From: a virus
Direction: 5' to 3' (one strand)
Virus record (IMG/VR): IMGVR_UViG_3300031857_000324
Location: 1-48,077 of that record
Length of the DNA: 48,077 bases
A model generated the notes under the pieces. That model saw only the letters and a program-made list of their open reading frames with translations, was not told where the DNA came from and did not search any database. The translations under genes were made by a program, and so were the position numbers. Below, one piece after another: positions 1 to 48,077 of this stretch (position 1 is its first letter; each line of letters begins with the position of its first letter).

Positions 1-3000
1 GCGTGACTATACAGAAGAACAATGGGAAAAGGAATGGGCAGAATATAAAAGAAAAGAACGTGCATACAGTAGGTCAAGAAATTATACTATACCTACTATA
101 GTCAATGCAAAAAAAATCTTTGAAAAATACGGTGAGGATTACAATACAGTAGCAAATAAGCTTAAAGAAGAAGATCCAAAATTTCAAGTGTCTAATTACT
201 TTGATGTTGTTGCAAAAATGACTGGCATTGATTCAAACACATTAGATAAAAATACCAGAAGAAAATATTGGGAAATTGCTAATAATAAACAAATCACTGT
301 AAAATCTATTTCAGATATTTTGCAAGAAAAATTTGGATATGATTCTGTTACTAACATACTTAATGTCAAAGAAATTTTAATATTTGAACCAGAACAAATT
401 CACATATTAGGTTCTAAACAAGATATAGAAGGATTTAAACAGTTTATTTCTGGTACTCCTATGTTCATGAAAACTCCAGAAGTGGATTACTCATTTTATA
501 GAGAACCTGAATTTAAAATAGTTTCAGTAGAAGATGCTATAACTAAGCTTAAAGAAAATCAGTCTGAAGAAATAGCCCAGGCTATGGCAGAAAGATTAAA
601 AGTAGGTCTTGGTATAAGTTACCAGATTGTTGATAGAGATACTGCAGTTAAAATACTTGAGGATGCACCTATTAAGTATAATGGTGAACCGGCATTCTAT
701 TATGGTAACACAGCATATTTTGTACGTGGGAACTTTAATCTTAATAGTGTTTTACACGAATTTGCTCACCCACTTATAGCTGCTATCAGAAGAGACAATT
801 CTGAGTTGTTTAATAACTTATATGATCAAGTAAAGTTTACACCTGAAGGGCAAGAGATAATTGAAAAAGTTAAAAGACTTTATCCTGAACTAAAAGAGGG
901 AAGTAATCTCTTTAAGGAAGAAGTAATTGTACATGCTTTACAGAAAAGTGCATATAATAATATCAATAAACAAGTTGAGTCTAAAGGCTTTGAAGGCTTC
1001 ATTAGAAATCTACTCTATTCAATAAAGCAGATCTTAAGAAAACTATTTGGACAAAAGATTAAAGTATCTGATATTAATGCTAATACTACATTAGAGGAGC
1101 TTGCTGAAAAGATGGTAAACAGTGATGTCTTTGACTTAGCTGCTATACCTACAGAAAAAGACTATCTTATGTTCTTAAAGGCAGAAAAAGATAGGATTAA
1201 CAAACTAGATAATACTGCAAAAGAAATTGCTAAGAATATCTCTGCAGATGCAATGATGAAGACAATCAATCTTTTCTATTCTAATGTTAATGCTTCTCTG
1301 CAATCTAAAAGAAAACTTAAAAGAAGTTCACCTGAGTATAAGATGCTTGAAAAAGCTATCTTAAAGGAAGGGACAAATGAATTACTTCCTAGTATCAGTA
1401 CTAGTTTAGTAGGTTATCAGACAGTAACCAAAACAGGTAAAAGAACAAGAGAACAAGTAATAGATGATGCATTAGTATCTGAACAGGAAAGAATAGAATA
1501 TCTTACCCGGCAATCTATAAATGTTGTACATAGCTTCAATACTATTAACAATATAGTAGATAATATTGTAAAAGATTTATATGAGTTAAAGTCAAATAAA
1601 AATCTAGGGTCACGTTCAGTAATGACATTAGTAGGTATATATAACAACCTACTGGCCGGTTGGCAAGATTTGATGTACAACACAGATCAAATTATGGTAA
1701 AGGATTTTGCTATGGCAACTAATAATCCTTTCTCACAAATGCTTTCTCAGATTAATACTAATATTTCCCGGGGAAATACTTTACTTAAAGAGATCTATAA
1801 AGAGTCTTCTGTAAAATTCTATAAAGAATATACAGGATACATGCATGACTTTGTTAAAAATCAACTTAAGTCAAAACTACTAACATCCCTTAAAAAAATA
1901 AAAGATCCGTTGTCAGATGAAGAAATAGAAGAGTTCTATAATAAAATCATTGATGATAATCTTAGACAAGATGATATGAATGCTCTAGTTGCTAGAGGAG
2001 CTAATAAACAATTTGTTCAAGAGTTCATTACTGACTATAACAACTTTAAGGTTGATGAAGGTAAAATACGAGATCTCCTTGAAGGTAAGGTAGAAGACGT
2101 AAACTGGTTTAACAGATTCTTAGAAGCATACACATCAAGTAATGACCCTATAGTAGGTGGTCTTGCTGTATATCTTCAAGATCTAAGAACTGATGCTATG
2201 AATGAAGCATTGCAACAGTCTGAAAGATTTAGAGCAAGACTAGAAAAAGCATTAGAAAAAGTAGGTTTTAACAAGCTAGCAACACGTCAACTTCTTAAGC
2301 TTACAACATTTGAAGATACTGTAGGTATATTTAATGATCAAGGAGAGCTTGTAGAAAGACTTGTACATACTCTTCAGAATGAATTTAAAGGATATAGATT
2401 TGATCTTAAGAACCTAGATAATAACTATCAAAAGGCTAGAGAAACCGGTGATACAATAAAGATAGCTGAAGCAGCTAAAGAGCTTAGAAAGTTCAACATG
2501 GATTACATGTGGAATAAGTATTTACCTGAAGTATATGAAGCTGATGAATTATTTGAATCTGAGATTGGTAAACTAGCCTGGTTAGATAGACAAACTGTAC
2601 TTGATAAGTTTAGAACAGAAACAAGAAAGTATGCTGATGAATTAGAGAGATTTGAAAAGTATTCTACTTCTCAGGCTCTTTGGAGAGAGTACGAGAAACT
2701 CTTTGAACTTACTTATGCCGATGGTAGTCCTAAAGTTGATGATCCGGCTAATGGAGTATATGATTTATCTAAAGCATTACTTCTTAGAGAGTACAGAGAA
2801 AAGAATAAAAAGTACAGAACATTTATTCCTAAAGAAGGCTCACTTCAGAATGCATATAATCAGTTCATTGATCTCTTGACATCTCAAAATATTGTAAGGG
2901 GTGATAAAGAATTTGAGGATAAAATAAAACAGTGGGAGAAACAAAATCTTAGAGTAGCTTATGCTCAGGAATACTATGATTCTAAGCGTGAAGATATAAC

Positions 3001-6000
3001 AAGACTTAGAGAACTACAGGCTAAAGAAAATCTATCTATGGCATCTGACTTTGATATGAGTGGTGCTTATGAAGAAATATTTGACTTGTTGAATGGATTC
3101 AGGGATGAGCAAAATCAACCTATTCCTTCTGAATTAGGACCAGATAGATTAAAAAGAATCAAAGAACTTCAGGAACAAATCATTGAGTTCAAAGATAACT
3201 ACAACAGAAACATTGGTCTTACTGATGAACAGTTAACAGAGTTTGATAACTATCAAGCTAGAATTGATGCCGGCCAAGAGCTTTCTAGTATAGAAAAGAA
3301 AAGATACATTTCTCTACTTGAAAAACAAGGTCAAGGTTTATCTCTTACTGAAAGAAAAGAGATGAATGATATCTACAAAAGATTAGGTGAGTTAAGTAGT
3401 AAAGTGCCTACTGAATACTATATTGATACTCTAAACTACTACTTAACTAAACTTGGTCAACCTGAAGTTACTCCTGAAAATGTAGATGAGTTTATTAACT
3501 CAGCTGAGTTTGCAGAATTAGTTTATAGTGATGATAAATTTGGTAAGTGGTTTGTAAACAATCACGTAGAGGTAGAAAAATTTATAAATGGTAAACCTAC
3601 ATTAGTTAGAGAAAGACTAATGGCTTATAGCATTTCAATTCCTTCTGATCCAGATCAAATTATTAAAACTACAGTAGTTGATAACACAACTGGTAAAGAG
3701 GTAACCTTTAATGGTATTCCAAATGCTAGGCATTCTAAGTATGTAGTAAGAAATGAATACCGTACTATTCCTATTGGTGAAGATTGGGAAAATTACATTG
3801 GTATTTATAAAGACCCTGCTGGTAACTGGTTACCAAGAAAGTATGAGCCAGGTAAAAAGAATAGTGCTGCTGATGATAAGTACATCAATAAAGAATATGC
3901 ACAGTTAAAGAATACACCACAGTTTGAATTAATTGAGCTACTAAAAGAGTTCTCACTTGATATTCAAAAAAACTTACCTCTTTCTTCAAGAGTAGGCTAT
4001 GATATGCCTAGGTTCTTTATTGATAATAGTCTTGAAGTCTTACAAGGAACAAATATGGCTGAGAAAATTTCTCAGATTAAAGGTTCATTTAAAGCATGGA
4101 TAGATGACAACTTCCGCTCAAGTAATGAAGCTGAATTTGAAAGAAGCCATAACTTTAACCCTAATCAGATATTTGTAAACACAGATTTGTTAGGTGAAGA
4201 AATTGCTTATGTTCCAATCCGTGGTACGTATAACATGGAGATTGAAAAGGTTTCACCTGATATTATTAGAAATTTCTTTAGGTATCAAATGTCTGGTATC
4301 TTACAAACAAAGCTTATTGAATCTGCAGCTCTCATAGAAGGTATCTTAGAAACATTAGATGACCCTTCTAATGCACCTAAAGATCCAAGAAAGGTAAGCA
4401 GACAAAAATTCAAAGTAGAAGGTATTCTTGAGGCTGTATCTAAGTCACGCGGTGAAGTCTACAATAGAAGAGAGCAAGTAAGATCTCTTGTAATGAGAGA
4501 ACTCTACGGAAGGAATGTAGTAGGTATTGAGGAAAGTAACCCGTGGCTATTTAAGCTTACCAACTTTATGCAAAGAACAGCAGGGATGGCAACACTTGCT
4601 GTAAACATACCTTCAGATTTAAAGAACAGATATGGTCAGATAGTACAAAATGTTATAGAGGCAAGTGGTGGTCAGTTTGTAAACTTAAAAACACTTGCAC
4701 TTGGTAAAGTTTGGGCTACTAAAGCTATCACAGAGTGGTCAGCAAAAGGTATCTATACTACCGGCCAACAGAGTCTTACAGTACAACTTATACAACAGTT
4801 TGATCCTTCTTTTAAAACTGAAGATCAGTACGGTATGTCAGTTGGAAGAAGTATGATTAAAGACTTAGTAGATGGCTCCTGGATGTATGACTTTAGAAAG
4901 TTTGGTGAATTTGAAGCTGCTCTTCAGTTATTTGGAGGGTTTATGCACCATAAGTACATTGATCAGACGTTAAGTGATGGTACTGTAATTCCAATAAGAT
5001 ATATTGATGCATGGGAACTTGATGAAGATGGTGTAATGACACTTAAAAAAGGTATTGATCCAGAATGGGGTAATCGTCAGGTTTACCATACTTATATCCA
5101 AGGTGAAACACTTGAGCAGATTGCAAATAAATATTACATTACAGTTGAAGATCTTAAAGCTAAGAATGAAATTAAAGATGTAAAAGATCTTGAGACAGGT
5201 ACTGAATTGGTTATTGCCAAGGGTGTTAAGTTTAAGAGATTTAAAAATCAGTTTCAGACTGTCTCTAGACAATTGTATGGTAACTATGACCAGTTTGGGC
5301 AACCAGAAGGTAATATGTACTTAGCATATAGAATGTTCTTCTTTATGAGAAAGTGGGCAACTACAGGTTTTGTAAAGAGATTCGGAATGTCTACTAAAAA
5401 AGGTAACTGGGGTGGTAAGAGATATGACTGGGGACTTGGGCAACCAACAAGAGGATACTATATTACTTCATTTATTGCAGGCTATAAGCTTATCAAGTCT
5501 TGGGGTAACTATTATAATTACATGGATGAACAAGATAAAGCAGATGTTAGAAGAATGGTAAGTGAAGGCTTTACTACACTGTTCCTTGCACTTGCTGCTT
5601 TATTAATCTTTGCATATGATGATGATGATGAAGACAGATTTGAAAAAATGAGAGAGGCATCAGGGCCTTTGTTTACTCCTGATTTCAAACTGAGAGGTTA
5701 TATGACTAATCATATGCTCTTTTTATTACTTGGAGTTCAACAAGAAACTTCAACATATATGCCAATACCAGGATTAGGTCTTGATGAATACTCTAAGTTT
5801 ATGAGTGTCACAAGTCCAGCATTTAACTCAACTATAAAGATTTACATGAAAATCTTTGAAGACATAGTTAACATGATAATCATGAATGATAGTGCATACT
5901 ATAAGAGAGATGTTGGACCATACTCATGGCAAGATGAAGGTTCTGCAAAAATTATAACTCATACACTCAATGCATTCGGATTCTCTGGAAAAACTGGTGA

Positions 6001-6046
6001 TCCAGAAACACTCATTGAGAATATGGAGAAATATAGTAGGATTTAA
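1..6046 (+). CDS. Giant virion-type polyvalent protein (5' end outside window)
   Basis: The reading frame is open from base 2 with no stop before 6046, so the gene begins left of the window; the GTG at 188 is only the first in-frame start-like codon here. At least 2,014 residues are present. An HEFAH motif near 757-771 followed by an EE..VHAL segment about 50 residues later resembles a zinc metallopeptidase. Long, charged, coiled-coil-prone helices fill the middle. A LysM-like repeat lies at about 5084-5220. A hydrophobic segment (about 5576-5620) is followed by a run of acidic residues. Giant proteins of this kind are typically carried in the virion and ejected with the DNA. That role is inferred; the motifs are seen. 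It ends at a bidirectional terminator. Confidence 0.75.
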   Translation, partial: RDYTEEQWEKEWAEYKRKERAYSRSRNYTIPTIVNAKKIFEKYGEDYNTVANKLKEEDPKFQVSNYFDVVAKMTGIDSNTLDKNTRRKYWEIANNKQITVKSISDILQEKFGYDSVTNILNVKEILIFEPEQIHILGSKQDIEGFKQFISGTPMFMKTPEVDYSFYREPEFKIVSVEDAITKLKENQSEEIAQAMAERLKVGLGISYQIVDRDTAVKILEDAPIKYNGEPAFYYGNTAYFVRGNFNLNSVLHEFAHPLIAAIRRDNSELFNNLYDQVKFTPEGQEIIEKVKRLYPELKEGSNLFKEEVIVHALQKSAYNNINKQVESKGFEGFIRNLLYSIKQILRKLFGQKIKVSDINANTTLEELAEKMVNSDVFDLAAIPTEKDYLMFLKAEKDRINKLDNTAKEIAKNISADAMMKTINLFYSNVNASLQSKRKLKRSSPEYKMLEKAILKEGTNELLPSISTSLVGYQTVTKTGKRTREQVIDDALVSEQERIEYLTRQSINVVHSFNTINNIVDNIVKDLYELKSNKNLGSRSVMTLVGIYNNLLAGWQDLMYNTDQIMVKDFAMATNNPFSQMLSQINTNISRGNTLLKEIYKESSVKFYKEYTGYMHDFVKNQLKSKLLTSLKKIKDPLSDEEIEEFYNKIIDDNLRQDDMNALVARGANKQFVQEFITDYNNFKVDEGKIRDLLEGKVEDVNWFNRFLEAYTSSNDPIVGGLAVYLQDLRTDAMNEALQQSERFRARLEKALEKVGFNKLATRQLLKLTTFEDTVGIFNDQGELVERLVHTLQNEFKGYRFDLKNLDNNYQKARETGDTIKIAEAAKELRKFNMDYMWNKYLPEVYEADELFESEIGKLAWLDRQTVLDKFRTETRKYADELERFEKYSTSQALWREYEKLFELTYADGSPKVDDPANGVYDLSKALLLREYREKNKKYRTFIPKEGSLQNAYNQFIDLLTSQNIVRGDKEFEDKIKQWEKQNLRVAYAQEYYDSKREDITRLRELQAKENLSMASDFDMSGAYEEIFDLLNGFRDEQNQPIPSELGPDRLKRIKELQEQIIEFKDNYNRNIGLTDEQLTEFDNYQARIDAGQELSSIEKKRYISLLEKQGQGLSLTERKEMNDIYKRLGELSSKVPTEYYIDTLNYYLTKLGQPEVTPENVDEFINSAEFAELVYSDDKFGKWFVNNHVEVEKFINGKPTLVRERLMAYSISIPSDPDQIIKTTVVDNTTGKEVTFNGIPNARHSKYVVRNEYRTIPIGEDWENYIGIYKDPAGNWLPRKYEPGKKNSAADDKYINKEYAQLKNTPQFELIELLKEFSLDIQKNLPLSSRVGYDMPRFFIDNSLEVLQGTNMAEKISQIKGSFKAWIDDNFRSSNEAEFERSHNFNPNQIFVNTDLLGEEIAYVPIRGTYNMEIEKVSPDIIRNFFRYQMSGILQTKLIESAALIEGILETLDDPSNAPKDPRKVSRQKFKVEGILEAVSKSRGEVYNRREQVRSLVMRELYGRNVVGIEESNPWLFKLTNFMQRTAGMATLAVNIPSDLKNRYGQIVQNVIEASGGQFVNLKTLALGKVWATKAITEWSAKGIYTTGQQSLTVQLIQQFDPSFKTEDQYGMSVGRSMIKDLVDGSWMYDFRKFGEFEAALQLFGGFMHHKYIDQTLSDGTVIPIRYIDAWELDEDGVMTLKKGIDPEWGNRQVYHTYIQGETLEQIANKYYITVEDLKAKNEIKDVKDLETGTELVIAKGVKFKRFKNQFQTVSRQLYGNYDQFGQPEGNMYLAYRMFFFMRKWATTGFVKRFGMSTKKGNWGGKRYDWGLGQPTRGYYITSFIAGYKLIKSWGNYYNYMDEQDKADVRRMVSEGFTTLFLALAALLIFAYDDDDEDRFEKMREASGPLFTPDFKLRGYMTNHMLFLLLGVQQETSTYMPIPGLGLDEYSKFMSVTSPAFNSTIKIYMKIFEDIVNMIIMNDSAYYKRDVGPYSWQDEGSAKIITHTLNAFGFSGKTGDPETLIENMEKYSRI

Positions 6047-6052
6047 AAAAAA

Positions 6053-6084
6053 GAAAGGGAGAGTCCTAAGACTCCCCCTTTTCT
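6053..6084. terminator. Bidirectional intrinsic terminator between convergent genes
   Basis: An imperfect stem (GGG.GAGTC pairing with GACTC.CCC) with a CTAA loop is flanked by an A-rich run on the left and a T-rich run on the right. It can therefore terminate both the giant plus-strand gene, which stops at 6046, and the minus-strand gene, which stops at 6085. Confidence 0.8.
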
Positions 6085-7254
6085 TTACAAAAACAAATCA
6101 TTATCTGGATTCTCATCTAAGTCAAAGCTTAGATCAAAATCATCATTCTTATTCTCTACAACTACTGCAACTTTAGTAGATTCATTGAGGTTGATAGTAT
6201 CAAATGATACTCTCTCCTCTTCCTCAAAGATTTCATATTCTTCAGGAGTAGGTTCTAGAGATGGAACATTCCATACTAGTTCTTCAGCTTCAGCCTCAAA
6301 CTTCTCAGATATTGCCTCAGTTAACTCTTCTGTAAATGTTACATCTACCACTTGAGCTTCAAATGTATTACCTTGAATATCAGTATATTGAACTGTCTCA
6401 CTTAAAGTAACACTTGAAGGTTCTTCTTCTACTTCAGCAATCTGATCTAACAGGTTAGTCTGATTAGGAATCACATAGAGTGGATCAATAGCTGGTGCAC
6501 TAAGCTCTTCATCTTGTGTAAGATCCGGTGCTGTTGCAGTAAGATCAAACTCATTACTAATTACCCAGTGTAGCATTCTTTGGTCTTCCATCCAAGTTCT
6601 TGGGTGAGACTGCTGTAATGCTACAGTTACGTGGTTATAGAATGCCCAGAGAGTATCTTTACCACCATTGTAGAAATAACTAGGCTTATCCATTTGTTGA
6701 CGGATAATACTAGCCTGCTCAGTAGTAAGAATCTCATACTCTGCAAACAGAACACCAAGCAACTCAGCTTGTTTTCTTGTACTCAGAGTAATAGTCTTCA
6801 TTACTTCTTTATCAGCAACCAACTGATTATAATACATAGTAGCATTAACAATCTGACTTTGCATACTTGCAATCACATCTGCATCTGCTGTACCCGTATG
6901 CTTTCTAGCATAGCTACCAAGTTCACCGGCAAGCATTACAGTTTGATTAGAATTTACATAACCACCTGTTGCACACTTAAATCTTATTTGCTTGTTATAA
7001 CTGTTTGTCCATGCAAACATGACATTCATCTCAGGATCAGTACCATACTGCAACCTGTATATACCTTGAGCAATCTGCCCATCAATTGAAGACCTATACT
7101 CTTCATTTAGAATACCAAACCCTTGATTAGCTAGTTCTTGATTAGCATAATCAATAATAGACTTGTGAGAAATTACAGTGTAACTCTGCCCATGTACAGG
7201 CAGAGGAACATTCTCCAGATAATTTCTGGTTACATCTTTAATTTTTCTTGGCAT
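6085..7254 (-). CDS. DUF932-like phage protein with acidic C-terminal tail
   Basis: 389 residues. The N-terminal two thirds contain a core (about residues 75-230) reminiscent of DUF932/phage-plasmid-like proteins: FAWTNSYNKQIRFKCATGG, then an AGELGSYARKHTGT stretch and conserved aromatic and Trp-rich segments near residues 200-230. The last 130 residues are strongly acidic and probably disordered. It is the last gene of the minus-strand replication block, two bases after the DNA polymerase gene, so it is probably co-transcribed with it. The role of DUF932 proteins is unknown. The assignment is a resemblance judged by eye. Confidence 0.55.
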   Translation of the reverse strand: MPRKIKDVTRNYLENVPLPVHGQSYTVISHKSIIDYANQELANQGFGILNEEYRSSIDGQIAQGIYRLQYGTDPEMNVMFAWTNSYNKQIRFKCATGGYVNSNQTVMLAGELGSYARKHTGTADADVIASMQSQIVNATMYYNQLVADKEVMKTITLSTRKQAELLGVLFAEYEILTTEQASIIRQQMDKPSYFYNGGKDTLWAFYNHVTVALQQSHPRTWMEDQRMLHWVISNEFDLTATAPDLTQDEELSAPAIDPLYVIPNQTNLLDQIAEVEEEPSSVTLSETVQYTDIQGNTFEAQVVDVTFTEELTEAISEKFEAEAEELVWNVPSLEPTPEEYEIFEEEERVSFDTINLNESTKVAVVVENKNDDFDLSFDLDENPDNDLFL

Positions 7255-7256
7255 AA

Positions 7257-9158
7257 TTAAAATAGTGTTAATTGATTTTTGTTGGGCTCAAGGTTCTTTA
7301 TCTCCTTGTACACCCTTGTTAGATAATAATCATAGTTAATATCATATTCTTCAAAAGGTTTATCTTCAAAGTCTATGAAAAGTTTCTGTAGCCATTTACC
7401 GGCCTCTACTTGTGTTTGCCTATTGTCTAGATAGTTTAACTTAACTATCTTACTACCCTTGTTTGAAACGTAATATCTTATTGTGTTTTGTAAATCTTTA
7501 GTAGTATGATTTCTATCTTTGACAAACTCTTCTATAAACTTCCAATCACCCTTTATCTTTTTGCCACCGCAATAATCATATATGTTTCTGTTTGTCTTAA
7601 TGTAATCCTCCGGCTTAATACCGTGTACAAAATAGTTGAAGATAGCCTTAGCAATTACAGCAAAGCTTTTGTTCTTGTGTAGGGCCAGATTCTCAAACTC
7701 AAATCTACCCTTACACTTAGCAGAACCAGACTCAGTAACAGCAATATAGTTATTTACATCACCTAAGATTATTTTACTATATGTGTCATGCTCCAATTGT
7801 AAGTTTGTAATCTTCTCCCACTCTGTGCATATCTCATAATACTTATCCTGATATTCTCTTGGGATCATAGTCTCAAGACCATCAGTATTCTGCATTAGAG
7901 GGATAGAGCCAGGGATACCTTCTGCAATCATCTCATACAACATAGCCAGAGTTAACTGACCATTAATTGTAATTCTCATTGTAAACTCAGGATCATATAG
8001 AAAACTATTCTCATCATTACTCAAACCATAAGTTGAGTTAAGTATGATCTTATAGACATAGTTTCTAATGTCCTTCTTTGGTATCTTCTTTCTCTCCTCA
8101 AAGAACCACTCATACTGTTCACAGAATTCTTTCTTTGGAAGATGTGCCGGTGACCAGTTATTTCTAATAGCCAGGTTAGGATAGAAACTAGTAACATCAC
8201 TAGTCATAATTATCATATCCTGATTAGACTCATAGACTTTACTTGTCCGTGCACCGTGAATACCACCAAGACCAAAATCAGTTTTTACTCCTTTGTATTG
8301 TATAGAATATTTGAAGCCACCTTTTGTTTCTTTTGTGTCAATCTCTACTTCTTTAAATTTACTTAGTAGCTTCTGAAATGTTGCTGTCTTAAACTTAATA
8401 CAGTCTAGGATAATATCTTTTACAATAATCTTGTCCCGTCTTGTTCTCAGACCTTTTAAATCATACTTCTTTGCATTGAGTTTCTTACTCAAGAAATGTA
8501 AGAATAACTCCTTTGAAATCTTAGGCTCAGATGCACTGAATAGGTTGATGTTATACTCATCAGTCAGTTGTTTCCTGAGAGCAATTTGATCTTTACTAAG
8601 GAAAGCAATCTTCTTAGTGGAGCTCACATCATTCTTACAATACTTGATTATCTCTTCTATCTGATCAAGAGACTTAATCTTAGTACTGTGATGGATAGGC
8701 ATATCAACTATGTTCTCCCAATCCATTGTGAACTGAATCCACTTTAGTGAACTTCTCTTAGCTGGATTATCCCAATGATTAAGTTTGAATACATCTACCT
8801 GGTTAATCTGGAGATCCTTTGGACTAAACTCCAACCATTCACCGGTATCTTGTTTCTGTATAATACTTTGGGCTTTACCATATAACCATTCAGCAATCTC
8901 ACATCCACCCATCTCACGCAACTGGTCAGAGTTCCTAAGAATATACTCAGTAATCTGACTGTCAAACCCGAGACCATTAAAGGACACATGCCATTCACCA
9001 AGGGTGACATTCCTCTCAAGAAACTCAATCAATGCATCAATATCATTCTGAAGATCATGTACTACAAATACTTCAGTGTGTGTACTTTTTATATCCTCAA
9101 ATACTGCTACGAAACAATTACTGAGAGTCTCGTAATCCATGACATAGTGTGTCTTCAT
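7257..9158 (-). CDS. Family B DNA polymerase with 3'-5' exonuclease
   Basis: 633 residues; replicates phage DNA. Exonuclease motifs are visible: Exo I D8-Y-E10, Exo II N61-G..F66-D67, Exo III Y173-x3-D177. A GGIHGA loop (298-303) precedes polymerase motif A (D321VTSFYP), motif B (K370IILNSTYG) and motif C (N424TDG); a KCKG segment follows at 481-484. Motif C has Asn where the classical DTD has its first Asp, but the catalytic second Asp remains. The protein is short for family B, as in other phage members with minimal thumb domains. It sits at the downstream end of a replication operon with primase, helicase and recombinase genes. The start is preceded by an A-rich leader. Confidence 0.93.
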   Translation of the reverse strand: MKTHYVMDYETLSNCFVAVFEDIKSTHTEVFVVHDLQNDIDALIEFLERNVTLGEWHVSFNGLGFDSQITEYILRNSDQLREMGGCEIAEWLYGKAQSIIQKQDTGEWLEFSPKDLQINQVDVFKLNHWDNPAKRSSLKWIQFTMDWENIVDMPIHHSTKIKSLDQIEEIIKYCKNDVSSTKKIAFLSKDQIALRKQLTDEYNINLFSASEPKISKELFLHFLSKKLNAKKYDLKGLRTRRDKIIVKDIILDCIKFKTATFQKLLSKFKEVEIDTKETKGGFKYSIQYKGVKTDFGLGGIHGARTSKVYESNQDMIIMTSDVTSFYPNLAIRNNWSPAHLPKKEFCEQYEWFFEERKKIPKKDIRNYVYKIILNSTYGLSNDENSFLYDPEFTMRITINGQLTLAMLYEMIAEGIPGSIPLMQNTDGLETMIPREYQDKYYEICTEWEKITNLQLEHDTYSKIILGDVNNYIAVTESGSAKCKGRFEFENLALHKNKSFAVIAKAIFNYFVHGIKPEDYIKTNRNIYDYCGGKKIKGDWKFIEEFVKDRNHTTKDLQNTIRYYVSNKGSKIVKLNYLDNRQTQVEAGKWLQKLFIDFEDKPFEEYDINYDYYLTRVYKEIKNLEPNKNQLTLF

Positions 9159-9172
9159 TTGTAATGTGTTTA

Positions 9173-9207
9173 GATAAGAAAAGGGAGTAGTTACCCACTC
9201 CCCCTTC
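9173..9207 (-). terminator. Intrinsic terminator after the 124-aa gene
   Basis: On the minus strand a stem GGGAGTG pairs with TACTCCC and is followed by TTTTCTTAT. It separates the gene ending at 9227 from the polymerase gene starting at 9158. Confidence 0.75.
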
Positions 9208-9226
9208 TATCTGTTTTCAACAGGGT

Positions 9227-9601
9227 TTACTTTACTTCTAAATACTTCTTGTAATCAAACTTGTCTTTGTTAATAGCAAACAAGTCTACCAAAGCATTAA
9301 TAGCATCTTTGTCTTCAATGTAAAACTCTTGAAAAGTTTCAATAGTCTTACGTTCTTCCTTCACAGTTCTACCATTAGGTCTCTTAGTCTTTAGTGGAGC
9401 AGGATCACCATTGTCATCAAGCTTAGGCAGCATGTGCAATGTAGTCTTTACTACTTTACTAATGATTACAAACACCTTGGTAGAAGGATCAAAGATACAT
9501 TCTACATAAGGACAGTCTTCTGTTACTGGGAGCATTCTGAAAGTTTCTCCGTCATTCCAGGAAGACTTTACAAGAAGCATGTTACCTCCAATTGGATTCA
9601 T
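9227..9601 (-). CDS. Conserved-looking phage protein of unknown function
   Basis: 124 residues, mixed alpha/beta. I do not recognise a domain. It contains a hydrophobic beta-rich centre (VFVIISKVVKTTLHMLP, about residues 43-59) followed by a basic linker and an acidic helix. The ATG lies behind an A-rich leader of the type used throughout this block. It has its own terminator at 9173-9207. Placement among replication genes suggests an accessory replication or recombination role, but this is inference only. Confidence 0.75.
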   Translation of the reverse strand: MNPIGGNMLLVKSSWNDGETFRMLPVTEDCPYVECIFDPSTKVFVIISKVVKTTLHMLPKLDDNGDPAPLKTKRPNGRTVKEERKTIETFQEFYIEDKDAINALVDLFAINKDKFDYKKYLEVK

Positions 9602-9629
9602 TTTTGTTGGTTTTTAATTGTTTGACAAA

Positions 9630-10196
9630 TTAACCTAGAATTTTTTTGTTTTCCAAATCTAATACTTGTGCGACTAAGTTTTCTTTTTCTAGGTCTGGAG
9701 GAGTACATAATTCTCCAACATCTCTTAAAATTTGTTCATCAACAGCTAGTAGTGTTGAATAAAGGCTGAAGTACTTATTTGGAAAGAGGAAACTTTCCAA
9801 ATAAGGATAGCTTCCGCTATGCTTATCAAAATGGTTTAAGATTCTGCGCCTTAAATCACTGTCCATTTTGCTGTATTTACCATTAATAAAATACTTCCAA
9901 TCAGATTCTATGTCAGAAAAATCAAATGCTAGTAGCAGTTCATTGTCTTGTAATTCTATATAATCAGATAATCTCTTATGATTAATTAGAAACTTTGCTT
10001 CAAACTGCTTGTATTCTGAATCAGATCTTTTTGTGTAAACACATATTAATTTCATATCCTCGGGAGTGATAGCATTATTCCAACTCAGATAACACTGTTT
10101 TGGAGCTGCTGCACTACCTCTTTTTAAACCAAGGAGCGGATATAAGAACACCTTGGACTTTTGAAAATAATCTTTATAAAGCGCATCTATTGCCAT
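9630..10196 (-). CDS. Unknown 188-aa protein in replication block
   Basis: 188 residues. The N-terminus (ALYKDYFQKSKVFLYPLLG, residues 5-23) is distinctive and is followed by alternating hydrophobic strands and charged helices. No catalytic motif is evident. It lies 5 bases downstream of the PD-(D/E)XK nuclease gene, so it is very likely co-transcribed and may act with it. I can offer no function. Confidence 0.75.
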   Translation of the reverse strand: MAIDALYKDYFQKSKVFLYPLLGLKRGSAAAPKQCYLSWNNAITPEDMKLICVYTKRSDSEYKQFEAKFLINHKRLSDYIELQDNELLLAFDFSDIESDWKYFINGKYSKMDSDLRRRILNHFDKHSGSYPYLESFLFPNKYFSLYSTLLAVDEQILRDVGELCTPPDLEKENLVAQVLDLENKKILG

Positions 10197-10201
10197 AAAA
10201 T

Positions 10202-11215
10202 TTAGAGTTTTACATTACCTACTGCTAGCTCATAGGGCAAGGTGTAATCTCTACTCTTGTAATGATACTCTAACTGTGTAAGAATATCATAGAAATTATC
10301 ATACCACTTAGCCAGTGTTTCTTCAGACACTTGGAAAGGATAGACTTGGTTATACTTATCAATAACAATAAACGTAATTACAATCTTCCATTCTTCAGAG
10401 TCTGTTTTGTTTTTTATGAATTCATTATAAGCTAAAATTGAATAGATCACTGCTTGAATATCATAACGATAATAATCAACTGAGTTTGGGAAATCCTGAA
10501 TTGCTTTGTTAGTTGTCTTTAAGTCATTAATAAATAAAGTTTTGATGTTTTCATCTACAACAACATTGTCAAGGATACCCTTGTAACCAAAATCATATTT
10601 GTCAGAATCAGACATCAATGGTAACTCCTTGAACACTGTGACATTCTGAGAGTTATCATGATCCAATTGAAGTAAAGCTTTAACCTTGTCATTGTTTCTG
10701 AGAACCTCAACTGATGTTTCTGCCTGTTGTTTTACTGCAGGGTCAATTACAGTTTTAGTATCTCTGATCTTTAAGAAATCAAAATATTCTTTGTTGTTGT
10801 CAGTGAGAATCTTCTCTACTCTTTGAGCATCAGTCTTGAGTGATTGATAAAGATTATTTGTGAGTAGCTGATTGAGTATCTCTTGCGGGAAGTCTTCCAA
10901 AGATAATGAATTATTATTCATTGGAACATAATGATTATTAAAAATATGATCAATAATCACCTTGTTACTTTCTGTTGGAATCTTACCCGGTAACATTACA
11001 AAGTAATCATCAAACTTATTTGGTTCAAACAGAAGACAGTGCAGTGCCCTACCCGCAATCAGGTGGGCATCTGTCTTATCTTCTTTCTGTTTCAGTATAT
11101 AGTGACTATAAAAAGCTTGTGGTGAATACATAAGCTTGTTTATGCTACTATAACTGAAATAAAATTTCTCAGAATAGAATCTTTCTAATTCCTCATTCAA
11201 TATGCTCAGGCTCAT
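10202..11215 (-). CDS. PD-(D/E)XK exonuclease, Cas4/RecB/exonuclease VIII-like
   Basis: 337 residues. Typical core order is visible: an early helix with AGRALH (H59), then GILD (D216), a strand with DLKTT (D231, K233), and QAVIY (Q254, Y258). These match the catalytic pattern of Cas4- and RecE-type exonucleases that resect dsDNA ends. In phages such enzymes work with a recombinase or annealing protein; the Sak4-like ATPase at 18213-18962 is the obvious partner here. Its start overlaps the end of the upstream 352-aa gene by 23 bases. Confidence 0.85.
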   Translation of the reverse strand: MSLSILNEELERFYSEKFYFSYSSINKLMYSPQAFYSHYILKQKEDKTDAHLIAGRALHCLLFEPNKFDDYFVMLPGKIPTESNKVIIDHIFNNHYVPMNNNSLSLEDFPQEILNQLLTNNLYQSLKTDAQRVEKILTDNNKEYFDFLKIRDTKTVIDPAVKQQAETSVEVLRNNDKVKALLQLDHDNSQNVTVFKELPLMSDSDKYDFGYKGILDNVVVDENIKTLFINDLKTTNKAIQDFPNSVDYYRYDIQAVIYSILAYNEFIKNKTDSEEWKIVITFIVIDKYNQVYPFQVSEETLAKWYDNFYDILTQLEYHYKSRDYTLPYELAVGNVKL

Positions 11216-12251
11216 TTTTTGCCTCCTTTTGTTTTAAATATTCCATTACTGACTCATCAAAGGTGATCTTAGCAACCTTAAGGAATTTTGTGTTTCCTCC
11301 ATACTCAATGTCTGATTTGTACTGTTCAAGAATTCTGCGACCTGCTTCTTTAGTAAAAACATCCTTATCTAACTGAATTTGAATTACATCATCTATCCTC
11401 ATACTACAATATGTAGTACTAGTGAATCCCATATAAGAACACAAAGACTTAAAGTTTACATGATTTCTTGTTTTCTGATCTGATATTCTATTAGAATATT
11501 TCTCAAATAGAAAAGATAGATACAGTAAACTCTCATTATAGTTACAGTTAGCCATGATCTCCATTGCAAGAGTCCAGTTATCTTTATCTGAACTTGTAAA
11601 CATTTCAGTAAGAGTCTGGTACATTGCTTCATCAATAGTAGTAGAGTCTTCTCCGTTTACAATACTGATTAAAGATGCCTCATCATAAATATCATTTTTT
11701 GCAATATGCTCATACAAGTCTTCATAGTCTTTATTTATATAAGTAAAGCCTACAGAATATCTAGAATAATTTTCAGTATCATAATGATAATGCTTTAGTA
11801 TGTTATGAAGATCAGAACCACCAATAACTATATCTTCTTTATAGTTATTTAGAATTTCCATAATCTCCTTGTATCTAGACTCTCCTATATCTACACTTCT
11901 TTGTTCAATCAGATCTTTTACTATTTCAGTTTTAGCATAATGATACCATCTTCTATCAGACAGTGCATTTATAGTTTTGATGCCTGTAATAATCTTAGTT
12001 GCATCAGATATGTCACGTACTGTTTTAGATTTAGTACTAGCATAGAGATCTTTTAGTTTTATTCTTGGAATAGTTACTCCAGGCAGAAAATAAAACTTCT
12101 CATTCTGTCCAATACTAATATCTTTGTGTACAGTAATAAATTCAGACAAATCTTTTTCATTGTGATCATCCATATATCCTAATACAAAGGATAAGTCTTT
12201 AATTTCCAGCGGACTGTAATTATTAAAATTTATATGAAGATATCTTTTCAT
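11193..12251 (-). CDS. Unknown 352-aa protein next to exonuclease
   Basis: 352 residues, mostly helical, rich in Tyr, Asp and Asn; no motif recognised. It overlaps the exonuclease start by 23 bases, so the two are translationally linked, and it is separated from the AAA+ ATPase gene upstream by a hairpin. The overlap suggests a functional tie with DNA-end processing, but nothing in the residues proves it. Confidence 0.75.
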   Translation of the reverse strand: MKRYLHINFNNYSPLEIKDLSFVLGYMDDHNEKDLSEFITVHKDISIGQNEKFYFLPGVTIPRIKLKDLYASTKSKTVRDISDATKIITGIKTINALSDRRWYHYAKTEIVKDLIEQRSVDIGESRYKEIMEILNNYKEDIVIGGSDLHNILKHYHYDTENYSRYSVGFTYINKDYEDLYEHIAKNDIYDEASLISIVNGEDSTTIDEAMYQTLTEMFTSSDKDNWTLAMEIMANCNYNESLLYLSFLFEKYSNRISDQKTRNHVNFKSLCSYMGFTSTTYCSMRIDDVIQIQLDKDVFTKEAGRRILEQYKSDIEYGGNTKFLKVAKITFDESVMEYLKQKEAKNEPEHIE

Positions 12252-12259
12252 AATAAAGG

Positions 12260-12292
12260 AAATTAAGGGCAGCTATATCACTGCCCTATTAT
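12260..12292 (-). terminator. Probable intrinsic terminator after AAA+ gene
   Basis: On the minus strand a stem GGGCAG...CTGCCC with an 8-nt loop is followed by TTAATTTCC. The U-tract is weak, so it may be leaky. A second short inverted repeat (GTTCC...GGAAC, about 12312-12330) lies between it and the ATPase stop codon. Confidence 0.55.
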
Positions 12293-12345
12293 TGTTTAAA
12301 TATAGGTAGGTGTTCCGTTAAGGGGGGAACTGATGTAATCCTGAT

Positions 12346-13521
12346 TTACCTGACTGCCATCTTGACTACCGCGTTGTCCATCATGAGCTTACTAAACTTA
12401 ACTTTGTTACCATTGACTATCTCTTTGACCATATAATATCTAAGGTCATCAGTAAATGAGTCACAGTCTGTAGTCAGTTTTACCAATCTCTTAATCATTG
12501 CATCTGGCACACTATTGTTTTCTGCATGATGTAGACAATAGTTGATAACACGAGTAGTAATCACACTAGACAAATCTGCCCGGAAGTCATCTCCCTTACC
12601 AACTGCACTTGTCAAAGCACCAATTACATACTGCTCATTAGGATTATTTATGATCTCCTGTGGTGGTATAATCTTATCCAACTTGTTATTAATAAACATA
12701 GTGAATAGACTAGCTACCTCATCACCAACAGAACCCTCACCAATCATTTGAATCAACGGCAAGCTTTCTTCAAACTTTTGAATAGAACTAATTGAGTTAA
12801 AGAAAGTAGTAATTGATCTTGGGTTAACAGACTTACCAATAACCTCTGGATTCATCAACATAAAGTTGATACATCTACCATCTATGCCTGCAGATTCTGC
12901 CCACTTAGCCCATACGTTTACATCAAAGTCTACCTCAACAGAAATAAATCTGGTCTTCTGAGCTACGTCAAGACTAGTAACATTATAGTCACCATTGTCT
13001 GGATTGGTAGTCAGAACAATATGCCAGTTCTTTGGTAACTTCCAAGAGATATACTCTTGTCTGTCAATTAATTCCATAGTAGCTTGCATAAATCTATGAT
13101 CTGCACGAGTATAGTCATCAAGAATCAAGAAGCCACCTTCACCCTGTCCCTGAATCCACTCAGGAGAAGCATGAGACATTCTGCTTTGACTTGTAGGTCT
13201 AAATCCACCTTTGATATAAGTATCAAGCAAACTCTCTTGTATCCATTTCTTAGCTCCATCTTTGTTCTCAACCTCAAACTCTTTGAACGGAAAACCAACC
13301 AAATCACCTAACTCCTCAATCTGACTTAGATTAAGTTTAATTACAGCCATGTCAAGCTCTTTTGCAAGTTGCAGGATAGAAGAAGTCTTACCAAGACCTG
13401 CCTCACCCTCAATATTAACAGCTACAGGAACTTTACCCTGAGCTTGAATAAACTGGTTGTTAACAACCATGTGATTTATAAAATTTTTCAGTTCATCAAT
13501 GTTTAATTTTACTTGAGCCAT
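12346..13521 (-). CDS. MoxR-like AAA+ ATPase
   Basis: 391 residues. Walker A GEAGLGKT (39-46), Walker B FLILDD (131-136), sensor-1-type TTNPDN (171-176) and a QKTRF segment at 188-192 define a MoxR/RavA-clade AAA+ ATPase. Such ATPases usually act as chaperones with a VWA-domain partner that loads or remodels metal-containing or multi-subunit complexes. Exactly such a partner is encoded directly upstream (13533-14762), 11 bases away. The substrate is unknown. The start follows the recurrent leader TTAAAAACAAACAA. Confidence 0.88.
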   Translation of the reverse strand: MAQVKLNIDELKNFINHMVVNNQFIQAQGKVPVAVNIEGEAGLGKTSSILQLAKELDMAVIKLNLSQIEELGDLVGFPFKEFEVENKDGAKKWIQESLLDTYIKGGFRPTSQSRMSHASPEWIQGQGEGGFLILDDYTRADHRFMQATMELIDRQEYISWKLPKNWHIVLTTNPDNGDYNVTSLDVAQKTRFISVEVDFDVNVWAKWAESAGIDGRCINFMLMNPEVIGKSVNPRSITTFFNSISSIQKFEESLPLIQMIGEGSVGDEVASLFTMFINNKLDKIIPPQEIINNPNEQYVIGALTSAVGKGDDFRADLSSVITTRVINYCLHHAENNSVPDAMIKRLVKLTTDCDSFTDDLRYYMVKEIVNGNKVKFSKLMMDNAVVKMAVR

Positions 13522-13532
13522 TTTGTTTGTTT

Positions 13533-14762
13533 TTAAAGTTCTAACTTAATTACTTTGCCAGGAAGGCTATTATTCATACTTGATCTTTCAGACAGAACCC
13601 ATAACACTGGATTCTTTGGTTTTACACTAGCACCACATTCACCATCAGTAAAATAAATAAGGCTTGTATACTTTCTAAGATTTGCATTATAATACTCTAA
13701 TACTGGGTCAAACTCAGTACCACCACGACCATGTACTTTTATCTCATCTTTACCATTGTATGGTTCTATAGATCTAATAACAGTATCACATTGGATAATA
13801 GTAATATCAACTCCGGTCTTATGGATGTGTTGCATCTCATTCATAAACTCTTGAAGTTCATCATTACTCACTGACCCAGAAGTATCTATACCAAGAAGCA
13901 TATGCTGTTTCATCTTAATCTTAAGACCTGGATTATCAGAATATCTCCTGTTCTCCTTTCTGCGTATCTTCTTAGTAAACACCTTTGTGCTATTTCCAGT
14001 AAACCTTCTAATATATCCACGCCAGTCAAACTTAGGTGGAATTATTTGATTTGCTTTAATTAGAAAGTCTTCAATATGACCAGGTACATTACCCCTTTTC
14101 TTAGCAGTTTGTTCTGCAACTTCATTAAGTAGAGTAGCTAACTGCTTTTCAATAAGCTTTTGCTCTGCTTCTGGTAAGTTTTCAAACTCCTCCCAAGTAC
14201 CATGATTAGGCATGTTTACTTCCTTATCACCCATAGGCCCTCCAGATATTACAACAGTAATTGCACCAGCTTCCATAGCATCACATAACTTATCAAAGTT
14301 AGAGTCACCTGAGCTACCGTTCTGTTGCTTTTGCTGTTGAGCTTTCTTCAGCTCATCATAATAATACCTAGTACCTGCTTTTCTCTGTAAATTCAAATCA
14401 GGATAATCATCTATATTAATACCACCTTCAGGAAGAAACTCGTCATCAATATATTGATTGATCTCCATATCCATTGCAATGTTTGCCATTCTCTTATCCT
14501 GAAACTCAAAGAATTTACTCAAATGAAAATATGCAATATGCAATAACTCATGTTTCAGAAGACCCAGTCTGTGATTATCAGAAAGATCTGTCCAAAAGTC
14601 TTCATTAATAGTAAGCTGATAGTTGATACCATTCTTACTAACACCGGCTGTGGGAACTCTTTTATCCCACACCTTATTTAGCATAATAAGAAAGAACCCA
14701 TAGAATGGCTCTTTCCACATCAAGTCTTTACTTGCCTTTGCAAGTGTTGCTGCTTTACTCAT
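13533..14762 (-). CDS. DUF2201-type metallopeptidase-like and VWA domain protein
   Basis: 409 residues. The N-terminal domain carries H71ELLH75, a zincin-like motif typical of DUF2201 proteins. A charged, Gln-rich linker follows. The C-terminal domain is a VWA/MIDAS fold: DTSGS at 293-297, then RGGTEF and YFTDGE. Proteins with this architecture are encoded beside MoxR-like ATPases, as here. The pair probably forms a chaperone or remodelling machine; whether the protease-like motif is active is unknown. Its start overlaps the upstream stop by 4 bases (ATGA), indicating translational coupling. Confidence 0.87.
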   Translation of the reverse strand: MSKAATLAKASKDLMWKEPFYGFFLIMLNKVWDKRVPTAGVSKNGINYQLTINEDFWTDLSDNHRLGLLKHELLHIAYFHLSKFFEFQDKRMANIAMDMEINQYIDDEFLPEGGINIDDYPDLNLQRKAGTRYYYDELKKAQQQKQQNGSSGDSNFDKLCDAMEAGAITVVISGGPMGDKEVNMPNHGTWEEFENLPEAEQKLIEKQLATLLNEVAEQTAKKRGNVPGHIEDFLIKANQIIPPKFDWRGYIRRFTGNSTKVFTKKIRRKENRRYSDNPGLKIKMKQHMLLGIDTSGSVSNDELQEFMNEMQHIHKTGVDITIIQCDTVIRSIEPYNGKDEIKVHGRGGTEFDPVLEYYNANLRKYTSLIYFTDGECGASVKPKNPVLWVLSERSSMNNSLPGKVIKLEL

Positions 14763-15154
14763 TGTTCTTTGAGTTTAATATCAATAACCATTTTGTCTGT
14801 AGGGTAACCCATACTCTCAAGCATTCTTGTAAGTTCTCCAACATGTCTGTTTAGAGTTAGCTCAATTGCATCCTTACTAGTTTTCAAATCTATCATAATT
14901 TGAATTGCTCTTGCATAAGTTAAGGGTCTCTCAATATTTATATGCTTCTTAAGTACAGCAGTTGCCTTGGGAGCATTTGTCTTCCACTGGTCAATAGTAT
15001 ACTTAGAAAACTTATAGAAGTAAATCAGATATCCAACATTGTCACTACTAAATTTAAAAGCCTCAATTGCAGCAAAACCTATTGTTGCATTCTCCTGATC
15101 TGTAGACAGCAACATAGTCATTACATTCTCAGCTTCTTCTTTGCTTATTTTCAT
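14759..15154 (-). CDS. Unknown helical protein coupled to the VWA gene
   Basis: 131 residues, predicted all-helical, with no recognised domain. It overlaps its downstream neighbour by 4 bases and touches the upstream stop by one base, so it is part of the AAA+/VWA operon and may be an accessory subunit or adaptor. That is inference from position. Confidence 0.75.
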   Translation of the reverse strand: MKISKEEAENVMTMLLSTDQENATIGFAAIEAFKFSSDNVGYLIYFYKFSKYTIDQWKTNAPKATAVLKKHINIERPLTYARAIQIMIDLKTSKDAIELTLNRHVGELTRMLESMGYPTDKMVIDIKLKEQ

Positions 15155-15495
15155 CAGTCTTCAATTTTAATTGTTCTAATCATCCACTCCTTTGGACTGT
15201 TAATGTTATCAATCCATTCTTTTGCACTAGGAATATATCCAAAGCAATCCTCCTTTACATGTTGTTCACCTATGTATCTGGTATATACTGTTTTACCTAT
15301 AGAGTTAATAAAGCTAACTCCAAAAAGTCTTTCCAATTCAAATATACCTTCACTGTGATGCCTAAACATTCTATGCATGCTATTTCCTAACCAAGCTTTA
15401 GTAGCATCAAACCATTCATGATACTTTAAATACTCTTCAGGTTCTCCACCCCATTTCCGGGCACTAGATTTAGCATGTTCATACGGATGTGCCAT
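15154..15495 (-). CDS. DUF6915-like protein
   Basis: 113 residues. The arrangement HPYEHAKSSARKWGG (3-17), HEWFDATKAW (26-35), RHHSEGIF and GEQHVKEDCFG matches what I remember of DUF6915, a small family found in phages and mobile elements beside DUF6878, which is also present here (15652-16059). Conserved His and Asp residues suggest metal binding, but no function is established that I know of. Confidence 0.65.
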   Translation of the reverse strand: MAHPYEHAKSSARKWGGEPEEYLKYHEWFDATKAWLGNSMHRMFRHHSEGIFELERLFGVSFINSIGKTVYTRYIGEQHVKEDCFGYIPSAKEWIDNINSPKEWMIRTIKIED

Positions 15496-15659
15496 TATAA
15501 AGAACTTATTTTTTCAAGTGCGTCTTCTTTTGCCTGTTGATAACCTTCAGCATGTGCATCCTCTATTAAGTCTTCAGCATATTCAATTATCTCTTGCTTT
15601 AATTCATCTGTCAGAGTTTGAGTATCCAAATTCTCTAACCAAAATCTAAAATCATCCAT
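15495..15659 (-). CDS. Small acidic helical protein (54 aa)
   Basis: 54 residues, strongly acidic, probably one long helix (residues 15-52). ATG at 15657-15659, TAA at 15495-15497; the stop shares a base with the next gene's ATG and the start overlaps the upstream gene by 8 bases. Such tight packing supports it being real. Function unknown. Confidence 0.65.
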   Translation of the reverse strand: MDDFRFWLENLDTQTLTDELKQEIIEYAEDLIEDAHAEGYQQAKEDALEKISSL

Positions 15660-16059
15660 TAGTTTTTTCTGTTAGTTTACCTTCATGAATATGATCAATA
15701 ACATTATTTACTCGTATACTATTGTTTATTCTATAGTCACCAGAGGGAATATGTATTACTACATAACCAAAACCACCTTCTTCATTCCACCAGTCTTCTA
15801 TATTATCTAACAAAGTTCTATATGCATAATTCTCTAACTGTGCATATAAAGATGAATCAAGTTTTTGTAAATCATTATTGTAATCAATACCATGATCGTA
15901 CATCTCTTCTAATGTATCAAGATCATCAATCATTTTTTCTGTATATGTAATTTGTTCTATTTGCCCAGAGTCTCCTCCGCCATCATATGATATAAATATT
16001 CCACCAATACCCTTATTGGCCAACTCAACTAAGAGGCCTGTTACTTCTATTTCTGTCAT
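15652..16059 (-). CDS. DUF6878-like protein
   Basis: 135 residues. The N-terminal pattern (TEIEVTGLLVELA, then GIGGIFISYDGGGDSGQIE) resembles DUF6878, a family of unknown function in phages and plasmids. A Gly/Asp-rich loop (about residues 25-32) is the most striking conserved-looking element. Its near neighbour is DUF6915-like, a pairing I recall from other mobile elements. Confidence 0.6.
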   Translation of the reverse strand: MTEIEVTGLLVELANKGIGGIFISYDGGGDSGQIEQITYTEKMIDDLDTLEEMYDHGIDYNNDLQKLDSSLYAQLENYAYRTLLDNIEDWWNEEGGFGYVVIHIPSGDYRINNSIRVNNVIDHIHEGKLTEKTNG

Positions 16060-16061
16060 AA

Positions 16062-16487
16062 TTACTTTGTTTTGTAAAACCTACCTAAGATGTTACTATT
16101 CAAGTATTCATCCTTCTCAAGAACCTCATACATAAATTGATACTTAGTCTCTTGATATGTTAGCTCAGTTTTTGAGTTACATATACGGAGAATCTCTCTT
16201 TTAACTACTCCTCCAGACTTTGCAAATTCTTTAAGAGTCTTGTTACTGCTATAGTAATTTATAAAGTCAGGCTTTAATTCATGCCTATACTTCTTGAGTC
16301 TCTTATCAGTAACCATAGCCAGAGCTTTTTTACCCAACGGCTTCTTGATATTAGCAAAGAAGTTTTTCTTTCCTATGTAAGCAACAGATTTCTTATCTAT
16401 TATGGCTGTCATAATATAAATAAACCCTACTGCTCCTTCAGGAATATCCTGTATTGTAAACTCTTTACCTTCAAATATCCAACTCAT
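16062..16487 (-). CDS. GIY-YIG endonuclease (SegE-like)
   Basis: 141 residues. The N-terminal GIY-YIG motif appears as GFIYIMT (21-27) and AYIGK (36-40), about 14 residues apart; a Glu in ELTYQETKYQF and an Asn in NSNILGRF occupy the expected later catalytic positions. The family makes site-specific cuts and in phages often serves homing or recombination. It overlaps the primase stop region by 4 bases (16484-16487), so it is embedded in the replication operon rather than in an intron. Confidence 0.75.
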   Translation of the reverse strand: MSWIFEGKEFTIQDIPEGAVGFIYIMTAIIDKKSVAYIGKKNFFANIKKPLGKKALAMVTDKRLKKYRHELKPDFINYYSSNKTLKEFAKSGGVVKREILRICNSKTELTYQETKYQFMYEVLEKDEYLNSNILGRFYKTK

Positions 16488-17464
16488 TTCTTAAGTGCAT
16501 TAGTTAATAATCCATGTAGTTTTTCTTTTACCTTTTGTATACCAAAATCTTTTACAGAGTCAGATAAGTCCTTGGACATATCCAGCACTATATAGCTAAG
16601 TCCATATCTCTCCTGATACTTTTGAGCAGCAGCAATACCGGCTTCATCATTATCAAACAGGACACATACTCCACCATACTTCTTCTTAAAAGACTTAATA
16701 TACTGTTCTGGAATCATAGTATTCTCACTGTCTGGTGCAACAGACTCTGCATTTTTGTATCCAAGTTTAGCAAAGGCCATTAAATCTTTTAGTGAGGATG
16801 TAATAATCAAGAACTCTTTCTCATACGTCAACTGATCCAGACCCTGGATATAGTTTTGTACTTTGATAAATTTCTTGTTTGGATTGTTAGGAAGATAGAT
16901 CTTGTATAGAGTACCATCATTTCTAAAGTAACCATAGATATGATTACCTCTAAATGTTATCTCAGATACTTTACCATCTTCTTCTTTCTGCATTGTAAAA
17001 TATGAAAGCCCGGAGACATTATATTTCTCAAGTAAATCAGAATTAAGTTTAAACTTCATCCAAAACTTACCGTCAACATTTGTCCAGTGTCTCATTTCAT
17101 AATCACTTACCCTATACTTTGATTGAATCTTGTATTCATTCACAGAACAATAGTTATTGTCCTTCAGAAACCTTTCATAATCAGAACATATCTTGTTGAT
17201 TGCCGTAGCATAAGTTATATTAAAGAGTTCACTGACTAGTGTTACCTTGTTACCTTGTTTGCCTGATGAGAAGTCTTTGAACTTATACTCATTATTTTCG
17301 GCTTTAAAGTAAACAAACATTGATGGTGTTTTCTCTGTCTTAAATACAGAGTGAATCTTTACATCTTGACCTGTCAGTTTCTCACTTAATGAAAGATAAT
17401 ATTCAAATACCCATTCTGCTGGGACATCATTAATACTCCCAATAATATTTTTTGTAGAAATCAT
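16484..17464 (-). CDS. DnaG-type primase with TOPRIM domain
   Basis: 326 residues. The N-terminal part has the primase zinc-domain fold pattern (HSVFKTEKTPSMFVY, 38-52, then YKFKDFSSGKQGN) without its zinc Cys residues. TOPRIM follows: LIITSSLKDLMA (219-230) and LFDNDEAG (269-276) with the DxD pair D271/D273; a KDLSD segment follows at 298-302. The usual TOPRIM Glu is replaced by Ser (S223 or S224). It would make RNA primers for the family B polymerase, moving with the DnaB-like helicase encoded at 19505-20512. Confidence 0.85.
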   Translation of the reverse strand: MISTKNIIGSINDVPAEWVFEYYLSLSEKLTGQDVKIHSVFKTEKTPSMFVYFKAENNEYKFKDFSSGKQGNKVTLVSELFNITYATAINKICSDYERFLKDNNYCSVNEYKIQSKYRVSDYEMRHWTNVDGKFWMKFKLNSDLLEKYNVSGLSYFTMQKEEDGKVSEITFRGNHIYGYFRNDGTLYKIYLPNNPNKKFIKVQNYIQGLDQLTYEKEFLIITSSLKDLMAFAKLGYKNAESVAPDSENTMIPEQYIKSFKKKYGGVCVLFDNDEAGIAAAQKYQERYGLSYIVLDMSKDLSDSVKDFGIQKVKEKLHGLLTNALKK

Positions 17465-17477
17465 AACAGCAAGTTTA

Positions 17478-17512
17478 ATAATAAAGGGGGAGCTATTTCT
17501 AACTCCCCCTCA
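17478..17512 (-). terminator. Intrinsic terminator after ssDNA-binding gene
   Basis: On the minus strand an 8-bp perfect stem (AGGGGGAG with CTCCCCCT) and a 10-nt loop are followed by TTATTATT. It would reduce transcription from the highly expressed ssDNA-binding gene into the primase gene. Confidence 0.75.
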
Positions 17513-17516
17513 ACTA

Positions 17517-18194
17517 TTAGTCAAGAGAGAAGTCAGAGGCAACTCTAGGTGGTACATCCATATCATCACCAAATGATTCTACAGGACGTACTTCCATTTT
17601 CTTAAGGTGTTCAGCCTCATCATATTGAAGAACTTTACCACCTTTAGGAGCAAAGGCATATCCATCTTTGGACCCTTTTGGTAACCACATATCGTAATTT
17701 GTGTAGCCACCTTTGCCTTCATACTCTTTACCTGCTACACACATCTCCAGATACTTATCCTTAAATGGTGCAGTACTATTAAACGCTGCAACAAACTCTT
17801 CAATAGAGTCATGCTTGTTATCTTGGCTCAAGAACCAGTCATTAATATCCAAAGACTTACACAAGTTCTGTAAGAAGATTAGGATAGACCTATCTCTTTG
17901 AATCTTAATACCGGATTTAGTTTCACCGTCAGCATATGCATACTGAGATGCTTTCACCCTACCTATTTGACCTGCATAGTGACCCTTGCTTTCATCATCT
18001 TTGTCAATCATGAAACCTTCAAAACCATCAATAGGTTCAGTTTCTACATTAATCATCACATGATATGCATTTGCAATGAATTTGAATTCCTCAAGTGCTA
18101 CACTATTAATCTTTAGTGTATGATTTCCTGGTGCAATTGTCTTAGGTAGTCCACCGCCACCTTCCTTTACTAGGTCTGTTGTGCTTAAAGCCAT
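17517..18194 (-). CDS. Probable phage ssDNA-binding protein
   Basis: 225 residues. An N-terminal beta-rich region (HTLKINSV, YHVMINVETEP) suggests an OB-fold, and the C-terminus is acidic and ends in hydrophobic residues (DFSLD), as in proteins that recruit replisome partners. Its position between a Sak4-like ATPase and a primase, and its own strong terminator, fit an abundant ssDNA-binding protein or DUF669-type replication protein. No single motif proves it. Leader TTAAAAACAAACAAG directly precedes the ATG. Confidence 0.6.
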   Translation of the reverse strand: MALSTTDLVKEGGGGLPKTIAPGNHTLKINSVALEEFKFIANAYHVMINVETEPIDGFEGFMIDKDDESKGHYAGQIGRVKASQYAYADGETKSGIKIQRDRSILIFLQNLCKSLDINDWFLSQDNKHDSIEEFVAAFNSTAPFKDKYLEMCVAGKEYEGKGGYTNYDMWLPKGSKDGYAFAPKGGKVLQYDEAEHLKKMEVRPVESFGDDMDVPPRVASDFSLD

Positions 18195-18212
18195 CTTGTT
18201 TGTTTTTAATTA

Positions 18213-18962
18213 TTAATCTACGAATACTTTGTCCCAGTAAGTCTTATACTCACCGGTCTCATCAATTTCAGAAACCACAATTTCTTGATTTCTCAAATGC
18301 TCTGGTCTTGCACCACAAGAGATATCATCATTAGTCTTGAAACTAAGGATATTCTTATCTCCCTTTCTATACAAGTAACCAATAGCATCAGAGTTAGAAG
18401 TTGTTATTCTCTTTAACTTACCTGTCAGATCTAGGTCAAGTGCATTAAATGTACCACCTGCCTTTTCTAACTGAGTGTCTTTTACGTGACCAACAAAGAT
18501 CACATAAGGAGCCCAAGTTAGAATGTAATCAATCACCTTAGTGAAGGCTTGTCTTGTCCAATAATAACCAGCACCTTCAGGTAGGCCAAGAATAGTTCCA
18601 TACTTTTCTTTACCACCACCTGGATTAAACCAGTTCTTACCCATTGGACTCTTAGAATAAAGCACTTCAGCATAAGGTACTACCATCTCTTCCAATGCAG
18701 TGATTGTATCTACTGCAATGTACTTGTATGGATTGCCTGCTTCTTTGATAGCTTTTCCAATTTCTCTGATTTCTTCAAAGCTACTGGCCTCTACCTTCAT
18801 AGAGTTAAGATACTTAGTACCTCCTTCTAAGTCTAAGATTAGACAGTTGTCAAGAGTGCTCAACAAACTTGTCTTACCTATTTTAGGCTTAGAAAAGATA
18901 ATTAGATTCTTAGGGCTCTTATGAGTAGGAGCTTGCTTTGTTGTTGGCAATACTATTCCCAT
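18213..18962 (-). CDS. Sak4-like RecA-family ATPase
   Basis: 249 residues. A Walker A of the Sak4/AAA_24 type (FSKPKIGKTS, 23-32) is followed by LILDLEGGTKYL, a Walker B-type IAVDTITALEE, and VIFVGHVKD, which fits motif 3. Sak4-type single-strand annealing recombinases are common in large phages and usually work with an SSB and an exonuclease; candidates for both are in this block. It probably mediates recombination-dependent replication or repair. Confidence 0.85.
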   Translation of the reverse strand: MGIVLPTTKQAPTHKSPKNLIIFSKPKIGKTSLLSTLDNCLILDLEGGTKYLNSMKVEASSFEEIREIGKAIKEAGNPYKYIAVDTITALEEMVVPYAEVLYSKSPMGKNWFNPGGGKEKYGTILGLPEGAGYYWTRQAFTKVIDYILTWAPYVIFVGHVKDTQLEKAGGTFNALDLDLTGKLKRITTSNSDAIGYLYRKGDKNILSFKTNDDISCGARPEHLRNQEIVVSEIDETGEYKTYWDKVFVD

Positions 18963-18965
18963 AAC

Positions 18966-19496
18966 TTAAGATTTGATAATTTCATTTAACCATGCTTTCT
19001 GACTCACTGGTTTCTTTAACAAGATTGCAGCAAGATCTCTAATAGTCAATTGACTGATAGGAGAATCAGAATCTGGATCCATTATCTCTTCAAAGTCAGG
19101 AAACACACCTGTCTCTGTAGCATCCTGTGGTTCAAACTCAATCTTAACAAGTTCTGATACAGGAATCAAATACCTAAATTGACCTGTTGCGGTCACTTCA
19201 GTTTTGTCATACTCTTCTTCATAGTGAGGATTATGCCTCCACTTGTAAAGAGTTCTGTTTGGGTCTTCAGGTTCAAGTTCAATACTTGTAAACTCCGTGT
19301 AAATGTCCTTACCTTTCTTGATCTCACTTGGAAAGAAACCAATATGTTGTTCACTCTTTCCTTTAGGAACATAAGCACACTTGGGAATAAACAAAGGACT
19401 GTCTTCCTGAATGAGATTAAACTTCCACTCATGGTGTTTAATCAGCTCTTCAGTTTTCTCATACCTGTTGATTGTACTTTTAGTTGATAAACTCAT
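18966..19496 (-). CDS. Unknown 176-aa protein between Sak4 and helicase genes
   Basis: 176 residues, acidic C-terminal half, no recognised motif. It begins 8 bases after the helicase stop and ends 3 bases before the Sak4-like gene, clearly co-transcribed with both. A helicase-accessory or recombination-mediator role is possible but only by position. Confidence 0.7.
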   Translation of the reverse strand: MSLSTKSTINRYEKTEELIKHHEWKFNLIQEDSPLFIPKCAYVPKGKSEQHIGFFPSEIKKGKDIYTEFTSIELEPEDPNRTLYKWRHNPHYEEEYDKTEVTATGQFRYLIPVSELVKIEFEPQDATETGVFPDFEEIMDPDSDSPISQLTIRDLAAILLKKPVSQKAWLNEIIKS

Positions 19497-19504
19497 AATT
19501 TACA

Positions 19505-20512
19505 TTATTTAGTTGTTAGTCTTTTCTCCTGTTGAGGAGGTGTAATCATCTCTACAATTTTCATTTTCTCAAATTCAGCTTTAAAGAAACTTAGTCTTGT
19601 ATCACCATTTCTACATTTTAGAAAGTGTAATACTAAAACCCGGTCATCCTCAATCACATACCTATCAGGGCCATAAAACCTAATCTTCTGTTTAGCAGGT
19701 CTATTGATACCTATAACAGTATCAGCATGCTGTAACAGAGCATCTGCCCCAAATAAATCAGATTCAAGTATGTAATTACCATATTTACCCTCTTCATTTC
19801 TCTCAGGGTTATCTATATTTCTATTGAGCTGACTCAGCACAACAAAAGCTATAGGATAAACTCTTTTGAGGTGTGTAAGCATCTCACCAAGATTGTTAAG
19901 CATATCATGCTTATCTTTCTCATAAGGTGCTTTCTTAAACAATAAAGAGTGATCTATAGTAATCAACACTTTTGGAAAAATCATATTGCCTGTAGAATCA
20001 TACGTTGCGTGTTCCATCATATACTCCCCTATAATCTCCTTGAATTCAGCTATTGTACAAGGTGTCTCTACTATATCTATGGGATATTTAACTTTGGACT
20101 TTGCATAATCATAACATCTTTGTAAATCAGTATCACTTAGCTTACCATCAGCACTACATAAGTACTTATATGACCTACCTATGACACTGGAGTATTCCCT
20201 GATTGCAGAACTTCTTGCAAGCATCTCAAACTGAAACTGCAAGACTCTGAAATTTTCCCCTGGATTCAGAACAAATGATTCCCTTACAATTTGCTCAGCA
20301 ATCAATGTCTTACCACTTGCAGGTCTTCCTCCAATAACAGTAATAGTATTCCATTCAATACCATCTGTCATAGCATCATTAAACTTTGGCCAAGGTGTCT
20401 TGAGGCTTCTGATATTACCCTGCATTCTACCTTGCAGATATCTAAGTGACTCTTGAAAACCCTCCCTCTGACTACTCCATCTTTTCTTTGGAGTCTTGTT
20501 TACATTACTCAT
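19505..20512 (-). CDS. DnaB-like replicative helicase
   Basis: 335 residues. RecA-type helicase core: Walker A GGRPASGKT (61-69), FQFEM segment (motif 1a), Walker B LITIDHS, and FVVLSQLNRN (motif 3), with ADTVIGINR further on. The N-terminal region before Walker A is only about 50 residues, so the classical DnaB N-terminal domain is absent, as in several phage helicases. It would unwind DNA at the fork for PolB. Its start overlaps the upstream membrane-protein gene by 8 bases. Confidence 0.88.
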   Translation of the reverse strand: MSNVNKTPKKRWSSQREGFQESLRYLQGRMQGNIRSLKTPWPKFNDAMTDGIEWNTITVIGGRPASGKTLIAEQIVRESFVLNPGENFRVLQFQFEMLARSSAIREYSSVIGRSYKYLCSADGKLSDTDLQRCYDYAKSKVKYPIDIVETPCTIAEFKEIIGEYMMEHATYDSTGNMIFPKVLITIDHSLLFKKAPYEKDKHDMLNNLGEMLTHLKRVYPIAFVVLSQLNRNIDNPERNEEGKYGNYILESDLFGADALLQHADTVIGINRPAKQKIRFYGPDRYVIEDDRVLVLHFLKCRNGDTRLSFFKAEFEKMKIVEMITPPQQEKRLTTK

Positions 20513-20690
20513 CTATTACTTGTGTTTGTTCTTCTCTCTTTGCGTAGTTATAGAGAAGATGTAACACTGTAATTACTAATTCTATTCCCAGATATTGCCA
20601 GATAGACAGGGGTACAATAACAAGGTTAATAACTGTATAACCAATGATTGTTCCTATTACAGCAATACTGAGAAGTCTAAAACTTCTCAT
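20505..20690 (-). CDS. Small two-helix membrane protein
   Basis: 61 residues with two likely membrane helices (about residues 5-26 and 30-50) and a charged C-terminus. It overlaps the replisome genes on both sides. A membrane peptide in the middle of a helicase operon may anchor replication to the membrane, but this is speculation. Confidence 0.65.
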   Translation of the reverse strand: MRSFRLLSIAVIGTIIGYTVINLVIVPLSIWQYLGIELVITVLHLLYNYAKREEQTQVIDE

Positions 20691-21280
20691 ACTACTCTCT
20701 CACTAAAATGTGTTTCTGTGTAATCCCCGCCACCATTCTGATATACTTCACAATAGTTTGCTAGTTCAGATTCAAATGATTTTTCTGCGGAGTTTTGTTT
20801 TCTGATAAAGTACTGTGATGTCCTCATGTACTTATATCCCTGCCTTTCATATTCATCTACATACATTTTTGTTGCATTAATCACCGTCTCCCAATCATAA
20901 TTGTGATTCTCAAAGAACCACCTAAAATTATTCTCTAAATTCTTCTTGTCAGTCCTAGCATATTTGCCAGATGGAAGTTTAAATTTAGGAAAAATTTCTA
21001 AATATTCATCAATTCTTTTGTCAAAATCTTCACCCATAATAGCAGAAGATGTTTTCTTCTTACTGTTTTTGAAGAATGACTCTAACTCCTGTACTAAGAC
21101 AAATGCTCTACCAGATAATTTACCATCTTCTAATAACCATCCATCATTAGTTAACCGCATATATTCTACGGTCAGGTTAAGATTAAACAAAGGACACATG
21201 TTATGCTTCTTACACCACAACAAATAAAGTTGATTAGGAGTAAGATCATTCTTAAGCAGTTTGTTAAAGATATCTACCAT
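20687..21280 (-). CDS. Possible replication-initiation or helicase-loader protein
   Basis: 197 residues. The N-terminal half looks like a winged-helix segment (LTPNQLYLLWCKKHN, 13-27, with following helices) and the C-terminal half contains a run resembling phage replisome-organiser proteins: FPKFKLPSGKYARTD, WFFENHNYDWETVINAT, YKYMRTSQYFI. It lies just upstream of the helicase operon genes. Function inferred, with moderate doubt. Confidence 0.55.
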   Translation of the reverse strand: MVDIFNKLLKNDLTPNQLYLLWCKKHNMCPLFNLNLTVEYMRLTNDGWLLEDGKLSGRAFVLVQELESFFKNSKKKTSSAIMGEDFDKRIDEYLEIFPKFKLPSGKYARTDKKNLENNFRWFFENHNYDWETVINATKMYVDEYERQGYKYMRTSQYFIRKQNSAEKSFESELANYCEVYQNGGGDYTETHFSERVV

Positions 21281-21987
21281 TCTATGTCAAATTTATAGTT
21301 TCTCTTTACTATCTCAGATGTCTGTTGAAAAACATTTTTACAATCCCATTCTTTTAAGTTGTTGTAACTTGCTGAAGCAGGGTGTGTTACATTGAACTTA
21401 TAGTTGTTATCATTAACACAGTCTGACCACTCTTCTGCTTTTTTACCCATATAGATATACACAAGGCCTGGGTTATTCCAAGATAACCAATCAAACACAT
21501 AGGCTAAGAAAGGTCTCCATATAAGATAATGTTGACCTACCTTACCTACATTAGTTGTCAAAGCAGTATTAAGTAACAACACACCTTGGTTAGCCCATCT
21601 TGTTAGATTTTTATCTCTGCATGCAGTTACACCGTTGTAAACAGTTCTGTTTATTGCATCAAACATATACTCTAAACTTGGTTGCATATCATCAGTGTCT
21701 TTAAGACTAAATGCTATCCCATCAGCATGACCTAACCCTGGGTATGGATCCTGACCTACTACAACTACTTTTAACTGATCATAGGGACACTCTTCAAATG
21801 CTCTAAACCAGTTCTTCATAGTAGGAGTAAATCTTTTACCATCTTGGGTTTGCTTTACTAACTGACTAACAATAGTCTCAAATTCTTTACTGTAGATAAA
21901 TGTTCTTAGTACTCTTCCCCATCCTGATGGTTCTAGCTTAGCATGTATTTTGTCTTTTATTTCTTCAATATCAAGTTTGTAACTCAT
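21274..21987 (-). CDS. ung: Uracil-DNA glycosylase, family 1
   Basis: 237 residues. The water-activating motif GQDPYPG (78-84, Asp80) is intact, followed by GHADGIAFS, the NQGVLLLNTALT stretch and the minor-groove HPxSxS-type motif HPASASYNN near residue 205. It removes uracil from DNA by cleaving the N-glycosidic bond. In phages it may act with the polymerase as well as in repair. It is the first gene of this minus-strand sub-block, divergent from the plus-strand gene at 22006. Confidence 0.95.
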   Translation of the reverse strand: MSYKLDIEEIKDKIHAKLEPSGWGRVLRTFIYSKEFETIVSQLVKQTQDGKRFTPTMKNWFRAFEECPYDQLKVVVVGQDPYPGLGHADGIAFSLKDTDDMQPSLEYMFDAINRTVYNGVTACRDKNLTRWANQGVLLLNTALTTNVGKVGQHYLIWRPFLAYVFDWLSWNNPGLVYIYMGKKAEEWSDCVNDNNYKFNVTHPASASYNNLKEWDCKNVFQQTSEIVKRNYKFDIEW

Positions 21988-22001
21988 AATTTTTATATTT
22001 G
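21977..22001 (+). promoter_or_regulatory. Bacteroidota-type promoter for the lone plus-strand gene
   Basis: TATATTTG at 21994-22001 matches the -7 consensus TAnnTTTG exactly. A TTG at 21977-21979 could be the -33 element, although the 14-nt spacing is short. The ATG follows only 4 bases after the box, so the transcript would be nearly leaderless. Confidence 0.55.
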
Positions 22002-22005
22002 TGTT

Positions 22006-22320
22006 ATGGCAATTAAAGTAAAAGAACTTAAGAATGATGCACTTGTTGAAGTTAAAGTCAACAAGAGCTTTTATTTAATGGTAAAAGCTTTGTCTTACCA
22101 TCTCTTTCAAACAATCAAAGATGATTCTGAAAGAGAAGAATCTCTAAAGAAAATTATGACTGGTAAGTATGAGGATATGAATGACTTTGAAAGATCATTC
22201 TATACTACAACACTTTTACTAGCAGAAATAGAGAGACAAGCTCAGCAAAATAATCTTTATGATGAAAAAGAAATTCTTGAACCTGGTGATGAAGGTTATG
22301 TAGCACCTACCCAAGAATAA
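22006..22320 (+). CDS. Conserved-looking small acidic phage protein (lone plus-strand gene)
   Basis: 104 residues from the ATG at 22006; an upstream in-frame ATG at 21943 lies inside the ung gene and before the promoter, so it is rejected. The protein is acidic and helical, ending in EPGDEGYVAPTQE. It is the only plus-strand gene inside a 34-kb minus-strand block, has its own promoter, and overlaps the convergent neighbour by 14 bases. Independent regulation is therefore likely. Function unknown. Confidence 0.75.
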   Translation: MAIKVKELKNDALVEVKVNKSFYLMVKALSYHLFQTIKDDSEREESLKKIMTGKYEDMNDFERSFYTTTLLLAEIERQAQQNNLYDEKEILEPGDEGYVAPTQE

Positions 22321-22693
22321 TATTGTACTTACTAGCTAACTCATTTAATGCTTCTATAGCAAGAGTAAGCTCCATAGTACTACAATCACCAAAGGATTTG
22401 CACATAGCTTTCTTTGTGCCATCATCATATATCTCATAACAAAGCCCGGCTTTCTCTTTGATAATAAGTTTCATATCATCAAAGCTAAAACCTAATTCAC
22501 CTGCAAGCTCTCTGATACTTGCATGTATTTTAGCAATCTGGGCAGCACTACCCTTCTTACCTTTTTTACAAATAAATATTTCTACTTCTTCTCCTTCCTG
22601 TATCTTTTCTAAGAAGAGATTATACAAGAGCATATCTTTCTTATTAGAATAACCCAGCTTGGAGTTTTTCTTCACTAAAGTTCCTGAAAACAT
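22307..22693 (-). CDS. NinB-like candidate
   Basis: 128 residues. The central segment (AAQIAKIHASIRELAGELG, 50-68, then FDDMKLIIKEKAGLC) recalls lambda NinB-type recombination proteins and related phage families; a CKSFGDCS element at about 98-105 is distinctive. The resemblance is weak and by eye only. Position among replication genes fits. Confidence 0.45.
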   Translation of the reverse strand: MFSGTLVKKNSKLGYSNKKDMLLYNLFLEKIQEGEEVEIFICKKGKKGSAAQIAKIHASIRELAGELGFSFDDMKLIIKEKAGLCYEIYDDGTKKAMCKSFGDCSTMELTLAIEALNELASKYNIILG

Positions 22694-22698
22694 AAGGA

Positions 22699-22956
22699 TT
22701 ACATTTTATTCTTAGCCCACTTCTTATAGAGTAGAATTAGAGTTTGTATATCTTCTATATCTCTAATACATATCTCCAAGTCATAGCAGTAAACTACCCA
22801 ATTCTTTTCACCGGCTTCATCACTAGCATTAGATGTCAAATCAAGAGCAGGTTCAAGATTAAGTGTATAGTAATAGTAATCACTTTGATCACCACTCTCT
22901 TCTACAAGAACATCAACTCTCTCAAATCCTTCTTCTATAAGTTCTTCTTCTCTCAT
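22699..22956 (-). CDS. Small acidic protein of unknown function
   Basis: 85 residues, very acidic, with a beta-rich centre (YYYYTLNLEPAL) and an amphipathic C-terminal helix ending KKWAKNKM. It sits 3 bases after its upstream neighbour, in an operon-like row. No family recognised. Confidence 0.6.
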   Translation of the reverse strand: MREEELIEEGFERVDVLVEESGDQSDYYYYTLNLEPALDLTSNASDEAGEKNWVVYCYDLEICIRDIEDIQTLILLYKKWAKNKM

Positions 22957-22959
22957 GAT

Positions 22960-23421
22960 TTATCTTTTATTAATTGGGTAATTCTTTACTACTTTATCAG
23001 AATAATTCATTACCAAATCTACAAACTCTTTTGATACATCTGTCTTATTCCATTTACCGTGAAGTTTAATTCTTTCTTCACGTTGTTTGTCAATGACAAG
23101 AAGAGCCATGTAGTAGTTATCCTCATCCTGAGACTCAAGCATAGATTCAATATTCTTCCCTTCATCTTCCTTGAGTATATTTAAAGATACTAATAAATTG
23201 ATCTCAAAGATTAGAATGAAGGGTTTAAATTGATCTTGCTTTGTACCTTTTCTATACATCCACCATAAGTAATTTAGATTCTTACCAACAGGGGTTGTAT
23301 CAACTAAGGTCATTTCAAAGTGTTCTTCTATAATTTTCTTTACCAAACTCTTTCTTTTACTTAGAGTTGCTTTGGATATTTTTTTATCAATATCCCAATC
23401 ACCACCTATACTAATTGCCAT
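22960..23421 (-). CDS. Unknown 153-aa protein
   Basis: 153 residues, helical, with a Trp-rich patch (LNYLWWMYRKG, about 49-59). No motif identified. One base separates it from the radical SAM gene upstream, so the two are probably translated from one message. Confidence 0.65.
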   Translation of the reverse strand: MAISIGGDWDIDKKISKATLSKRKSLVKKIIEEHFEMTLVDTTPVGKNLNYLWWMYRKGTKQDQFKPFILIFEINLLVSLNILKEDEGKNIESMLESQDEDNYYMALLVIDKQREERIKLHGKWNKTDVSKEFVDLVMNYSDKVVKNYPINKR

Positions 23422-23422
23422 A

Positions 23423-24292
23423 TCAGAAAATATATCTTATTGTGTTCCAAGGTATAATCTGGTCATGTAGCTCAGTAAACTGTTTAATATACTCAGCTTT
23501 TAGATCATGTTTATACCTGATATTCTTACCACCATACTCAGATATTTTACTCTCTTGTATTTCTGGTTTCCATAATAGCTCCTCACCTGGTAGATTATGC
23601 TCTAGATTGTACAAATGTTTCTGTTCATTGTGTGTTAAGAAGATTACTTCAGCTTTGACATCATTAGTATCCCAGGCAAAAACATTTGCTCTTGCACTAA
23701 CTGCATCAAACAAATCCCTGTAACTTTCTAACCAAAAAGCTTTTACAATGACAGGACTAAAATTAAGATGAACTTCATAGCCAGCATCAATAAACATATC
23801 AAGGGCTTCAATTCTTTCAAACGTAGAAGAAGTATTTGGTTCAAGTATTCTTCTATAATGTTCAGGCATAAGACTAAATCTAATTCTGATTTTACCTTCA
23901 GGATTAAACTTAAGTAAATCCTTATTTACATACTTAGTAGCAAATGAACCCATAGCAAGTGGATGATCTCTAAAGAATGCAAAGATCTTTTCCCATTCAT
24001 GATATTTAGCATGCAGAGCAAAGTCTTCATTACAAGAAATATCATAAGTTACATACTCTCCCGTCTGATTTGGTTTCTCTACATCTGCAAAGTATGCATG
24101 TGAATTAATCTCCGTCAGGATATCCATAGTATTAGTTGCTATGCTTAATCCTTCCGGTTTGTGTCTCTTCATGTAACAATAAGTACAGTTATAAAGACAC
24201 CCGTGGCCAAAGCTTGGACTAATAAAGTCCGTACTACGGCCACTGGGTCTTATAACCATTGACTTTCTCTTAACCTTTGAAACTACTGCCAT
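23423..24292 (-). CDS. Radical SAM protein, spore-photoproduct-lyase-like
   Basis: 289 residues. GHGCLYNCTYCYMKRH (29-44) contains the CX3CX2C iron-sulphur motif (C32, C36, C39). The preceding segment SGRSTDFISPSFGHGC and the following TNTMDIL fit the SPL/Rv2578c-like branch of radical SAM enzymes, which includes DNA lesion repair enzymes. It lacks the long N-terminal extension of spore photoproduct lyase. A DNA repair or nucleotide-modification role is plausible in this replication context, but the substrate cannot be read from sequence. Confidence 0.85.
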   Translation of the reverse strand: MAVVSKVKRKSMVIRPSGRSTDFISPSFGHGCLYNCTYCYMKRHKPEGLSIATNTMDILTEINSHAYFADVEKPNQTGEYVTYDISCNEDFALHAKYHEWEKIFAFFRDHPLAMGSFATKYVNKDLLKFNPEGKIRIRFSLMPEHYRRILEPNTSSTFERIEALDMFIDAGYEVHLNFSPVIVKAFWLESYRDLFDAVSARANVFAWDTNDVKAEVIFLTHNEQKHLYNLEHNLPGEELLWKPEIQESKISEYGGKNIRYKHDLKAEYIKQFTELHDQIIPWNTIRYIF

Positions 24293-24476
24293 CTCCCTTC
24301 TGAGGTGATATAACTAATCCATCTTGTATAACCTTATCCAAGATCTGTGTGTGTTGCGTAATAATAGTAGCATCTACACCACCGGCAGCAACCTGCTTTA
24401 CAATAGCTGTCTCAATATCATTCTCTGGAATAAGCACAATCTTAACTGTACCATTCATTAAAATCTCTACTCTCAT
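24270..24476 (-). CDS. Small unknown protein (68 aa)
   Basis: 68 residues with two beta strands (VEILMNGTVKIVLIP) then a helix and a flexible tail. Its end overlaps the radical SAM start by 23 bases and its start overlaps the secreted-protein stop by 4 bases (ATGA). Operon member; no known family. Confidence 0.6.
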   Translation of the reverse strand: MRVEILMNGTVKIVLIPENDIETAIVKQVAAGGVDATIITQHTQILDKVIQDGLVISPQKGDGSSFKG

Positions 24477-24889
24477 AGTCTTTCAAGTATTGCTGTTAAG
24501 TTCTTATCTGACAAATAAAAGTATGATCCACTGGTGTAAATCATTACAGTTCCTAATGTCTTTCTTAGACTAATATCTTTATTGTCTAATTCAACATTAT
24601 ACTCTTTATCTTCTGCTATTACTTGTTTGCAAAGTTCAAAGAACTGCCTAGTAGTTGTTGAATCACCGATGCTGATGTAATCAATATCAGTAATTGCTGT
24701 ATACTGAGCATTCTTGTAATAAATTGTGTAGCTTTCTACATCTTCAAGTTTAAACCTTACAAGTTTAGGTACTGGGTTTAACTTACTAAGTTGCCAAATA
24801 ACAGTGTCTTTAGCTGCTTCTTTTACAACCAACTGTGCAGTTACATTAAATGTAACCAATGTCAATAAAACAAATACTAACTTTTTCAT
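24473..24889 (-). CDS. Secreted or periplasmic protein with signal peptide
   Basis: 138 residues. The N-terminus MKKLVFVLLTLVTFNVTAQ is a typical Sec signal peptide with cleavage likely after TA (residue 18). The mature part is beta-rich with no known motif. A phage protein exported to the host envelope could serve in superinfection exclusion, but that is inference. Confidence 0.65.
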   Translation of the reverse strand: MKKLVFVLLTLVTFNVTAQLVVKEAAKDTVIWQLSKLNPVPKLVRFKLEDVESYTIYYKNAQYTAITDIDYISIGDSTTTRQFFELCKQVIAEDKEYNVELDNKDISLRKTLGTVMIYTSGSYFYLSDKNLTAILERL

Positions 24890-24895
24890 AACTAA

Positions 24896-24985
24896 TCAAT
24901 TAAACATTAAAAAACCAATTGCAATTCCCGCGAATATGCCTACTACAGTACCAATTGTGTACCATTTCTCATTAAAATCATTCAT
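24896..24985 (-). CDS. Single-span membrane peptide (29 aa)
   Basis: ATG at 24983-24985, TGA at 24896-24898. One hydrophobic helix (TIGTVVGIFAGIAIGFLMF) with GxxxG-like spacing. It overlaps the stop of the 55-aa gene upstream by 8 bases. Small size leaves doubt, but the surrounding row of similar genes supports it. Confidence 0.5.
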   Translation of the reverse strand: MNDFNEKWYTIGTVVGIFAGIAIGFLMFN

Positions 24986-25145
24986 CTTTATACATTTTAT
25001 TATCCCAAAACGCATCACACTTACCTTCCTCATCAGGTTTAAAGTAACTATAGGATTGTAATCCTGGAGAAGGTGTAGCTGTGTATCTATAACACTTTTC
25101 TTTTAGAGGACATTCCTCATTTTCACATTTACTTATATCTGGCAT
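24978..25145 (-). CDS. Small Cys-rich protein, possible zinc knuckle (55 aa)
   Basis: 55 residues with Cys at positions 7, 12, 18 and 43 (ISKCENEECPLKEKCYR, then GKCDAFWDN). The pattern suggests one metal site. I recall similar small proteins in Bacteroidota phages. The ATG is preceded by the repeated leader TTTAAATCAGAATAAG, and the first bases of that leader contain the upstream gene's stop. Confidence 0.65.
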   Translation of the reverse strand: MPDISKCENEECPLKEKCYRYTATPSPGLQSYSYFKPDEEGKCDAFWDNKMYKDE

Positions 25146-25156
25146 CTTATTCTGAT

Positions 25157-25327
25157 TTAAAAGTAATTACGTATAATCAAATCTATTGCTGCTAACACAA
25201 GAGGAAATGTAAACACAGGCAATGCTATCCTTATCCACAATGGTATATCCTTTTGAGTTATACCAATTACTACTGCGGCCATAAATGCAATAAATATGCA
25301 TGTGGCATTAATGATTACTATTGACAT
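25157..25327 (-). CDS. Two-span membrane protein, paralogue A (56 aa)
   Basis: 56 residues, two membrane helices joined by a polar loop (QKDIPLWIRIALP), ending IIRNYF. It is clearly related to the protein at 26594-26764: both have a DIP/YIP-x-WIRI-x-LP loop and TFPLVLA followed by D, and a terminal RN. Leader TTTAAATCAGAATAAG before the ATG. Function unknown. Confidence 0.65.
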   Translation of the reverse strand: MSIVIINATCIFIAFMAAVVIGITQKDIPLWIRIALPVFTFPLVLAAIDLIIRNYF

Positions 25328-25338
25328 CTTATTCTGAT

Positions 25339-25437
25339 TTAAAAAAATGAATCACTCACCTGATTAGGATCCTTGTGTAAACACTGTGTGGCATCATCAG
25401 TATAGCCTAACACCCGATTGCTGTTCTTGTGAATCAT
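25339..25437 (-). CDS. Tiny hydrophilic protein (32 aa)
   Basis: ATG at 25435-25437 behind the repeated leader TTTAAATCAGAATAAG; TAA at 25339-25341 inside the next copy of that leader. 32 polar residues, one Cys. The good leader and exact spacing are the only support. Confidence 0.5.
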   Translation of the reverse strand: MIHKNSNRVLGYTDDATQCLHKDPNQVSDSFF

Positions 25438-25438
25438 C

Positions 25439-25645
25439 TTATTCTGATTTAAAGTAATTATATCTTTCCTCAACCCATTCTCTATTCTGAGCCATAGGTT
25501 CTAATTCATCAATAATAAAGTCACCAAAATCTAACATCTGCTCTTTCTCCATTGCTTTGGCTTGTATGACTAATTTACCGTCAGGTTTTAATCCACATTG
25601 CTCAACCAGCCATTCTACTGCTGTCTGTTTTTCCATTCTTTCCAT
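25439..25645 (-). CDS. Small helical protein with MEKQTAVEWLVEQ start
   Basis: 68 residues from 25645, or 65 from the ATG at 25636, which gives the more typical N-terminus MEKQTAVEWL. Acidic and helical, C-terminus YNYFKSE. I recall short phage proteins with this N-terminus in Bacteroidota phages; function unknown. Its last codons lie within the repeated leader of the next gene. Confidence 0.65.
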   Translation of the reverse strand: MERMEKQTAVEWLVEQCGLKPDGKLVIQAKAMEKEQMLDFGDFIIDELEPMAQNREWVEERYNYFKSE

Positions 25646-25755
25646 GTATCAAAGTCTTTTAGTTTTTCAAGGTCTTTTTTCCATTGAATTAAATTTTGTT
25701 TAAACCCAATCCACATGACAAATCCACCTATTGCAAATCCTAATATAAATCCCAT
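25615..25755 (-). CDS. Single-span membrane protein (46 aa)
   Basis: From the ATG at 25755: MGFILGFAIGGFVMWIGF is a Gly-rich membrane helix, followed by a charged helix rich in Lys and Trp. An upstream in-frame start at 25797 would overlap the previous gene more and is less likely. The C-terminal end overlaps the next gene by 31 bases. Confidence 0.6.
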   Translation of the reverse strand: MGFILGFAIGGFVMWIGFKQNLIQWKKDLEKLKDFDTWKEWKNRQQ

Positions 25756-25756
25756 A

Positions 25757-26047
25757 CTACTTCTTTTTAAATTGTTGTATCCAAAGATTAAACTCACCTT
25801 CTGTAGGATTATCTAACTGACCTTTACAGTAAGCATTGTATGCAATAGTTCTTATCTCATCATAAGTGTACATCCTTTCAGCTTGCCGTTTAGCACCTAA
25901 TTTAAAAGAAGTGAAATCAAATTCAGTATAATCAATTGAGTCATATACTCTTTCATATCCTTCTTCAAGTGTTTCTTCAACAATAGGGTCAATACCAGCT
26001 ATGTATTTAGACCTATCAAACTCTTGTTTATGTTCTTCTTGTTTCAT
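25757..26047 (-). CDS. Unknown 96-aa acidic protein
   Basis: 96 residues, acidic, helical, aromatic-rich, ending in basic residues. One base separates it from the upstream 177-aa gene. No family recognised. Confidence 0.6.
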   Translation of the reverse strand: MKQEEHKQEFDRSKYIAGIDPIVEETLEEGYERVYDSIDYTEFDFTSFKLGAKRQAERMYTYDEIRTIAYNAYCKGQLDNPTEGEFNLWIQQFKKK

Positions 26048-26048
26048 A

Positions 26049-26582
26049 TCAAATCTTTTTAGTTAATATAAGGCATCCTTCTGAGTCAAGTTTTGGCACT
26101 GATTTATAAGTTGTAATCTTATCTCCACTACCCTTAACTCCCTTTACTGCACCAATCACTTTTGTTTTATCAACAACTTTTTTCATCTCAATCTCAACTT
26201 CAATTTCTGTTGGTTGTTGTAGGGATTGAAATTTGATAATAGCATCTTCAAAAGAAAGCTCATATATTGACATTATGTTCATAATATAAGCCATATCTCC
26301 TTTACTAAACACCTTGTCTTTATTCAACTCCATTGCTTTGTTGAATCCTAATATGAAAGTATTTCTCATTTGATGTTGAGGGTGAAGCATATTGGAAGAT
26401 TCTTTTTCAAAAATTGAATCTGCCAACTTCTCAACATCAACTACTCCAAATATCTCATCACAGTTTTGTTTGGATAGTTTCTGTTTGTAATCTTCAGTAG
26501 ATGCAAAGGTTACTCTCTTACCATCTTCATCAATTTTATACAAGTCATAGTAGTCTTTTTCTTTAATCAGTTTTGCTTTCAT
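26049..26582 (-). CDS. Unknown 177-aa protein
   Basis: 177 residues. The N-terminal half has alternating strands and helices with a short HPQHQMRNTFILGF segment (about 66-79); the C-terminal half ends in a beta-rich Lys/Gly segment. No catalytic motif. Its leader is a diverged copy (17 of 19 bases) of the TTTAAATCAGAATAAG leader used by the genes downstream. Confidence 0.65.
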   Translation of the reverse strand: MKAKLIKEKDYYDLYKIDEDGKRVTFASTEDYKQKLSKQNCDEIFGVVDVEKLADSIFEKESSNMLHPQHQMRNTFILGFNKAMELNKDKVFSKGDMAYIMNIMSIYELSFEDAIIKFQSLQQPTEIEVEIEMKKVVDKTKVIGAVKGVKGSGDKITTYKSVPKLDSEGCLILTKKI

Positions 26583-26593
26583 CTTACTCTAAT

Positions 26594-26764
26594 TTAAAGG
26601 TTTCTATAAATTGAATCTAATACTGCAAGAACCAAAGGAAATGTAAGCAATGGCAGAATAATTCTTATCCATATTGGTATATACTTTTCAGTAAATGCAA
26701 TTACTATACATGAAATAAATAGTATTACTACTGATAATACTGCAATTATGTGAAATACAATCAT
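26594..26764 (-). CDS. Two-span membrane protein, paralogue B (56 aa)
   Basis: 56 residues, same length and topology as 25157-25327 and sharing its loop and second helix: KYIPIWIRIILP, TFPLVLAVLD, ending YRNL. The two genes bracket four small genes, so a local duplication followed by divergence is likely. Function unknown. Confidence 0.65.
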   Translation of the reverse strand: MIVFHIIAVLSVVILFISCIVIAFTEKYIPIWIRIILPLLTFPLVLAVLDSIYRNL

Positions 26765-26786
26765 TTTCTTTGATTTTAAAAGTTTG

Positions 26787-26934
26787 TGCCTCCAGTGGGA
26801 ATTGAACCCACCTATCAGATTACTCTAGGTTACAGCATCTTTTTTCAAATCTCTACCGTCATAGAGTATGCTTGTTACATATTTCTATCTGAACCACTCA
26901 CTGCTTCAGTTGCGACCCTAACAGCTATGGAGGC
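26787..26934 (-). tRNA. Unusual 148-nt tRNA-like gene
   Basis: On the minus strand the 5' heptamer GCCTCCA pairs fully with TGGAGGC at the 3' end, and a discriminator A follows. Directly inside is a perfect T-arm: a GTGGG stem, a TTCAATT loop and CCCAC. TA occupies positions 8-9. The rest does not fold as a normal D and anticodon arm: about 110 nt lie between acceptor and T-arm, with possible helices CTGAA/TTCAG, AGCAT/ATGCT and CTCTA/TAGAG. CCA is not encoded. It could be a tRNA with an insertion, a tRNA-like RNA, or a decayed tRNA; no anticodon can be assigned. Confidence 0.6.
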
Positions 26935-26942
26935 TTAAGTTT

Positions 26943-27140
26943 TTATTTTCTTGAATCTAAGTAATCTATAATAAACCCTACAGCAACAATTAGATTCATT
27001 CCAATTGAAGCTAAGATTTCATAAATATCTTCATAGATATTAGTGGATAAATGAATATGACCCACCATCCAAAATGGTATGGACAAGTTTTGACTTATCC
27101 ACACCACTAAGTATTTGAAAAAGTTAATCACCTCTTTCAT
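26943..27140 (-). CDS. Small membrane protein (65 aa)
   Basis: 65 residues with an N-terminal amphipathic or membrane segment (FFKYLVVWISQNLSIPFWMV) and a second hydrophobic helix (SIGMNLIVAVGFIIDYL). It lies directly upstream of the tRNA-like element. No known family. Confidence 0.6.
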   Translation of the reverse strand: MKEVINFFKYLVVWISQNLSIPFWMVGHIHLSTNIYEDIYEILASIGMNLIVAVGFIIDYLDSRK

Positions 27141-27166
27141 TATTCACTCTCTGTATACAAATTGCT

Positions 27167-27367
27167 TTAGTTCTCACCATTGCTTTGCTTACAATCTCCA
27201 TTCTGATCAGGTTCTCCAACACTGTTCTCCTTCTGGGACTGCAGATTTTTTTGATGTTCTTGCCATTCAGCATTTTCTATTTCCTTTTTGCGTAAGTATT
27301 CAGTTAAACTAAAGTTTTCTGGAAGTAGCCCATTCTCTTGAACTACTTCCATGTAAATATCTTTCAT
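27167..27367 (-). CDS. Small charged protein (66 aa)
   Basis: The ATG at 27365-27367 forms an ATGA overlap with the upstream gene's stop, so it is preferred over the in-frame ATGs at 27382 and 27376. Charged helix followed by a Gln/Asn/Glu-rich tail. Function unknown. Confidence 0.55.
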   Translation of the reverse strand: MKDIYMEVVQENGLLPENFSLTEYLRKKEIENAEWQEHQKNLQSQKENSVGEPDQNGDCKQSNGEN

Positions 27368-27708
27368 TCTTCCCATGTCCAAAGTTTTGTTGATGTGTCC
27401 TTCTTTGCAATAAGCTTTTCTTCTCCAGTCAAATCTTCAAGTTTATACACCGGCATAGATAATTTTTCATCACTATAATAAGCTTCATTCTTATGACCTA
27501 TTACAGCAGGAGGTGAATAGTCAGGTAAACAATACTTATCATGCAGTATCTCTGCCCAATTATGCGGTATATTAAACTCTCTGACAATTGTTGCTGGCTT
27601 ATACCCAATCCTAACACAACACTTTATTCTTTCTAGTTTAGATTCTGGTATAGAGTTTAATACTCTTGTAATATAACCCTTACCATACTTAGTTTTTACT
27701 TTTGGCAT
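27364..27708 (-). CDS. Possible small DNA-binding protein
   Basis: 114 residues from the ATG at 27708 (an ATG at 27729 is possible). Basic N-terminus (PKVKTKYGKGYITRVL) followed by a segment resembling a helix-turn-helix: LERIKCCVRIGYKPATIVREF. DNA binding is a reasonable guess, not shown. Its stop overlaps the next start by 4 bases. Confidence 0.5.
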   Translation of the reverse strand: MPKVKTKYGKGYITRVLNSIPESKLERIKCCVRIGYKPATIVREFNIPHNWAEILHDKYCLPDYSPPAVIGHKNEAYYSDEKLSMPVYKLEDLTGEEKLIAKKDTSTKLWTWEE

Positions 27709-27895
27709 CTTCAATGTCCATATATCCAATTACAATACCCAACGGAAATATTGCAATACCTACTCCGCGTATTACTTCTGTTTTCAGGGGTACATCAAAA
27801 TCACATTGACTAAACTTATACAGGTTGGCAAACCATCCGTAGATACAAAGTACCCAGATAGCAAATCCAATCCATGCTGGCATTGATGTTTTCAT
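27689..27895 (-). CDS. Two-span membrane protein (68 aa)
   Basis: 68 residues with two hydrophobic helices (WIGFAIWVLCIYGWFANLY; GVGIAIFPLGIVIGYM) and a charged end. One of several membrane peptides in this stretch. No family recognised. Confidence 0.6.
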   Translation of the reverse strand: MKTSMPAWIGFAIWVLCIYGWFANLYKFSQCDFDVPLKTEVIRGVGIAIFPLGIVIGYMDIEDAKSKN

Positions 27896-27913
27896 ACATT
27901 AAATTTTAAAGGT

Positions 27914-28183
27914 TTAAACTTGTTCCATTTCAAACACTTCTTCCTTAGATAAAGCTTCAGCTAATTCAGTTGGTTTAAATCTATTAGCATCAAAGTACTC
28001 ATATGGAAAGCAAGACTGGTCTAATTCTATTTCTTTTAGTTTTAGACCAATCTTGTTCTTCTGAATACTTAAATGGGACGCACCTATTACTGTATAGATT
28101 TGACCTTTTCTTATCCACTTCTCTTGAGGAATCTGTTTTGGTTTTCTTGAGTCATCAATACATATCACCTGCATACTCTTCAA
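27914..28183 (-). CDS. Small SH3-like-barrel candidate
   Basis: 89 residues from 28183 (or 86 from the ATG at 28174, giving MQVICIDDS). The pattern VICIDDS...WIRKGQIYTVIG...GLKLKEIELD...YFDANRFKP is that of a small beta-barrel family I recall as common in phages of many hosts; function unknown. It overlaps the ClpS-like gene by 29 bases, so the two are translated together. Confidence 0.65.
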   Translation of the reverse strand: MKSMQVICIDDSRKPKQIPQEKWIRKGQIYTVIGASHLSIQKNKIGLKLKEIELDQSCFPYEYFDANRFKPTELAEALSKEEVFEMEQV

Positions 28184-28409
28184 TTTCTACTTTAAGTTCT
28201 AATTGACTAAGATTAGCATGCATTTCAAGTATGTCTACTATATTGCCTGACTTGATATTACATTTACCTACATTGTGTGCTATCAATGCACACTGTTCAG
28301 CCTGGTCTCTTTCATGGTTACAATACCTTATAAGCAAGGCCATGACATAGAGAAAATCATTTTCTGAGTCATTGTATAAAACCAGCTGATGTGTCTTTTC
28401 CAAAACCAT
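28155..28409 (-). CDS. ClpS-like N-degron adaptor
   Basis: 84 residues, the length of a ClpS core. LVLYNDSENDFLYVM (9-23) matches the ClpS strand and the N-D pair that bind the alpha-amino group of an N-degron (N13, D14). NHERDQAEQCALIAHNVGKC (31-50) matches the following helices and the conserved HxxGKA-type motif (H45, G48, K49), with C50 in place of Ala. The C-terminal LELKVEIEE fits the last ClpS strand. ClpS delivers proteins with destabilising N-terminal residues to ClpA or ClpC. The flexible N-terminal extension needed for delivery is very short here, so it might instead inhibit the host adaptor. Confidence 0.72.
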   Translation of the reverse strand: MVLEKTHQLVLYNDSENDFLYVMALLIRYCNHERDQAEQCALIAHNVGKCNIKSGNIVDILEMHANLSQLELKVEIEEYAGDMY

Positions 28410-28444
28410 ATTGTTTCAGTTAAATTAATAAAAAATCATGTACC

Positions 28445-29539
28445 TCAAAGTTTGATGTTAAAATCTTTCCAGGTGACTTTGTTTTGATCATACCCTTCAA
28501 GAGCTTCCTTAACCCATGCTTCATCTACAGTATCCATGTAACATAGTATATGAACTACTGCTGTGTCATTAGGATTAAGTCTCAACAATCTACCAATTCT
28601 CTGGGCAGACTTTCTCTCATTACCATAGGCATGCATGATAATACCTTGCTTTAGTTCTGGGATGTTAACACCCTCATTCAACTGCATTACTGCAGCCAAC
28701 TTAAGTATCTCACCTCTCTTAAACTTATTTAAGTTTTCTAAAGACTTAGAGTTATTACTATGATAACTATGTTCACAGAGTCTATCTGCTTGCTCCTGAG
28801 TATTAGCAAAGATAATACACTTGGTTTTAATACTGTCAGAAAGAAGCTTTGCATACTTCTCTTTGCTTGGATAAGCCATAAGAGCTTTCATACGCATAAT
28901 TCTTGCTATCTGCAGTCCTTTGCCACTAGCACCGGATATCCTATTAGACCAATAAGAATAGTTAGCCTGTTCTGTAGTCATAAAACCACCTGATTTGGTA
29001 TCTACCTTAACATCTTTTGCTGTACCTAATTTGAGCTGGTGTACAATGATCTTATAGTCATTTAAGATATTATCCTCAATTGCATCATCAATAAAGTAAT
29101 TGTAGACAATAGGACAAAACTCATTGACCATTACACCTTTCTCAGAATGGCTTCTCTTTGGAGGAGTACCTGACAAACCTAATATCTTACCACTATAGTT
29201 CTCTAAGAACTCTCTATGAGAATCCAATAGACTATGACACTCATCAAGATAGAGTAAATCATAATCTGCAGGATCATGTTTATTTAGACTTAAATAAGTG
29301 GTAAAAGTAACCTGGCTTAACAGCCTGTCTTTCTTAAACTTATGTGCTTGCACTTGCCATTCAGATAGAATACTTCTGGTTGGACCAACTACAAGAACAT
29401 TTTTAAGAGGTGTACAATGTTGTTCAATATGTTTTAGGCCAACAAGGGTCTTACCGACCCCTGTGCCCAAACCCAAACCACATCTATGTCTACCTTCAGT
29501 AGCTTTCAATGCTTGTTCTTGTATCTCGTCTCTTGTCAT
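28445..29539 (-). CDS. SF2 DEAD/DEAH-type helicase
   Basis: 364 residues. Motif I GTGVGKT (25-31), motif Ia GPTRS, motif II DECH (99-102), motif III SGTP (123-126), then a helicase C domain with IIFANTQEQADRL and motif VI QRIGRLLRL near residue 320. This is a compact UvsW/RecG-like superfamily 2 ATPase. In phages such proteins handle recombination intermediates or drive origin-independent replication. It overlaps the upstream gene by 4 bases. Confidence 0.9.
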   Translation of the reverse strand: MTRDEIQEQALKATEGRHRCGLGLGTGVGKTLVGLKHIEQHCTPLKNVLVVGPTRSILSEWQVQAHKFKKDRLLSQVTFTTYLSLNKHDPADYDLLYLDECHSLLDSHREFLENYSGKILGLSGTPPKRSHSEKGVMVNEFCPIVYNYFIDDAIEDNILNDYKIIVHQLKLGTAKDVKVDTKSGGFMTTEQANYSYWSNRISGASGKGLQIARIMRMKALMAYPSKEKYAKLLSDSIKTKCIIFANTQEQADRLCEHSYHSNNSKSLENLNKFKRGEILKLAAVMQLNEGVNIPELKQGIIMHAYGNERKSAQRIGRLLRLNPNDTAVVHILCYMDTVDEAWVKEALEGYDQNKVTWKDFNIKL

Positions 29540-30279
29540 TTTGGTAAATTGAAAATTCTTTTTCTTATATAAGCTCCACTTTCTTCTGAATTAGCAATAA
29601 GCTTTACAGTTTTGATGTGCTTATCAAGATTTGCCATTACTTTTTGATGACTGTATGTACTGTAAGCTTGTAAAAAAGCATGAAGAAACTGAAATTTAAC
29701 AGGTCTGTCTACATTACCAATCTTTATAAAGATCTCATTAAATGCTTTACACATTTGCTCAGCTTGTGGATTAGTAATAATAAAGTTACCTGTTTTAATG
29801 ATGGATGTATTATGTCTAATTGCAATGTTATTGATAGCTATCATTGCAAGCATAGTAACTTCAATATCATACATATTCTTCCACTTAAATAACTTCATGT
29901 AATCAGGACGAATCATTTTCCATGCATTGATAAAATCCATCATGTCCCATGACTTACTTGAATTATTCATATAGGCCATAATCTCAATTAATTCTTCTTC
30001 AGACTGAACAGATCTTTCAATATAAGGAATAGGTAAACCCTCTCTTTCAAGAGCAGTAGCTAAGTGTTGACCATCAATAATATAAGTCTTCATTGTACCC
30101 TCTATTAGATTTGTAGTAGTAGTAATAACAGTTCTAACTACTCCAATTTTCCTCATACTTGCAATCATTTTCTGTACATGTTTACTATCTATTGCTCTAT
30201 TCATTGGCAATACAGCAAACTTTGAGTAATCATTTGCATACTTAATTTTAAGTTCTTTTCCAATCATTTCCATAATCAT
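29536..30279 (-). CDS. ParB/sulfiredoxin-like nuclease-domain protein
   Basis: 247 residues from the ATG at 30279, chosen because an A-rich leader precedes it; 30306 is the longest option. The N-terminal domain shows the ParB pattern: MNRAIDSKHVQKMIASM, GVVRTVITT, then YIIDGQHLATALE in place of the usual GxxR box. Phage ParB-like proteins serve in DNA partition, DNA nicking or NTP binding. The C-terminal half is helical and unrecognised. Confidence 0.7.
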   Translation of the reverse strand: MIMEMIGKELKIKYANDYSKFAVLPMNRAIDSKHVQKMIASMRKIGVVRTVITTTTNLIEGTMKTYIIDGQHLATALEREGLPIPYIERSVQSEEELIEIMAYMNNSSKSWDMMDFINAWKMIRPDYMKLFKWKNMYDIEVTMLAMIAINNIAIRHNTSIIKTGNFIITNPQAEQMCKAFNEIFIKIGNVDRPVKFQFLHAFLQAYSTYSHQKVMANLDKHIKTVKLIANSEESGAYIRKRIFNLPK

Positions 30280-30292
30280 AATTTTTAAGTTG

Positions 30293-30472
30293 TTAGATTT
30301 TCTCATTCTTAATCAATAGACTGTTTGCATACAGTGTGTTCTTAAATGCAGCAATAGCAAGCTTCCCAGCTTCAATTTTACCACTCTTATTGAATGTGTC
30401 ATATGCCTTGTTGCCAATTTGTTCTGACTTATCAGCAACATCCTTAATCTGTTTTGTGTTTACTTTGCTCAT
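30293..30472 (-). CDS. Small basic helical protein (59 aa)
   Basis: ATG at 30470-30472, TAA at 30293-30295. 59 residues, Lys-rich, predicted one or two helices. It overlaps the zinc-ribbon gene upstream by 29 bases and ends in the leader of the ParB-like gene. Function unknown. Confidence 0.55.
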   Translation of the reverse strand: MSKVNTKQIKDVADKSEQIGNKAYDTFNKSGKIEAGKLAIAAFKNTLYANSLLIKNEKI

Positions 30473-31202
30473 ACTCTATTTGTTTAATTGTTCTTATTAA
30501 CTCTAACTGTTTTCTCTTAACTTCAATTAACTCAGGGGTTATTTGTTGAACATTTAACTTGTGATTCCCAGCAATACGTTGTTTTATATAAACATCACCA
30601 AGTGCAGTTCTTTGTTTTTTGGAGTAAACCTTTTGATTAACTGTGTATTTGTCTTTGTATTTCTCAAGGGTTACCTTAAGTGCTGCTTTGTACACTTCGG
30701 GATTTCTAACTTTATCTATTTTAAGATTTAACCTTATATTGTTTTTCTTAGATAAAATTTGAAGTTCTTCAGTAGGATAAACCACTTTACAACTTTTATA
30801 TCCATATGTACAAGTCTTACACTTTGCACTCTTGTGATTAACTGCTGAAACTATATACAGTTCATTTTTATCACAAAGTTTAACACCACATTGTTTACAT
30901 TCTTTTGGTTCCACATAAGGAATCTTGACAGCTTCTTTTTTAGGCTTAATAATTCTTTTATAGTAACTTTTACCATGTAGCATTTTAGCTTGTTTAGCAG
31001 CAAACTTTTCTAACTCTGGAGTTGCATACGTATAAACACAGAACTTAGCTTTTCTTGAACAGTGGTTACATGTACTTTTAAGAAAGTAAACTCCAGTATC
31101 TTTATCATATGTAGATAACCTACTATTTCTCTCAATTAGTTCTACACCGCACTTTTTACAGTTTGTGTGATTCCTTACTATTTTTTTAATCATATACATC
31201 AT
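30444..31202 (-). CDS. Double zinc-ribbon protein
   Basis: 252 residues (start at 31202 or the third Met, 31193). Two related zinc ribbons: CKKC near residues 15-18 with CNHC near 45-48, and CKQC near 102-105 with CKTC about 25 residues later. Between and after them are Lys-rich helices. The internal repeat suggests duplication of one ribbon-plus-helix unit. Nucleic-acid binding is likely. Its start overlaps the HNH gene's stop by 4 bases, so it may be its partner. Confidence 0.65.
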   Translation of the reverse strand: MMYMIKKIVRNHTNCKKCGVELIERNSRLSTYDKDTGVYFLKSTCNHCSRKAKFCVYTYATPELEKFAAKQAKMLHGKSYYKRIIKPKKEAVKIPYVEPKECKQCGVKLCDKNELYIVSAVNHKSAKCKTCTYGYKSCKVVYPTEELQILSKKNNIRLNLKIDKVRNPEVYKAALKVTLEKYKDKYTVNQKVYSKKQRTALGDVYIKQRIAGNHKLNVQQITPELIEVKRKQLELIRTIKQIEYEQSKHKTD

Positions 31203-31597
31203 TTTAAATAACCTAATTCTCTAGCCTGTTCTGGATGTTCATGCACCCAATTGTGACAATTCCTACAGACTGCTAACCACGTACTTTGTATAAGGTAATA
31301 CACATTTCTGTTGGCACCGGCATATGTATGATGCACGTCTGTGGCATGCATCATACAACCGGTTACCTTCACCTCACACAAAGTATGTTCAGTCATGAAT
31401 CTCTCTCTTAGTTTGAGATATTCATCATCTAGTTTTTTACGTTTAGAAGAGACCTTGGGGATAAGTGTTGGTTTCTGTGAAGGGTCTTTGCTTTTGTGGC
31501 AACTCCAGCATGTCTTACAGTAAGGTTCCCCAAGGTGTCTCTTCCAAATATATTGCTCAGTATTACATCCCGAGCACAGCTTTTTCTTTGCTTGCAT
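31199..31597 (-). CDS. HNH endonuclease
   Basis: 132 residues. N-terminal zinc ribbon (C8-x2-C11, C27-x2-C30), then the HNH core: ATDVHHTY (85-92, H89/H90), WLAVCRNCHNWVHEHP (107-122) with C111-x2-C114 and H115/H119. A free-standing HNH nuclease of this size can act in packaging, homing or recombination. Neighbouring genes give no terminase context, so the role stays open. Confidence 0.85.
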   Translation of the reverse strand: MQAKKKLCSGCNTEQYIWKRHLGEPYCKTCWSCHKSKDPSQKPTLIPKVSSKRKKLDDEYLKLRERFMTEHTLCEVKVTGCMMHATDVHHTYAGANRNVYYLIQSTWLAVCRNCHNWVHEHPEQARELGYLK

Positions 31598-32102
31598 TTC
31601 TTAATCTTGGCAATTGATTAGGATCTGTAGAGATCTCCATAAAGTTCTTTGGTAGAACACCTTCTTGAATAAAGATACAAATAATATCATCTTTTGTGAT
31701 GTTTAAATCTTTAAAGTTTAGGGTATTCTTGAACTTATCATCAGTCTCACTATTGTTAGTAAAGAACTGAGCAATTGGAGACTCTGGAAATAATCTATTG
31801 AACAACAGATTTGTGATTTGATTTGTCAATTTCTGTTTGTGGAGGTTAATTACCTGTTGTCCTCTTAGATATACTCTTTCAATCCTCTTCTTCTTTTTAC
31901 TACACATAGTAGTAAGCTCTTGTTGTGTGAGGGCATTAAGTCCATACAAAGCTCTTTTGTATAGATAGTTTTGATACGAAGTATATTTATCAATTTCATA
32001 CTCCATTGTGAGTTTCTTAGGCATTAACTGATACTCTTCAAGTTTACCTGTGTACTCAAATCTGTCTTTTCTTTTGTTTAACTTTTCCATATTGATATAC
32101 AT
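31563..32102 (-). CDS. Unknown 179-aa basic protein
   Basis: 179 residues (or 175 from the ATG at 32090). Basic, helical, with a KKKKRIERVYLRGQQ stretch around residue 70. The C-terminus overlaps the HNH gene by 35 bases. Nucleic-acid binding is possible from charge alone. Confidence 0.6.
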   Translation of the reverse strand: MYINMEKLNKRKDRFEYTGKLEEYQLMPKKLTMEYEIDKYTSYQNYLYKRALYGLNALTQQELTTMCSKKKKRIERVYLRGQQVINLHKQKLTNQITNLLFNRLFPESPIAQFFTNNSETDDKFKNTLNFKDLNITKDDIICIFIQEGVLPKNFMEISTDPNQLPRLRNASKEKAVLGM

Positions 32103-32113
32103 TTAATAATTAC

Positions 32114-32152
32114 AATAAAAAAAAGAGAAAGTGGACGAAGTCCACTCTCTCT
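32114..32152 (-). terminator. Strong intrinsic terminator after 157-aa gene
   Basis: On the minus strand AGTGGAC pairs with GTCCACT through a 3-nt loop, extended by purine/pyrimidine pairs (AGAG/CTCT), and is followed by eight T residues. The strongest terminator in the window, it suggests that the 157-aa gene is highly expressed and monocistronic. Confidence 0.85.
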
Positions 32153-32168
32153 TCTACCTAATCAGGTA

Positions 32169-32642
32169 TTAATTACCTAATTCATCAAAGTTTGTATTTG
32201 CTTTGATAGCAGCAGACTTATTTGCATAAGCAGCTCTCAGCTGATCTACATTGTCATGCTTGATCAATGTATCTTCTGCATTTACTGATGCTGAGTATAC
32301 AGTTTTGCGGTAAATTGGAGCACCTGCTACAGTACAAACAATACCTGTTTCACCTGCAATTTTCAGGTCACGCTCAGGATTCTTCTTATTAAATGCTTCA
32401 AGAGACTCAATAATAGAAATTTTACCTGGAAGTTCCTGACCATTGTAGAATCCAAGAGACTGAAGTGTTTCAACTTCACCTTGCAATAGTGTAGAAATTG
32501 TTTTAGGTTTAACAAAACCATTGTCATCAATCATTACACGTGTTTGCTCTAAACGAATGTAACCGTAAATTGGGTTGTTTTCTGAAACATTAACAACTGC
32601 ACCTGATGTAGCATCTGCTACTACTTTAACTGAAGAGTTCAT
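32169..32642 (-). CDS. Unknown 157-aa protein, probably highly expressed
   Basis: 157 residues, beta-rich N-terminus (SVKVVADATSGAVVNVS) and repeated short hydrophobic strands; Ala/Lys-rich helical C-terminus. No motif recognised. It is flanked upstream by a 120-base leader region with inverted repeats and downstream by a strong terminator, indicating an independent unit. Confidence 0.7.
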   Translation of the reverse strand: MNSSVKVVADATSGAVVNVSENNPIYGYIRLEQTRVMIDDNGFVKPKTISTLLQGEVETLQSLGFYNGQELPGKISIIESLEAFNKKNPERDLKIAGETGIVCTVAGAPIYRKTVYSASVNAEDTLIKHDNVDQLRAAYANKSAAIKANTNFDELGN

Positions 32643-32742
32643 AGCTCTAAATTTTGATTAATAAATAAATGAATTGACTTTTTGAGTAGGAAATTACTAT
32701 ATCAACAATTACTCAAGTTGTTTGATAAGTGGTAGTATTGTA

Positions 32743-32772
32743 TATCGCGAGTAACAATACTATTATTCAAGT
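32743..32772. repeat. Inverted repeat between genes
   Basis: TAGTATTGT and ACAATACTA (9 bp) flank a 12-base loop containing the palindrome TCGCGA. It sits immediately downstream of the 112-aa gene and upstream of the 157-aa gene. No U-tract follows on either strand, so an operator or an RNA hairpin is as likely as a terminator. Confidence 0.5.
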
Positions 32773-33101
32773 GGATCCGATAAATCTATAATGTCATCAA
32801 ATGGTATATCATCTGAAGGCATATTCACAATTTCATCATCTGACTCTGGTAAACACTCAAAGTCATAGACTTTTTCAGACTCTTTTTTATCCACACAAGA
32901 GCCATAGAAGGGATTAAGCACTGATTCACCGTAGTCTAGAGACATCAAGTACTGTATATCTGCATCAGTGAGATCTAGATATTCTTCTACTGTTAAGTAG
33001 ACAGTCTTGCCATTCGGTAATTGATAGTACAATTTTACAAATAAGAGTAAATATATGCTATTTAAACTTAAGTGTAAATTACAGCACATCTTTGATTGCA
33101 C
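32763..33101 (-). CDS. Acidic protein of unknown function, start uncertain
   Basis: Up to 112 residues. The convincing part begins around LPNGKTVYLTVEEYLDLTD (about residues 28-46) and runs to an acidic tail rich in Asp (DDIPFDDIIDLSD). No good ATG stands directly before that part, so the start may be an alternative codon or the ATG at 33101. Function unknown. Confidence 0.5.
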   Translation of the reverse strand: MQSKMCCNLHLSLNSIYLLLFVKLYYQLPNGKTVYLTVEEYLDLTDADIQYLMSLDYGESVLNPFYGSCVDKKESEKVYDFECLPESDDEIVNMPSDDIPFDDIIDLSDPLE

Positions 33102-33112
33102 TATATAGCTAA

Positions 33113-33538
33113 CTAGTACAAATCAAACTCATCAGTGGGTATAAAATCCTTTACATCAACAGCAAATTCATTATTCCATGCTTCCCCTGTCTGTTCATCA
33201 ATTGCTCCTGGGGCAAGTACTCTTAGTGGATAATAGTTGTGTAACCCCTGAAAACTTTTTACAGTAACAGGAATATACCCTTGTTGATTAAACATGGAGT
33301 CTTTGTACTTATCCTTATCACCAGACCAGCCTTTATAATTCTCAATAGATATGTATCCATGTGCACCTATTGCTGGTACTTCAGGATACTTAGCACCTAA
33401 ATGAATTTTAAATAGCCACTCTGTACCAGGATGTGATGAACCAAGAGTATCACACAGTAAACGTGCAATATCCTCATTCTTTACATGTTTCTTAATTACA
33501 TTGTATAGATCAGACTCATTAAGACTTATTTGTATCAT
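33113..33538 (-). CDS. Unknown 141-aa protein
   Basis: Start at the ATG at 33538 (MIQISLNESD) rather than 33559. The segment HPGTEWLFKIHLGAKYPEVP followed by GYISIENYKGW gives a mixed alpha/beta protein. No family recognised. The start lies inside the tiny membrane gene upstream, overlapping it by 20 bases. Confidence 0.6.
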   Translation of the reverse strand: MIQISLNESDLYNVIKKHVKNEDIARLLCDTLGSSHPGTEWLFKIHLGAKYPEVPAIGAHGYISIENYKGWSGDKDKYKDSMFNQQGYIPVTVKSFQGLHNYYPLRVLAPGAIDEQTGEAWNNEFAVDVKDFIPTDEFDLY

Positions 33539-33629
33539 CTTTCTCAAAATAGTTAGCAAGTCTTACTACAAGAACAACACCGGCAAAAACTACTGCCAGT
33601 GCTGTAAATACTACGATTAATGTTTTCAT
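33519..33629 (-). CDS. Single-span membrane peptide (36 aa)
   Basis: ATG at 33627-33629 overlapping the upstream stop as ATGA; TAA at 33519-33521. One hydrophobic helix (LIVVFTALAVVFAGVVLVV) and a short charged tail. Translational coupling on both sides supports it. Confidence 0.6.
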   Translation of the reverse strand: MKTLIVVFTALAVVFAGVVLVVRLANYFEKDDTNKS

Positions 33630-33976
33630 TTGGATGTGAGTTCTAAAGGTTCAAATACTAATACTCCATGTCTAAACTCGTAGTTAGTGTGTGCTGAGAT
33701 AGATAAATCTCTCTCATCTATAATATCATCACTCATAGGAGTAATTGAGATTATAGTATGATTATTTATTACTATCTCATAGTCACGGTACTGTTGTACA
33801 TAGAGAACTAACTTAGACCCTTGATACTCAGGTACTCCCAGGTCATACAGTTTGTCATTTTCAATGTAGTACCATTCACATTGTTCAATTGGAGTTTGTA
33901 TATCAATAACTAACTCCATTGGTTCATAATCAGGCTTTCCAGCAAGTAGCTGGATTAATAAAATCATACTTTTCAT
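33626..33976 (-). CDS. Unknown beta-rich protein (116 aa)
   Basis: 116 residues. The first residues (MKSMILLIQLLAG) are hydrophobic but too short for a confident signal peptide. The rest is beta-rich with several acidic turns. No known family. Confidence 0.6.
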   Translation of the reverse strand: MKSMILLIQLLAGKPDYEPMELVIDIQTPIEQCEWYYIENDKLYDLGVPEYQGSKLVLYVQQYRDYEIVINNHTIISITPMSDDIIDERDLSISAHTNYEFRHGVLVFEPLELTSK

Positions 33977-33987
33977 AATCAGTTGTT

Positions 33988-34764
33988 TTAAAATGGTAAT
34001 ACTGCATCATCAGGACAATACAGCTGTTTTGTAACATAGTAGATTTTTCTAAGTCTTTCAGCTTCATCATCAAGATTTGTAAAGTCAATCTTTAAGTTAA
34101 GAGCCTGTGCATATCTAATAGCATCCTCAGTATGATAATAATGACTCTTGCTAATTAAATACTCTATACAGTCATCTTTATCTTTTGCAACAGACAATGC
34201 ACTACCGATATAGCTTAAGCTCACATGAAATATATCAGTTTGAGCTTTCAGTACATATATCATTTTACACAAAGACTTTGGATCTACATTCTTAAATATC
34301 AATGACCGCTTACACAAGTGCGTAGCATAATCTTCTATTGTGTTTATTTTGTTTTTTGCAACTGCCTTAGCCAAAGAGAGAGTAAAATACTCCTGAAATG
34401 ATCTTGGTAGCTCACACCACCAACCTGTATTCATACGTCCTAAAAAGGATTCTATAATGAATGGATGTGGTGTTTTGCCAAACCAAAATTTCAGGTCTCT
34501 GGTCTTCTTGTCAAAACTAATACCTGAGACACCTGTAGTGATATAAAATAAACTCTTGTTAAACTTGGGTTTAAACTTATCTTCACTCCAATAGATGTGA
34601 GTATCAGTCTCTATTACTTTATACAAATGAAAGTCAGTAATTCTGTTCTCATAGAATAAGAATCTTTGCTCATCAACTGATTTCTGTAGAAACTCTCTGC
34701 TTCTATCAAAACTATTCTGATGAGCTAAGATAATTACCCTTGATTCTTCTGTGCTCTCTTCCAT
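33988..34764 (-). CDS. Unknown 258-aa protein
   Basis: 258 residues. The N-terminal part is mixed, with FWFGKTPHPFIIESFLGR (about 92-109) and a WW pair; the C-terminal part is helical. No catalytic pattern is visible. It overlaps the 74-aa gene upstream by 31 bases. Confidence 0.65.
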   Translation of the reverse strand: MEESTEESRVIILAHQNSFDRSREFLQKSVDEQRFLFYENRITDFHLYKVIETDTHIYWSEDKFKPKFNKSLFYITTGVSGISFDKKTRDLKFWFGKTPHPFIIESFLGRMNTGWWCELPRSFQEYFTLSLAKAVAKNKINTIEDYATHLCKRSLIFKNVDPKSLCKMIYVLKAQTDIFHVSLSYIGSALSVAKDKDDCIEYLISKSHYYHTEDAIRYAQALNLKIDFTNLDDEAERLRKIYYVTKQLYCPDDAVLPF

Positions 34765-34958
34765 TTGCTTTTAGCATTAGAAAGTTCTAATCTTTCTATC
34801 TCTGTTTTCTTGAACACAGACCTGTCAATAAGAACTGGATTAGCATTGATTGCAGACTGTATCTTTGTTCTCTCAACATTGTAAGCATTAGAGCTTTCAC
34901 TCTTAGCCATTGCCATACTTGCTACACGAGTAGCAAAGTTTAATTTAAGTTTACTCAT
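34734..34958 (-). CDS. Small basic protein (74 aa)
   Basis: 74 residues, Lys/Ala/Ser-rich, helical, C-terminus WKRAQKNQG. Overlaps with both neighbours indicate coupled translation. Function unknown. Confidence 0.55.
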   Translation of the reverse strand: MSKLKLNFATRVASMAMAKSESSNAYNVERTKIQSAINANPVLIDRSVFKKTEIERLELSNAKSKWKRAQKNQG

Positions 34959-35040
34959 CTTTCTTGTGTTTGGTTTTACGTGTATACTTTTTCTTATTCT
35001 TCTGTATGACAGGCCGTGTGGCCTGCCATATCTCCTGCAT
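34951..35040 (-). CDS. Tiny very basic protein (29 aa)
   Basis: ATG at 35038-35040, TAA at 34951-34953. 29 residues with a tail almost entirely Lys, Arg and Thr (IQKNKKKYTRKTKHKK). A small inverted repeat AGGCC/GGCCT lies inside. Overlaps the next start by 8 bases. Nucleic-acid binding possible from charge. Confidence 0.5.
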   Translation of the reverse strand: MQEIWQATRPVIQKNKKKYTRKTKHKKDE

Positions 35041-35047
35041 AGTTAAT

Positions 35048-35266
35048 TCAACAGTAGTCATCATCTTCTTCATAGTCTCTAACTTGTTCCTCTATAAAGT
35101 TATCTACAATACCACTGCCACGGTTAATTACCGGTGCTGCATTTTTAGCAATGAGTGTCTCATAATATACAATAATATCTGTGACACTGTACCTTGGAAG
35201 AATTTTACCATCTAACAGATTAGTAAATCTTTCTCTTGTTTTCTGAAGTGCTTCTGCTTTTCTCAT
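35048..35266 (-). CDS. Small acidic-tailed protein (72 aa)
   Basis: 72 residues: a basic N-terminal helix (RKAEALQKTRERF), a short hydrophobic middle, and an acidic tail YEEDDDYC. Its ATG has the leader AACCAACTCAA shared with three other genes between 35.4 and 37.4 kb. Function unknown. Confidence 0.6.
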   Translation of the reverse strand: MRKAEALQKTRERFTNLLDGKILPRYSVTDIIVYYETLIAKNAAPVINRGSGIVDNFIEEQVRDYEEDDDYC

Positions 35267-35277
35267 TTGAGTTGGTT

Positions 35278-35445
35278 TTAAAGTTGAATATCATATTGTT
35301 TAAGATAGCATAGATCATCAATTACTCTTAGTTTAAGAGAATTGATTTTACTCTTACCATCTAGGCAAATCTCTTTTCTAATCTCTTCAAGAGACTGAAT
35401 AGAGAACTTCTTAAAGAAGTTATAAAAGTCAATGTAAGTTTTCAT
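35278..35445 (-). CDS. Small helical protein (55 aa)
   Basis: ATG at 35443-35445 behind the AACTCAA leader; TAA at 35278-35280 inside the next leader. Helical, aromatic-rich N-terminus (KTYIDFYNFFKKF). No known family. Confidence 0.6.
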   Translation of the reverse strand: MKTYIDFYNFFKKFSIQSLEEIRKEICLDGKSKINSLKLRVIDDLCYLKQYDIQL

Positions 35446-35501
35446 TTGAGTTAATTTTTAAGTTAAATGAGCACTTTAAACGTCATACTCAGGACAGCAG
35501 G

Positions 35502-36359
35502 TTAAAATGGTAATTCTGTAAATAGATTATCTAATTCTGAATCCCATTGTCTTCCCGCATAAGAATGAATTTCTTTATTTGGGAACAGTCTCTTTGCACA
35601 CTCTATAGCAACAGTATCATTATACACACCATAGTCTCCTGATTTATAGTAAAGGATAACATCATTACCTATTACTTTCAACCATCCACCATTAGCAGTA
35701 AAATATTTGCTGTTACGGTATACTTCACTGATAGAGCTATGAAAGTTCTCTACAAATTGATATGGATCAAAACACATTCTGCAATCTGTTTCATCATCAT
35801 GGGCAACTTGTATAATAAACTTGATACCATTGCTATTCTGAAAGTCTGATAAATCAACTGGTGACTTATAGACTTTAGAAGCAATATTTACAAGTTTCTT
35901 TCTTAATCTCTCAGTTTCATCTTGCTTCTCTTGAATTTTAGCATACCATTGTTCAGGAGTTCTTGCAAGATCTTGTCTTCTCATTTCAGCTTCATAAGAA
36001 TCTTCAAGATCATCAGTATTGAGAACTGTATTTTCATAGTCTTCTCCTTCTTGTGCAGCAATAGCAGATATATACTCAGAAGCAAGATTCTTTGCTTTGT
36101 CTCTGATATCAATTAAACTTGCCATTGCAGTTATCTTTGCTTCTATCTCCATTGTTTTTTGAAGAGCAAGAGGAGCTACTACTGACATAAACAGTCTTTG
36201 TTCTTCAGCTGTAGACTCTGCCCATCCACCACCTGCAAAACATTTGAAGTCTTCAGATGGTACACTAAATGTTTCATGCTTAGTGCACAGTGTTATTGAG
36301 TTTCTACCATAGGTAACTACAGTAAATAATCCTTGTCTAGATTTTAAGTGAATTTTCAT
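35502..36359 (-). CDS. Unknown 285-aa protein
   Basis: Start at the ATG at 36359 (MKIHLKSRQGLFTVVTYG), which has the AACTCAA leader; the frame is open further up but lacks a good start. N-terminal beta-rich domain (to about residue 55), a central charged coiled coil (about 75-165), and a C-terminal mixed domain with CRMCFDP. I recognise no family. Confidence 0.65.
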   Translation of the reverse strand: MKIHLKSRQGLFTVVTYGRNSITLCTKHETFSVPSEDFKCFAGGGWAESTAEEQRLFMSVVAPLALQKTMEIEAKITAMASLIDIRDKAKNLASEYISAIAAQEGEDYENTVLNTDDLEDSYEAEMRRQDLARTPEQWYAKIQEKQDETERLRKKLVNIASKVYKSPVDLSDFQNSNGIKFIIQVAHDDETDCRMCFDPYQFVENFHSSISEVYRNSKYFTANGGWLKVIGNDVILYYKSGDYGVYNDTVAIECAKRLFPNKEIHSYAGRQWDSELDNLFTELPF

Positions 36360-36524
36360 TTGAGTTGATTTTTGAGTTGATAAATAAGAGCCTAAAGTTA
36401 TTAGCTCTTCTGGTGCTTCTACTGACCGCGTTATCTGTATAGCCACATAAATGTGTAACAGCACGGCTGCACTTTTGAAAGTTCATAAGGTATGCTTCCC
36501 AACCACCTGCATCCTAAAGATGCA

Positions 36525-36686
36525 TCAATTTTTTGTAACAATAGAGAGTTCTTGCTCATAAGATTCTTTGAGCATAAGCAAATCACTCTTCTGTAATTTA
36601 CTTAATGATTCTTTGTACTCTTTAGGACAAGAACCATTTACTGCTGTTACTAATACAGCAATTTCCAAAATCAAATTTGAAATCAT
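36525..36686 (-). CDS. Small protein with hydrophobic N-terminus (53 aa)
   Basis: ATG at 36684-36686, TGA at 36525-36527. N-terminal hydrophobic helix (ISNLILEIAVLVTAV) could be a membrane anchor or signal; the rest is charged and helical. Its 5' leader contains structured element 1 (36724-36808). Confidence 0.5.
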   Translation of the reverse strand: MISNLILEIAVLVTAVNGSCPKEYKESLSKLQKSDLLMLKESYEQELSIVTKN

Positions 36687-36723
36687 ATATGTGTGTTTAA
36701 TTGGTTACTGATTAATACTTTTT

Positions 36724-36808
36724 TGCACTGAGACACAACTAACTACTAGGCAGATAGACAGAATAAATCCTGTGATGACGGCCTCTGTTCATTAGTTGTG
36801 TCAGTGCA
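36724..36808 (-). ncRNA. Structured element 1, in leader of 53-aa gene
   Basis: Terminal arms TGCACTGA(g)ACACAACTAA and TTAGTTGTGTCAGTGCA pair over about 17 bp. On the minus strand a perfect -7 box TATCTTTG (36810-36817 in reverse) lies immediately upstream, so a transcript would begin almost exactly at the first base of the stem. A 5'-end structured leader or regulatory RNA is the simplest reading; the -33 spacing is not ideal. Confidence 0.5.
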
Positions 36809-36869
36809 TCAAAGATAGATTAGTGCTACAGAGGTTATCCACCAATGTAGCATAGGTTAGTGGAACCGT

Positions 36870-36901
36870 TCCGCTCTAAACTATTTTTACTAACCTATTA
36901 T
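36870..36901. repeat. Short inverted repeat between elements 1 and 2
   Basis: Within about 36853-36900 TAGGTTAGT and ACTAACCTA form a 9-bp inverted repeat, with a small GGAAC/GTTCC hairpin inside. Another member of the palindromic series in this stretch, without an evident gene. Confidence 0.4.
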
Positions 36902-36911
36902 TTGACCCCTC

Positions 36912-37010
36912 TGCACTTAGTTGTGATAACTGGTATTCCAGCATCCCGTATACTCACAGGCTAACTACATGTTAGTATCACAACTGCCTGACCAAGGTCA
37001 GATTAGTGCA
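36912..37010 (-). ncRNA. Structured element 2, multi-branched
   Basis: Closing stem TGCACT/AGTGCA; next a hairpin CTGACC-GGTCAG; then a 10-bp stem AGTTGTGATA/TATCACAACT enclosing three small hairpins (CTAAC/GTTAG, CCTGT/ACGGG, CTGG/CCAG). It shares CCCCTCTGCACT, AGTTGT and CTGCCTGACC with element 3, where the 10-bp stem differs but still pairs. That covariation argues for a conserved RNA or DNA structure. The last codons of the 73-aa gene run into it. Confidence 0.55.
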
Positions 37011-37219
37011 TTAGGATACAGGCTTTGCACCTGTCTATTGTATTTCAAGAAGTTTTTTTCTGCTATCTCAATTTGATTCTTGAAATAACCTGTTTTGTTA
37101 CCCTTTCTTTTATTAAAAATCATCAATGATTCCATCACCATTATATGTTTTCTCAACTTTCTTGTAAGTATAACATACTCTAAAAAGTTTTCTTCAGTTA
37201 TTGATTTAATTGTTTTCAT
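36998..37219 (-). CDS. Small basic helical protein (73 aa)
   Basis: 73 residues, helical, rich in Lys and Arg; C-terminus SLYPNALI. Its stop lies 13 bases inside structured element 2, so the RNA fold could affect termination or stability of this message. Function unknown. Confidence 0.6.
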   Translation of the reverse strand: MKTIKSITEENFLEYVILTRKLRKHIMVMESLMIFNKRKGNKTGYFKNQIEIAEKNFLKYNRQVQSLYPNALI

Positions 37220-37232
37220 TTTAAGTTTTAAA

Positions 37233-37427
37233 TTAAGGTTCTGTTACAACATAAGGTTCATTACCTATATATCGTTTTGAGGGAGTATACTCTTCTAACA
37301 CTTGTAGTATCGTGAATGATTCATCTCCAATGGAGATATGTGTACTACTCCCTATATATTTAGATAGGTCTTTAGTAGTATAGTAAGAGTACATGTTACC
37401 TGATTGGGTTTTGATAAGATAGTTCAT
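37233..37427 (-). CDS. Small beta-rich protein (64 aa)
   Basis: 64 residues, beta-rich (NYLIKTQSGNMYSYYTTKDL). ATG behind the leader AAACTCAACTCAA. Structured element 3 lies 46 bases upstream, in the leader. Function unknown. Confidence 0.6.
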   Translation of the reverse strand: MNYLIKTQSGNMYSYYTTKDLSKYIGSSTHISIGDESFTILQVLEEYTPSKRYIGNEPYVVTEP

Positions 37428-37472
37428 TTGAGTTGAGTTTTAAGTTTTATTAATCTATTGTTTATACCCCTC

Positions 37473-37621
37473 TGCACTCAGTTGTAAGATCACTGTGCAA
37501 GTACATAAACTCCACCCGTTACGGTTTCACAGTCTACATTCCACTCGTGATGCACAAGTACTCTCTTGGAACTTAAGATGATACTTACAACTGCCTGACC
37601 TTGGGAATCAGGAATGGTGCA
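37473..37621 (-). ncRNA. Structured element 3, in leader of 64-aa gene
   Basis: Closing stem TGCAC/GTGCA, hairpin CCTGA/TCAGG, long stem AGTTGTAAG/CTTACAACT, and internal hairpins CAAG/CTTG, ACTGTG/CACAGT and CCGT/ACGG. Same outer architecture as element 2 with a longer interior (149 versus 99 nt). No ORF within. Ends 46 nt before the ATG of the 64-aa gene. Confidence 0.55.
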
Positions 37622-37628
37622 TTAATAA

Positions 37629-37707
37629 AACAAAGAGAACTAAAGCCCACGACCTAACCATTGTTGATCTAACAGGCAACCCCATGGTACGAGTTGTTCT
37701 CTTTGTT
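37629..37707. repeat. Structured element 4, 12-bp inverted repeat
   Basis: AACAAAGAGAAC and GTTCTCTTTGTT form a perfect 12-bp closing stem around 55 bases. The interior reads, on the minus strand, GGTTAGGTCGTGGG, which recalls the variable loop and T-stem of a tRNA, but no T-stem partner exists. It may be a decayed tRNA or one more member of the structured series. Confidence 0.5.
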
Positions 37708-37713
37708 ATATGG

Positions 37714-37806
37714 TACTCTCACAAGGTTGCAACCCTTGACATACATCCAACACCGAGGCATCATAAGCCAATTGGTAGTATGTTATCCTGCAATTGGATG
37801 AGAGTA
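37714..37806. repeat. Structured element 5, multi-branched
   Basis: Closing stem TACTCTCA/TGAGAGTA with internal hairpins CAAGG/CCTTG (7-nt loop) and CCAATTG/CAATTGG. Same style of closed multi-branched structure as elements 2 and 3. No protein-coding frame of its own is convincing here. Confidence 0.5.
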
Positions 37807-37821
37807 ATATTGGTAATTAAT

Positions 37822-37950
37822 TTACAGTGTGTACTCTATGCTATAGTACTTACCGTCTTCACTGCGCATGCTGGCAATGATTTCATTTGGGGTGTAATAA
37901 GTAACACCATTTCTTGTATACTCAAAGAGTATTACTTTGTTATCCTCCAT
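37822..37950 (-). CDS. Small protein between structured elements (42 aa)
   Basis: ATG at 37948-37950, TAA at 37822-37824. The translation (MEDNKVILFEYTRNGVTYY, then TPNEIIASM) has a normal phage composition. An overlapping plus-strand frame (37684-37986) crosses inverted repeats and has an unlikely composition. Element 5 follows 16 bases downstream. Confidence 0.5.
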   Translation of the reverse strand: MEDNKVILFEYTRNGVTYYTPNEIIASMRSEDGKYYSIEYTL

Positions 37951-37981
37951 GTAATTTATTTTGAGGGTGAATATACTAATG

Positions 37982-38052
37982 AATGAGTAGTTTTATATCA
38001 TACTCAGGATAATCTCGGGTGGCTATGAGACTACTTAATAAAGTAATACTCA
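37982..38052. repeat. Structured element 6, nested inverted repeats
   Basis: ATGAGTA and TACTCAT form the outer pair; AGTAGT and ACTACT pair inside, with further short palindromes. It lies between the 42-aa and 90-aa genes, in a gap without coding potential. Confidence 0.4.
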
Positions 38053-38104
38053 TACAAAGAGTAATCATACATATATGTAATCAGATAAAAGGGTTACGTA
38101 TTAA

Positions 38105-38377
38105 TTAAAGATTGTCTATTAGTATTAGACTGTCAAGATCTGAATACTTACCACCATATACTTTGTGGGTATTGTAGTTTTCTATCCAGATACTATCTTC
38201 AGATACTTCTAAGTAGTATTCTATGTCAATGTTACCACCAACATCAGACCAGTCCTGAGATATATCCGCGGGAGACTCTGTTGCTCTTCTATTAATGTCT
38301 CCTATAGAGAATCCTATAGTAAAGAATACAATAGATAGTAGAACAAATACAGTTGTAATCATATACTCTCTTTTCAT
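38105..38377 (-). CDS. Membrane-anchored protein (90 aa)
   Basis: 90 residues. One N-terminal membrane anchor or signal (MITTVFVLLSIVFFTIGFSIG, about 6-26) followed by an acidic, beta-rich outside domain. No lipobox. It lies behind a non-coding leader of nearly 400 bases starting at the promoter-like motif at 38766. Confidence 0.6.
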   Translation of the reverse strand: MKREYMITTVFVLLSIVFFTIGFSIGDINRRATESPADISQDWSDVGGNIDIEYYLEVSEDSIWIENYNTHKVYGGKYSDLDSLILIDNL

Positions 38378-38546
38378 ATGTATAGTTTTAATTGATTGCA
38401 GTGTTTTATAGCCATATACTCAGTGAAGAGTGGCTACTTATGTGTGTATTTTGAGCTTTGGTTAAGTAGTATGAGTATAAGGTATGATTGATTCTCAACT
38501 ACTTAGCCCCTCTTACTTAAAGTAATTATGTATTATTTATACTCAA

Positions 38547-38634
38547 CTTTAGGAATCCAAGAATGTTTTCCAGTGTTTACTGGATACTCACCCCGTAATT
38601 TCCAAGACTTGTTTACCTTTAGGAATCCAAGAAT
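38547..38634. repeat. 18-bp direct repeat pair
   Basis: CTTTAGGAATCCAAGAAT occurs twice, starting at 38547 and 38617, 70 bp apart; a partial copy TTTCCAAGACTT lies between them. Iteron-like spacing of about seven helical turns suggests a protein-binding site. Confidence 0.55.
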
Positions 38635-38677
38635 AGTATATTGTGAATAGTTAATACTTAATACACATGTGCATACG

Positions 38678-38755
38678 CTGATACAGTTTCAGTGACCAGG
38701 GAGAATATACAATTAACAGTATTCAATGTACATATATCTGCATATCCTGTATCAG
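38678..38755 (-). ncRNA. Structured element 7 just after promoter-like motif
   Basis: CTGATACAG and CTGTATCAG (9 bp) close a 78-base element. On the minus strand it begins about 10 bases after the GACAACCC motif, so it would be at or near the 5' end of a transcript from there. Confidence 0.4.
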
Positions 38756-38765
38756 TTTGAGTAGA

Positions 38766-38785
38766 GGGTTGTCCAAATAGGATAT
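38766..38785 (-). promoter_or_regulatory. GACAACCC promoter-like motif, copy 1
   Basis: Minus strand: TATTTGGACAACCCT. One of three copies (also 39978 and 40435). It follows the terminator of the 71-aa gene and precedes the long non-coding region. The TATTTG part resembles a degenerate -7 box. Confidence 0.5.
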
Positions 38786-38789
38786 GAGA

Positions 38790-38823
38790 AAGACAAAAGA
38801 GCAAGGCTTGTGTAGCCCTGCTC
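38790..38823 (-). terminator. Intrinsic terminator after 71-aa gene
   Basis: On the minus strand GAGCAGGGCT pairs with AGCCTTGCTC around a 5-nt loop and is followed by TTTTGTCTTT. Confidence 0.75.
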
Positions 38824-38849
38824 ATGTCTTGTGTAACATAAACTGTAGA

Positions 38850-39065
38850 TTACTCTATAGTAATTGGGGATTGTTTATTATTGTATGGTGAAAGACCTGT
38901 GTAGTCTTGTACCATTATAAGTGTCTTGCCTATGATAGGATTGCTAGTTTCTGATTCTAGCCTGTATCCTAATTTGACTGCATGTACAAATGCTTGTTCA
39001 ATGTTTGTGTAGTCTTGTTCAGTAATGAATAGAACTAATTTTCCTTTTGTAACAAATGGTTTCAT
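38850..39065 (-). CDS. Small protein of early region (71 aa)
   Basis: 71 residues, mixed alpha/beta (GKLVLFITEQDYTNIEQAF). Leader ACAAACATTACACATT before the ATG. It and the 62-aa gene upstream share one terminator at 38790-38823. Function unknown. Confidence 0.6.
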   Translation of the reverse strand: MKPFVTKGKLVLFITEQDYTNIEQAFVHAVKLGYRLESETSNPIIGKTLIMVQDYTGLSPYNNKQSPITIE

Positions 39066-39080
39066 AATGTGTAATGTTTG

Positions 39081-39269
39081 TTATATTGTAGGTGGATAAC
39101 TGTATTCCCATGACCATGAATAAGTGCCTTCTTCTGTTATAATGTAACGTTTAACCTGAAGACCTTGTGCCTTTCTTTTTAATGCTAAGTAAGGATTACT
39201 TGTGATGTGTTCAATACCATCTTTAGTATATGTGAAGATAGTGTTGTAAATTGAGTACAATGGATTCAT
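39081..39269 (-). CDS. Small protein of early region (62 aa)
   Basis: 62 residues, aromatic and beta-rich, with a short basic helix (YLALKRKAQGLQVKRYI). 15 bases before the 71-aa gene. Function unknown. Confidence 0.55.
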   Translation of the reverse strand: MNPLYSIYNTIFTYTKDGIEHITSNPYLALKRKAQGLQVKRYIITEEGTYSWSWEYSYPPTI

Positions 39270-39303
39270 GCTGTGTAAGGTTAAGTGATTGAATTGTTAA
39301 AGA

Positions 39304-39333
39304 ACAGGGCAGGCATGTGCCCACCCTGTGTGA
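39304..39333 (-). terminator. Intrinsic terminator after 179-aa gene
   Basis: The hairpin 39304-39329 (on the minus strand ACAGGG, GGCA, then TGCC, CCCTGT) is followed by TTCTTTAA at lower coordinates on that strand. It separates the 179-aa gene from the 62-aa gene, so the latter needs its own promoter or read-through. Confidence 0.7.
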
Positions 39334-39351
39334 TCATGTGAAATCCTTGAG

Positions 39352-39891
39352 TTACTCTGCTTCACTCTCTGGATTTACTTTGGCTTTTGCTTTAGGCTTT
39401 GGAGCCTCTGTGTCCTGATCAGTGTCATCATCTACAGAATCAATGTCAATGCTGTTCATTGCCTGTACAGCAGTTGCACTTGGCTTGAGCCCCATAACAC
39501 TGTAAGCCTTTGCATTGATGAGAATGTCTTGGATCTTCTCATTCTTAACTCTGTCTAACTGACCAGTAAGACGTGTAAAGCCTGATTCATCCAAACCGTA
39601 GTTATAAGTGCCAGTCTTTGGATTCACTTTGCGTGATCTGTAGAGTGTGCACTCATCTGTAATGCTTGGATAAAGAGTTGAGAAGATAACTGATCCATCA
39701 TCACTGACCGGATTGAATGTTGCTGTTTTGACAGTGTCAATGTACAACTGCAGTTCTTCTTTAGGACCTGAGACAGTATAGAAATGTCTGTGTCCTTCTG
39801 GGCAAACTCCTTTGTCACCACGTGCCAATAATTCGTCTGCTTTGCCTGTTGTGTCTTTTCTTGAGAAAGACCATGTTGCTTTAAGTGCCAT
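39352..39891 (-). CDS. Early protein with acidic tail (179 aa)
   Basis: Start at the ATG at 39891 (MALKATWSFSRKDTTG), preceded by the A-rich leader AAAAACTTACACAAG; the open frame upstream has no suitable start. The first 130 residues are alpha/beta with several basic patches; the last 40 are Asp/Glu-rich and then Lys/Pro/Ala-rich, like the flexible tail of a DNA-binding protein. Its own promoter-like motif (39978) and terminator make it a single-gene unit, suggesting strong early expression. Confidence 0.65.
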   Translation of the reverse strand: MALKATWSFSRKDTTGKADELLARGDKGVCPEGHRHFYTVSGPKEELQLYIDTVKTATFNPVSDDGSVIFSTLYPSITDECTLYRSRKVNPKTGTYNYGLDESGFTRLTGQLDRVKNEKIQDILINAKAYSVMGLKPSATAVQAMNSIDIDSVDDDTDQDTEAPKPKAKAKVNPESEAE

Positions 39892-39977
39892 CTTGTGTAA
39901 GTTTTTAAGATGTGAATAAATAAAGTGAATTACCTGTGAACACATGTGCATTTCTGCTTGTGTCCATGTTAAGTTAA

Positions 39978-39998
39978 GGGTTGTCCAAACAAGGATGT
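39978..39998 (-). promoter_or_regulatory. GACAACCC promoter-like motif, copy 2
   Basis: Minus strand: CTTGTTTGGACAACCCTT, about 87 bases before the 179-aa gene and 50 bases after the previous terminator. Confidence 0.5.
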
Positions 39999-40043
39999 GC
40001 ATAGTCTGCGTAAGAAAGAGAAGTTGTTGTGAAAAAATGTGAA

Positions 40044-40072
40044 GAAAAAAAGAGTAACATTTCTGTTACTCT
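40044..40072 (-). terminator. Intrinsic terminator after 107-aa gene
   Basis: On the minus strand AGAGTAAC pairs with GTTACTCT (8 bp, 6-nt loop) and is followed by seven T residues. Clear terminator. Confidence 0.85.
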
Positions 40073-40078
40073 GTGCAA

Positions 40079-40402
40079 TCATTGAGCAGATTTGAGCTCG
40101 GCAGCAAGCTGTCTTTGCTCAATCTTGCTCTTGATTGGGTCAATATCAGACAAACTGAGTTTGTCATGAGGTTGGCCCGGCTCAGGTGTGAGTGTAAACG
40201 TGGCAAGGTATGTCATACCGCTGACAAGTTTGCATGCCTGAGCATAATTGGTGTGAACTGGCCAATATGTTTTTGGCCGAGTGACACCTTCATAAGTCTC
40301 TGGTGGCATTGCCACATCAGAGGCTTTAATGATGATTTGGTCCCAATTGCCATCCTTGGCATTGTACTGGAACAAAGCTGTGCAAGAAAATTGTTTTTTC
40401 AT
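40079..40402 (-). CDS. First minus-strand early protein (107 aa)
   Basis: Start at the ATG at 40402 (MKKQFSCTALFQYNAKDGN); longer frames run through the promoter region. Beta-rich with a WDQIIIKASDV strand and charged helical C-terminus; no family recognised. Leader ATAAACTTATACAAA. It is the first gene after the divergent control region, with its own promoter-like motif 33 bases upstream and its own terminator. Confidence 0.65.
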   Translation of the reverse strand: MKKQFSCTALFQYNAKDGNWDQIIIKASDVAMPPETYEGVTRPKTYWPVHTNYAQACKLVSGMTYLATFTLTPEPGQPHDKLSLSDIDPIKSKIEQRQLAAELKSAQ

Positions 40403-40653
40403 TTTGTATAAGTTTATGTTACAAAATGAGTAAAGGGTTGTCTGAACAAGCATGCAATCCAGCATAAGCAAAAACTTTTTGACAAGGGAAAAAAGTTGCA
40501 TGCTTTGCTGCAAGATTGCTCCCACGTGGTGCAAGTCAAGGGGGGTCCCCACCCTTGCGCGGCAGCCGGGGGGCTTGTGATATAGGACCCATCACATGCT
40601 CTACTATAGTATTAAAATTTTACCCTTATAGTATTTTGTTTTATCTTTACCTT
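40403..40653. promoter_or_regulatory. Divergent control region with GC-rich hairpins
   Basis: Transcription leaves in both directions here. From left to right it holds the GACAACCC motif copy 3 (40435-40450, minus strand), a GC-rich block at about 40520-40576 in an otherwise AT-rich genome, containing the hairpin CAAGGG/CCCTTG with GGG/CCC inside (40537-40557) and AGCC/GGCT beside it, then TGTGAT/ATCACA at 40576-40596, and an AT-rich stretch before the plus-strand ATG at 40654. Possible promoter-operator region, and a candidate replication origin. Confidence 0.65.
40435..40450 (-). promoter_or_regulatory. GACAACCC promoter-like motif, copy 3
   Basis: Minus strand: CTTGTTCAGACAACCCTTTACTC, 33 bases upstream of the 107-aa gene. 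Shares the GACAACCCT core and the downstream ACTC with copy 1. Confidence 0.5.
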
Positions 40654-41067
40654 ATGAAGAAGATTGATATGGGGAAGTTTGTTCTTCTTATAGGAGATGA
40701 TGCTACTGAGATCTTTGATTACTATGGTGTCAAAGAGATGCACGGGTTGAACCGTAAAGATGCCCAGGCAGAAGAAGTTGATAAGACTACAGGTAATGGT
40801 GTTTATATATATGGTTGGACTAATTATGATCCCCGGGACAAGAAGCTTACAGCAAAAGCCCCGTATAAACCTTTTCTCTTTCTGAACAAAAAACACTTTA
40901 CTGGAAAGTTTACTGATATTACCCTTGTTAATCATGAGGCTATGCATATAGTTATTTTGCTTAATAACTGGGATATCCGGGATAAGGAAGAAGAGACAAT
41001 ATCTGAAGCAGAAGATATTACTAATAGGATAGTGAAGATGCTTAAGCTAGATAAATTTACTAAGTGA
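40654..41067 (+). CDS. Small zincin-type metalloprotease-like protein
   Basis: 137 residues from the ATG at 40654; an upstream frame from 40516 runs through the GC-rich control hairpins and is rejected. NHEAMHIVILL (93-103) is a classical HExxH zinc site (H94, E95, H98) and EEETISEAED 14 or more residues later offers the third, glutamate ligand (E114 or E118). Phage proteins of this form are common in Bacteroidota phages, role unknown. Its stop overlaps the GTG of the next gene by 4 bases, so the two are made together. Confidence 0.75.
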   Translation: MKKIDMGKFVLLIGDDATEIFDYYGVKEMHGLNRKDAQAEEVDKTTGNGVYIYGWTNYDPRDKKLTAKAPYKPFLFLNKKHFTGKFTDITLVNHEAMHIVILLNNWDIRDKEEETISEAEDITNRIVKMLKLDKFTK

Positions 41068-41738
41068 AAGTATACTTTGACCATATCAAAGGCTTTGGTA
41101 AAGTCAGTGATCTAGAGCTTATCATTAACTGTGCCTATGGTATATTAGAACCAAATGAATCTTGTATAGATGCACTAAAGCAAGGATGGATACCATGGGA
41201 GGGCAGATGGTATAATGAGCGTAGCACTAGATTAGATCTGAGTATTTATCAACCCACAAAGACTACAAAAAAATTATCTAAGAAAGTTAATGTTGCTGTA
41301 GGAGATGTATTAGCTCATAAAGAGATGTATGAAGAGCTTTATGAAAAGTACTGTTCTTATCATGGGTTTAAAAGAGATATTAAGTTAGAGTCTTTTAAAG
41401 ATTGTCAGGTTATAGAATACTGGACAGATTACCTAGTAGGGATTAGTTTATATAAACAGTTTGAAACACAGTTTGTAGCATATCAGTTTATATGGGATTA
41501 TGCAGACCCTAAATTATCCCTAGGTACAGTTGCTCAGTACTATGAATGTGAGACTGCTAAGCTACTTGATTGTGAATATGTTTATCTCTTAGGTGGGTAT
41601 GAAAAATGTTGTGAGTATAAAGCTAACTATCCCGGGTTTGAGTTTTGGACCGGTCAAGAATGGTCTAGTGATGTAGACTTATACAAGCAACTAGTAGGAA
41701 GAGATGAAAGAATTAAAATTATTGAATATGATGTATGA
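41064..41738 (+). CDS. Aminoacyl-tRNA-protein transferase-like (arginyl/leucyl type)
   Basis: 224 residues, GTG start in a GTGA overlap with the zincin gene. The N-terminal part has GRWYNERSTRLDLS (47-60), like the WY.RS/TR segment of bacterial arginyl/leucyl-tRNA-protein transferases. The GNAT-fold C-terminal part matches strongly in pattern: VAYQFIWDYADPK (138-150), LSLGTVAQYYECETAKLL (151-168), YVYLLGGYEKCCEYKANY (172-189). These enzymes attach an amino acid from tRNA to a protein's N-terminus, creating an N-degron. Together with the ClpS-like protein at 28155-28409 this suggests a phage N-degron pathway. The N-terminal Cys cluster of eukaryotic ATE1 is absent. Confidence 0.62.
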   Translation: MKVYFDHIKGFGKVSDLELIINCAYGILEPNESCIDALKQGWIPWEGRWYNERSTRLDLSIYQPTKTTKKLSKKVNVAVGDVLAHKEMYEELYEKYCSYHGFKRDIKLESFKDCQVIEYWTDYLVGISLYKQFETQFVAYQFIWDYADPKLSLGTVAQYYECETAKLLDCEYVYLLGGYEKCCEYKANYPGFEFWTGQEWSSDVDLYKQLVGRDERIKIIEYDV

Positions 41739-41952
41739 ACCTAAAAATAGAGTAGAAGTAGATACACCAAAAGGCTCAGGCTTCATATGGATGATAACAG
41801 ACTATGGTCATGAGACAGACACTATTTATACTGTGATTATAAATAGTACAGGAGAATTTTGGCAGTTTACTCATAGAGATATAAAAGCTAAAAGTAATAT
41901 TACGTTTCGTAGAAATATGAAAAAAGCAATAGATCCTCTTATTGGAAAATAA
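41731..41952 (+). CDS. Unknown small beta-barrel-like protein
   Basis: 73 residues from the ATG at 41731 (41728 and 41704 also possible). YEPKNRVEVDTPKGSGFIWMITDYG followed by TVIINSTGEFWQF suggests a small SH3-like barrel. Overlaps the transferase stop by 8 bases. Function unknown. Confidence 0.6.
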   Translation: MYEPKNRVEVDTPKGSGFIWMITDYGHETDTIYTVIINSTGEFWQFTHRDIKAKSNITFRRNMKKAIDPLIGK

Positions 41953-41982
41953 TAATTAGTATATTATAAAAAAGGATATACT

Positions 41983-42123
41983 ATGGCAAAGGTTAAAGAT
42001 GCAGCTGTAAGAGCATATGCAAAGAACAAGGTGTCACGCCCAGGCGTACATGCAAAGACTAAAACATCTGTTTCAAAGAAGTCTAGGAATTACAAGAAAT
42101 TATATAGGGGACAGGGAAGATGA
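41983..42123 (+). CDS. Small basic protein, HAKTKTS/NYKK/GQGR type
   Basis: 46 residues: MAKVKDAAVRAYAKNKV, then HAKTKTSVSKKSRNYKKL and a terminal YRGQGR. I recall near-identical tails in small proteins of many Bacteroidota phages; function unknown. ATG preceded by AAAGGATATACT. Its stop overlaps the lipoprotein ATG by 4 bases (ATGA). Confidence 0.75.
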   Translation: MAKVKDAAVRAYAKNKVSRPGVHAKTKTSVSKKSRNYKKLYRGQGR

Positions 42124-42278
42124 AAAAGTTATTAGTAGTTACCGGTTTGATTATGTTGGCATCATGTAAGTCTACCTCACACAAGTGTGATGCTTATGGA
42201 TCAGTAGAAGAATATGATATACATAAGAATGATTTAGAGTTACAAAAAAAATATTCATCATATATTGTAATTAAATAA
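42120..42278 (+). CDS. Small phage lipoprotein (52 aa)
   Basis: Signal peptide MKKLLVVTGLIMLASC with lipobox LASC (Cys16), then a short polar mature part with CDAYGSVEEYD. Attachment to the host envelope would suit a superinfection-exclusion or envelope role, which is inference. Confidence 0.75.
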   Translation: MKKLLVVTGLIMLASCKSTSHKCDAYGSVEEYDIHKNDLELQKKYSSYIVIK

Positions 42279-42294
42279 AATAGTTCTACATTTG
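42265..42294 (+). promoter_or_regulatory. Bacteroidota-type promoter P1 for a small RNA
   Basis: TTG at 42265-42267, 19-base spacer, then TACATTTG (42287-42294), which matches TAnnTTTG exactly. Transcription would start near 42300. The -33 element lies inside the lipoprotein gene's last codons. Confidence 0.65.
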
Positions 42295-42299
42295 TAGAG

Positions 42300-42373
42300 C
42301 CCTGCTTGGCATAGTGATTAATGGATAAATGACGAATAATAAGCTCCTAGGAAACTTGGAGCTTATTTTTTTT
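42300..42373 (+). ncRNA. Candidate small RNA of about 75 nt
   Basis: A consensus promoter (42265-42294) and a strong terminator (42338-42373) enclose about 40 nt without a meaningful ORF, so the natural product is a short transcript ending in the terminator hairpin. It includes CCCTGCTTGGCATAG. Read-through of lipoprotein transcription would also end here, so the terminator may serve both. Confidence 0.5.
42338..42373 (+). terminator. Strong plus-strand terminator
   Basis: AATAAGCTCC pairs perfectly with GGAGCTTATT (10 bp, 10-nt loop), followed by a run of T residues. Confidence 0.85.
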
Positions 42374-42385
42374 ATACTATCTTTG
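42356..42385 (+). promoter_or_regulatory. Bacteroidota-type promoter P2 for the 42.4-43.4 kb operon
   Basis: TTG at 42356-42358, again 19 bases before TATCTTTG (42378-42385), an exact TAnnTTTG match. The ATG at 42408 lies 22 bases downstream of the box. The -33 element is inside the terminator stem, so terminator and promoter overlap. Confidence 0.7.
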
Positions 42386-42407
42386 TTTAAACCAACAAAG
42401 TTTAAAT

Positions 42408-42596
42408 ATGGAAGATAGAGTAGTACTTGAAGTCATCATAGATAAGGATGACCAAATAGTAGTTCAAATGGGTGATGCATCTGGTAGTATTAGCCCAGCA
42501 ACTCTAGTAGGAATACTAGAACAAGTTAAGCATAGTATCTTTGAAAACCTTCGTGTAGAGAAAGTATCTAAGTCTAACCAATCATATGATGCGTAA
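42408..42596 (+). CDS. Small acidic protein (62 aa)
   Basis: 62 residues: beta strands VVLEVIIDKDDQIVVQMG then a helix. First gene of a four-gene coupled operon (its stop shares a base with the next ATG) under promoter P2. Function unknown. Confidence 0.65.
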   Translation: MEDRVVLEVIIDKDDQIVVQMGDASGSISPATLVGILEQVKHSIFENLRVEKVSKSNQSYDA

Positions 42597-42877
42597 TGGA
42601 AATTAAAGAAACAAAGATTCCAAGCTTTGGTGAACAGCTTATTGGAATTACTTATAATCCAGAATCAGAAGACACTGTAGTTAAAATTAAGTCTATGTTT
42701 GCTGAGATAGCAGAGATAATGAAGAAGGATTACACAGAGAATAATAGACACCCGCTTAAGAGTCTCCTGTTTGATCATGCCGTGGGGGAGATAGTTAATG
42801 CACAAATGGCAGTAGTAAAATTAATAACACTTAAACATTACACAGATGAAGTTGATGGGGAGAAGAATCCTGATTGA
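42596..42877 (+). CDS. Acb2/Tad1-like cyclic-nucleotide sponge candidate
   Basis: 93 residues. A two-helix hairpin pattern: FGEQLIGITYNPESED (11-26), a first helix to about residue 45, a loop, then HAVGEIVNAQMAVVKLIT (61-78). This resembles the Acb2/Tad1-type hairpin family as found in Bacteroidota phages, in which short hexamer-forming proteins sequester cyclic dinucleotides or cyclic ADP-ribose signals of CBASS and Thoeris defences. Context (early, with GroES-like and lipoprotein genes) fits a counter-defence cluster. Based on remembered sequence pattern only. Confidence 0.55.
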   Translation: MEIKETKIPSFGEQLIGITYNPESEDTVVKIKSMFAEIAEIMKKDYTENNRHPLKSLLFDHAVGEIVNAQMAVVKLITLKHYTDEVDGEKNPD

Positions 42878-43121
42878 TATTCCTAAGAAGAAGGAATCAG
42901 TAATTGAGCTTACAGCAAAAGATGAGGAAGCAGTAATGCAAGAAGCTATGAAGCTTTGGACTAAGCTTAATGTTTATGCTACGGGGGATACAGTAGAGAA
43001 AGTATCACCGGGGGATAAAGTATATGTAACTACTGGTTCACTCCAGAATGCAGAGAAGGTAGAAATAGAAGGTGATGTTAAGCTCATGTTGAGCGAAGGT
43101 GATGTTGCAATAGTATGGTAA
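42855..43121 (+). CDS. GroES-like co-chaperonin
   Basis: 88 residues from the ATG at 42855 (42846 is also possible). Pattern of a GroES barrel: GRRILIDI at the start, VYATGDTVEKVSPGDKVYV (about 41-59 from this start), AEKVEIEGDVKLMLSEGDVAIVW at the end. The central insert (about 20-36, helical) is where the mobile loop would be. Phage GroES analogues such as T4 gp31 adapt host GroEL to fold capsid protein. It overlaps the preceding gene by 23 bases. Confidence 0.7.
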   Translation: MGRRILIDIPKKKESVIELTAKDEEAVMQEAMKLWTKLNVYATGDTVEKVSPGDKVYVTTGSLQNAEKVEIEGDVKLMLSEGDVAIVW

Positions 43122-43381
43122 AGTTTTATAGAAAGAAGCCTGTAGTAATTCAGGCTCTTCAGTGGACGGGTGATAACAGAGATAAGGTATTTGAGTTTTG
43201 CAAAGACTGTTATTTTAATGTAGACTTTGAAACAGTAAAGCCAAAACTAGTAATTAGAACACTTGAAGGTGATATGCAAGCTACAGTAAATGACTTTGTT
43301 ATCAAGGGAGTTAATGGTGAGTTCTACGCATGTAAACCAGATGTGTTTGAAAAAACTTATGAGTCAGTTACTAATGAATAA
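43115..43381 (+). CDS. Small phage protein, YRKKPVVIQA type
   Basis: 88 residues. VKFYRKKPVVIQALQW at the start and FVIKGVNGEFYACKPDVFEKTYE at the end fit a family widespread in prophages and phages, function unknown. Overlaps the GroES-like gene by 7 bases. Confidence 0.75.
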   Translation: MVKFYRKKPVVIQALQWTGDNRDKVFEFCKDCYFNVDFETVKPKLVIRTLEGDMQATVNDFVIKGVNGEFYACKPDVFEKTYESVTNE

Positions 43382-43429
43382 TATTTATATATTAGTATCT
43401 CTTTTTCAGTGAATAGTAGTTAATTTAGG

Positions 43430-43463
43430 TAAAGTCCCCAGGAATTTTCTTGGGGATTTTGTT
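43430..43463 (+). terminator. Intrinsic terminator closing the 42.4-43.4 kb operon
   Basis: TCCCCA and TGGGGA (plus flanking A-T pairs) with a 10-base loop are followed by TTTTGTTATTT. Separates the early-type operon from the structural genes. Confidence 0.75.
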
Positions 43464-43512
43464 ATTTAAAAAGTTTTCAGTATATTATAGTGTAACATAA
43501 TTTTTATATACC

Positions 43513-44325
43513 ATGGATATTTTAAACTGGCTCTATTTACGTAAAGAGCGTCTCATTAAGAAAACAGCAAATAATGCAAATACAGATCTAGTAGCAATTG
43601 GTGCAGATGTATCTTTCCTTAAAAGGGATGATAAGTACAAGACTTATGCAATGCCTATTAAAGATCTGTCTTTAGCAGGTGATGTAGCTAATACGGGATA
43701 TTATACAGTAGATCTTAATACTACTAGTACAGTAAACGTAACTACACCTAAAGGAGTTATTGAGATCACTATGGATTTTACTAATGCTATTGACCCAGCT
43801 GCAAACTTTGCAACATCAGTAGGACTTACCATTAATAACCCAGATATGGATTTTTCAGATCTTGATAAAGTGTACTATCAAGCAACTCCATATTATAATC
43901 CAGATCAATTAGGTGATACTTTTATCCCGTATGTTCTTGCAGTTGGTGCACTTCCTGGATTAAATCTTGAAATCTTCAATGCAAGTTCTGTAGAAATAGG
44001 AGGAGTAGCTTCATTAGCTCTTGGAACATCTACGACTATACTTGCTGAAGCAAATAAGATTTATACTTACTTGCCTACTACTACTACCGGTCCTGGATCA
44101 GGAGCTGTGGTTACACTTGAACGTGATGGTGCTGGAGCAATATCTAATATTATTGTTGCAAATACAGGTAGAGAATATGTTGTTTCAGATACATTAGATA
44201 TTCCTGGTAATTACGTTGGGGGTGCTTCACCTGCAGATGATGTTACACTTAATGTTACTGCAGTAGACAATGAAAACATATTTACTGGAAAATTCTATCT
44301 ATACTACGAACTATATAATTTCTAA
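43513..44325 (+). CDS. Virion structural protein (fibre or baseplate type)
   Basis: 270 residues. N-terminal motif with IKKTANNANTDLVAIGAD (15-32) is typical of virion proteins in Bacteroidota phages; the rest is beta-rich with Gly/Thr-rich repeats (TTTTGPGSG) that suit trimeric fibres. Its N-terminal 50 residues are related to the protein at 44439-44960. Start preceded by AT-rich TTTTTATATACC. Virion part by type; exact position unknown. Confidence 0.65.
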   Translation: MDILNWLYLRKERLIKKTANNANTDLVAIGADVSFLKRDDKYKTYAMPIKDLSLAGDVANTGYYTVDLNTTSTVNVTTPKGVIEITMDFTNAIDPAANFATSVGLTINNPDMDFSDLDKVYYQATPYYNPDQLGDTFIPYVLAVGALPGLNLEIFNASSVEIGGVASLALGTSTTILAEANKIYTYLPTTTTGPGSGAVVTLERDGAGAISNIIVANTGREYVVSDTLDIPGNYVGGASPADDVTLNVTAVDNENIFTGKFYLYYELYNF

Positions 44326-44330
44326 TTGTC

Positions 44331-44435
44331 ATGGCAAAGAAAAAGAAAGTTGAGGAGCAGCCACAAGTTGTTGTGGTAAGAACAACTCCAACATGGAGTG
44401 AAAAAGTACGTGAGAGAAACACTGTAAAGAAATAA
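44331..44435 (+). CDS. Tiny basic protein (34 aa)
   Basis: MAKKKKVEEQPQVVVVRTT, then TPTWSEKVRERNTVKK. Lies between two related structural genes, 5 and 3 bases away. Real translation is plausible from spacing. Function unknown. Confidence 0.5.
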   Translation: MAKKKKVEEQPQVVVVRTTPTWSEKVRERNTVKK

Positions 44436-44438
44436 GTA

Positions 44439-44960
44439 ATGTTAAATAATCTTACTAACTTCTTTAACCTGATAAGGGGAAGGAAGATCAAGAAAACTCT
44501 GGCTAATTCAGATCTTATTGCTATTGGGGTAAGGGATGATAGATTTGATGGTAAATACCAACCTTCTGCTATTAAGTATGAAGATTTACAAACACAAGTA
44601 GGTGTACCTTATAAAAGTTATGTAGCTCATTTGATACAGTCAGGTACAAATGCTCCTACGCCATTTGTGTTAGAAAATTCATTAGGTGTTAATGTAACAT
44701 TTCAACGTGTTGTTGCAGGTCAATACATTATGTTATTTAGTGAGCCGGTCTTTACATCTCCTACATCAGCTTTTGTAACAATATCACAATTGTATGATTA
44801 TGATGTACCAAGTGGAAATGGGTATAGAATTGGATATGGAATTAGTTTTTTTAATGTAATTACCATAGAAAGTTTTGATTTGCTTACTGCTACTTATAAT
44901 GATGATATTCTTGGTCAAGCAATAGTACCTTGCATAATTGAAGTAAGAATTTATAATTAA
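44439..44960 (+). CDS. Structural protein, paralogue of 43513-44325
   Basis: 173 residues. N-terminal RKIKKTLANSDLIAIGVRDD and KYQPSAIKYEDL match the corresponding part of the 270-aa protein (IKKTANNANTDLVAIGAD; KYKTYAMPIKDL). The remaining beta-rich domain is different. Probably two tail or fibre components sharing an attachment domain. Confidence 0.65.
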   Translation: MLNNLTNFFNLIRGRKIKKTLANSDLIAIGVRDDRFDGKYQPSAIKYEDLQTQVGVPYKSYVAHLIQSGTNAPTPFVLENSLGVNVTFQRVVAGQYIMLFSEPVFTSPTSAFVTISQLYDYDVPSGNGYRIGYGISFFNVITIESFDLLTATYNDDILGQAIVPCIIEVRIYN

Positions 44961-44971
44961 TAAATACTGTC

Positions 44972-45097
44972 ATGAATACATTTACACCAGAAGCATTACT
45001 TGCAAGTTTAATTACAAAGTATGCATATCTAAATGATAATAATGCTACAGCCAATACAGTATACGAAATAATAATGGCTAGTATGCCTAAAAATTAA
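44972..45097 (+). CDS. Tiny helical protein in structural operon (41 aa)
   Basis: ATG at 44972, stop at 45095-45097. MNTFTPEALLASLITKYAY, Asn-rich middle, helical end. Spacing of 11 and 5 bases to neighbours supports translation. Confidence 0.55.
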   Translation: MNTFTPEALLASLITKYAYLNDNNATANTVYEIIMASMPKN

Positions 45098-45102
45098 TAG
45101 TC

Positions 45103-45456
45103 ATGTCAATAGGTAATTTAAAATCAGAAGGTGACAAGGGTAATAACTTTCCTTGGCAGTTAAAAATGTTACGTGGTCTACAAGCAATTGTAGATGCTCT
45201 TACTGGAAATATAATTGGAAGCTCAAGAGCTGCTAAAGTACAAAGAGTCACAGGACCATGGACAAATCCTGCAAATGTATTTAGCTTTTCTGTAGCTAAT
45301 GTAGGAGCTGCAAATGGTACTGTACTTGGAGTTACAATAAAACCAGGTGAAATAGTTAATTATGATGCTAATGGTATAAATAACTATTTTGGAACTGGAG
45401 ATATTATAGCAAATGGAACTGGTACAGAATTACTAATTACCTGGATCACTGCGTAA
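45103..45456 (+). CDS. Structural protein, fibre-type (117 aa)
   Basis: 117 residues. The start GDKGNNFPWQLKMLRGLQ is a recognisable N-terminal module of Bacteroidota phage virion proteins; the rest is beta-rich. Its stop overlaps the next ATG by one base. Confidence 0.65.
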   Translation: MSIGNLKSEGDKGNNFPWQLKMLRGLQAIVDALTGNIIGSSRAAKVQRVTGPWTNPANVFSFSVANVGAANGTVLGVTIKPGEIVNYDANGINNYFGTGDIIANGTGTELLITWITA

Positions 45457-46706
45457 TGGGTACTATAATATCTACTTCTGGTTCATCAAATAGTGGTAAT
45501 ATTCTTACTAATCTTCCTATGCTAGCAGATGCATTTGGAAGATTGAGAGTATCTAATCCACTTACACTGTTTGATTCATCTCATAGATACAGGGATAATG
45601 GTCTATGGAATACTGATACTGCTAATGGTGGAACTGCTGTATTTAGTGCAAATGAGGGATTAGTAAACTTAAATGTAACTGGTACAAATGGATCTGAAGT
45701 ACTAAGAGAAACTACAAAAGTATTCTCTTATCAACCTGGTAAGTCACTACTTGTATTCAATACATTTGTAATGGCTCCTGCACAAAACGATTTAGTACAA
45801 AAAGTAGGTTATTTTGGAACAGAGAATGGTATCTACATTCAGTTAAAAGACAGCACTTTAAGTTTTGTAGAAAGAAGTTCAGTTACAGGTTTGGTAACTG
45901 AGACTATTGTTGATCAAGCTGCTTGGAATGCAGATACATTAGATGGTAACGGAGCTTCAGGAGTAATCTTAGACATAACCAAGGCTCAAATCATGTTTAT
46001 GGATATTGAGTGGTTAGGGGAAGGAACAGTAAGATTAGGGTTTGTAATAGATGGTAATTTTATAGTATGTCATAGATTTAATCATGCTAACTTAATTCCA
46101 TCTACTTATATTACCACGGCTTCATTACCGCTAAGGTATGAGATAACTAATACAGGAACAGCAACTGCAAGTACTTTAAAACAAGTTTGTTCTACTGTAA
46201 TATCTGAAGGTGGATATGAATTAAGAGGAGCACAACAAGCTATTGGTACTCCTATAAACGCACCTATATCTTTTGCAGCTCCTGCAACATATTATCCCCT
46301 TGTAGGTGTAAAACTTACAGCAACCAAACTAGATGCTATAGTTATATTAACTGCTATATCTATACTTGGATTAGGTAATGGTAAAAACTATGCTTGGAGA
46401 ATAGTTCAAGGTGGAACAGTCACAGGAGGTGCTTGGGTACCAGTTGGTGCTGATTCGGCAGTAGAATACAATCTTACAGGCACATCAGTTGCTGGCGGAA
46501 GAATACTTGCACAAGGGTATGTAAATTCATCTAACCAAGGTTCTCCAAGTATCAATATATTGAAAGAAGCTTTGTTCTCAACTCAGCTTGAAAGAAATAG
46601 TTTTACCGGTGTAGCAACAGAACTTATTGTAGAAGCAGCAATAGATGCTATAGGAGGTACATTAGGTATGTATGCATCAGCAGACTGGGAAGAAATAAGT
46701 AGATAA
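45456..46706 (+). CDS. Large beta-structured virion protein (416 aa)
   Basis: 416 residues. LADAFGRLRVSNPLTLFDSSHRYRD (23-47) is a module I recall from virion proteins of many large marine and Bacteroidota phages. Beta-rich throughout, few Lys, Gly/Thr/Asn-rich loops. A tail-fibre or capsid-decoration role fits. The ATG follows the preceding stop by overlap (TAATG). Confidence 0.7.
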   Translation: MGTIISTSGSSNSGNILTNLPMLADAFGRLRVSNPLTLFDSSHRYRDNGLWNTDTANGGTAVFSANEGLVNLNVTGTNGSEVLRETTKVFSYQPGKSLLVFNTFVMAPAQNDLVQKVGYFGTENGIYIQLKDSTLSFVERSSVTGLVTETIVDQAAWNADTLDGNGASGVILDITKAQIMFMDIEWLGEGTVRLGFVIDGNFIVCHRFNHANLIPSTYITTASLPLRYEITNTGTATASTLKQVCSTVISEGGYELRGAQQAIGTPINAPISFAAPATYYPLVGVKLTATKLDAIVILTAISILGLGNGKNYAWRIVQGGTVTGGAWVPVGADSAVEYNLTGTSVAGGRILAQGYVNSSNQGSPSINILKEALFSTQLERNSFTGVATELIVEAAIDAIGGTLGMYASADWEEISR

Positions 46707-46717
46707 AACTAAAGATA

Positions 46718-47263
46718 ATGAGTACACAAATAACTATTAGTGAAGCAAAATCCAATGTTGTATATCTACAAACCACAGGTTCTGCAGTAATTACTGGAAA
46801 CAGTCCTATATCCTTAATAGCATCAGGAATAGGATCTTTGGTAATTCCTGCTAATACTCTAGTAGAAGGCACCACATATAGATATTCTATGGGAGGTATA
46901 CTTGACAATGATAATGTATCCGGTGAAGTAGTAAAATTTGCAATTGGTTTAGATAATTTCATCCCAGTTTCTTTAACGGGCCCTACAACTTTACAGTATT
47001 CAATGCCTCCTCTTAACAATGGCTATTTTAAAATTGAAGGTGAATTTACTATAACTAATTCGGGTTCTGTTCTTACTTCAGTTTTATTTACATGTGGAGA
47101 TAATGCCGTTCCTGTAGTACCAAATACAACAAGTGCATATTCTTCTGCAGTAATAATTGATGTAACAGTTCCTTATACATTTGCTTTAGCTGCTAGTTTT
47201 GGGTCTGCACTGGGTACAAATAAAATAGGTTCTTGGACATTTATTCTTGAAAAAATAAAGTAA
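46718..47263 (+). CDS. Virion-type beta-rich protein (181 aa)
   Basis: 181 residues, all-beta appearance, Gly/Ser/Thr-rich, no Cys-based motif. Sits in the structural operon 11 bases after the 416-aa gene. Probably a fibre or receptor-binding accessory. Confidence 0.6.
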   Translation: MSTQITISEAKSNVVYLQTTGSAVITGNSPISLIASGIGSLVIPANTLVEGTTYRYSMGGILDNDNVSGEVVKFAIGLDNFIPVSLTGPTTLQYSMPPLNNGYFKIEGEFTITNSGSVLTSVLFTCGDNAVPVVPNTTSAYSSAVIIDVTVPYTFALAASFGSALGTNKIGSWTFILEKIK

Positions 47264-47273
47264 TACTTCTGAT

Positions 47274-47573
47274 ATGGTTAATATACCGATACAAGGCATA
47301 GTAAGTGTAACAGGTACTACTCTATATACTGTACCTTCTACAAAGAAAGCTAGGTTTGTAACTATTACAGCAACAAACCCGGCAGCCTATGTATTGACTC
47401 TATCAAGATTTGATAAATCACTAAACAACACAGTTACAATCTTTAGCTATACACTCAATGCAGGAGATAGTGTTATTGATCAAACTGGTTATTTTCTTGA
47501 AGAGGGAGATAAACTAATTCTCACATCTTCAATCCCGGGAACTAACTATACAGCTTATTTTACTGTTGAGTAA
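47274..47573 (+). CDS. Small beta-sandwich virion protein (99 aa)
   Basis: 99 residues: VTGTTLYTVPSTKKARFVTI and EEGDKLILTSS strands suggest a compact beta-sandwich of the kind found in tail or capsid decoration proteins. The stop overlaps the next start (TAATG). Confidence 0.6.
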   Translation: MVNIPIQGIVSVTGTTLYTVPSTKKARFVTITATNPAAYVLTLSRFDKSLNNTVTIFSYTLNAGDSVIDQTGYFLEEGDKLILTSSIPGTNYTAYFTVE

Positions 47574-48077
47574 TGGAAGTAGTAGATGGTAACGGTAATG
47601 TATTTGGTAGACTTCCTATACAAGTAATAGGTCCTGATGGTAAACCTAAAACTACTAGTGGAGGTGGTTCTCCTACAGGCCCCGCAGGTGGAGATCTAAC
47701 AGGTTTCTATCCTAATCCAGGAGTTAACTGGCCTAATGGTTTACCTACTTATAACTTATCTTATTATCCATTATCATCTAACCCAGCAGGATACTTAACG
47801 GGTATCACAAGTACTCAAATAACAACAGCATTAGGATACACACCTTATTCAGCAGCTAACCCGGCCGGTTATATATCAGGTATTACATCACTTGATGTTA
47901 CAACAGCACTAGGTTATACCCCTGTAAATAAAGCAGGAGATACTATGTTAGGTTTCCTAACTTTAAATGCAGACCCAACATCAGCCCTACACGCAGCTAC
48001 TAAGCAGTATGTAGATAATCTTTCAGGTGGTATTAACTTCCATGCACCGTGTCACGTAGCTACAACAGGTAACTTAT
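47573..48077 (+). CDS. Tail-fibre protein, cut by right window edge
   Basis: 168 residues in the window. It has repeats typical of tail fibres: GDLTGFYPNPGV, two or more ALGYTP repeats, NKAGDTMLG.LTLN, and HAATKQYVD, which introduce coiled or beta-helical shaft segments. The gene continues beyond 48077. Receptor recognition would be in the missing C-terminal part. Confidence 0.85.
   Translation, partial: MEVVDGNGNVFGRLPIQVIGPDGKPKTTSGGGSPTGPAGGDLTGFYPNPGVNWPNGLPTYNLSYYPLSSNPAGYLTGITSTQITTALGYTPYSAANPAGYISGITSLDVTTALGYTPVNKAGDTMLGFLTLNADPTSALHAATKQYVDNLSGGINFHAPCHVATTGNL

Follow-up and report, generated by a model that had tools for sequence, protein, structure and literature searches.

A phage ClpS that seems to lack the delivery extension and a distant ATE/Bpt-family protein encoded in the same phage genomes

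The stretch of DNA analyzed here (the window; IMG/VR virus record IMGVR_UViG_3300031857_000324, 48,077 bases) comes from a phage family whose hosts are probably Bacteroidota bacteria, and its lineage is marked by a DNA polymerase gene on the minus strand (7257..9158; PHROG 1252, 3.8e-141). Two genes of the window concern us: one for a ClpS-core protein of 84 amino acids (28155..28409, minus strand), with a DNA helicase gene (28445..29539; PHROG 16, 1.4e-36) directly upstream on the same strand, and one for an arginyl/leucyl-tRNA-protein transferase-like protein of the ATE/Bpt family, 224 amino acids long (41064..41738, plus strand), whose frame begins with GTG. The ClpS sequence is identical in three contigs (100,016, 92,432, and 33,335 bases), as is the ATE sequence where the contig extends to it. 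A PADLOC search returned no match.

The ClpS frame is open on the minus strand, the plus strand being interrupted by stops, and its product exceeds the cut-off of the Pfam ClpS family (PF02617; 5.2e-11, 42.6 bits, cut-off 23). The AF2 model (pLDDT 89.2) superposes on AtClpS1 over 78 residues with a VIA Z score of 15.0 and an rmsd of 0.9, and on E. coli ClpS with a Z score of 14.4. The earlier note had singled out N13-D14 and H45xxGKC in a ClpS-like protein, and these residues are present as described, on the minus strand, with Pfam and fold in agreement. N13, D14, and H45 align with N34, D35, and H66 (E. coli numbering), which we take to be the residues for the alpha-amine of the N-degron; equivalents of N34 and D35 occur in 51/51 distinct phage ClpS sequences and that of H66 in 48 of the 51, and alignment and model together show that the predicted N-degron pocket is kept in phage ClpS. 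The window protein aligns with 14 other phage sequences at 45 to 67% identity, and phage ClpS is under purifying selection (median dN/dS of 0.29 in the 14 of 21 pairs that were unsaturated). As a single query against the genome contigs it found no confirmed relative, the relatives having been found with the ClpS alignment; the best value in PHROGs was only 0.0073 (phrog_27368, "ATP-dependent protease"), and in INPHARED, ClpS was found in three uncultured phage records of 635 to 642 kb.

What sets the phage ClpS apart is its N terminus. An ATG precedes the N34 equivalent at position -12 in 47 of the 51 phage sequences and at -11 in 3 more, compared with 0 and 1, respectively, of 79 Bacteroidota ClpS sequences; in every one of the 79, a start codon lies 18 to 40 residues upstream of that residue. 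In the window, the frame closes shortly before the Met at -12, and it is shut within 18 residues upstream in 20/51 phage sequences, the window type among them. From the sequences, phage ClpS thus seems to be without the N-terminal extension on which substrate delivery by E. coli ClpS relies. In published work, this extension enters the ClpA channel and is pulled by ClpA, delivery being inhibited when entry is blocked (PMC9663308), and ClpAP no longer degrades ClpS in vivo once the extension is removed (PMC12974527). The rule for delivery derives from ClpA of E. coli, and Bacteroidota unfoldases may follow another. At the other end, the phage protein carries an added tail (last 7 residues, 28158..28178, minus strand), modelled poorly (pLDDT of 48 across the last block), and an extra tail ending in [ML][HY] is found in 44/51 distinct phage sequences versus 0/79 from Bacteroidota.

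These features at both ends bear on an alternative that we regard as rather unlikely, namely, that ClpS and ATE are unrelated accessory genes, the short ClpS still delivering by way of its tail, an unusual extension, or another unfoldase, and the ATE modifying proteins without degradation. The conserved tail could be a substitute handle that restores delivery. Furthermore, an in-frame start lies 18 to 40 residues upstream in 22 of the 51 phage frames (an ATG in 7, GTG or TTG in the others). A similar upstream stretch is common to about a dozen, so that some phage ClpS proteins could have an extension unlike that of the host. The largely independent distributions of the two genes, described below, also agree with this alternative. 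Against continued delivery stands the dependence of the known mechanism on the N-terminal extension, as described in PMC9663308.

The second protein, by sequence and model, is a distant member of the ATE/Bpt family, as the earlier note had proposed for this position. Its sequence match is weak: the C-terminal domain ATE_C (PF04377) is recognized over residues 88 to 193 at 2.1e-6 and 28.8 bits (cut-off 25), compared with 37.5 bits for a homologue (L045), and no match to ATE_N (PF04376) appears at an E value of 1 or below, although the fold match covers that part. The AlphaFold model contains the two-domain ATE fold over nearly the full length, its residues 1 to 217 matching human ATE1 (VIA Z of 14.3, rmsd of 4.3, 212 aligned residues), so that the comparison of structures suggested in the earlier note gave both proteins the folds proposed for them and neither an unrelated one. 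The protein shares 58 to 83% identity with 28 other phage sequences and is under purifying selection (median dN/dS of 0.15 in the 25 of 36 pairs that were unsaturated). Its best value in PHROGs was 0.12, and a tblastn search of INPHARED with the window protein gave no match. Four cysteines, C114, C162, C182, and C183, are invariant in the phage ATE, all inside the GNAT part, whereas its N-terminal part lacks the CX2C pair of the CX2CXnCC zinc site found in eukaryotic-type ATE1.

A different assignment, which we consider improbable, would make this protein another enzyme of GNAT or Fem type, acting on a small molecule, a peptide, or a cell wall precursor. Other folds do come near the model: FemX, MprF, and acetyltransferase chains reach Z scores of 10.7 to 13.7, mostly from model residue 23 onward, with FemX, MprF, and aminoacyl-tRNA-dependent peptide synthases lying between 10.8 and 12.9, and the peptide synthases 9wqx and 9wqw (10.9 and 10.8) match almost from the N terminus. 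The missing ATE_N match and the missing CX2C pair, a motif that belongs to yeast ATE1 (PMC10115844), point the same way, as does the matching of the cellular homologues L318 and L322 to general GNAT models. On the other hand, the top structural match is ATE1, across both domains; in NCBIfam, the window protein matches six models, each of them for an arginyltransferase, even if the equivalog cut-off of PRK01305 is missed (best score of 25.7 bits versus 252); and ATE1 was the sole match when the phage ATE profile was searched against PDB sequences.

The ATE gene has two close neighbors on the plus strand. Downstream, and overlapping its 3' end by 35 nt, lies the gene of a small protein, O82 (41704..41952), which travels with ATE: among 60 loci with distinct ATE sequences, it follows ATE immediately and overlaps it in 56, or 56 of the 58 assessable, since 2 others end at a contig edge. 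O82 proteins have 65 to 82 amino acids and a median dN/dS of 0.11 (22/28 pairs); no Pfam family was found, and PDB sequences gave one chance-level match (E value of 0.076). O82 is not exclusive to ATE, as 10 of 49 distinct O82 loci are without it, one of them having a SET-domain ORF in its place, and in a close relative a different ORF replaces ATE and O82 together while ClpS is kept. We favor the view that ATE and O82 are exchanged as a unit, in a gene slot whose content varies. Upstream, a putative zinc metallopeptidase of 137 amino acids with the motif HEAMH (40654..41067) overlaps the ATE start by 4 nt, an overlap that made a three-gene pathway attractive. The HExxH motif and three downstream Glu residues are invariant in 15 aligned members, and HExxH is present in 54/54 distinct members of the family and in 28 of 30 such ORFs beside ATE, the exceptions being one split and one fused frame; the ORF matched none of the PDB sequences, and nothing convincing came from Pfam. 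A full pathway of protease, writer, and reader was rejected, since the HExxH ORF is found without ATE in 44 of the 54 distinct loci, 32 of which are flanked by over 1.2 kb in either direction, and it is better viewed as a resident gene beside the variable slot.

The survey of related phages proposed in the earlier note revealed that they do carry both genes: ClpS is present in 14 of 47 ATE contigs and in 8 of the 12 that are at least 90 kb long. This recurrence of the pair is clear and leaves room for some coupling. In 11 records they are divergent, on opposite strands, and 9,978 to 14,503 bases apart; a dedicated two-gene operon was rejected because of the opposite strands and the 12,655 bases between ClpS and ATE in the window. 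When contigs of at least 60 kb were chosen by DNA polymerase alone (n = 32), 3 had both genes, 1 only ATE, 10 only ClpS, and 18 neither, and independent pairs on the polymerase tree gave a median p of 0.5, the pairs being too few for 0.05 to be reachable. ClpS and ATE are not one unit, and each is also found alone.

The earlier note had suggested that the two genes form one pathway, in which ATE writes N-degrons that phage ClpS then recognizes, passing the marked proteins to ClpAP or ClpCP of the host and redirecting host proteolysis. Recurrence with conserved spacing and orientation, purifying selection on both proteins, and the finding of the short ClpS type in all 10 large contigs carrying both genes, while 6 contigs with a longer ClpS are without ATE, all agree with such a pathway. 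It is nevertheless unlikely in our estimation: phage ClpS seems to be missing the delivery extension, the genes are not adjacent and also occur singly, the few independent pairs on the tree show no association, five ATE contigs (G034, G042, G045, G080, and G082) gave no ClpS match, and ATE with O82 is replaced in the relative that keeps ClpS (G066). Of the two options in the earlier note, redirecting host proteolysis or blocking host ClpS, the seemingly missing extension favors the second.

We favor over a dedicated write-and-read pathway, with confidence a little short of even, two separately acquired host-manipulation genes directed at the same bacterial pathway: a nondelivering ClpS, which would capture N-degrons or occupy the unfoldase, and a probable aminoacyltransferase. 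Given its retained pocket, phage ClpS is predicted to bind N-degrons, and it probably docks on the N-domain of host ClpA or ClpC; if the E. coli work applies, the unfoldase could not pull a ClpS without the extension, and the cargo would stay unreleased. With no pull on it, phage ClpS would act by capture or competition, dampening or retuning ClpS-dependent proteolysis of the host, and its C-terminal tail may add a further contact. Judging from family and fold, the ATE-family protein probably takes an amino acid off a charged tRNA of the host and attaches it to the N terminus of selected proteins, with O82 as a co-encoded partner that would act together with it. The proteins so marked could go to the ClpS of the host or be retained by that of the phage, without this implying a fixed coupling. 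A more specific version, tentative and on the doubtful side, is that of a "mute" N-recognin, in which the armless, tailed ClpS holds N-degron proteins, including those newly tagged by a complex of ATE and O82, or gives them a noncanonical Clp fate.

If this is true, both proteins would be new as far as the literature searched goes, one as a viral aminoacyltransferase of the ATE/Bpt type and the other as a natural ClpS unable to deliver; that literature, in which neither a phage ATE nor an extensionless phage ClpS was found, included few subscription papers. A ClpS with the pocket and seemingly no delivery arm, present in many phage contigs, would put the staged-delivery model to the test in a natural protein and could block ClpS-dependent proteolysis in nature, while an ATE-type enzyme with a near-constant O82 would be a new viral marking of host proteins with tRNA-derived amino acids.

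Several known systems can be compared with these proteins. ClpS is likewise phage encoded in jumbo phages (that of RaK2 was found in BFVD), and phage ClpS alone is already in print, e.g., as Atu_ph07 gp708, with a suggested role in recruiting targets to the ClpAP of the host; these are other phages, and no ATE is named alongside in the available parts of the papers (PMC7824862, PMC6102473). Two of the ClpS proteins of the uncultured 635-kb phages differ in keeping 26 and 29 residues ahead of the N34 equivalent. With the ClpS of Bacteroidota and E. coli, phage ClpS has the core fold and the N-degron pocket residues in common, and with that of Bacteroidota also the signature QAEQC...HxxGKC, but the M40 equivalent is F or Y in phages and F in 79/79 host sequences. 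The phage ATE resembles Bpt and ATE1 in its ATE_C domain and in a two-domain fold over nearly its full length, and it differs from them in being 15% identical to human ATE1 and far under the NCBIfam equivalog cut-offs, in having no N-terminal CX2C pair, and in being co-encoded with O82. Among eight bacterial loci compared, the chromosomal ATE-like proteins of Flavobacteriales (L318 to L322) were the top matches of the phage profile (3.2e-14), although they are longer, at 243 to 249 amino acids, and match general GNAT models too.

In the window, an IMG/VR virus record of 48,077 bases with a G+C content of 34% and in which no tRNA genes were found, the ClpS frame (28155-28409, minus strand) lies directly downstream of a helicase gene and matches Pfam ClpS at 42.6 bits (cut-off, 23); the 224-amino-acid ATE frame (41064-41738, plus strand) matches Pfam ATE_C at 28.8 bits (cut-off, 25). 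NCBIfam returned five matches for the former, all to ClpS models, and six for the latter, all to arginyltransferase models, in both cases far under the equivalog cut-offs. AlphaFold models computed from alignments of 15 phage ClpS (A1) and 29 phage ATE (A2) sequences reached a mean pLDDT of 89.2 and 84.1, respectively (ATE pTM, 0.83). The top structural matches of the ClpS model were ClpS proteins (AtClpS1, Z 15.0; E. coli, Z 14.4), and that of the ATE model was human ATE1 (Z 14.3, rmsd 4.3 over 212 residues, spanning model residues 1-217), followed by yeast ATE1 chains (Z 10.7-12.9). Chains of other GNAT-type proteins (VipF, MprF, FemX, RimI and others; Z 10.7-13.7) align mostly from model residue 23 onward; two aminoacyl-tRNA-dependent peptide synthases also cover the model nearly from its N terminus. 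ATE1 occupied all of the first 27 Foldseek rows and was the only family retrieved from PDB sequences by the A2 profile (best, 3.3e-5), and no Pfam match to an ATE_N domain was found in the window ATE. With these models and matches added to the Pfam and NCBIfam results, both family assignments of the earlier note, ClpS and an ATE-like transferase, stand, the window ATE being a member of the ATE superfamily outside the Bpt equivalog. Four cysteines of the GNAT part (C114, C162, C182 and C183), invariant across A2, may form a metal site.

Elsewhere in the window (12346-14762), an AAA ATPase (PHROG 1297) adjoins a 409-amino-acid protein that by eye resembles a VWA-domain partner and belongs to PHROG 1314, named HNH endonuclease despite this look. 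The protein at 21274-21987 carries a motif, GQDPYPG, resembling one of uracil-DNA glycosylases, and that at 23423-24292 (PHROG 13321, no function attached) has a cysteine cluster, CLYNCTYCY, which we take to suggest a radical SAM enzyme.

The phage ClpS appears to be reshaped at both ends around a conserved pocket. Viral ClpS relatives numbered 7 when searched with a single protein and 351 with an alignment, and the best 80 of the 351 loci gave 51 distinct cores, which were compared with 79 host ClpS. Phage N13, D14 and H45 align with N34, D35 and H66 of E. coli ClpS; the N-D pair is kept in all 51 cores and the histidine in 48, and the position of M40 holds F or Y in phages and F in all 79 host proteins. 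In 47 of the 51 phage proteins an ATG precedes the N34 equivalent by 12 residues (-12), and in 3 it is at -11, against 0 and 1 of the 79 host proteins, respectively, although the short form is possibly over-represented because the kept loci are the best 80 of 351. A start 18-40 residues upstream was present in all host frames (ATG in 77) and in 22/51 phage frames (ATG in only 7), several of which share a stretch that may be untranslated; 20/51 phage frames are closed within 18 residues upstream, and in the window the frame closes two residues upstream of the ATG. The phage C terminus is 7 residues longer than that of the host, the distance from QAEQC to the end being 49 residues in 46/51 phage and 42 in 73/79 host proteins, and ends in [ML][HY] in 44/51 and 0/79, respectively. 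All 10 contigs with both genes among the 49 large contigs surveyed below have the ClpS Met at -12, two of them (G067 and G068) with an extra GTG at -27. Among sister phages, G140 and G141 offer ClpS starts only at least 25 residues upstream, plus one at -2, and G135-G138 offer starts 31-34 residues upstream in similar sequence together with a Met at -9; the tail and ATE are both absent from these six contigs. G134 combines the short start with absence of the tail.

Among genome contigs, 153 ClpS relatives were confirmed and 80 kept, 79 of them titled Bacteroidota; the exception, L080, is labelled Alphaproteobacteria, and its ClpS is nearly identical to that of the Bacteroidales MAG L081. Since the search pattern favours the Bacteroidota-like type found, a Bacteroidota host is something we infer. 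ATE_C was present in 6 of 45 ClpS-bearing genomes examined and the leucyl/phenylalanyl transferase Aat in 28, and among eight bacterial loci compared with the phage ATE profile, Flavobacteriales proteins scored best (L318, 3.2e-14).

The two phage genes recur together, but each is also seen without the other. Viral ATE relatives were found in 47 contigs with a single protein and 199 with an alignment (80 kept), and Pfam ClpS was present in 14 of the 47, including 8 of the 12 that were at least 90 kb. ATE was found in 16 and ClpS in 25 of 49 chosen large contigs; among the 32 chosen by DNA polymerase and length alone (at least 60 kb, from 80 polymerase loci), 3 carry both, 1 ATE only, 10 ClpS only and 18 neither. 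The expected ClpS place is missing from the sole ATE-only contig, G008, because ATE begins at contig base 107; ATE without a ClpS match was also seen in G034, G042, G045, G080 and G082, and all such absences are soft because contigs may be incomplete. On a tree of 45 polymerases, each gene changes state 7 times, and independent pairs for ATE versus ClpS gave a median p of 0.5, their number being too small for 0.05 to be attainable. Across 11 records that carry the two genes, some of them the same phage, spacing is 9,978-14,503 bases and relative orientation is constant. In G070 (L428, L448 and L453), the ClpS frame contains one TAA and the polymerase match is split in two, with about 1 kb between the parts, possibly reflecting an insertion or sequencing errors.

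The firmer partner of ATE is O82, a small protein (window 41704-41952, plus strand). After reduction of 117 ATE loci, with many contigs counted twice, to 60 distinct sequences, O82 lies directly 3' of ATE in 56, with an overlap of 4-47 nt by first start codon. Two of the other four (L044 and L048) are truncated by contig ends; L043 and L045 are two divergent ATE lineages in which an O82-related ORF (L043:9756-9965 and L045:9735-9998, minus) lies on the opposite strand about 0.9 kb from ATE. A conserved 137-amino-acid HExxH protein (window 40654-41067), for which neither Pfam nor the PDB gave a convincing match, occurs in 261 viral contigs with or without a neighbouring ATE and accompanies ATE in 30/60 distinct loci, usually immediately upstream, occasionally downstream or at a distance of 1.3 kb. 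None of the 44 distinct loci that have the HExxH ORF but lack ATE (12 of them short) showed O82, but in a wider scan ATE was absent at 10/49 distinct O82 loci. Median dN/dS points to purifying selection on ATE (0.15), O82 (0.11), ClpS (0.29) and the HExxH ORF (0.12; 8/15 pairs). The polymerases of G066 and G067 are closely similar (tip branches, 0.005), and both phages carry ClpS, but past the HExxH ORF, G067 has ATE and O82 where G066 has a different 210-amino-acid ORF (L535:14209-14841) with no Pfam family, the flanking DNA being 86-98% identical on both sides; relatives of this ORF lie 3' of the HExxH ORF in 15 of the 44 loci without ATE. A SET-domain ORF (L602:2568-2948; PF00856, 2.1e-8), protein methyltransferase-like, occupies the usual place of ATE just before O82, and at other loci the HExxH ORF is followed within 300 nt by a 2OG-oxygenase (L525) or a weak, below-cut-off methyltransferase match (L511). 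Given these varying ORFs, the locus looks like a variable cargo slot of which ATE is one cargo. At L235:493-1356, ATE forms one frame with about 45 N-terminal residues of the HExxH protein, whose motif-bearing part is absent; a fusion, a deletion or an assembly artefact could explain this.

According to passages of two papers, ClpA takes the arm of ClpS into its channel and pulls on it, so that the substrate is handed over, and stopping entry of the arm inhibits delivery (PMC9663308; PMC8138137); a passage of another states that arm-less ClpS is not degraded by ClpAP in E. coli (PMC12974527). Beyond what was demonstrated, namely the two family assignments, the pocket, short start and tail of ClpS, purifying selection, and the linkage and replacement of ATE-O82, we propose that (i) phage ClpS would capture N-degrons, or compete with host ClpS, without delivery; (ii) ATE with O82 would attach an amino acid to protein N termini; and (iii) the products of the two genes may meet, the phage needing no pairing of both. 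The explanation as a whole, a capturing or competing ClpS and an ATE-O82 transferase that are not mutually required, is offered tentatively, its chances falling just short of even, and our confidence is slightly reduced by the upstream in-frame starts in phage ClpS frames. The earlier note had suggested that the phage either redirects host proteolysis or blocks host ClpS; because the phage protein would capture or compete without delivering, blocking is the better of the two options and redirection loses ground.

Phage-encoded ClpS is known: passages of published work report it in jumbo phages (PMC7824862) and as gp708 of Agrobacterium phage Atu_ph07 (PMC6102473), and BFVD holds phage proteins so named. 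The nearest BFVD match of ATE is an uncharacterised 143-amino-acid Caudovirales protein (29% identity), and the literature searched yielded no paper on phage ATE/Bpt or on arm-less phage ClpS. Yeast ATE1, as described in part of PMC10115844, has a zinc site, CX2CXnCC, in its N-terminal domain; in contrast, the N-terminal CX2C is absent from the window ATE and was also not seen by eye in the Microscillaceae homologue L317. Two ClpS from 635-kb uncultured phages have 26 and 29 residues before the N34 equivalent and E. coli ClpS has 33. Since a passage of PMC9663308 places the E. coli core at residues 27-106, the phage start position implies that, in contrast to E. coli ClpS, about 5 residues stand in place of the 26-residue N-terminal arm.
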